Shown piece by piece: positions 1 to 29,685 of a DNA stretch of 29,685 nt (positions are counted from its first letter, which is position 1; the number at the start of each line of letters is the position of its first letter). Source of the stretch: a virus; the IMG/VR virus record IMGVR_UViG_3300030108_000156, positions 1 through 29,685 of that record. One strand, given 5' to 3'. Below the pieces are notes generated by a model. The model was not told the DNA's origin. It searched no databases and saw only the letters and a list, made by a program, of their open reading frames with translations. A program made the translations under genes and the position numbers.

Positions 1-36
1 GAAGAAAAAACATTAACAGGAGGTTTAGCTAGATAA
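1..36 (+). CDS. 3' end of DUF3310-family gene (partial)
   Basis: The window opens inside a gene. The eleven codons before the TAA at 34-36 give a C-terminus (EEKTLTGGLAR) identical to that of the complete gene at 27040-27276. The missing 5' part would lie before base 1 if the genome is circular. See the complete copy for function. Confidence 0.9.
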   Translation, partial: EEKTLTGGLAR

Positions 37-39
37 GAT

Positions 40-300
40 ATGATAAGATTTATATGTAAGTGTTGTGAAGAAACAAAAGACTTGCAAAAAGCAACATTAA
101 AAGTTATTGATGGCAAAGTAAGAACTGTAGAAGCTGTATGCAGTTGTGGTAAATATATGCAAGAATTAGAAAAAGACTTTAATGGTTTTCCAAGTCTCAT
201 TAGAACAGAACCTACATTAAGCAAAAAGAGAGATAATATGTGGAAAAGTGCAAAAGAAAAACTATGTGGAGAAAGAGGTATTAACGAATCATTTGATTAA
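40..300 (+). CDS. Small cysteine-motif protein, unknown function (copy 1)
   Basis: An 86-residue protein with a CKCC motif near residues 6-9 and a CSC motif at 34-36. The spacing suggests a small metal-binding (zinc-ribbon-like) fold, although that is inference. It starts four bases after the DUF3310 gene and is followed after one base by the next small gene, so it belongs to the early block. The second copy at 27280 differs at two residues, so the frame is clearly maintained. I cannot assign a function. Position beside NinB-like and DUF3310 genes fits a role in phage DNA metabolism or host takeover. Confidence 0.8.
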   Translation: MIRFICKCCEETKDLQKATLKVIDGKVRTVEAVCSCGKYMQELEKDFNGFPSLIRTEPTLSKKRDNMWKSAKEKLCGERGINESFD

Positions 301-301
301 T

Positions 302-508
302 ATGAGAACAAATAAAAGAACACCAAAACAATTAGAAGAATTAAGAAAAGAGGTAATAAAATATTACTTTAACAATCCACACGCAAATAGTTCTAAGTAT
401 ATGCAAGAAAAGTTTAAAGCAACTGAAAAAATGATAAGAGATATACTTAGTGCTGAATTGCAAAGAAGATTAGATAATAGTGTTATGCGTAGATGTAGCA
501 GATTATGA
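302..508 (+). CDS. Small basic helical protein, unknown function (copy 1)
   Basis: A 68-residue, Lys/Arg-rich, mostly helical protein. I chose the ATG at 302, directly after the TAA of the previous gene, rather than an upstream ATG at 248 that would overlap that gene by 53 bases. The middle (residues about 30-55) could form a helix-turn-helix, but no family is recognised. The stop overlaps the next ATG as ATGA, suggesting translational coupling to the NinB-like gene. The second copy at 27542 differs at about six residues. Its C-terminus is Arg/Cys-rich (MRRCSRL). Confidence 0.75.
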   Translation: MRTNKRTPKQLEELRKEVIKYYFNNPHANSSKYMQEKFKATEKMIRDILSAELQRRLDNSVMRRCSRL

Positions 509-888
509 AGTTTGTTATAAAGGGCAATAAAGATAAACAAAGTCTAATAAACTATTTAAAAGAGTTAGGTAATGATTATATAGTAGAAGTTAAGAAACAA
601 AGAAACAATAGAAGTAATATGCAAAACAATTACTATTGGGCTTGTATAGTACAGCCATTAGCAAATGAGATAGGATATTTTCCTGATGAAATGCACGACA
701 TACTTAAAGTAAAGTTTGCTAGTCAATGGGAAAGCATAGATATAAACGATAAGCAAGTAGGACTACAAGTAGTTAATAGTTCGGCAAGAATGAACACTAA
801 AGAGTTTGAAGTATATGCAGAGCAGATAAGAGTATGGGCATTAACAGAACTAAGTATAAGATTAATGCTACCAAATGAATTTAACTAA
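505..888 (+). CDS. NinB-like recombination protein (copy 1)
   Basis: A 127-residue protein resembling the lambda NinB (Orf) family, which binds single-stranded DNA/SSB and assists phage recombination. The visible family signature is the RSNMQNNYYWACIVQPLA segment (residues about 36-53), matching the 'R-S-x-x-Q-N-x-x-Y-W' core of NinB proteins, followed by a helical half ending in LMLPNEFN. It overlaps the upstream gene by 4 bases. It is the last gene before the putative late promoter at 890, so it closes the early block. A NinG-like gene lies at 25202, and lambda also pairs these two functions. The second copy differs at about 11 residues. Confidence 0.75.
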   Translation: MKFVIKGNKDKQSLINYLKELGNDYIVEVKKQRNNRSNMQNNYYWACIVQPLANEIGYFPDEMHDILKVKFASQWESIDINDKQVGLQVVNSSARMNTKEFEVYAEQIRVWALTELSIRLMLPNEFN

Positions 889-889
889 T

Positions 890-901
890 TTCTATTATAT
901 A
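890..901 (+). promoter_or_regulatory. Putative late promoter motif TTCTATTATATA before terS
   Basis: The 12-mer TTCTATTATATA lies in the 45-base gap between the ninB-like stop and the terS ATG at 934. The same 12-mer occurs at 2495, 13327 and 15761, each time in an intergenic gap before a structural gene block, and is retained at 28130. The embedded TATTAT resembles a -10 box and would place a start near 904, about 30 bases before terS. No clear -33/-35 element is shared between sites. Promoter function is inference from recurrence and position. Confidence 0.6.
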
Positions 902-933
902 GTATAGAATTGAATAATCAATCTTTTTCAATT

Positions 934-1206
934 ATGGATAAACGAATAAATAATGGTGGTGCTAGAAAAGGTGCAGGGCGTAAGTCTAAGGCAGCAGAAC
1001 AGAAGTTAATAGAGAATTTAACACCTATGAATGATATGGCTTTAAAGTCATTAGAGAAAGGATTAGAAAAGAAAGAACAATGGGCGGTTAAGTTATTTTT
1101 TGAATACTTTTATGGTAAACCACAACAAAGAGTAGATGTAACTACAAATGATGAAAGTATTAATATGCCTTTAATAAACTTTGTAGACTCTGAAACTAAA
1201 CAATAA
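934..1206 (+). CDS. terS: Terminase small subunit (copy 1)
   Basis: A 90-residue protein beginning MDKRINNGGARKGAGRKSK. The basic Gly/Arg/Lys-rich GARKGAGRKSK motif is typical of small terminase subunits of Bacteroidota and other phages, where the N-terminal half binds the packaging site. The segment EQWAVKLFFEYFYGKP is also characteristic. It would recognise phage DNA and deliver it to the large subunit. A TTG at 910 would add eight residues, but the ATG at 934 is the natural start. It overlaps the next gene by about 17 bases in another frame. The second copy ends one codon earlier because the CAA codon became TAG. Confidence 0.85.
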   Translation: MDKRINNGGARKGAGRKSKAAEQKLIENLTPMNDMALKSLEKGLEKKEQWAVKLFFEYFYGKPQQRVDVTTNDESINMPLINFVDSETKQ

Positions 1207-2392
1207 ATATAAAGCACTATTTGAATCTGATGCACGTTATTACATAATAACAGGTGGTAGAGGATCAGGTAAGTCATTTGCTGTAACTGTATTTCTTACA
1301 TTACTCACAATGTCAAAACACATTAGAGTATTGTTTACAAGGTACACTATGGTTTCTGCACATTTATCTATAATACCTGAGTTCTTAGAAAAGATAAGTC
1401 TATTAGGATTTGATAATATATTTAGTGTAAACAAAGCAGAAGTTGTTAACTTAGGTAATCAATCAGACATATTATTTAGAGGTATAAAAACCTCAGCAGG
1501 TAATCAGACCGCAAGTCTAAAGTCTTTACAGGGTATTAGTTGTTGGGTACTTGATGAAGCTGAAGAACTTATAGACGAAAATATATTTGACATTATTGAT
1601 TTAAGTATAAGAGAAAAGAAAGTACAAAATAGAATCATATTAGTGTTAAATCCTGTTACTAAAGAACATTGGATATATAGAAGATTTTTTGAAGAGAAAG
1701 GCGTACAAGCTGGTTTTAATGGCGTTAAAGACAATGTATGTTATATACACAGTACATACCTAGACAATATAGAAAATTTGTCTACGAGCTTCCTAGAGCG
1801 TATTAAGGCTATAAAACTACGCAATACAAAAAAGTATCAGCATTCTATAATGGGTGGTTGGTTAGACAAAGCAGAAGGTGTAGTATTTGAGAATTGGAGT
1901 ATAGGAGAATTTAACCCTAATGGATTGCAGACATCTTGTGGTATGGACTTTGGCTTCTCAGTAGACCCTGATAGTCTTACTGAAATAGCAATAGATAAGA
2001 AACAAAAGAAGATGTATCTTAAAGAACATATTTATAAGAATGGTTTAAAGTCACACGACTTAGCACAACTTGTATTAGACAAAGTAGGTAACAAGTTAAT
2101 TATTGCAGATAGTGCAGAACCTAGACTAATAGCAGACTTAAAGCATTTAGGTGTAAATATAAGGGCTGTAAAAAAAGGAACTATAGAAAGTGGTATAACT
2201 AGAATGCAAGATTATGAATTAATAGTATCACCTGAATCTGTTAATATAGCTAAAGAACTTAACAACTATGTGTATGCAGATAAAGGGTCTAAGTTATATG
2301 TAGACAGTTATAATCACGCAATAGATGGTATTCGTTATAACGTAATTTATCATTTAGACAATCCTAACTATGGTAGATACTATGTACAATAG
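1190..2392 (+). CDS. terL: Terminase large subunit, PBSX/Terminase_3 type (copy 1)
   Basis: The packaging motor ATPase and nuclease. The first ATG (1310) would remove the Walker A motif, which is readable just upstream in the same frame as GGRGSGKS. The frame is open back to a TAG at 1184-1186, and the only near-cognate initiator giving the expected N-terminus (xKLNNKYKALF) is CTG at 1190. From there the protein is 400 residues, normal for the family. Motifs: Walker A 22-29, Walker B/catalytic CWVLDEAEE around 118-126, coupling motif LNPVT about 153, RNase H-like nuclease acids in GMDFG (D253), IIADSAEP (D307) and HAIDG (D379). The copy at 28430 keeps the CTG and all motifs. Confidence 0.93.
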   Translation: MKLNNKYKALFESDARYYIITGGRGSGKSFAVTVFLTLLTMSKHIRVLFTRYTMVSAHLSIIPEFLEKISLLGFDNIFSVNKAEVVNLGNQSDILFRGIKTSAGNQTASLKSLQGISCWVLDEAEELIDENIFDIIDLSIREKKVQNRIILVLNPVTKEHWIYRRFFEEKGVQAGFNGVKDNVCYIHSTYLDNIENLSTSFLERIKAIKLRNTKKYQHSIMGGWLDKAEGVVFENWSIGEFNPNGLQTSCGMDFGFSVDPDSLTEIAIDKKQKKMYLKEHIYKNGLKSHDLAQLVLDKVGNKLIIADSAEPRLIADLKHLGVNIRAVKKGTIESGITRMQDYELIVSPESVNIAKELNNYVYADKGSKLYVDSYNHAIDGIRYNVIYHLDNPNYGRYYVQ

Positions 2393-2397
2393 AAAAA

Positions 2398-2441
2398 GGG
2401 GGTTGGCTTTTGTAATGCGTTTACGACTTAGCCAGACCCCC
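2398..2441 (+). other. Conserved hairpin directly after terL (pac/cos or transcript-end candidate)
   Basis: An 11-bp stem formed by GGGGGTTGGCT (2398-2408) and AGCCAGACCCCC (2430-2441), with one bulged G. Inside the 21-base loop is a smaller stem, GTAA/TTAC (2412-2415 with 2421-2424). On the + strand no T-tract follows. An A5 run precedes it, so as an intrinsic terminator it would work better on the minus strand, where no genes exist. The element and its flanks (2369-2445) are identical in the second copy while the surroundings differ by about 8%. Its place behind terL makes a packaging site or a structured mRNA end plausible. Confidence 0.7.
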
Positions 2442-2494
2442 ACAGAATCAATAAAACAGGCAAATATAAACATTTTAAACTAAATATCAACTTT

Positions 2495-2506
2495 TTCTAT
2501 TATATA
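2495..2506 (+). promoter_or_regulatory. Putative late promoter motif TTCTATTATATA before the tail chaperone gene
   Basis: Second instance of the shared 12-mer, ending two bases before the ATG at 2509. The embedded TATTAT occupies -11 to -6 relative to that ATG, so a transcript started at the usual distance would begin at or next to the start codon and be leaderless. The motif follows the terL hairpin, giving an end-of-unit/start-of-unit arrangement. The same spacing to ATG occurs at 15761. Confidence 0.6.
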
Positions 2507-2508
2507 TT

Positions 2509-3108
2509 ATGGAAATCAAAATCAAGAAAAAAGGTAAAACTAAAAACTACAAATTAATTAATAAATGGAGTGATGTAACTTTAGAAAAATGGTTACAACT
2601 AGTAGAAGTTGAAGGGAAAAGTAAAACAAAAGAAGCTGAAGAAACTATAACAGCATTATCTAATATACCTAAACAATTAGTTAATGAATTGTCAGTAAAA
2701 GATGTTGCTGTTATAATGAACAAAATATCTGAACTTCAATTAAAGAAAAATAGTTCTTTATGTAGGGTAATAAAAGTAGAAGGTAAAGAGTATGGATTTC
2801 ACCCTGACTTAGATGAAATTACATTAGGGGAATATGCAGACATAGAAACTTTTATTAAAAATGGTATAGAAAAACATTTGCCTGATTTAATGGCGGTCTT
2901 ATATAGACCTATATTAGAAAAGAAAAATAATGTGTATACTATAGAAGCTTATGATGGTAATATTAGAATGCGAAGTGAAACATTTAAAAATATGAAAGCT
3001 GAAGAAGTGCAAAGTGCATTGGTTTTTTTTTGGACTTTCGCCAACGAATTGTTCAAGATTTTGCCATTATATTTGATGGAAACGCTGAAGGAAATGAAAG
3101 AGCAATAG
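2509..3108 (+). CDS. Tail assembly chaperone-like protein, short (G-type) product
   Basis: A 199-residue protein. The N-terminal part contains a beta-rich segment and NKWSDVTLEKWLQLVE (residues about 18-33), a 'W-S-D-V-T-L' pattern I associate with Bacteroidota phage tail-chaperone-like proteins. The rest is mostly helical. The frame ends 26 codons after a run of nine T at 3023-3031. A second ORF in the -1 frame (3030-3287) overlaps and has no good start of its own, as with lambda G and GT. The expected role is chaperoning the tape measure during tail assembly. Family assignment is by context and architecture, since overall similarity to lambda G cannot be checked here. Confidence 0.6.
   Translation: MEIKIKKKGKTKNYKLINKWSDVTLEKWLQLVEVEGKSKTKEAEETITALSNIPKQLVNELSVKDVAVIMNKISELQLKKNSSLCRVIKVEGKEYGFHPDLDEITLGEYADIETFIKNGIEKHLPDLMAVLYRPILEKKNNVYTIEAYDGNIRMRSETFKNMKAEEVQSALVFFWTFANELFKILPLYLMETLKEMKEQ
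3024..3030 (+). promoter_or_regulatory. Candidate -1 ribosomal frameshift site (T TTT TTT)
   Basis: In the frame of the 2509 gene the codons are GTT-TTT-TTT-TGG, so bases 3024-3030 form the heptamer T_TTT_TTT, a classical X_XXY_YYZ slippery sequence. A -1 slip would continue as LDFRQRIVQDF and join the 3030-3287 frame, giving a product of about 259 residues. A weak TTGG/CCAA stem follows. Alternatively the nine-T run is an under-called homopolymer, and one extra T would fuse both ORFs permanently. Confidence 0.55.
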
Positions 3109-3287
3109 CATCGGAAAGTTTTGCAGATAAGTGGGGTTGGTTTGGTGTAATGTATAGATTAACAAATGGAGAAATAATAAATTTAGAAAGAATAACTAAT
3201 TTAAGTCTTTTAGAATGTTTAACTTGGTTGAGTTATGAAACTGACTTAAATGCACAAAATAAAGTAAATTTAAATGATAGCAAATAA
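3030..3287 (+). CDS. Frameshift extension (T-type part) of tail chaperone-like gene
   Basis: An 85-codon frame in -1 relative to the 2509 gene. The only possible independent start is a TTG inside the poly-T run, with no leader, so translation by frameshifting from the upstream gene is more likely. The protein part includes ADKWGWFGVMYRLTNGEI and ECLTWLSYE, a Trp/Tyr-rich helical block like the T domain that recruits tail proteins to the tape measure in G/GT systems. The stop overlaps the next gene's start by 14 bases. Product and mechanism are inferred from ORF architecture. Confidence 0.6.
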   Translation: MDFRQRIVQDFAIIFDGNAEGNERAIASESFADKWGWFGVMYRLTNGEIINLERITNLSLLECLTWLSYETDLNAQNKVNLNDSK

Positions 3288-3801
3288 AACTTACAATAAC
3301 GTAATAAATACTTTAAAAAATATAGGTGACAAACATCATCAAATAGCTACAGTTACAACAGGAGATATATTTGATATTAATTTAGAGAAAATGGAAAAGT
3401 TTGCACTTATGCATATAAACCCTGTTAATGTAATAACTCAAGATAGTGGTTTGATATATAACTTTCAAATTTTTATTTGTGATCTTGTAACTGAAAACAA
3501 AGATTGGACTACTAGTAATTACCAATCAGCAGAAAGACTAAGTAGCGAACAACAAGTATTAAGTGACTGTCTACAAATATCAGTAGATATAATAGCAATG
3601 CTAAGACACAGCTTATACCAGTCTACAGATGGTGATGTAAATAATCCATTATACTTTTTACAAGGACAGCAAACACTAGAACCATTTACAGAAAGATTTG
3701 ACAATCAATTAACAGGGTGGAGTTTTAGCTTAGATATATTAGTACAAAATGACTTCGATGCTTGTATAGTACCAGCATTAGGAGGTGGAGCGGGTGAATA
3801 A
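3274..3801 (+). CDS. Probable tail terminator / head-tail joining protein
   Basis: A 175-residue protein. The C-terminal segment contains RFDNQLTGWSFSLDILVQND followed by a short Pro/Gly-rich tail. A '...L-x-G-W...' strand pair before a hydrophobic strand is typical of the small alpha/beta proteins that cap tails or link tails to heads in Bacteroidota phages. It follows the chaperone-like gene with a 14-base overlap, and its stop overlaps the next ATG as TAATG, so it is translationally coupled on both sides. It could also be another minor tail protein. I see no transmembrane segment or enzymatic motif. Confidence 0.45.
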   Translation: MIANKTYNNVINTLKNIGDKHHQIATVTTGDIFDINLEKMEKFALMHINPVNVITQDSGLIYNFQIFICDLVTENKDWTTSNYQSAERLSSEQQVLSDCLQISVDIIAMLRHSLYQSTDGDVNNPLYFLQGQQTLEPFTERFDNQLTGWSFSLDILVQNDFDACIVPALGGGAGE

Positions 3802-3866
3802 TGAAATTCAAAATAGGTAAATATAAAATAGAAATAGGTTTTTTTAAAATAACAATACGATTATGA
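3801..3866 (+). CDS. 21-residue micro-ORF in the tail cluster
   Basis: ATG at 3801 overlaps the upstream stop (TAATG), and its own TGA overlaps the next ATG (ATGA), so it fills the 61-base gap exactly. The peptide, MKFKIGKYKIEIGFFKITIR plus a final Leu, alternates basic and hydrophobic residues and looks like one or two amphipathic beta strands. The gap-filling coupling on both sides is the pattern of a real gene. Alternatively the ORF only carries ribosomes across to the next start. Function unknown. Confidence 0.45.
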   Translation: MKFKIGKYKIEIGFFKITIRL

Positions 3867-4636
3867 ACTATGAAGATTTAATAGAAAAATTAAATGCAAT
3901 AAGTATAAAGTTAAAAAGTTATACAGATTACCCACAAGCTGCATCAAATAATGCTAAAAGAGTTTTAAAATATGTAGAAAAAAATGGTTGGGGTACTTGC
4001 GGTACAAACGTAGGTAAAAGAAGAGCTAATGATTTAGCAAATAGAAGACCAATCTCTAGAGATACAATATCTCGTATGGCTTCATTTAAAAGACACCAAC
4101 AACATAAAGATGTACCTTATGGTGAGGGTTGTGGAGGTCTAATGTACGATGCTTGGGGAGGAACTTCAGGTATAGAGTGGGCTATAAGAAAACTAAAACA
4201 AATAGATAAAGAAGAACTAGCAAAAATAGGAGAAAGAGGAGGAGTCAGAAAAAGCCCAAAAGCACCTAAAAGTAAAACACCAGAAAAAAATCCTAAAGGA
4301 AAAGGAACTGCTAGAGGAGATGCAAAAACATCTAGAGGTGCAAAAGTAACTAAAGAAGATGAAAAAATGTTACAAAAAAAATCAGATGATTTTAATAAAA
4401 GATATAAAGATAAGCTTGATTATGGTTCAACTATAGGACAACTAAAGACTGTTTACCAAAGAGGATTAGGTGCTTACAACACATCTCATAGTCCAAAGGT
4501 CAGATCAGCAAAACAATGGGCTTTAGCTCGTGTTAATGCATATCTTTATTTGTTAAAGAATGGAAGACCACAAAATAAGAAGTATACACAAGATAATGAC
4601 CTTTTACCAAAAGGACACCCTAAAAGTAAAAAATAA
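3863..4636 (+). CDS. DUF5824-domain structural-region protein
   Basis: A 257-residue basic protein in three parts. The N-terminal domain (about 25-115) contains NGWGTCGTNVGKRRANDLAN, RRPISRDTISRMASFKRH and MYDAWGGTSGIEWAIRKL, a conserved module seen in many phage head-region proteins. A Lys/Pro/Gly-rich linker covers about 128-170. The C-terminal domain (about 195-257) contains YQRGLGAYNTSH, WALARVNAYLYLLKNG and KYTQDNDLLPKGHP, which I recognise as DUF5824, known in crAss-like and jumbo phages without a defined function. It is probably virion-associated or an assembly factor. It begins by ATGA overlap with the micro-ORF. Confidence 0.7.
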   Translation: MNYEDLIEKLNAISIKLKSYTDYPQAASNNAKRVLKYVEKNGWGTCGTNVGKRRANDLANRRPISRDTISRMASFKRHQQHKDVPYGEGCGGLMYDAWGGTSGIEWAIRKLKQIDKEELAKIGERGGVRKSPKAPKSKTPEKNPKGKGTARGDAKTSRGAKVTKEDEKMLQKKSDDFNKRYKDKLDYGSTIGQLKTVYQRGLGAYNTSHSPKVRSAKQWALARVNAYLYLLKNGRPQNKKYTQDNDLLPKGHPKSKK

Positions 4637-4651
4637 AATAAATAATTAATT

Positions 4652-5101
4652 ATGGCAGACTTAGTAACAACAATAACAGAGACAGTAACCTTAAATGGAG
4701 CAACTAGAGGTTCATCAAACACATTAACAACAACAGGCGTAGTAGATGTATTAGAACGTATATTAACTTGCGCACATTCTAACACAACAACAGTAGCAGT
4801 ATTTAATTCTACTCCACACGGAGCAGCAGGAGCATTAGATGTTGAAAACTGTAAATACTTTCGTATAAGTAATCTTAGTACAGACCAAGACATTACAGTA
4901 GCATTTGTAACTACTAACACTAACTATCAAGTAAATGTAAGAGCAGGTGGTTCTCACGTACTATTCAAAGCAGAAAATATAGCAATAGCAGAAGAAGATA
5001 CAACACCTGCTTTTCCTACATTAGAAGATCTTGTAACAGTACAAGTAAGACCTTCAGCAACAACTGATGTTCAAGTAGAATTATTTGCAGGGCTTGTATA
5101 A
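4652..5101 (+). CDS. Small beta-rich virion protein, unknown
   Basis: A 149-residue, Thr/Val/Ala-rich protein with no charged clusters, signal peptide or catalytic motif. The composition and alternating polar/hydrophobic pattern suggest a beta-sandwich such as a capsid decoration or small tail protein. It follows the DUF5824 gene after a 15-base A-rich leader, and its TAA overlaps the next ATG (TAATG). Position between head-type and tail-completion genes supports a virion role, but I do not recognise the family. Confidence 0.6.
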   Translation: MADLVTTITETVTLNGATRGSSNTLTTTGVVDVLERILTCAHSNTTTVAVFNSTPHGAAGALDVENCKYFRISNLSTDQDITVAFVTTNTNYQVNVRAGGSHVLFKAENIAIAEEDTTPAFPTLEDLVTVQVRPSATTDVQVELFAGLV

Positions 5102-5646
5102 TGAATACAGAAAATATAGAAAGGTATTTGAATAGCTTTGGCAGAAACGTAGTTAAAGAATCTCGTGCTTTACTTAGAGAGCAAAAAGGCGATACTCGTT
5201 TAGCCAAATCTATTAGGTATGAAGTAGTTAAAACAGCTAATGGTTTTAGCACTAATTTCTATATGTTTGATTATGGTGAATATTTAGACGAAGGTGTATC
5301 AGGTAATAAACAGCAAAGATATTATACTAATTTTAAAGGTAAAAAAGAATTAAGCTCTTATAAATATACTAATAAACAACCGCCGCCAGATGTATTGTCA
5401 AGGTGGATAAAAAGAAAAGGTATTCAACCAAAAGGATTGGGTAGAGGTAGAGATAAAAATACAGGGCAATTTATTTCTAATTTAGCTTTTTTGATTGGTA
5501 AAAAAATCAAAAGAGAGGGTATAAAGTCTTTGTCATTTTTTCAAAAACCTCTAGGTTTAGGTTATAATAAATTACAAAAAGAATTATTAAAAGAAGTGAA
5601 AGCAGATATAGAATCATATATAACTACTTTCTTTAGACCAAAATAA
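5101..5646 (+). CDS. HK97 gp10-like tail completion protein
   Basis: A 181-residue basic protein. The pattern DYGEYLDEGVSG (about 58-69), followed by the YTNKQPPPDVLSRWIKRKGI block and FLIGKKIKREGI, matches gp10-like head-tail/tail completion proteins: an acidic Y-x-x-x-L-D-E-G strand, a Pro-rich helix start, then I-x-x-x-I-K-R-x-G-I before an aromatic F-F segment. Such proteins join the tail tube to the head connector. It is coupled to the upstream gene by TAATG and followed six bases later by the baseplate-type gene. Confidence 0.65.
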   Translation: MNTENIERYLNSFGRNVVKESRALLREQKGDTRLAKSIRYEVVKTANGFSTNFYMFDYGEYLDEGVSGNKQQRYYTNFKGKKELSSYKYTNKQPPPDVLSRWIKRKGIQPKGLGRGRDKNTGQFISNLAFLIGKKIKREGIKSLSFFQKPLGLGYNKLQKELLKEVKADIESYITTFFRPK

Positions 5647-5652
5647 AAATAA

Positions 5653-7077
5653 ATGGCAACAATAATAGAACAAGCACCACTTTTTCCACAAACCCCTGTA
5701 GGTCAAGAAGTTATCTTTGTGGTTTCAAATAATAATATAGTATCAACAAAAACTAGAGTAAAGTTTCAAGCTGAAGTACATATAAGTAATACTTTTGCAC
5801 CTGTGACTGCGTCTCCTAGTGATGTAGTAGGTATATTTAAAACAACACCTAATAATGCAGGAGTAGGTATATTTGACTTGAGTTCAGTAGTAGAAAATTA
5901 TGTAAGTGCTGATAATATGGCTAGAATAGGTAGCTCTTATAAAGGCACTACAACTACAGATGATGATAGACACCCTATACACCTAATAGATAAGTTTTCA
6001 GGTAATGTAAATGCTATAAGATATTTAAAAATACAATTTAAGACCGAATACTTTGACACAGAAGAGTTTTTACCAGGTGGTGCTGCTAATCCTACTTTTA
6101 ATCAATTAGTACAAGTAGAAGCTGCTAATAGTGATCTATTTCAAATATTTAATGGTTATATAAGTTATGCAGATAAGCTAGAAATATCTGGTGCAAATTT
6201 TGGATACAATGTAGGTAAGTTTAATCTATCTGCTGCTAGTAATCAATTCTTAACAAATGCGCCTGTTGTACAATATGCTAATTTAGATGATTATGGTACT
6301 GTAGGTATATTAGCACCTAATGATAACTTATCTTTTATTAAAATAATTTACAAAGACAGTTCTGGTAGTGCTTTAGGAACACCTGAAACAATAGAAAGAA
6401 AAACAATAAATGGTGCTTATGATAGCTTTAATGCTTTTATAGGTATGAACTTATTATACTTTGGTTGTTTTCCTGCAAATTTAAGAGCTGATGGTACTAC
6501 ACAATTTGCAAATCTAATTACAGCAGGTACTATACAAGGTGGTTCGATCGAAGTAACACCTTTTGATGTTGGTTCTAATCAAATAGGTAAAACATATACA
6601 ATAAAATTAAATTGTCCTGATTTAAAAGGCTATGAAAGTATAAGGGTTTGTTGGTTAAATCAATGGGGTGTGTGGGATTACTACACATTTACAAAAAAAT
6701 CTTCTAAAAACATAACTACACAAGGTAGTACATATCATCAATTAAAAGGAACGTGGAACGATAGTAAATATAGACTAGACTCTTTCAAAGGTGGTAAAAA
6801 AACATTTAGAGTAAATTCTATGGAAAAAATAACAATGAATACAGATTTTATTACAGAAGAAGAATCTATATGGTTAGAAGAATTTATAAACAGCCCAGAA
6901 GCGTATATATTAAATGGCTTTCAAACAGATAATTCTTTTGCAGCTCTTAACACTTATGTAACACCTGTTAGATTAATGACTACAAGCTATACACGAAAGA
7001 CTATTGCAAATGATAAATTAATACAATATACTTTTGAAGTAGAAAAAACTAAAACACTTAGAACACAAGCGGTATAA
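5653..7077 (+). CDS. Large tail/baseplate protein, probably distal tail component
   Basis: A 474-residue beta-rich protein without transmembrane segments. The N-terminus (PLFPQTPVGQEVIFVVSN) and the C-terminal block FITEEESIWLEEFINSPEAY followed by TPVRLMTTSYTRKTI and a final beta strand (QYTFEVEKTKTLR) resemble Bacteroidota phage baseplate or distal-tail proteins. It lies between the tail completion gene and the 920-residue tail-tip gene, coupled to the latter by TAATG. It probably forms the hub ring at the tail tip. I do not recognise a named family with certainty. Confidence 0.6.
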   Translation: MATIIEQAPLFPQTPVGQEVIFVVSNNNIVSTKTRVKFQAEVHISNTFAPVTASPSDVVGIFKTTPNNAGVGIFDLSSVVENYVSADNMARIGSSYKGTTTTDDDRHPIHLIDKFSGNVNAIRYLKIQFKTEYFDTEEFLPGGAANPTFNQLVQVEAANSDLFQIFNGYISYADKLEISGANFGYNVGKFNLSAASNQFLTNAPVVQYANLDDYGTVGILAPNDNLSFIKIIYKDSSGSALGTPETIERKTINGAYDSFNAFIGMNLLYFGCFPANLRADGTTQFANLITAGTIQGGSIEVTPFDVGSNQIGKTYTIKLNCPDLKGYESIRVCWLNQWGVWDYYTFTKKSSKNITTQGSTYHQLKGTWNDSKYRLDSFKGGKKTFRVNSMEKITMNTDFITEEESIWLEEFINSPEAYILNGFQTDNSFAALNTYVTPVRLMTTSYTRKTIANDKLIQYTFEVEKTKTLRTQAV

Positions 7078-9839
7078 TGTCAGTACAATTAATAGTATTC
7101 CCACAGTCTCATAATGGTAGCAATAATGCTATCAGCAATAATCTTGTACAATTTTTAGTTGATGGTATAAACTTTAATACATTAAGTAGCTCATCGACTT
7201 TTGTATCATCTGCTGCTAATGTAAAACAAGATGCTATAGACAATTATTCTTCTATTGCTGTAAATACTTGGGCTAGATATCGTAATAGTGCTTCTGTTAT
7301 ACCTACTGGTGCTTCAGGTCAGCTAGTTTACCAACCCTCATCTGGTGCAGGAACTGGTGTTATTCAAAAGTTATCTAACCTTGTAATAGGTTCTACTTAT
7401 GTAGTTACAATTGATGTTGCCTCTAATTTTACAGGCACGTTAACTATGCAAAATTATTCTAGTACTATTTTACAGAGTCAACAAACTTTAATAAACCCCA
7501 CAACAGGAACTACTACTTTACAATTTACAGCACAATCTACAAGTGATACTATTTTATTTGATTGGAATAGTACAGCTTCAAGTGGTGCATCTAATTTTCT
7601 TTTTATAAATAGTATATCTATTGTAAGCAAAGTAACAAGACCTACAGAGACTATAAGTGACTTATCAACAGGCGAAGTAGTTGTAGACTTATATGAAGAT
7701 GAAGACATACCTTTGACTTTAAGTGTAGATGATTTTACTAATGCTGCTGAAAAAGTGCAATCTTATTCAAAAGCATTTAACTTACCTGCAACTAAAAGAA
7801 ATAATAAAATATTTGATAATATATTTGAAATAACTAGAAGTGCAGATGGTATAGTATTTAATCCATATATAAAAACTCAATGTATTTTAAAACAAGATGG
7901 ATATATACTTTTTGAAGGGTATTTAAAACTTATAGATATAAATGATAAAAATAAAGAAATAAGTTATAATGTTAACCTATATTCAGAAGTTATAGCTTTA
8001 GCAGATGTATTAAAAGATAGAACGTTTGCTGACTTAGACTTATCTGAGTTAATACACAATTACAATAAGACTAGTATTAAAAATAGTTGGGATAATTCAA
8101 CAGGGTTACCTTTAGTAAACCCACTATCAACTAATAGTTTTGCTTACGATTCCGCTATAGGTGTTAACAATACTAATGTCTTAAAATACCCTTTTGTAGA
8201 CTGGACTGGTCAAATATTTTTATCTGATGGCTCTACAGGAAGTGCAGCAACTTCAGATTTTCCTGAGCTTACTTCTTTAGAACAAGCATTTAGACCTTTT
8301 ATACAAATTAGATACCTAATAGACAAAATATTTAATGCACCAGATACCCCATTTACTTTTAGCTCTGATTTTTTTGATAGTGCTGATTTTAAAAAGTTAT
8401 TTATGGATTTTAACTGGGGTTCGGCTGCCAACCCTGAAACCCTAGACAGTGCAGGTGCTTTTGATACTGGTACAAGTGGTATGACTAATGTAGCTACAAC
8501 AAGTTATTCTAATTTGAAATTAGAAGACTTTACACCCTTATTTAATTATATACTACCAACAAACTATAACCAAAGCACTAATATATTAACAGCTACTATA
8601 AATAATGAAATTTATGATGTAACTTATAATTATATATTTGAAAATACTGATAGTAGCTCACATACTGTAGAATGTAAGTGGTTACACAATACAAGTACTA
8701 TAGATTATTCTACTGTAATTACAATACCTGCTAATAGCACGTGGACTTGGTCAGGTAATTTTTTAGTTGTTATGAATACTGGTGATACTTTAAAAGCACA
8801 ATTTAGAGCTGATGCTGGTGGTGTAATAAGGCAGTTTCAAAATACTAATTTTATTACAGATGGTTTTGGTGCTTTTGTAAACTTTGTGCAAAACCCACAA
8901 ACAATTACTAATAGTATTTTAATTCAAGCCTTACGAGGTGATCTAGGTCAATTTGACTTCTTGAAAGGTATTATGACTATGTTTAACTTAGTTAGTATAC
9001 CTGATCCTGACAACCCTACAAATATAATATTTGAGCCTTATTCAGATGTATTTATAAATAATACAGCTGGTACTAATTTAGCGTCAAGAAGTATACAATA
9101 TGACTGGACTGAAAAAATAGATGTATCAGAAATGAAGTTAACACCTTTAACTGATTTAAATAAAAAAACTATATTTAAATTTGTTGAAGATGAAGATGAC
9201 CGAGCATTTAATGTATATAAATCTTCTACAGGTGGTCATTTATATGGAAGTAAATTATTTGATGCTAGTGCTTTTACAATATTAGAAGGTACTGATGAAA
9301 TAATTGCAGAACCTTTTGCAGCTACTGTCATAAAACCACTATATACACAATTTTCTGATTTTATTACACCTGCTATATTTAGCTCTAATGATGAAGCAAC
9401 AGAGTTTGAAGGTTTTGATAACAGTCCTAGAATTTTATATAATAATGGTAAAAAGACTTTACAAGGTAGTGTTACATATTACATACCACCACAAAATGGG
9501 TTAGCTAGTGAAAACCAATCAGATTTTTTACAATTCACTCATTTAAATACAGTTCCTAATGCTAGTACTGATTTTCATTTTGGTGAGTGTCAACTAATAG
9601 ACCCTATTGGTTTAGCCCCAGCTGATAATTTATTCAATACTTATTGGCTTCCTTATTATTCAGAACTTTACAATCCAGATACAAGAACAATGACTATTAA
9701 AGTTAATTTAAATGCAGCTGACATAAATAGATTTAAATTTAATGATACTGTATTTATAAAAAATAGAGTATTTAGGGTTAACAAAATAGATTATAAACCA
9801 AATGATTTAGCAACAGTTGAATTTATACTTATACCATAA
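7077..9839 (+). CDS. Tail-tip / tail-associated baseplate protein with inserted adhesin-like module
   Basis: The largest protein of the phage at 920 residues. It begins MSVQLIVFPQSHNGSNNAIS, then has a Ser/Thr-rich block (about 36-188) that looks like a carbohydrate-binding jelly-roll module. The conserved tail-tip part starts near 190-210 (DLYEDEDIPLTLSVDDFTNA, then SYSKAFNLPATKRNNKIFDN), with a gp27/Tal-like feel and no peptidase motif visible. The C-terminus (VNLNAADINRFKFNDTVFIK, then VNKIDYKPNDLATVEFILIP) is a beta-barrel-like end. It probably contacts the host surface at the tail tip. It is coupled by TAATG to genes on both sides. Confidence 0.65.
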   Translation: MSVQLIVFPQSHNGSNNAISNNLVQFLVDGINFNTLSSSSTFVSSAANVKQDAIDNYSSIAVNTWARYRNSASVIPTGASGQLVYQPSSGAGTGVIQKLSNLVIGSTYVVTIDVASNFTGTLTMQNYSSTILQSQQTLINPTTGTTTLQFTAQSTSDTILFDWNSTASSGASNFLFINSISIVSKVTRPTETISDLSTGEVVVDLYEDEDIPLTLSVDDFTNAAEKVQSYSKAFNLPATKRNNKIFDNIFEITRSADGIVFNPYIKTQCILKQDGYILFEGYLKLIDINDKNKEISYNVNLYSEVIALADVLKDRTFADLDLSELIHNYNKTSIKNSWDNSTGLPLVNPLSTNSFAYDSAIGVNNTNVLKYPFVDWTGQIFLSDGSTGSAATSDFPELTSLEQAFRPFIQIRYLIDKIFNAPDTPFTFSSDFFDSADFKKLFMDFNWGSAANPETLDSAGAFDTGTSGMTNVATTSYSNLKLEDFTPLFNYILPTNYNQSTNILTATINNEIYDVTYNYIFENTDSSSHTVECKWLHNTSTIDYSTVITIPANSTWTWSGNFLVVMNTGDTLKAQFRADAGGVIRQFQNTNFITDGFGAFVNFVQNPQTITNSILIQALRGDLGQFDFLKGIMTMFNLVSIPDPDNPTNIIFEPYSDVFINNTAGTNLASRSIQYDWTEKIDVSEMKLTPLTDLNKKTIFKFVEDEDDRAFNVYKSSTGGHLYGSKLFDASAFTILEGTDEIIAEPFAATVIKPLYTQFSDFITPAIFSSNDEATEFEGFDNSPRILYNNGKKTLQGSVTYYIPPQNGLASENQSDFLQFTHLNTVPNASTDFHFGECQLIDPIGLAPADNLFNTYWLPYYSELYNPDTRTMTIKVNLNAADINRFKFNDTVFIKNRVFRVNKIDYKPNDLATVEFILIP

Positions 9840-10669
9840 TGACATTTATAAAAGGATTTAAAATAAAGCCCAAAATTATTGACAAAACAGGAGTTGTAAC
9901 TTTTACTGATGGTACTAATAATGATATTATACCAAATCAACTACAATGTGAAGCCTATGGTTATACTTATGACCAAGAATCAAGAACTTGCAAAGCGTTT
10001 TCTTTTAGTCAAAATTTAGAAAAGAATATTAGCAATACTAATAATAAAATTAATGGCTCAAGAAATGTTACAGAACTAGGAACTAATAATACCTTTATAA
10101 TGGGTGAAAAAAACATAGTAAAAGGTTATGCAAGAAATAATATAATTGTAGGTAGTAATAATGAAATAGAAAATAGTGTAAACAACGCTACAGTATTAGG
10201 TAATTATGGTATAGCTCAAAGAGATGGTGAAGTAGTATTTGGCGGTGGTGCTTTTAATGGTGCTGGTAAAGGTTTTGGTCAAAGCTCAGTAGTAAGTTTA
10301 TCTGGGACTACTACAGATGCTACACAAACTAATTTAAAAGTCAATAACAGTAGTTCTAATACAATTATAGCAAGAAGCTCCACTAGTTCTTTTCAGGGCT
10401 TTGAAGCAAACGTTTTAGGCGTTAGAACTGGCGGTAGTTCTGGTAGTGGTGCAGTAAATGATAGAATATTTTTAAGAGCAACAGGTATAATATACCTTAA
10501 AGCTGCAAATCAAAGTGTAGCAACTTTAGGTAGTTCAGGAACAGTAACAGGTTGGACAACTGCTGTTGCATTTAGCTCAACTAATGATATGCACTTATCG
10601 GTAACTGGTGCAACAAATATGAACATAAGCTGGAGTGCTACGTTAAATCTTTATGAAATAATAGTATAA
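9839..10669 (+). CDS. Tail fibre / receptor-binding protein with YadA-head-like beta-roll
   Basis: A 276-residue protein. After a virion-anchoring N-terminus, residues about 78-135 show short repeats of the form 'G-x-x-N-x-I-x-x-G' (GTNNTFIMGEKNIV, NNIIVGSNNEIENS, NNATVLGNYG), typical of left-handed beta-rolls in YadA-type trimeric adhesins and phage fibres. The C-terminal half is Ser/Gly/Thr-rich and ends in short strands. Placed next to the tail-tip gene, it is probably the trimeric host-recognition fibre. It is coupled by TAATG to its neighbours. Confidence 0.6.
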   Translation: MTFIKGFKIKPKIIDKTGVVTFTDGTNNDIIPNQLQCEAYGYTYDQESRTCKAFSFSQNLEKNISNTNNKINGSRNVTELGTNNTFIMGEKNIVKGYARNNIIVGSNNEIENSVNNATVLGNYGIAQRDGEVVFGGGAFNGAGKGFGQSSVVSLSGTTTDATQTNLKVNNSSSNTIIARSSTSSFQGFEANVLGVRTGGSSGSGAVNDRIFLRATGIIYLKAANQSVATLGSSGTVTGWTTAVAFSSTNDMHLSVTGATNMNISWSATLNLYEIIV

Positions 10670-10893
10670 TGGAAGATATATTAAAATTAATTGAAGGATA
10701 TGGATTGCCATTAGTATTACTAATAGGTGCTGTTTATACAATATATAAGTTTATGGTTTTTAGTTTATATGAAGTAAAAAAAGAGTTTGGTAAAAGGCAC
10801 GAGGATAATGCTAAAGCTATGTCTGAACTGAAAGTACAGGTAGCAGAGTTAAAAGAGAAAATAAATACAATTTTAGAATTTATAAAAAAATAG
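10669..10893 (+). CDS. Small membrane protein with coiled coil (XhlA/holin-like)
   Basis: A 74-residue protein with one transmembrane helix at about 11-32 (YGLPLVLLIGAVYTIYKFMV) followed by a charged helix with heptad character (about 38-74) ending ILEFIKK. The arrangement recalls XhlA-type holin-associated proteins but with the helix order reversed. It starts by TAATG coupling with the fibre gene and precedes the tape measure by three bases. It may be a holin-like or tail-tip membrane-interaction factor. No firm family. Confidence 0.5.
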   Translation: MEDILKLIEGYGLPLVLLIGAVYTIYKFMVFSLYEVKKEFGKRHEDNAKAMSELKVQVAELKEKINTILEFIKK

Positions 10894-10896
10894 ATT

Positions 10897-12558
10897 ATGG
10901 CTGAAGTATTAACAATGCAAGTAAACAGCAATATTGGAAAAGTTGCTAAAGAAACAAAAGATTTTGCAAAGTCTTTAGATGAAGTTAATGAACAAATAAC
11001 AATACAAAATAAAGTTATTAATGACTTAGAAAAAGATTTAATAAACCTTAAAAAACAACAAGATGCTATTCCTAAAGGTGGTTTTTTTGCAGGTATGGGT
11101 GATCTAAACAAAAAGATAAAAGAAACTTCTAACGAATTGAAATTAGAGAAATTAGCATTAAAAGACCTTACTAACCAACAAAAAGACGCTACACAACAAG
11201 TTAAAAAATTTAATAAAGCACAAAAAGAACAAGATGATGCAGTAAAAGGTACAATAGGTAATTTTCAAGTTTTCGGTATTTCTATTAATGGTATTAAGAA
11301 AAATTTAAGTCAAGTAATACCACTAATTAGATTAATGTTTAAATCTATAACAGCTGGTTTATTATCAACAGGTATAGGTGCTTTATTAGTTGCTTTTGGA
11401 AGTTTAGTTACATTTATAAGATCATCTAAAGAAGGTATGGATAGATTTAATGTAGTTCTATCTAAAGTAAGTGCAATATTCAAAGTATTAAGAGATAGAG
11501 TAGCTAATATTGGTAAAGCATTAGCAGATGTATTTGATGAAGGCTTAATAAGTACACTTAAAAATATAAGAAATCAATTTTTAGGTGTAAGTGATGAAAT
11601 GCAAAGAGAAGTAAAGATAGCAGGAGAACTCACAGTAGCAATGCAAAAACTTAGAGATGCAGAAAACGAGTTCATAGTAACAAAATCTGCAACAAGAAAA
11701 GAAATTGAAAAAGCTAGGTTACTGTCTGAAGATGAAACAAAGTCAGCAAAAGAAAGGTTAGAAGCGTTACAAAAAGCACTTGATTTAGAAGTAGAAACTT
11801 CAAATAAAGAGATAGAGATGGCTAAAGAAAGAAAGAGAATATTTGAAGAAGATATGATACAAAGTAAGCACAGGGCTGAAGATGAAAGAAAACTAGCAGA
11901 GCTTACAGCAGATATAGATAGAAAAGAAATTGCATCATTGAGACTTCAAAAAAGAGTAATGACAGAAGTCAACGAAATGTTAAATAAAATAGATCAAGAA
12001 AGAAAAGACAGACACGAAGACTTGATTGAAATATCAAAAACTGAAGAGGAGCAAGTATTTAAATTAATACAAGTTAATGAAGATTATGCTAAAGTAATCG
12101 CATCAAGATATAAAATGAGTACAAAAGTTGCGGAAGGAGAACTAGGTGACCAATTAAAAGCTGCTCAGGTTTTTGCAGGTGGTGTTTCAAAATTAGCAAA
12201 TGAAAATAAAGCATTAGCAGGGGCAGAAGCATTAATATCTACTTATTTAGCTGTACAACAAACTATGTCTGATAATAATATACCTTCAACTGCATTAAAG
12301 TTTATTACAGCAGCAGGAGTCTTAGCAAGTGGTTTAGCAAATGTAAGAAGAATATTTGCAACAGATGTTGGTGGTGGGTCAGGTGGTGGGTCTGTTCCAG
12401 CAGCAACACAACAAGCACCAGCACCACAAATGTTATCTGGTTCTTTTGAGCTAGGTGGTGGTGAACAACCAGAACCTTTAAAAGCCTTTGTAGTAACTGA
12501 TGAAATGACTAATAGTCAAAATCAATTAGCAAACATAAGAAGAAGAGCCACGATATAA
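10897..12558 (+). CDS. Tape measure protein (short)
   Basis: A 553-residue protein. Residues about 15-120 form a long coiled coil, a hydrophobic segment lies at about 145-175 (SITAGLLSTGIGALLVAFGS), and a highly charged coiled coil covers about 240-420. Then comes an Ala/Gly-rich C-terminus with a GGGSGGGS-type linker and a Pro/Gln stretch. This layout is typical of tape measure proteins, which set tail length and help deliver DNA. At roughly 0.15 nm per residue it would give a tail of about 80 nm, a rough inference. The 2509 gene is likely its chaperone, though separated by nearly 8 kb. Confidence 0.75.
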   Translation: MAEVLTMQVNSNIGKVAKETKDFAKSLDEVNEQITIQNKVINDLEKDLINLKKQQDAIPKGGFFAGMGDLNKKIKETSNELKLEKLALKDLTNQQKDATQQVKKFNKAQKEQDDAVKGTIGNFQVFGISINGIKKNLSQVIPLIRLMFKSITAGLLSTGIGALLVAFGSLVTFIRSSKEGMDRFNVVLSKVSAIFKVLRDRVANIGKALADVFDEGLISTLKNIRNQFLGVSDEMQREVKIAGELTVAMQKLRDAENEFIVTKSATRKEIEKARLLSEDETKSAKERLEALQKALDLEVETSNKEIEMAKERKRIFEEDMIQSKHRAEDERKLAELTADIDRKEIASLRLQKRVMTEVNEMLNKIDQERKDRHEDLIEISKTEEEQVFKLIQVNEDYAKVIASRYKMSTKVAEGELGDQLKAAQVFAGGVSKLANENKALAGAEALISTYLAVQQTMSDNNIPSTALKFITAAGVLASGLANVRRIFATDVGGGSGGGSVPAATQQAPAPQMLSGSFELGGGEQPEPLKAFVVTDEMTNSQNQLANIRRRATI

Positions 12559-12593
12559 AATCAAATAAATATTAACTAAATATATATATAAAT

Positions 12594-13322
12594 ATGCCTT
12601 GTAAAAAATGTGAAAATGGAAAAGTAAAATTTGGTAACACAGGAGAGTGTAAGTATGACACTATTGCTGAATGTGAAGAAGCCAATAAAGACTACTATGA
12701 AGATTTAAAAGAAACTAAAATAGTAGAACTAGTTATAGAAGAAGACAACCAAGAACTAACTATCGATGCAATAAGCTTAGTAACTGCACCTGCAATAGAA
12801 CAAGACTTTGTATTTTTTGGCAAAGATAAAAACAACTTAACATTTGCTAAAGTAGATGAAGAAAAACGTATGCTTGTTTCTCCTGCATTAATACCAAATA
12901 AACAGATATTTAGATATGATCCTAATACAGACTCTGAATACTATGTGTACTTTAGTCCTGAAACTGTCAGAAAAGCAAGTGAATTATACCTAAAACACAA
13001 TAACCATCATAAAGCGACTTACCAACACCAAGACAGAGTGTCAGGAGTTCTAACAGTAGAAAGTTGGATTAAAGAAGGTGATCAGGATAAGTCAAAAATG
13101 TATGGTTTCGATTTACCTAATGGTACGTGGTTTGTAAAAATGCGTATAGATAATGATGACTTATGGAACAAGATTAAAGAAGGAGAATTGAAAGGGTTGT
13201 CTATTGAAGGGTATTTCACTAATAAGTTTGAGCAAATGCAAGAAAAGAAACCAACTGACTTAGAAATATTAGCAGCTTTAAATGAAATAATAAGGCAAAG
13301 TCAAAAATCAAATAAAAAGTAA
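12594..13322 (+). CDS. Prohead serine protease, XkdF-like (Peptidase_S78_2), with Cys N-terminus
   Basis: A 242-residue protein. Residues 1-35 carry CKKC, C18 and C26 (MPCKKCENGKVKFGNTGECK), a small metal-knuckle-like extension. The body contains ISLVTAPAIEQDF (about 62-74), the conserved block YQHQDRVSGVLTVESWIKEG with a candidate catalytic His, and WNKIKEGELKGLSIEGYF with a candidate nucleophilic Ser. These match XkdF-like prohead proteases. It would trim scaffold and capsid during maturation and lies directly before scaffold and capsid genes, as expected. The gap before it (12559-12593) is A/T-only leader. Confidence 0.8.
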   Translation: MPCKKCENGKVKFGNTGECKYDTIAECEEANKDYYEDLKETKIVELVIEEDNQELTIDAISLVTAPAIEQDFVFFGKDKNNLTFAKVDEEKRMLVSPALIPNKQIFRYDPNTDSEYYVYFSPETVRKASELYLKHNNHHKATYQHQDRVSGVLTVESWIKEGDQDKSKMYGFDLPNGTWFVKMRIDNDDLWNKIKEGELKGLSIEGYFTNKFEQMQEKKPTDLEILAALNEIIRQSQKSNKK

Positions 13323-13326
13323 AACA

Positions 13327-13338
13327 TTCTATTATATA
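13327..13338 (+). promoter_or_regulatory. Putative late promoter motif TTCTATTATATA before scaffold-capsid genes
   Basis: Third unique copy of the 12-mer, in the 37-base gap between the protease stop and the scaffold ATG at 13360. The TATTAT core would set a start near 13341 and a leader of about 19 bases. It would give extra transcription of scaffold and major capsid genes, which are needed in the largest amounts. Confidence 0.6.
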
Positions 13339-13359
13339 ACACAACTTAAATAAAAAACT

Positions 13360-14094
13360 ATGGATTTAAAAGAACAAATATTAGTAGCTCTAGGACTTAA
13401 TAAAAATGAAGAAGTCACATTAGGGTGGCAGGGCAAATCCGAAGATGGTACAATATTTGTATCAACTTCAGAAGAATTAAAAGAAGGTGCAGATATATCA
13501 GTTTTAACTGAAGACGGTACAACCATTTTGCTTCCAGTAGGTACTTACAAAGTAGATACTGGTGTAACATTTAAAGTAGAAGCTGAGGGTGTGGTTTCTG
13601 AGGTTACAGGTTCTGAAAAAGAAGAAGAAGATGAAGTAGAAAAAGAAGAAATGACAGAAGAAACTGAACTAGAAAAAAAGAAAGATGAAGAAGAAGAAGA
13701 AGATGAAAAGATGAAAAAGCGTAAAAAAGACAACTATATGGAAGAAATGCCTGACTGGTATAAAGAAACATACGAAGAAATGAAAGATAAGGTTGATAAT
13801 CTTATGGACGCTATAGCTGATTTAAAATCAAAAATGGGCGTTAAAGAAGAAGATGTAAAAATGGAAGAAGAAAACAAAACAGATTTAGCATCAGAAAAAG
13901 TAGAGGAAAAAGAAGAAGATGAAGTAACAAAACTAAAAGCTGAAAATGAAAAGCTTAAAACTGAATTAGCAGAAACACCTGCTGAATCACCAATAAATAC
14001 TAATAAGTTTAGTGTTGACAAAAAACCTTTATCTAGAAAAGAATACAATAAACTTACTAGACAAGAAAGATTTTTATACAATTTAAACAAATAA
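13360..14094 (+). CDS. Capsid scaffolding-like protein, Glu/Lys-rich
   Basis: A 244-residue protein. A compact N-terminal part (about 1-82) is followed by a long highly acidic/basic region (about 85-125, runs of Glu broken by Lys), a helix with coiled-coil character (about 128-160), another charged coiled coil (about 175-205) and a basic C-terminus with KPLSRKEYNKLTRQERFLYN. The charged coiled-coil build, basic tail and place between protease and major capsid gene are those of a scaffolding protein that would be cleaved during maturation. I rely on context and composition rather than a recognised family. Confidence 0.7.
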   Translation: MDLKEQILVALGLNKNEEVTLGWQGKSEDGTIFVSTSEELKEGADISVLTEDGTTILLPVGTYKVDTGVTFKVEAEGVVSEVTGSEKEEEDEVEKEEMTEETELEKKKDEEEEEDEKMKKRKKDNYMEEMPDWYKETYEEMKDKVDNLMDAIADLKSKMGVKEEDVKMEEENKTDLASEKVEEKEEDEVTKLKAENEKLKTELAETPAESPINTNKFSVDKKPLSRKEYNKLTRQERFLYNLNK

Positions 14095-14116
14095 TTAATA
14101 ACTAAAACTAAAAAAA

Positions 14117-15043
14117 ATGGCATTTAACGTAACATCAAATTTTAGTGGTAAGGCAGCGGGGTTCTACATAGCTGCGGCACTAAAAGAAACAAAATCATTA
14201 GACTTTTTGACTTTAATAGAAAACATTAAATTTAAGTCTAACATTCAAAGGATGGCAGGAAGTTCAGTAGTTAGAGACGCTACGTGCGACTTTACTGATC
14301 ACGGAACTCTTGCACTTACAGAGAAAGTACTTGAACCTAAGAATTTACAAATTAACCTTGACCTTTGCAAAAAAACTCTTTTACAATCTTGGGAAGCGTT
14401 GCAAATGAGAGCTGGAGCAGGCGCTCCACCTCCACCATCATTTGAAGATTATGTAATATCTTATATGGGTGAAATCATAGCAGATGCAGCAGAATCTTCT
14501 ATATGGGGTGGTCAGGCTGCAACTAATGGAGAGTTTGAAGGCTTCTTAGGGGCTACGAATGGTTACTTATTAGCAACAGGTGCTAACGCTGATACAACAG
14601 TTATACAATCAGTTGCTTCAGCAGCATATTCAGCAGCAAACATTATAGCAAACCTACAAACTTTAACAACAGATATGGCTGCTAATGTTTCAGCAATATT
14701 AAGAAAAGAAGATTTATATATCTATATGAACTCTAAGACTTACGCTTTCTATGTATCAGCAGTATCTACATTAGGATATGTAAACGCTTATAATATGAAT
14801 GGTGACTATGAGCCAGTATTCGAAGGATATAAAATCGCTGTTTGTCCAGGTATGGTTGACAATCAGTTAGTAGCTGCTACAAGAAGCAATATGTTTGCAG
14901 GAACTGACTTACTTTCTGACACTACAAGAATTGCTTTACTTGATATGTCTGCTTTAGATGGTTCTGACAACATTAGAGTAGTTGCAAAATACTCTATGGG
15001 TGTACAAACTGGAGTAGGTGCAGATATCGTAAGACAATCATAA
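14117..15043 (+). CDS. Major capsid protein
   Basis: A 308-residue protein without signal peptide or membrane segment. It follows protease and scaffold, is of HK97-fold size, and has a composition typical of major capsid proteins: many Ala/Ser/Thr, an internal Pro-rich turn (GAPPPPSFEDY about 101-111) and the late segments FEGYKIAVCPGMVDNQLVAA and RSNMFAGTDLLSD, which fit a P-domain/A-domain organisation. The leader before its ATG is pure A/C/T with an A-run. A hairpin directly after it may enrich its transcript. The assignment rests on gene order and features. Confidence 0.8.
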   Translation: MAFNVTSNFSGKAAGFYIAAALKETKSLDFLTLIENIKFKSNIQRMAGSSVVRDATCDFTDHGTLALTEKVLEPKNLQINLDLCKKTLLQSWEALQMRAGAGAPPPPSFEDYVISYMGEIIADAAESSIWGGQAATNGEFEGFLGATNGYLLATGANADTTVIQSVASAAYSAANIIANLQTLTTDMAANVSAILRKEDLYIYMNSKTYAFYVSAVSTLGYVNAYNMNGDYEPVFEGYKIAVCPGMVDNQLVAATRSNMFAGTDLLSDTTRIALLDMSALDGSDNIRVVAKYSMGVQTGVGADIVRQS

Positions 15044-15056
15044 ACTAATTACAAGA

Positions 15057-15080
15057 AGTAGAGGTGTAAAAGCCTCTACT
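15057..15080 (+). terminator. Hairpin behind the major capsid gene (attenuator or mRNA stabiliser)
   Basis: A perfect 8-bp stem, AGTAGAGG (15057-15064) with CCTCTACT (15073-15080), around the loop TGTAAAAG. It is followed by CCTTTAACC rather than a clean T-tract, so full termination is doubtful. Placed 13 bases after the major capsid stop, it could partly terminate or protect the capsid mRNA and so raise capsid over downstream proteins. Confidence 0.55.
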
Positions 15081-15106
15081 CCTTTAACCTTTAAAAACTA
15101 AAAAAT

Positions 15107-15673
15107 ATGGCGTGTACAGCATTAACAAAAGGTAGAGGGCTTGATTGTAATAGAATATCAGGTGGAATAAAATTTATTTATTTCGCAGTTTATGACCAAG
15201 TAACTTCAATACCAACAGCGAATGGTGAAATTACTGATTTAGAAATGGGTAGTAATAGTCTTTATAGATATACAATGCCACTTGGTGTTGCTAGTCTTAC
15301 AGATACTATTACTGGCTCACGTGAGAATGGAACGATATTTTATACTCCATCAGTAAATATTATATTAAACAGATTAACAAAAGAAGACCAAAATCAGATA
15401 AAATTATTAGGGGCAACAAAAGTAATTATATTTGCACAACTTAACCAAACAGTAACTGCTACAGGACACGATGTTATAGTATGTCTAGGTAGTGTTAATG
15501 GAATGGAATTAAATGCTGGAACTATGGATAGTGGTGCTGCATTTGGTGATAGAAATGGTTATACTCTTACCTTTGATGGTTTAGAGCATCAACCTTTCCA
15601 ATTTGTGCCTGATTTTACTACAAACCCATTTGATAACGCAGGGTTTACATTAGGAGGAGTTGTTTCTTCATAG
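15107..15673 (+). CDS. Probable major tail tube protein
   Basis: A 188-residue beta-rich protein starting MACTALTKGRGLDCNRISGG. It follows the major capsid gene and is closed by a strong terminator, as expected for an abundant structural protein expressed with the capsid. The alternation of strands, an internal GSRENGTIFYTPSVNIILNR block and a later FDGLEHQPFQFVPDF block fit a tail tube fold. I have not matched it to a named family, so it could instead be a head-associated protein. Confidence 0.5.
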   Translation: MACTALTKGRGLDCNRISGGIKFIYFAVYDQVTSIPTANGEITDLEMGSNSLYRYTMPLGVASLTDTITGSRENGTIFYTPSVNIILNRLTKEDQNQIKLLGATKVIIFAQLNQTVTATGHDVIVCLGSVNGMELNAGTMDSGAAFGDRNGYTLTFDGLEHQPFQFVPDFTTNPFDNAGFTLGGVVSS

Positions 15674-15707
15674 ACTTTAATTAGTAGTTTTCATATATTT
15701 CTTGATT

Positions 15708-15737
15708 AAGGTGGGCTTTTGTCCACCTTTTTCTTTT
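15708..15737 (+). terminator. Intrinsic terminator after the capsid/tail-tube unit
   Basis: The stem AAGGTGGGC (15708-15716) pairs with GTCCACCTT (15721-15729) over a TTTT loop, giving nine pairs including one G-U. It runs into TTTTTCTTTT on the + strand. This is a canonical rho-independent terminator. It separates the capsid block from the next unit, which restarts with the shared 12-mer at 15761. Confidence 0.88.
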
Positions 15738-15760
15738 AAACCCAAATAAAAATGAGGTTT

Positions 15761-15772
15761 TTCTATTATATA
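15761..15772 (+). promoter_or_regulatory. Putative late promoter motif TTCTATTATATA before the 15775 gene
   Basis: Fourth unique copy of the 12-mer, 24 bases after the terminator T-tract and two bases before the ATG at 15775. TATTAT lies at -11 to -6 from that ATG, exactly as at 2495, so a leaderless transcript is again predicted. The terminator-then-motif order strongly suggests a promoter. Confidence 0.62.
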
Positions 15773-15774
15773 CT

Positions 15775-16254
15775 ATGATACAAGTAATTAGTGAATCTTC
15801 TTTCGATATGTATGTAAATACAGAGGGTAATCGTATAGATACATCTGTAAGCTCAGATCAGATAAGATATCTAGTTAAATTTTCTAATGATATGAATAAA
15901 TCTGTACAGTATGCTTATTCTACTATACACCTTGTATATGATAGATACACTAAATTCTCATTTACTTATAATACAACCCCTGATGTTTATACAGGTGCTA
16001 CTAAGCTTATTCCTACTGGTTTTTATCAATATGAAGTTTATGAAGTTGCTTGGACAGGAGCTGTAGCTATTAGTTCTGGAAACGCTCCTGTAACAGAAGA
16101 TGATGTTTTACCAGTAGCGCCAACACACGGAGTAGTACAAGGGCTTGTAGCAATAGGTAAATTAAATGTTACTGCTAAGTCAGGAACAGCACAAGTACAA
16201 TATACACAAAGACAATCACCAAGTGGTACTAACTTCATTTGGTATGGACAATAA
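15775..16254 (+). CDS. Virion protein of unknown function
   Basis: A 159-residue beta-rich protein, MIQVISESSFDMYVNTEGNR at the start and ending in SPSGTNFIWYGQ. There is no catalytic motif or membrane helix. It heads a unit with its own predicted promoter and precedes another small protein and a LamG-like protein, so it probably belongs to the virion surface or connector. The ATG at 15775 abuts the promoter motif; a second Met at residue 12 (15808) would leave room for a leader if the upstream start is not used. Confidence 0.6.
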   Translation: MIQVISESSFDMYVNTEGNRIDTSVSSDQIRYLVKFSNDMNKSVQYAYSTIHLVYDRYTKFSFTYNTTPDVYTGATKLIPTGFYQYEVYEVAWTGAVAISSGNAPVTEDDVLPVAPTHGVVQGLVAIGKLNVTAKSGTAQVQYTQRQSPSGTNFIWYGQ

Positions 16255-16276
16255 TAACAAATAAAAAAAATTAAAA

Positions 16277-16561
16277 ATGGCTATAGAAAACGTACAACAA
16301 TTACTAACTGAACAACTAGGAAAACATAGATGTGATGTTATTGGAACAACTGCAATGTCAGGTAAGAAATATTACGCTGTTCATTTTCCTGTAGAAAGTG
16401 TAATAGCATCAATAACTGCAACTAATGTACAAACAGGAACAGGTAGTGCTATATCTAACTTACATACGACAATGGCAGCGGGAACGACATTATTTCTTCA
16501 GGTGACGTCTATAACACTTACGAGTGGTGTAGGCATCTGCTACTACGAAGACGTTATATAA
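16277..16561 (+). CDS. Small virion-type protein, unknown
   Basis: A 94-residue protein: an N-terminal helix (NVQQLLTEQLGKHRCDVIG) followed by a small Thr/Ala/Gly-rich beta domain ending GICYYEDVI. The size and composition resemble capsid decoration or fibre-adaptor proteins. It has a 22-base A-rich leader, and its stop overlaps the LamG-like gene start (TAATG), so the two proteins are probably made together and may form one adhesin complex. No family recognised. Confidence 0.55.
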   Translation: MAIENVQQLLTEQLGKHRCDVIGTTAMSGKKYYAVHFPVESVIASITATNVQTGTGSAISNLHTTMAAGTTLFLQVTSITLTSGVGICYYEDVI

Positions 16562-17343
16562 TGAAAATACTAAAATTAGGTCAAATGATAGGTGGGGCTA
16601 ACTCACCAAAACCATCAGGATTTTTAAACAAATTTTCTGTAGATTTAGATGGTGTTGATGATTTTTTAGATTGTGGTAATGATACTAGTATGAATCTAGG
16701 TACTGAAAACAGTTGGTCATTTTGGATTAAAACAACCTCTAAAAGTAGTTCTGGTTTCCCACCTAATTTTAAGTATATATTTGGTAAAGCTGGTCTTGCT
16801 CCAGGTGGGGTAAATTATCAAGCGTTTATAGATTCTAATGGATTTGTAGTACTTGATTTATTTACTGGTACTGGTTCTGGAACTTTGAGGGGTACTGGTA
16901 GTATTGATATTGCTACTAATGTTTACAAGCACGTTGTAATAGTATGGGATGGTAGTTTTAGTGGTGCTGGTGCTATAAAAATATATATAAATGGTTCTTT
17001 AGATTCTAGTGTAAGTGTTACAGGTAGTATAGCTAGTGTTAATACAACTACTGGTGATTTTAATATTGGTACTCGACCAGGTGGGTTTGGTGTAGGTCAT
17101 ATAGCAGGAAATGTAGATGAGTTTGCTTTTTTTGATACTGAACTTACAGCGGGTAATGTAACTGCTATATATAATAGTGGTAAGCCTGATGATTTATCTG
17201 GCTTTAATCCAGTTTCTTGGTGGCGTATGGGCGACCCTACTGGTACTGCTATGTTTAATAAAATAGATAATGATGGATCAGCTAGTCCTAAAGCTATATG
17301 CACTAATATGGTATCTAGTGATATAGTAACAGTAGTGCCTTAA
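16561..17343 (+). CDS. LamG/concanavalin A-like carbohydrate-binding protein
   Basis: A 260-residue protein carrying a LamG/ConA-like jelly-roll domain at about residues 20-205. Key stretches are FSVDLDGVDDFLDCGNDTSM, NSWSFWIKTTSK, YKHVVIVWDG, IKIYINGSLDSSVSVTGS and GNVDEFAFFDTELTAGNVTA, then IYNSGKPDDLSGFNPVSWWR, the usual LamG_3 order. In phages such domains decorate heads or tails and bind polysaccharide. It is coupled by TAATG to the upstream small gene. Adhesion to host or environmental glycans is inferred. Confidence 0.8.
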   Translation: MKILKLGQMIGGANSPKPSGFLNKFSVDLDGVDDFLDCGNDTSMNLGTENSWSFWIKTTSKSSSGFPPNFKYIFGKAGLAPGGVNYQAFIDSNGFVVLDLFTGTGSGTLRGTGSIDIATNVYKHVVIVWDGSFSGAGAIKIYINGSLDSSVSVTGSIASVNTTTGDFNIGTRPGGFGVGHIAGNVDEFAFFDTELTAGNVTAIYNSGKPDDLSGFNPVSWWRMGDPTGTAMFNKIDNDGSASPKAICTNMVSSDIVTVVP

Positions 17344-17353
17344 AATATAAATT

Positions 17354-17575
17354 ATGATATACGTTATATACGAAATGAGTGAAATAGATAAAGTAGACTT
17401 TACTAAGGTATGTGAAACAAGTGAAAATACTTTAAGAAGATCAGCAAATGGAGAAAAAACTGTACTTAAATTTGATGGAGAAACTCCAGATTTTTTAGTA
17501 GGTTTACAACAATATAAGCATTCTGAGATATTAGCAATAATGGAAACTCCAGAATGGAATAAACAAGAAGACTAA
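17354..17575 (+). CDS. Small protein before portal, unknown
   Basis: A 73-residue acidic protein (MIYVIYEMSEIDKVDFTKVC at the start, ending in PEWNKQED). It resembles small alpha/beta proteins that sit in phage head operons, but no family is recognised. It begins ten bases after the LamG-like gene and overlaps the portal gene start (TAATG), indicating translational coupling with portal. No membrane segment or metal motif is visible. Confidence 0.6.
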   Translation: MIYVIYEMSEIDKVDFTKVCETSENTLRRSANGEKTVLKFDGETPDFLVGLQQYKHSEILAIMETPEWNKQED

Positions 17576-19620
17576 TGGAAAATATACTTAAAATAGACTT
17601 AGCTACTGAAATTGCACCAGAGGTACAAGAGGTGCGAGGTAAAGACTTTATAGAATATGGAACTGAAAATTGGAAAAATTTATACCCACAGTTTATCATA
17701 GACCTTTACTACAATAGCTCCACACAAGCCGCTATTATTAATGCAACAGCAGAAATGATAGCAGCAGAAAACCTTATAATAGAAGATGAAGATGATAGAG
17801 ATGTAGAAGCTAGAGTGAAACTTCAGAACTTTATGGATAGAGCTAATGGTAATGAAAGCTTACACGAAGTCTTAAAAAAGGTAGCATTTGATTTTAAACT
17901 TCAGGGAGCATTTGCTCTTAACATAGTATGGTCGAAGGATAGAACACAAATCGCTGAAATATATCACGTAGGAGTTGAAAAAGTTAGAGCAGAAAGACCT
18001 AATGAATTTGGTAAAGTAGAAGCATATTATATTAGTACTGATTGGAGTAATACAAGAATACACAAACCTTATAGGGTGCCAGCTTTTAATGTTAATGATA
18101 GAACATCAGCAAATCAAATTTTATATTCTGGTTTATACAGTCCTAATATGAACGTGTACCACACACCTGACTACATAGCTGCTAATAATTGGGCTTTGAT
18201 AGACCAAAGAGTTGCTGAGTTTCATCTTAACAATATATCTAATGGTTTTGCAGGTAGTTACTTTATTTCTTTTGCAAATGGGGTTCCTACAGCTGAAGAA
18301 AGATTCCAAATAGAACAAAGTCTAGCAGATAAATTTACAGGTGCTTCTAACAGCGGAAAATTTGTTCTTACGTTCTCAGATGATAAAAATAGAATACCAG
18401 AAATAACACCTATTAGCGTATCTGATGCAGACAAACAGTATTTAGCTCTGCAAGAACTACTTGTCCAAAATATACTTACAGGACATCGTGTTACTAGCCC
18501 TATGCTAATGGGTATTAAATCTAGTACAGGTCTAGGTAATAATGCAGATGAACTTAATACTGCTGCGAATTTTTATCTTAATACGGTTGTAAAACCATTC
18601 CAAGACCAAATAGTAAAAGAGCTAAGGAAAATATTTAAAGTTAATAATATGGATATGCCTGTTAACTTTGTACAATTAAAACCTATAACTACAAGATTTA
18701 CTAATCAAGACTTGATGGCGGTTATGACACAAGATGAAATTAGGGAAGAATTAGGGTTAGAACCTTTAGAAGAAAATGTAGAGGTTAAAGAAGAATTAGC
18801 CGCTGTAGGTAAAATAGATGGAGACCCTGTATTTAACACAATAGAAGAGGCATTAGAAGAAGCAAAAAGAATTGGTTGTGAAGGTTATCACGAACACGAA
18901 TATGAAGGGCGTACTGTATATATGGCTTGTAAAACACACGATGAAGCTACTAGTCTTAGTAAATGTAATTGTGCTAAAGAAGAACCATATAGATTATCTG
19001 ATAAAACAGCTTTACAACAGTTTATAGATGACTGTGGAGAAGATATTCAAGAAGATTGGGAACTATTAGAAGAAGAAGTAGTAGATGGAGAACATTTAGA
19101 CTTTTACTACGAACACGAATTAAATAAATTTGCAAACGCAAAAATTGAACTAGCTAGGTCTATTACAGCAAGACCTAATGCAAAAAGTGAACAAGATGGT
19201 GTAAACAAGTCTTTCAATGATTATTATAAGGTTAGATATGTTTACGCTACTGATAATTTTTTAACTAATAAATCAGGTACTTCAAGGGAGTTTTGTCAAC
19301 TTATGGTTGGGGCTAATAAAGTATACCGCAAAGAAGATATTGTAAATGCTAATAGTTTAGACTTAAATCCAGGTTTTGGTCATTATGGCACAGAAGCATA
19401 TAATTTGTTTTTATACAAAGGGGGACCGCAATGCAGACATTTTTGGTTGCGTAGGATTTATAAGACTTCTTTACGTAATGCAAAACAGCCTATAAATGAT
19501 GATGAAGTAATATCATATACTAAGGCAATTAGTGAAGGGTTTACTGTTAAAAGAAACGATAGACTAGTAGCAATACCACCACAAAGAATGGTAGATAACG
19601 GATATTATCCAGAAAATTAA
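17575..19620 (+). CDS. Portal protein fused to a C-terminal head-morphogenesis-like region
   Basis: A 681-residue protein. Residues about 1-400 are a portal of the HK97/PBSX type: STQAAIINATAEMIAAENLI early, LQGAFALNIVWSKDRTQIAE with the wing/stem, LTGHRVTSPMLMGIKSSTGL and ELNTAANFYLNTVVKPFQDQ in the clip/crown helices, ending QDEIREELGLEPLEE. Portals form the dodecameric DNA channel. A short Cys/His module follows (GCEGYHEHEYEGRTVYMACK, about 433-452), then a C-terminal domain with SREFCQLMV (about 569) and YKGGPQCRHFWLRRIY (about 612-627), found in Bacteroidota phage head proteins and possibly MuF-like. Its position about 15 kb after terL is unusual. Confidence 0.85.
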   Translation: MENILKIDLATEIAPEVQEVRGKDFIEYGTENWKNLYPQFIIDLYYNSSTQAAIINATAEMIAAENLIIEDEDDRDVEARVKLQNFMDRANGNESLHEVLKKVAFDFKLQGAFALNIVWSKDRTQIAEIYHVGVEKVRAERPNEFGKVEAYYISTDWSNTRIHKPYRVPAFNVNDRTSANQILYSGLYSPNMNVYHTPDYIAANNWALIDQRVAEFHLNNISNGFAGSYFISFANGVPTAEERFQIEQSLADKFTGASNSGKFVLTFSDDKNRIPEITPISVSDADKQYLALQELLVQNILTGHRVTSPMLMGIKSSTGLGNNADELNTAANFYLNTVVKPFQDQIVKELRKIFKVNNMDMPVNFVQLKPITTRFTNQDLMAVMTQDEIREELGLEPLEENVEVKEELAAVGKIDGDPVFNTIEEALEEAKRIGCEGYHEHEYEGRTVYMACKTHDEATSLSKCNCAKEEPYRLSDKTALQQFIDDCGEDIQEDWELLEEEVVDGEHLDFYYEHELNKFANAKIELARSITARPNAKSEQDGVNKSFNDYYKVRYVYATDNFLTNKSGTSREFCQLMVGANKVYRKEDIVNANSLDLNPGFGHYGTEAYNLFLYKGGPQCRHFWLRRIYKTSLRNAKQPINDDEVISYTKAISEGFTVKRNDRLVAIPPQRMVDNGYYPEN

Positions 19621-19626
19621 TAAATT

Positions 19627-20202
19627 ATGTCATACGTATTATTTATATCAGAAGAAAAGCTTAAAGAATCTACAGCTATTAATTTAAACGTAGACACGAA
19701 TCTACTTTTGCCTTATGTAAGACAGGCACAAAAACTATATGTAGAAACTAAGTTAGGTACTGATCTTACACAAAAAATAAAAGACTTGATTATAGCAGGT
19801 ACAATAGGCAATGCAGGTAATGAAGCCTATAAGACTTTGTTAGATGATTACATAGGGGATATGCTTCCCAACTGGGCGTTTTTTCACGCCATACCTTTCC
19901 TACGATTTAAGATAGAAAATGGTAACATATACTCTAAGACAAGTGAAACTGGCACAGCACTAACTACAGAAGAAAGCCAACACCTTAGAGAAGAGGTTAG
20001 AAACACAGCAGAGTATTACACAGAACGACTAATTGATTATATTAGAAACAATACTTCTTTGTTTCCTGAGTACAGTACGAACTCTGGCAGCGATGTCTCT
20101 CCAGATTCTAACGCCTACTACAATGGTATGAATCTAGAAAGACCAATGCAAAGAGGCACAAAATTAACATTAAGAGACTTTTTAAATCCAGGTGACTATT
20201 AA
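19627..20202 (+). CDS. Head-tail adaptor/connector protein (DUF6712-like)
   Basis: A 191-residue, mainly helical protein. LLPYVRQAQKLYVETKLGTD (about 27-46) and the helix pair around TEESQHLREEVRNTAEYYTE (about 118-137) are the pattern of gp6/gp15-like adaptor proteins that sit under the portal ring; the family resembles DUF6712 of Bacteroidota phages. It follows portal by six bases, as expected. The C-terminal LERPMQRGTKLTLRDFLNPG may contact the portal or neck. It is coupled to the next small gene by TAATG. Confidence 0.6.
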   Translation: MSYVLFISEEKLKESTAINLNVDTNLLLPYVRQAQKLYVETKLGTDLTQKIKDLIIAGTIGNAGNEAYKTLLDDYIGDMLPNWAFFHAIPFLRFKIENGNIYSKTSETGTALTTEESQHLREEVRNTAEYYTERLIDYIRNNTSLFPEYSTNSGSDVSPDSNAYYNGMNLERPMQRGTKLTLRDFLNPGDY

Positions 20203-20330
20203 TGAAGAAATATTATAAAACAAAAACAATAAACATAACCAAACTTAAGTCCTACTTGGATAAAAAGATAAATAGTAAAGAAAATGAACGAAATAAAAGA
20301 CACACTACAAGTAGGTGTAGCAAATAGTAC
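20202..20330 (+). CDS. Small basic protein, unknown
   Basis: A 42-residue very basic protein (about one third Lys/Arg) that starts by TAATG overlap with the adaptor gene and overlaps the following membrane protein gene by 47 bases in another frame. No domain is recognised. Coupling supports translation, but the large overlap and low complexity lower confidence. Confidence 0.4.
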
Positions 20331-20442
20331 AGCAATAGGTATATCGTTAGTAGAAGCAAATGAAATACTAACGTTTATATCTTTAACACTAGCAATAGCT
20401 TTTACTATATATAAAATGGTTAAATTTGAAAAAGATGCCTAA
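20284..20442 (+). CDS. Small single-TM protein, holin/antiholin candidate
   Basis: A 52-residue protein with a polar N-terminus (MNEIKDTLQVGVANSTAIGI), one hydrophobic helix at about 27-46 (NEILTFISLTLAIAFTIYKM) and a basic tail. It lies just upstream of the M15 endolysin, so a role in lysis is likely. It overlaps the next small gene by eight bases. The family is unknown; phage membrane proteins of this size beside endolysins are often holins or antiholins. Confidence 0.55.
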   Translation: MNEIKDTLQVGVANSTAIGISLVEANEILTFISLTLAIAFTIYKMVKFEKDA

Positions 20443-20557
20443 AAAAAGAAAACTCAACTCAACTAATCCTAAGTACTTAAAAAAAGAAGAAAAAACAAAT
20501 GTGCGTAGACAATTTGTTAAAGAAGTTAAAGGGGTTAAAATATATAAAATTATATAA
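20435..20557 (+). CDS. Small Lys-rich protein, unknown
   Basis: A 40-residue basic protein (MPKKRKLNSTNPKYLKKEEK at the start) with an N-terminal Lys/Arg cluster. It overlaps the membrane protein stop and ends two bases before the likely endolysin start (TTG at 20559). It may exist mainly to couple translation of the two lysis genes. Nothing about function can be read from the sequence. Confidence 0.4.
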   Translation: MPKKRKLNSTNPKYLKKEEKTNVRRQFVKEVKGVKIYKII

Positions 20558-20558
20558 T

Positions 20559-20924
20559 TTGGAATTAACATTCTTTAAAATGTCAGAGTTTGATAGTCCT
20601 GATGAAGTTGGTAGTGGCTATAAAATGAATAGAGATTTTCTAATTAAATTAGACTCTGCACGTGGTATAGCAGGTATACCATTTAAGATTAATAGCGGAT
20701 ATAGAACAAAAGAAAGAAATGCACTTATTGGTGGGCGTGTAGGTTCAAGTCATCTTAAAGGTTTAGCAGTTGACATTGGTTACAAAGGAAGTAGACAAAG
20801 ATACTTAATAGTACAGTCACTAATGCACGTAGGGATTAATCGTATAGGCATATCTAAAAAAGGAAGTTTTATACATTGTGATGTTGACAACTTAAAAGAC
20901 CCTAATGTTATATGGTTATACTAA
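20559..20924 (+). CDS. M15 D,D-/L,D-peptidase endolysin
   Basis: A peptidoglycan peptidase for host lysis. The zinc-site motifs of M15 peptidases are all present: SSHLKGLAVDI (H65, D72 when counted from the TTG at 20559) and FIHCDVD (H106), with INSGYRTKERN upstream. From the TTG the protein is 121 residues and begins MELTFFKMSEFDSPDE, the usual N-terminus of phage M15_3 enzymes. ATG at 20580 would lose the first strand, and an ATG at 20499 would add 20 residues overlapping the previous gene. There is no signal peptide, so export needs a holin. Neighbouring small TM genes support a lysis cassette. Confidence 0.85.
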   Translation: MELTFFKMSEFDSPDEVGSGYKMNRDFLIKLDSARGIAGIPFKINSGYRTKERNALIGGRVGSSHLKGLAVDIGYKGSRQRYLIVQSLMHVGINRIGISKKGSFIHCDVDNLKDPNVIWLY

Positions 20925-20929
20925 ATAAA

Positions 20930-20937
20930 TAAATTTG
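20930..20937 (+). promoter_or_regulatory. Weak -7-like box TAAATTTG before the holin-like gene
   Basis: TAAATTTG matches the Bacteroidota TAnnTTTG -7 consensus and lies 23 bases before the ATG at 20961, in one of the few gaps of this region. I see no TTG/TTTG element at the expected upstream distance, so this is only a candidate. Confidence 0.25.
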
Positions 20938-20960
20938 AATATTAATTAATACTAAATAAA

Positions 20961-21149
20961 ATGAAAAATTACATTATCACACAATTACTTACATCTAAAA
21001 AAGTATGGTTAGGTATTTCTTCTATAGTTGTACCTTTGATTGCTTCAACTTTAGGTGTAGATGAATCCGCAGTATCACAAATCTGGTGGTCATTAATAGC
21101 TATGTTAGGTGGACAATCTTTAGCAGATTTTGGAAAATCAGCGAAATAA
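20961..21149 (+). CDS. Holin-like membrane protein
   Basis: A 62-residue protein with two hydrophobic stretches (about 15-31, VWLGISSIVVPLIASTLG, and about 40-54, IWWSLIAMLGGQSLA) and a basic end, DFGKSAK. The ending 'G-Q-x-L-A-D-F-G-K' is common in small phage holin-like proteins. It follows the M15 endolysin, making it the best holin candidate. It would form membrane lesions that release the endolysin. The next gene begins inside its last codons. Confidence 0.6.
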   Translation: MKNYIITQLLTSKKVWLGISSIVVPLIASTLGVDESAVSQIWWSLIAMLGGQSLADFGKSAK

Positions 21150-21864
21150 TAGATACCGCTTAAAGCCACACGAAATTGCGGCTATAAAAAAGATGAGGGA
21201 AACCGAAACAAGGAATGTTCTTGTTGTCGGTGACCTTCATTGTCCGTGGGATTTAGAAGAATATCTTCCTTGGGTTGTAAAACAATATAATTATTGGAAT
21301 TGTACCCAGACAATCTTCATAGGTGATTTACTGGATTCCGCAGGATATTCTTATCACGAACAAAATCCTGATTTACCATCAGCTGGTGATGAATTAAATT
21401 ATGCAATCAAAAGGATACAAAGATGGTATAATGAATTTAATGAAATAGGAACAAAGGTTATAATCGGTAATCACGATAGGATGGCATCAAGAAAAATGAT
21501 GACAGGTGGCATACCATCTGCTTGGTTAAAATCTTATAGTGAAGTATTAGGAACTCCAAATTGGGAATTTGTAGAAAGATATGTACAAGACAATGTTCAA
21601 TATGTTCACGGAGAAGGAGGTACTGCAAGAACTAAATGTAGAGCAGATATGATGAATACTGTACAAGGTCACTTACACACACAATGTTATACAGAACACT
21701 ATGTAGGTCGAAATTTTAGAGTTTTTGGCTGTCAAGTAGGTACAGGCATAAATTTTACTAATCTAAGTTTTAATTACGCTAAAGCAGGTAAAAAACCTGC
21801 TATAGGCTGCGCTGTAGTGCTAAACAATGGTACACTACCTATAAACCTTTTAATGCCCTTATAA
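21130..21864 (+). CDS. Calcineurin-like metallophosphoesterase
   Basis: A 244-residue protein with the complete metallophosphoesterase signature: GDLHC (D35, H37), IGDLLDSAG (about 64-72), GNHDR (about 113-117), a later His (H160) and GHLHT (H181, H183). It is a di-metal phosphatase or phosphodiesterase; the substrate could be nucleotides, nucleic acid ends or protein phosphate. TTG at 21130 gives the natural N-terminus (RYRLKPHEIAAIKKMRET before the first strand); ATG at 21193 would cut that helix. The first 100 bases are visibly less A/T-rich than neighbours. It overlaps the holin-like gene by 20 bases and couples to the next micro-gene by TAATG. Confidence 0.85.
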   Translation: MENQRNNRYRLKPHEIAAIKKMRETETRNVLVVGDLHCPWDLEEYLPWVVKQYNYWNCTQTIFIGDLLDSAGYSYHEQNPDLPSAGDELNYAIKRIQRWYNEFNEIGTKVIIGNHDRMASRKMMTGGIPSAWLKSYSEVLGTPNWEFVERYVQDNVQYVHGEGGTARTKCRADMMNTVQGHLHTQCYTEHYVGRNFRVFGCQVGTGINFTNLSFNYAKAGKKPAIGCAVVLNNGTLPINLLMPL

Positions 21865-21941
21865 TGGAAGAAAACACGCCTAAGAGCCTTTATTTACTAT
21901 ACTTTCTAATCATAGCATTAACTTTACTTATTTCTTTATAA
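21864..21941 (+). CDS. 25-residue membrane micro-protein
   Basis: Coupled to the metallophosphoesterase stop by TAATG. The peptide has a short polar start (MEENTPKS) followed by one hydrophobic helix rich in Leu and Ile that ends at the stop. It is the last gene of the late block before the intergenic control region. The size and TM helix suggest a membrane-active or regulatory peptide, for example in lysis timing. Too short for family assignment. Confidence 0.45.
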   Translation: MEENTPKSLYLLYFLIIALTLLISL

Positions 21942-21946
21942 TACAT

Positions 21947-22003
21947 ATTAACACCTTTATTGTTAATAACTTTGTAAATAATTGTGTTAATATAGTTGTT
22001 AAT
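21947..22003 (+). repeat. TGTTAAT repeats: operator or origin-like iterons
   Basis: Three direct copies of TGTTAAT (21961-21967, 21985-21991, 21997-22003) and one inverted copy (ATTAACA, 21947-21953) lie in the largest control gap. ATTAACAC (21947-21954) and GTGTTAAT (21984-21991) also form an 8-bp inverted repeat. The last copy overlaps the -33 element of the early promoter. They may be binding sites for a regulator or for the replication initiator at 23821. Spacings are 24 and 12 bases, close to one and two helical turns. Confidence 0.6.
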
Positions 22004-22025
22004 TAAAATTATTGTTGTATATTTG
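21996..22025 (+). promoter_or_regulatory. Early promoter, Bacteroidota type (TTG-N19-TATATTTG)
   Basis: TTG at 21996-21998 and TATATTTG at 22018-22025 are separated by 19 bases, fitting the primary sigma factor consensus of Bacteroidota (-33 TTTG/TTG, -7 TAnnTTTG). A start near 22033 leaves about 20 bases of A/T-rich leader before the ATG at 22053. It precedes the whole early block, which runs without a visible terminator to the terS region. The overlapping TGTTAAT copy could be an operator. Confidence 0.75.
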
Positions 22026-22052
22026 CACCATATTAATCAATAAATAATTAAA

Positions 22053-22313
22053 ATGTCACAATTTAAAGTAATTAATAGAGAAACTAAAGAAGTACAAATA
22101 TTTAACACAAAAGAAATAATTAACTTCTTTAGATGTGAGTATGATCCTCAAACTAAAAAGATTAAGTATTACAACAATATAAGAGATTATGCAATCAGCA
22201 AAGTAAAAACTAAGCTAGAAAAAGCTGAAGATATGTTATATTTATTTATTCTTTGTGCATCTTCAGTAGCTTTAGTAGTATTAACAACTAAATTAATATT
22301 AAAATGGCTTTAG
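22053..22313 (+). CDS. First early gene, C-terminal TM protein, unknown
   Basis: An 86-residue protein with a charged alpha/beta N-terminal part (MSQFKVINRETKEVQIFNTK) and one transmembrane helix near the C-terminus (about 61-84, LYLFILCASSVALVVLTTKL). It is the first gene after the early promoter, a position often taken by host-takeover proteins. It overlaps the next gene by ten bases. No family recognised. Confidence 0.65.
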   Translation: MSQFKVINRETKEVQIFNTKEIINFFRCEYDPQTKKIKYYNNIRDYAISKVKTKLEKAEDMLYLFILCASSVALVVLTTKLILKWL

Positions 22314-22588
22314 ACAATAGTAAAATAAAAACAGAAGATTGGATATTAAAACCATCTTTAAGTTCAACAGCATTATACTGTTATGATACTAAAACACATT
22401 ATACTGATTTTCACTATGTAGATAAAATAGTAACAGTAGTAGGTACTGAGTTACAACTCTTTAAAATGTTTGAAAAATTACTTAAAGAAGAAGCTCTACA
22501 ACTTAGAGGTAGTGTAGAGAAGAAAACAACAGAAGAATATCTAGAAATATATAAAAATAATAACTACGAACCAGTAATAATAAGATAA
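22304..22588 (+). CDS. Early protein, unknown
   Basis: A 94-residue acidic/basic mixed protein with predicted strand-rich N-terminal half and helical C-terminal half (LFKMFEKLLKEEALQLRGSV). No cysteine cluster, membrane segment or catalytic motif is visible. It overlaps the previous gene by ten bases and is followed one base later by the annealing-like gene, so it is a member of the early recombination/replication operon. Function unknown. Confidence 0.65.
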   Translation: MALDNSKIKTEDWILKPSLSSTALYCYDTKTHYTDFHYVDKIVTVVGTELQLFKMFEKLLKEEALQLRGSVEKKTTEEYLEIYKNNNYEPVIIR

Positions 22589-22589
22589 T

Positions 22590-22982
22590 ATGAAAACAGA
22601 AAAACTAAAAGAAAAATACGTAAAATACGAACTAACTAAAGATGATGTGTTTAAACATCAACATTATATAATTATAACAAGAAGTGGTATTGAAAAAATA
22701 CAAGCTATTGAAAAGATAACAATATGGTATGAAGTAGTAAAATGCGAACCTAATTTTGCAGGAGTAAAAGCAACAGCTAATAAAGATGGTTGTACTGTAG
22801 AAACATTTGGCTCTGCATTAAAAGGTAATAGTTTTAAAGATGGTAACACTAATACTTGGTATGTATTAGAGATGGCTGAGAAAAGAGCATTATCAAGAGC
22901 AGTTCTCAAGATGACAGGCTTCTATGAATTAGGAGTATTTGGAGAAGATGAAGCTGAAGATTTTAAAAAAAATAATAACTAA
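22590..22982 (+). CDS. Possible single-strand annealing protein (Erf/Rad52-like)
   Basis: A 130-residue protein. Two stretches recall annealing proteins of the Erf/Rad52-like type: a strand-turn pattern EVVKCEPNFAGVKATANKDG (about 48-67) and the helix NTWYVLEMAEKRALSRAVLK (about 90-109), whose A-E-K-R-A-x-x-R-A-V core is typical of such families. It would anneal complementary single strands during recombination and packaging-ready concatemer formation. The SSB-like gene follows after 14 bases, supporting the idea. The similarity is judged by eye and needs profile comparison. Confidence 0.5.
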   Translation: MKTEKLKEKYVKYELTKDDVFKHQHYIIITRSGIEKIQAIEKITIWYEVVKCEPNFAGVKATANKDGCTVETFGSALKGNSFKDGNTNTWYVLEMAEKRALSRAVLKMTGFYELGVFGEDEAEDFKKNNN

Positions 22983-22996
22983 ATAAATAAACAAAA

Positions 22997-23305
22997 ATGG
23001 AAATTACAGGAAAATTAATTAAGAAGTTTGACATAGAGTCAGGCATAAGTAAAACAGGTAAAGAATGGAGTAAACAGTCTATACTAATTGAACAAAATAC
23101 AGAATACAACAAAGAAATAGTAATAAGTGCTTTTGGAGATAAAATAGAAAAGTTAAAAAATTTACACGAAGGTGATAAATTAAAAGTTTTGTGTAATGTA
23201 TATTCAAGAGAATACAATGGAAGATACTTTCACAATATAGATGGGTATTGGTTTGCAAAAGAAGGAGAAGCTGTAGAAGAAGATAATAATGATATGCCTT
23301 TCTAA
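22997..23305 (+). CDS. SSB-like protein, DUF3127 family
   Basis: A 102-residue protein with an OB-fold pattern: MEITGKLIKKFDIESGISKT, EWSKQSILIEQNTEYNKEIV, then the Phe/Gly strand ISAFGDKIEKL and the C-terminal GDKLKVLCNVYSREYNGRYF. This matches DUF3127, a Bacteroidota SSB-like family often found in phages. The acidic tail (EEDNNDMPF) is like the C-terminal tip that SSBs use to recruit partners. It would coat single-stranded DNA during phage replication. It lies between the annealing-like gene and the DnaA-IV-like gene. Confidence 0.8.
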   Translation: MEITGKLIKKFDIESGISKTGKEWSKQSILIEQNTEYNKEIVISAFGDKIEKLKNLHEGDKLKVLCNVYSREYNGRYFHNIDGYWFAKEGEAVEEDNNDMPF

Positions 23306-23306
23306 T

Positions 23307-23834
23307 ATGACATCAAAAGATAACTTTAAAGAAATATGTGATCTTACTACAAAAGTACTAGGATTACCTAAAAATCATCTACTAGTAAAAAATAGAAAAG
23401 TAGAATATATGATGCCTAGAGCTGTTGCTTGTATGATAAGTAGATTAGAAAATTGTACAAAACATAGCACTATGTCTAAGGTATTAGGATTAAATAGAGC
23501 ATCAATATATTATTATGAAAAACAACACCATAAACGTTTTAAGTTTTGGGCAGCTTATAGAAAAGCATTTAATAAAGTGTATATAGAATATAAGAACTCA
23601 GAAAGTGATAAAAAGACTTTTTTACGTTCTGCATCTATATATAACCACTTGATTAACAAGGGTGTAGAAGAAAGTGATAGACCTGATTTATCTATACTAA
23701 TTAAGTCGGGTAATGTTTCTACTGAAATAAAAAGTTGTTACTTTGAATGTTCAGCACAATTAAAAAAGATTAAGTTTGCAATGAAAGAATATAAATATGA
23801 ACTTAAACTAATTGACCTTAATGAAGCAATCTAA
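23307..23834 (+). CDS. DnaA domain IV-like DNA-binding protein
   Basis: A 175-residue protein. The first 80 residues look like the C-terminal DNA-binding domain of DnaA: a helix with KVLGLPKNHLLVKNRKVEY, then MPRAVACMISRLENCTKHST and MSKVLGLNRASIYYYEKQHH, matching the order 'K-x-R-K ... P-R-x-x-A ... T-x-x-S-x-x-x-I-G/L-x-x-x-R-x-x-x-x-Y'. No AAA+ ATPase domain is present, so it is not a full DnaA. It may bind the phage origin or compete with host DnaA. ATG at 23307 was chosen over 23289, which overlaps the SSB-like gene. It overlaps the initiator gene by 14 bases. Confidence 0.65.
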   Translation: MTSKDNFKEICDLTTKVLGLPKNHLLVKNRKVEYMMPRAVACMISRLENCTKHSTMSKVLGLNRASIYYYEKQHHKRFKFWAAYRKAFNKVYIEYKNSESDKKTFLRSASIYNHLINKGVEESDRPDLSILIKSGNVSTEIKSCYFECSAQLKKIKFAMKEYKYELKLIDLNEAI

Positions 23835-24426
23835 ACCAAATTACTATGCTGTGATTCCTGCTGATGTTAGATATAGCAAGAAGTTAACACCTAATGCTAA
23901 ATTACTTTATGCAGAAATTACAGCACTATGTAATATGAATGGTAAATGTATAGCATCTACACAATATTTTGCTAATCTTTATGAAGTTACTAAGACATCA
24001 ATACAAAAATGGTTAAAGATTTTAGAAGATAATAAATTTATTAAAAGAGAAGTAACTTACAAAGAGGGTACTAAAGAAATATTAAGTAGGCACATAACTT
24101 TGGTTAAGTACCCTACACAAAATAAGTTAAGAGATAATACTAATATAAATATAAATAATAATAATACTACGTATAGTAATAAAGGGCGTTTTAAAAAACC
24201 TGATATATTAGATATTAAAAATTATTGTTTAGAAAGAAAAAATAATGTAGATGCTGAAGCTTTTTATGACTTCTATGAATCTAAAGACTGGAAGATAGGT
24301 AAAAATAAGATGAAAGATTGGAAAGCTGCAATAAGAACTTGGGAAAGAAGAGAAACAAAAAAACCAACTATGTCTAAGTTAGATGCACAAATAGATGCTT
24401 GGGTAAATGCAAAAAAATTATTATGA
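23821..24426 (+). CDS. Replication initiator-like protein with winged helix (HTH_36)
   Basis: A 201-residue protein. Residues about 8-95 form an HTH_36-type winged helix (VIPADVRYSKKLTPNAKLLY, then ASTQYFANLYEVTKTSIQKW and NKFIKREVTY), as in phage replisome-organiser and Rep proteins. An Asn-rich linker (about 105-120) leads to the C-terminal module WKIGKNKMKDWKAAIRTWER (about 158-177), typical of phage replication proteins that recruit host helicase or loader. ATG at 23821 fits better than the TTG at 23812. It is the likely initiator. The A/T-rich linker DNA (24132-24190) could contain the origin, as in lambda O. Confidence 0.75.
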   Translation: MKQSKPNYYAVIPADVRYSKKLTPNAKLLYAEITALCNMNGKCIASTQYFANLYEVTKTSIQKWLKILEDNKFIKREVTYKEGTKEILSRHITLVKYPTQNKLRDNTNININNNNTTYSNKGRFKKPDILDIKNYCLERKNNVDAEAFYDFYESKDWKIGKNKMKDWKAAIRTWERRETKKPTMSKLDAQIDAWVNAKKLL

Positions 24427-24548
24427 TCGAATTTTTAAGACACTTTACTGGATTATGTGGAGAACCACACCCTAGTTTATTAACATTAATACTAGGAACT
24501 CCTTTTCTAAGTTATGTAATATATAAAATAAAAAAAAGAAATAAATGA
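24423..24548 (+). CDS. Small membrane protein, conserved-looking
   Basis: A 41-residue protein with an N-terminal amphipathic stretch (MIEFLRHFTGLCGEPHPS), one transmembrane helix (about 19-36, LLTLILGTPFLSYVIYKI) and a basic end (KKRNK). ATG and TGA overlap the neighbouring genes by four bases each, so it is translated in the early operon. The GLCGEPHPS segment looks conserved rather than random, but I cannot name the family. It may be an early membrane-directed factor. Confidence 0.55.
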   Translation: MIEFLRHFTGLCGEPHPSLLTLILGTPFLSYVIYKIKKRNK

Positions 24549-24913
24549 AACCTTTAAAACAAGAAAACTTAAAAAAATTATCAGAAAAAGTATTAGACTT
24601 ATTATCAAAGACATCAGTAGAAATAGGTCATAAAACTGATGCTCAAACTTTAGCAACACTATCTAAAATATTTGCTACAGACTTAATTACTGAAAATAGA
24701 TTTAACAGATTGACTTTCAACCAGATAGAAGATGCTTTTAGAATTGGAGTCAGATTTGGAAAAGATGAACCTTTCTTAAACATTAGAACTTTTTACAAAT
24801 GGGTGTATAGTCATAAGAAAACAATAGATGATGCTTACTATAAAGTACACACACTTAACAAACCTAAAAAAGAAGTACCTTATTATCAAGAACCTTTAAA
24901 ACTATTAATATGA
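24545..24913 (+). CDS. Helical early protein, possibly replication-associated
   Basis: A 122-residue helical protein with LTFNQIEDAFRIGVRFGKDE (about 58-77) and PFLNIRTFYKWVYSHKKTID. Similar 'A-F-x-x-G-V-x-x-G ... N-x-R-T-F-x-x-W' patterns occur in small proteins next to phage replication initiators, sometimes with helicase-loader-like roles. The role here is inference from position between the initiator and NinG. It overlaps both neighbours by four bases (ATGA). Confidence 0.55.
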   Translation: MKPLKQENLKKLSEKVLDLLSKTSVEIGHKTDAQTLATLSKIFATDLITENRFNRLTFNQIEDAFRIGVRFGKDEPFLNIRTFYKWVYSHKKTIDDAYYKVHTLNKPKKEVPYYQEPLKLLI

Positions 24914-25218
24914 AAATAAAAGAAAAAGTAAGATTCTGGTTAGAAAAACACGAATATTTAAGAGATGATGACAATCGCTTATGTGCTAACATTTGGAATG
25001 ATGAAATTAAAGAATATGTAGACATAAATAAAGCTGGTGCAAGGACATTTTTAAGATTATACTCTTTTGGTAAGATAACACCTGCCCCTAGTATAAAAAG
25101 AGCAAGAGCAAAATTACAAGAAGAAGAACCTAAGTATAGAGGTCAAAAATATTATCAAAGAAAAGGTATATATCAAGATCAATGGAGAAATAAATTAGGT
25201 TATGAAAAGCGTAAGTAA
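24910..25218 (+). CDS. Early phage protein, unknown family
   Basis: A 102-residue basic protein. A segment with KVRFWLEKHEYLRDDDNRLC (about 6-25) and SIKRARAKLQEEEPKYRGQK (about 60-79) is the type often seen in phage accessory proteins of replication regions, without known function. No metal site or membrane segment is visible. It overlaps the NinG-like gene by 17 bases and the upstream gene by four, placing it within the recombination group. Confidence 0.65.
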   Translation: MKIKEKVRFWLEKHEYLRDDDNRLCANIWNDEIKEYVDINKAGARTFLRLYSFGKITPAPSIKRARAKLQEEEPKYRGQKYYQRKGIYQDQWRNKLGYEKRK

Positions 25219-25609
25219 ATTAAAAAAAGAATTAGATAAATGGTTTAGTCTTTATATAAGATTAAGAGAAGCTACTGAAGAGGGTATGGTACAATGTTTT
25301 ACTTGCGGAAAGGTTGCACATTATAAAGATGGTATGCAATGTGGTCACTTCCAAAGTCGAAAACACCAGGCTACTAGATGGAATGAGCAGAACTGCCAAG
25401 TACAATGTGTAGGTTGTAATATGTTTAAGCAAGGCGAACAATGGAAGTTCGGACTTAACCTAGATGCAAAGTATGGTAGTAGTACATCTTTTGATTTGCA
25501 CGTATTATCTAAACAGACCTTAAAAATTACTTTAGGAGAATATGAAGAGGACATAAGATATTATAAAGCACTTGTTAATAACTTAAAAAAAGAAAAAAAT
25601 TTAAAATAG
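25202..25609 (+). CDS. NinG-like (Rap-type) recombination nuclease
   Basis: A 135-residue protein matching lambda NinG/Rap: the start KSVSKLKKELDKWFSLYIRL, then a Cys/His zinc region with CFTCGK (C32, C35), MQCGHFQSRKH (C47, H49, H55) and NCQVQCVGCN (C65, C69, C72). NinG proteins are structure-specific endonucleases acting on branched recombination intermediates. With the NinB-like gene (505 and 27745), the annealing-like gene and the SSB-like gene it forms a recombination set. It ends in an Asn/Lys-rich tail. Confidence 0.85.
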   Translation: MKSVSKLKKELDKWFSLYIRLREATEEGMVQCFTCGKVAHYKDGMQCGHFQSRKHQATRWNEQNCQVQCVGCNMFKQGEQWKFGLNLDAKYGSSTSFDLHVLSKQTLKITLGEYEEDIRYYKALVNNLKKEKNLK

Positions 25610-25618
25610 TTTTTTTTA

Positions 25619-25626
25619 TATATTTG
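25619..25626 (+). promoter_or_regulatory. Weak -7-like box TATATTTG before the 25631 gene
   Basis: After a run of eight T, TATATTTG fits the host -7 consensus and ends four bases before the ATG at 25631. No -33 element is visible and the distance would give an almost leaderless mRNA. It could supply extra transcription of the small gene and of the sigma-like gene behind it. Confidence 0.3.
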
Positions 25627-25630
25627 GTAA

Positions 25631-25987
25631 ATGAGAAAACCAATATATTGCAACAAGCAACACGAAGTAATCGTAGAAGCTTATTTATATATGGTTCAAG
25701 ATTTTGTAAAAGATATAAGTACAAAAACAAAGTATAATAGTTTTTCTGAAGTTTTAGATATACTAATAGAATACCATAACAATTATGGTAAAGGAGTAAG
25801 AGAAAATAACTATTGGGATTGGTTGATGATTTTGCCTATAAATTTATCTATAATGACAAATGGATATTTTGCTGGTATAGAAACAAAAAGAAACACAAAA
25901 AAAATACACTCGTATAGAGTTTTATTAAATGAAATGGTACACGATGTCGTAAATAAAATAGAAAAATTAGAACCTTTAAATGAATAA
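25631..25987 (+). CDS. Helical early protein upstream of sigma-like factor, unknown
   Basis: A 118-residue, mostly helical protein (MRKPIYCNKQHEVIVEAYLY at the start) with an aromatic stretch NNYWDWLMILPINLSIMTNG (about 59-78) and ending in NKIEKLEPLNE. No known domain. It overlaps the start of the sigma-like gene by eight bases, so the two are co-translated. It might modulate that protein, for example as an anti-sigma or co-activator, but this is speculation from position only. Confidence 0.6.
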   Translation: MRKPIYCNKQHEVIVEAYLYMVQDFVKDISTKTKYNSFSEVLDILIEYHNNYGKGVRENNYWDWLMILPINLSIMTNGYFAGIETKRNTKKIHSYRVLLNEMVHDVVNKIEKLEPLNE

Positions 25988-26534
25988 AATCTATATAGAA
26001 ATATCAAAGTTAGGTGATAAATTTAGAGATATGTGTTATAGTATCACAAAAGATAAAGAAAAAATAGATGATGCTGTACAAGAATTAATGTTATATCTTC
26101 TTCAAATAAACCCTGAAATTATTAAAAAGATTTATGATGCAGATGGCATAGATGGTATTACAAGATATGGTGCGGTAGTTTTACGTAGGGCTTTAACAAG
26201 CACAAGAAGTCCTTTTTATTATAAATACAGAAAATATTATAAAAATCTTGTAGGTATAAACTATCAGACAACCTCAACACAATTTCATAAATGGGTATAT
26301 AATATGCCTAATGAAGTAGATCATATACAAAAAGAAAAACAAGATAAGTTAGAAAAGATAGATGTAGTCTTAGACAATTTAGATAGTTGGTATGATAGAG
26401 AATTATTTAAGTTATATTACTATGAAGGTAATACACTTGACTCTTTAGCAGCTAAGACTAAGATAAGTAGAAATAGTTTATTTACTACAATAGACAAAGT
26501 AAGAACAATAATAAAGGAAGAATTAAGTGAATAA
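25980..26534 (+). CDS. Phage sigma-70-family-like factor
   Basis: A 184-residue protein with sigma-like regions. Residues about 12-45 (FRDMCYSITKDKEKIDDAVQ, then ELMLYLLQ) look like sigma region 2.1-2.2. RRALTSTRSPFYYKYRKYYK (about 69-88) fits the following part, and 'S-x-x-S-P-F-Y-x-K-Y-R' is a pattern I know from Bacteroidota phage sigma factors. Residues about 136-180 (WYDRELFKLYYYEGNTLDSL, then AAKTKISRNSLFTTIDKVRT) form a region 4 helix-turn-helix. The linker is short, as in ECF-type factors. It could direct host RNA polymerase to the 12-mer late promoters. Its place late in the early operon fits such a role. Confidence 0.72.
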   Translation: MNKIYIEISKLGDKFRDMCYSITKDKEKIDDAVQELMLYLLQINPEIIKKIYDADGIDGITRYGAVVLRRALTSTRSPFYYKYRKYYKNLVGINYQTTSTQFHKWVYNMPNEVDHIQKEKQDKLEKIDVVLDNLDSWYDRELFKLYYYEGNTLDSLAAKTKISRNSLFTTIDKVRTIIKEELSE

Positions 26535-26931
26535 GTTTTTTACATCACAACAAGTATATGAAGATAGACTTGCTATATGTAGGACTTGTAATTATTATTT
26601 TAAACCTACAGGAAGTTGTAAGGTGTGTAAATGTTTTATGCGTATCAAGTGCAGGTTAGCTCCAATGGAGTGTCCAAAGAAGTTTTGGACTAAAACTACT
26701 GTAATAGAAATACCTGAAGATTTACCACAAGAGCTAATAGATGAAATACTTGATATTTGGCAATATTTAAAAACAGGAGTAGCACAAGGACAAGAAGCAA
26801 AGATTAAAATGATGGAACTATATAACACAATAACAAATTCTAACTACAACCCTACAACAAGTTGTGGTTCTTGTTTGTCTACAGCGTATGATTCTATAAA
26901 AAAATTATATATTAAATACAGTAAGATATGA
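26527..26931 (+). CDS. Cysteine-rich Zn-binding phage protein
   Basis: A 134-residue protein starting at GTG 26527, eight bases before the end of the sigma-like gene. The N-terminal domain has C18, C21, C31, C34, C36, C42 and C49 (RLAICRTCNYYFKPTGSCKV, then CKCFMRIKCRLAPMECPKKF), a widespread small phage zinc motif. The acidic middle (EIPEDLPQELIDEILDIWQY) is helical, and a second Cys pair (CGSC, 113-116) lies near the end. It probably binds zinc and perhaps nucleic acid. No precise function known. Confidence 0.7.
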   Translation: MNKFFTSQQVYEDRLAICRTCNYYFKPTGSCKVCKCFMRIKCRLAPMECPKKFWTKTTVIEIPEDLPQELIDEILDIWQYLKTGVAQGQEAKIKMMELYNTITNSNYNPTTSCGSCLSTAYDSIKKLYIKYSKI

Positions 26932-27053
26932 TATTCACAATAATGTTAGTATTTATAGCTTTTGCTATTGGTTGGTGGAAAGGTTTTGATGTAGGTTACA
27001 GAAAAGGAGAATTAGATGCAAATATAAAAAATTGGAATAATGGAAAAAAATAA
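26928..27053 (+). CDS. Small membrane protein with N-terminal TM helix
   Basis: A 41-residue protein: one hydrophobic helix at residues 2-16 (IFTIMLVFIAFAIGW), then a polar, basic tail containing GFDVGYRKGELDA. ATGA overlap couples it to the Zn-binding gene, and its end overlaps the DUF3310 gene by 14 bases. Short N-terminal TM plus a Gly/Tyr-rich helix is common among phage accessory membrane proteins. No function assignable. Confidence 0.55.
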   Translation: MIFTIMLVFIAFAIGWWKGFDVGYRKGELDANIKNWNNGKK

Positions 27054-27276
27054 AATACCTGAATATTACAAAGGAAAGAATGGCTATATGGCAAAAGATG
27101 TAGTAAGTAACTTTGATTTATCCTATAATATAGGCACAGCAGTTACATACTTATTAAGAAGTAAACGTAAACATAATGATGGTGGTGTAGAAGATATACG
27201 TAAAGCTATAAATCATTTACACTTTGAGTTAGAAAGATTAGAAGAAAAAACATTAACAGGAGGTTTAGCTAGATAA
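27040..27276 (+). CDS. DUF3310-family protein (complete copy)
   Basis: A 78-residue protein matching DUF3310, a small helical phage family often annotated as nucleotide kinase-like: FDLSYNIGTAVTYLLRSKRK (about 26-45) and GGVEDIRKAINHLHFELERL (about 50-69). The pattern 'N-x-G-x-A-V-x-Y-L-x-R ... D-x-x-K-A-x-x-x-L' is diagnostic. The biochemical role is uncertain. Its last 12 codons (with stop) are repeated at bases 1-36. Confidence 0.8.
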   Translation: MEKNKIPEYYKGKNGYMAKDVVSNFDLSYNIGTAVTYLLRSKRKHNDGGVEDIRKAINHLHFELERLEEKTLTGGLAR

Positions 27277-27279
27277 GAT

Positions 27280-27540
27280 ATGATAAGATTTATATGTAAG
27301 TGTTGTGAAGAAACAAAAGACTTGCAAAAGGCAACACTTAAAGTTATTGATGGCAAAGTAAGAACTGTAGAGGCTGTATGTAGTTGTGGTAAATATATGC
27401 AAGAAATAGAAAAAGACTTTAATGGCTTTCCAAGTCTCATTAGAACAGAACCTACACTTAGTAAAAATAGAGATAATATGTGGAAAAGTGCTAAAGAAAA
27501 ACTATGTGGAGAAAGAGGTATTAACGAATCATTTGATTAA
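27280..27540 (+). CDS. Small cysteine-motif protein, unknown function (copy 2)
   Basis: Second copy of the gene at 40-300, 86 residues, with two amino acid changes (Leu to Ile near residue 43, Lys to Asn near residue 63) and about a dozen base changes. The CKCC and CSC motifs are kept. Substitutions are mostly synonymous, which argues that both copies come from functional, selected genomes. It follows the complete DUF3310 gene and so shows the natural upstream context of copy 1. Confidence 0.8.
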   Translation: MIRFICKCCEETKDLQKATLKVIDGKVRTVEAVCSCGKYMQEIEKDFNGFPSLIRTEPTLSKNRDNMWKSAKEKLCGERGINESFD

Positions 27541-27541
27541 T

Positions 27542-27748
27542 ATGAGAAAAAATAAAAGAACACAAAAAGAATTAGAAGAATTAAGAAAAGAGGTAATACA
27601 ATATTACTTTAACAATCCACACGCAAATAGTTCTAAGTATATGCAAGAAAAATTTAAAACAACTGAAAAGATAATAAGAGATATACTTAGCGCTGAATTG
27701 CAAAGAAGATTAGATAATAGTGTTATGCGTAGATGTAGCAGATTATGA
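27542..27748 (+). CDS. Small basic helical protein, unknown function (copy 2)
   Basis: Counterpart of 302-508, 68 residues, differing at about six residues, most of them in the first 25 positions and around residue 40. Start and stop contexts are identical to copy 1, including the ATGA overlap with the next gene. The conserved C-terminus (LDNSVMRRCSRL) suggests this end matters. No function known. Confidence 0.75.
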   Translation: MRKNKRTQKELEELRKEVIQYYFNNPHANSSKYMQEKFKTTEKIIRDILSAELQRRLDNSVMRRCSRL

Positions 27749-28128
27749 AGTTTGTGATAAAATGCAATAAAGATAAACAAAGCCTGATAAACTATTTGAA
27801 AGAATTAGGTAATGATTATATAGTAGAAGTTAAGAAACAAAAAAACAATAGAAGTAATATGCAAAACAATTATTACTGGGCTTGTATAGTACAGCCATTA
27901 GCAAATGAGATAGGATATTTTCCGGATGAGATGCACGACATTTTAAAGGTAAAGTTTTCTAGTGAATGGCAAAGCATAGATATAAACGATAAGCAAGTAG
28001 GATTACAAGTAATTAATAGTACAGCAACAATGAACACTAAAGAGTTTGAAATATATGCAAATCAAATTAGAGTATGGGCTTTAACAGAACTAGGTATAAG
28101 ATTAATGCTACCAAATGAATTTAATTAA
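27745..28128 (+). CDS. NinB-like recombination protein (copy 2)
   Basis: Counterpart of 505-888, 127 residues with about 11 substitutions. The core RSNMQNNYYWACIVQPLA is unchanged, while changes cluster at residues about 72-110. The pattern is what is expected for orthologues from two strains. It is again followed by the TTCTATTATATA motif and terS. Confidence 0.75.
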   Translation: MKFVIKCNKDKQSLINYLKELGNDYIVEVKKQKNNRSNMQNNYYWACIVQPLANEIGYFPDEMHDILKVKFSSEWQSIDINDKQVGLQVINSTATMNTKEFEIYANQIRVWALTELGIRLMLPNEFN

Positions 28129-28129
28129 T

Positions 28130-28141
28130 TTCTATTATATA
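28130..28141 (+). promoter_or_regulatory. Putative late promoter motif TTCTATTATATA before terS (copy 2)
   Basis: The 12-mer is identical to the one at 890, although the genes on both sides carry several percent substitutions; the next base downstream (G in copy 1) is A here. Retention in the diverged copy supports function. Confidence 0.6.
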
Positions 28142-28173
28142 ATATAGAATTGAATAATCAATCTTTTTCAATT

Positions 28174-28443
28174 ATGGATAAACGAATAAATAATGGGGGC
28201 GCTAGAAAAGGTGCAGGGCGTAAGTCAAAAGCTGAAGAGCAAAAGCTTATAGAAAATTTAACGCCTATGAACGCAAAAGCTTTACAGTCTTTAGAGCAAG
28301 GATTAGAAAAGAAAGAACAATGGGCGGTTAAGTTATTTTTTGAATACTTTTATGGTAAACCACAACAAAGAGTAGATGTTACGTCTAACGAAGAGAGCAT
28401 TAATATGCCTTTGATAACATTTGTAGATACTGAAACTGAATAG
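28174..28443 (+). CDS. terS: Terminase small subunit (copy 2)
   Basis: Counterpart of 934-1206, 89 residues. The basic GARKGAGRKSK motif and EQWAVKLFFEYFYGKP are unchanged, but residues about 22-45 and the C-terminal 15 vary (for example NDMALKSLEKG becomes NAKALQSLEQG). A CAA-to-TAG change shortens it by one codon relative to copy 1. Higher divergence here than in terL might mean different packaging-site specificity or simply relaxed constraint. Confidence 0.85.
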   Translation: MDKRINNGGARKGAGRKSKAEEQKLIENLTPMNAKALQSLEQGLEKKEQWAVKLFFEYFYGKPQQRVDVTSNEESINMPLITFVDTETE

Positions 28444-29632
28444 TAAATATAACGCACTATTTTCATCAGATGCTAGATACTTTATCATAACAGGCGGTAG
28501 AGGGTCTGGTAAGTCTTTTGCTGTAACTGTATTTCTTACATTACTTACAATGACAAAAGGAATAAGAGTATTGTTTACTCGTTATACTATGACATCTGCA
28601 AGACTATCAATAATACCTGAGTTTTTAGAAAAGATAAATCTATTAGGTTATGATAATATCTTTAGTGTAAACAAAGCAGAAGTTGTTAACTTAGGTAATC
28701 AGTCAGATATACTATTTAGAGGTATTAAGACATCAGCAGGTAATCAGACTGCTAGTCTAAAGTCTTTACAAGGCATAAGTTGTTGGGTATTAGATGAAGC
28801 TGAAGAACTTATAGATGAAAATATATTTGATATTATTGATTTAAGTATTAGAGAAAAGAAAGTACAAAATAGAATCATATTAGTATTAAATCCTGTTACT
28901 AAAGAACATTGGATATATAGACGCTTTTTTGAAGAGAAAGGCGTTCAGGCTGGTTTTAATGGCGTTAGAGACAATGTATGCTATATACATAGTACATATC
29001 TCGACAACATAGAAAACCTCTCTACGAGTTTCCTAGAGCGTATTAAGGCTATAAAACTACGCAATACAAAAAAGTATCAACATTCTATAATGGGTGGTTG
29101 GTTAGACAAAGCAGAAGGTGTAGTATTTGAGAATTGGAGTATAGGAGAATTTAACCCTAATGGATTGCAGACATCTTGTGGTATGGACTTTGGTTTCTCA
29201 GTAGACCCTGATAGTCTTACTGAAATAGCAATAGATAAGAAACAAAAGAAGATGTATTTAAAAGAACATATTTATAAGAATGGTTTAAAGTCACACGACT
29301 TAGCACAACTTGTATTAGAAAAAGTAGGTAATAAGTTAATTATTGCAGATAGTGCAGAACCTAGACTAATAGCAGACTTAAAGCATTTAGGTGTAAATAT
29401 AAAAGCAGTAAAAAAAGGAACTATAGAAAGTGGTATAACTAGAATGCAGGATTATCAATTAATAGTATCACCTGACTCTACTAATATTGCTAAAGAATTA
29501 AACAATTATGTCTATGCAGACAAAGGTTCTAAGTTATACGTAGACAAGTATAATCACGCCATAGATGGAATCCGCTATAACGTAATTTACCACTTAGATA
29601 ATCCTAATTATGGTAGATACTATGTACAATAG
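28430..29632 (+). CDS. terL: Terminase large subunit, PBSX/Terminase_3 type (copy 2)
   Basis: Counterpart of 1190-2392, 400 residues from the same CTG codon. The in-frame upstream TAG (28424-28426), CTG and KLN start are conserved although about 20% of bases around them differ between copies; the first ATG (28550) again lies after the Walker A motif. Walker A (GGRGSGKS), DEAEE, MDFG, ADSAEP and HAIDG motifs are intact. The middle (about residues 205-325) is nearly identical to copy 1, while the first 75 residues and the end vary more. Confidence 0.93.
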   Translation: MKLNSKYNALFSSDARYFIITGGRGSGKSFAVTVFLTLLTMTKGIRVLFTRYTMTSARLSIIPEFLEKINLLGYDNIFSVNKAEVVNLGNQSDILFRGIKTSAGNQTASLKSLQGISCWVLDEAEELIDENIFDIIDLSIREKKVQNRIILVLNPVTKEHWIYRRFFEEKGVQAGFNGVRDNVCYIHSTYLDNIENLSTSFLERIKAIKLRNTKKYQHSIMGGWLDKAEGVVFENWSIGEFNPNGLQTSCGMDFGFSVDPDSLTEIAIDKKQKKMYLKEHIYKNGLKSHDLAQLVLEKVGNKLIIADSAEPRLIADLKHLGVNIKAVKKGTIESGITRMQDYQLIVSPDSTNIAKELNNYVYADKGSKLYVDKYNHAIDGIRYNVIYHLDNPNYGRYYVQ

Positions 29633-29637
29633 AAAAA

Positions 29638-29681
29638 GGGGGTTGGCTTTTGTAATGCGTTTACGACTTAGCCAGACCCCC
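29638..29681 (+). other. Conserved hairpin directly after terL (copy 2)
   Basis: Identical to 2398-2441: the 11-bp bulged stem and the nested GTAA/TTAC stem. No mismatch is found between 29609 and 29685. The window stops four bases after it. Confidence 0.7.
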
Positions 29682-29685
29682 ACAG

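Follow-up and report, generated by a model that had tools for sequence, protein, structure and literature searches.

The window, an entire IMG/VR virus record of 29,685 bp, is very probably a contig that makes one turn of a 27.24-kb phage genome and then continues into the corresponding terminase region of another strain that was present in the sample. The 8% difference between its two ends is, in all likelihood, an assembly effect of strain mixing and not an unusual genome structure. The record is to be read as a single 27.24-kb genome with two alternative ninB-terL alleles; as genome structure, the diverged ends are of no importance. The basis for this reading is the sequence relation between the ends, a terminus of exactly k length, a break at the same fork in another contig, relatives with a single copy of the region, and alleles that are not sisters.

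The two diverged ends of the record

The preliminary description reported that the two ends overlap at a constant offset of 27240, without indel and with about 190 substitutions, and realignment bears this out. Positions 1–2445 and 27241–29685 align ungapped from end to end with 191 mismatches in 2445 positions (7.8%; BLAST identity 92.2%), and the window contains no other large self-repeat. The left copy is referred to as allele A, the right copy as allele B, and the single-copy part between them as S; S plus one allele makes a unit of 27,240 bp (Table 1). Allele B would come from a second strain haplotype.

Mismatches between A and B begin at 90 and end at 2368. The exact runs that this leaves, 89 bp at the start and 77 bp at the end, go unmentioned in the preliminary description and are the key to the interpretation. 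Their density along the overlap is uneven, ranging from 1 to 20 per 100 bases, and most of them are third-position changes in codons. The same open reading frames, TerL included, are open in both copies. As a result, the copies are taken as two functional alleles and not as a single sequence read with errors. Between the two TerL genes there are 13 non-synonymous and 57 synonymous codons (NG86 dN 0.030, dS 0.343), and both copies of the region are under purifying selection.

Table 1. Features of the window, with the evidence for each.
Feature	Position	Strand	Evidence
Allele A, ninB/terS/terL region, contig left end	1–2445	+	Self-alignment; exact runs; 2336–2445 joins S in 3300020436_000137
Allele B, ninB/terS/terL region, contig right end	27241–29685	+	Self-alignment; exact runs; B-specific 56-mer in relatives
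S, shared single-copy part	2446–27240	+	Self-alignment; 3300020436 contigs; genes in the order of G006, which is closed
NinB/Orf-like recombination mediator, allele A	505–888 (B copy 27745–28128)	+	phrog_72, E 2.1e-17
Putative small terminase subunit	910–1206 (B copy 28150–28443)	+	Position before terL only; phrog_38011, unknown function
TerL, large terminase subunit, allele A	1190–2392 (B copy 28430–29632)	+	Terminase_3 and Terminase_3C above Pfam cut-off
Exact 89-bp start run, shared graph stretch ahead of the A/B fork	1–89 (= 27241–27329)	+	L223 ends at 27329
Last 77 bases, merge vertex of the k=77 graph and contig stop	29609–29685 (= 2369–2445)	+	Run lengths; simulation
82-bp exact A/B run, cross-link longer than 77	1058–1139 (copy 28298–28379)	+	Self-alignment; simulation
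113-bp exact A/B run, second cross-link	1841–1953 (copy 29081–29193)	+	Self-alignment; simulation

The 77-base terminus and the probable path of the assembly

A contig from a de Bruijn assembler ends on a vertex and shares exactly k bases with its neighbours, and 77 is among the standard k values of SPAdes. The terminal exact identity at the right end of the window is 77 bases, which matches an assembler k, and in a complete relative, G016 (sample 3300020370), the identical ends are likewise exactly 77 bases long. Other relatives end on runs of this kind: exact end identity is 99 bases in G006, G008 and G020 and 123 in G023, and eight relatives with mismatched end overlaps have an exact run of 76, 98, 126 or 127 bases at one end. 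Such run lengths (77, 99, 127 and the like) are assembler settings, not biology; for the window's record, we infer both the assembler and its k. Exactly 77 preceding matches occur at only 4 of the 2445 overlap positions, so that a stop of this kind would have a chance of 0.16%; for a stop at a run of 55, 77, 99 or 127 taken together, the chance is about 0.6%.

The proposal is that a de Bruijn-graph assembler built this record from a sample with at least two strains of a double-stranded DNA phage, whose 27.24-kb map is circular or circularly permuted. At the resolution of the assembler, the strains would share one common path over about 24.8 kb, while their ninB-terL alleles would lie about 8% apart. 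The path would begin near the fork, pass through allele A, continue around S and enter allele B, halting where B rejoins the path already used, that is, after 77 identical bases. Each real genome would carry one allele only, and presumably no single molecule carries both. The preliminary description had also remarked that the overlap, about 9% of the unit genome, is of the order of a headful overhang; this is probably coincidental, since its length is set by where the alleles match for 77 bases.

The proposed path resembles two known assembly outcomes. Like the end overlap that de Bruijn assemblers leave on circular contigs, it goes around a circular map and stops at a shared run of length k; here, however, the second pass goes through the allele of the other strain, and the overlap is 8% diverged before its last 77 bases. 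It is also like the strain bubbles of metagenome graphs, with alleles of about 92% identity, shared runs longer than k, and forks and merges at the boundaries of exact runs, except that the bubble here is unrolled into a single linear record instead of being collapsed or broken (PMC11443906). The reasons why de Bruijn assemblers are unable to phase strains over shared stretches longer than k have been given (PMC11443906). Because the exact A/B runs of 82 and 113 bases exceed 77, a k=77 graph cannot hold phase across them, and the phase of A and B across the 1058–1139 cross-link is, from the sequence, unproven.

When the circles A+S and B+S were simulated with k=77, the result was a shared unitig at 2369–27329 and arms ending at 2445 and 29685. 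A simulated linear molecule A-S-B gave k=77 unitigs identical to those of the two circles, and the simulation alone cannot decide between them. Since both structures yield the same graph, the argument has to draw on the k-length terminus, on the relatives and on the history of the alleles. The contig starts at position 1 and not at 13, which is 12 bases ahead of the expected fork vertex; this early start needs an extra in-branch or some other contig-end detail.

Two contigs from sample 3300020436, each identical to the window at 100% over its full length, cover most of S. One of them, L223, equals window 21907–27329 and stops one base short of the first A/B mismatch; another contig of the same virus is thus broken at the A/B fork. 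This end is predicted equally by a linear molecule with A as its left end, and it excludes only an arrangement in which A has some other sequence ahead of it. The other contig, G001, equals window 2336–21195 and carries the A bases at 2350–2368; in contig 3300020436_000137 the A end is connected to the shared part at 100% identity. G001 begins one base past the A/B mismatch at 2335, whereas B would merge only at 2369. This hints at a third allele there, and a drop in coverage could be an alternative. Between G001 and L223, which are otherwise identical to the window, 21196–21906 is a gap, perhaps at another strain fork in that sample. In viral_contigs, a direct junction of B with the start of S was not found; exact searches for such a junction, or for sequence running past the fork, returned only the two 3300020436 contigs. 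Neither the A-specific patterns (1195–1250 and 1747–1789) nor a B-specific pattern from 988–1031 had an exact match elsewhere.

Related genomes, allele ancestry and other explanations

Related genomes bear on how many copies of the region one genome carries. G006, a 27,343-bp contig whose ends match exactly over 99 bp (unit 27,244), runs colinear with the window over the full gene order. Its single ninB-terS-terL block is flanked by homologues of the last gene of S and of the first, and the contig is broken at a different place on the map. G008 and G016 are arranged like G006, with breaks elsewhere. Among the 29 long records searched, the window is the only one with two full TerL matches; the 17 further long relatives that gave a terL match had one full terL each, and no close relative or closed circle had two copies. 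G013 has one full terL and a fragment at its opposite end, and is itself a diverged wrap. Since terL lies at many distances from the contig ends of the relatives, there is no fixed duplicated segment.

End overlaps with mismatches are common in this clade. The 28 long relative contigs examined comprise 5 with exact overlaps, 17 with mismatches and 6 with none. The mismatched overlaps fall at different map positions and range from 98 exact bases with one or two mismatches to about 7 kb at about 75% identity in G009. This last contig (L173–L174; 33,901 bp) is about 7 kb above the unit length and probably wraps into another species of the clade. Tests that look for identical ends call such records linear and inflate both their length and their terL count. 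A simple test for wraps that cross strains is to compare the exact end run with the assembler k.

The preliminary description proposed comparing the two copies with related genomes, and this comparison separates them. In a terL tree of 82 sequences with 200 bootstrap trees, A and B lie within one well-supported set of 8 and are sisters in 0 of the 200. Each is nearer to L003, L004 and L005 (94–95%) than to the other (92%). A comparison in steps of 150 bases places A with the L003/L005 lineage over 601 to 1650 (2–7% different), and B with the L031/L006/L007 lineage over 1051 to 1500 (1–6% different) and the L003/L005 lineage over 1651 to 2250 (0–2% different). The 56-base B segment at 1195–1250 is exact in L006, L007 and G006. 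A and B thus appear in these comparisons as non-sister mosaics of two lineages seen elsewhere, and by both the bootstrap trees and the mosaic comparison they belong to different strain haplotypes. The lineage switches may reflect homologous recombination between strains, or some of them may be assembly phase errors.

Of the three readings offered at the outset, a crossing of strains on the second turn is the one that these results strongly support. In a second reading, one genome carries a diverged duplication of ninB-terL, linear as A-S-B or in tandem, with both copies in use. Open frames and purifying selection in both copies would suit it, and at k=77 the graph by itself cannot tell it from two strains; but the exact 77-bp terminus would then be a 0.16% coincidence, all other long relatives that match terL have a single full copy, A and B are not sisters, and part of the terL of B is exact in G006, which closes with one copy. 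We regard such a duplication as highly improbable. The third reading is a packaged hetero-concatemer, in which a headful cut from a recombinant concatemer of two strains leaves a heterozygous terminal redundancy. Two strains probably do coexist, the region is mosaic, and an overlap of 9% would be in keeping with headful packaging. Such molecules, however, would be rare and permuted, so that one with fixed ends is not what a consensus assembly should be expected to yield, and the right end sits on a k-length run. Headful redundancy gives identical ends on one molecule, and the ends here differ at 7.8%. This reading is not needed and has very little probability. By either route, it is most unlikely that linear packaged molecules carry two diverged, functional terminase modules at their ends. 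A real terminal redundancy whose ends differ by sequencing error has next to no probability, being ruled out by the codon pattern (the 7.8% differences are concentrated at third codon positions with frames kept), and a B-specific 56-base stretch is exact in other contigs.

Identity of the phage and features of TerL

The window encodes TerL (Terminase_3), a portal, a head maturation protease, a tail terminator and an endolysin, together with SSB, a replication initiator, NinB, NinG/Rap and a transcription-regulator-like protein. The nearest named phages are Nonlabens P12024S/L (genus Inhavirus), with TerL 62% identical over 100% of the query and portal 33% identical over 77%; the genome of P12024S is 35.7 kb, compared with the 27.24-kb unit here. 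A megablast search of window 1–24000 against the phage collection gave no DNA match to phage records, and the relation to Inhavirus lies at the protein level only, short of genus-level nucleotide similarity. By these protein comparisons, the phage would be a distant relative of P12024S/L, and since these are its nearest named phages, a flavobacterial host is likely. The open reading frame at 10897–12558 is just 32–42% identical to its homologue in relatives, while flanking genes are mostly more alike; its only match is phrog_32985, of unknown function. Such divergence might be as expected of a receptor-binding or tail protein.

TerL scores 92.4 bits for Terminase_3 (cut-off 23.2) and 49.4 bits for Terminase_3C (cut-off 26.7), and contains the Walker A motif GGRGSGKS. 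Over 1184–1276 (B copy 28424–28516), ATG, GTG and TTG are absent between the in-frame stop and Walker A. TerL is likely translated from a near-cognate CTG at 1190, or by way of a +1 frameshift out of the terS-like frame that overlaps it. This CTG is kept in 78 of the 78 sequences compared while adjacent codons vary, and TerL probably starts there. In P12024S, the annotated TerL start is a TTG that lies one codon upstream of the CTG position.
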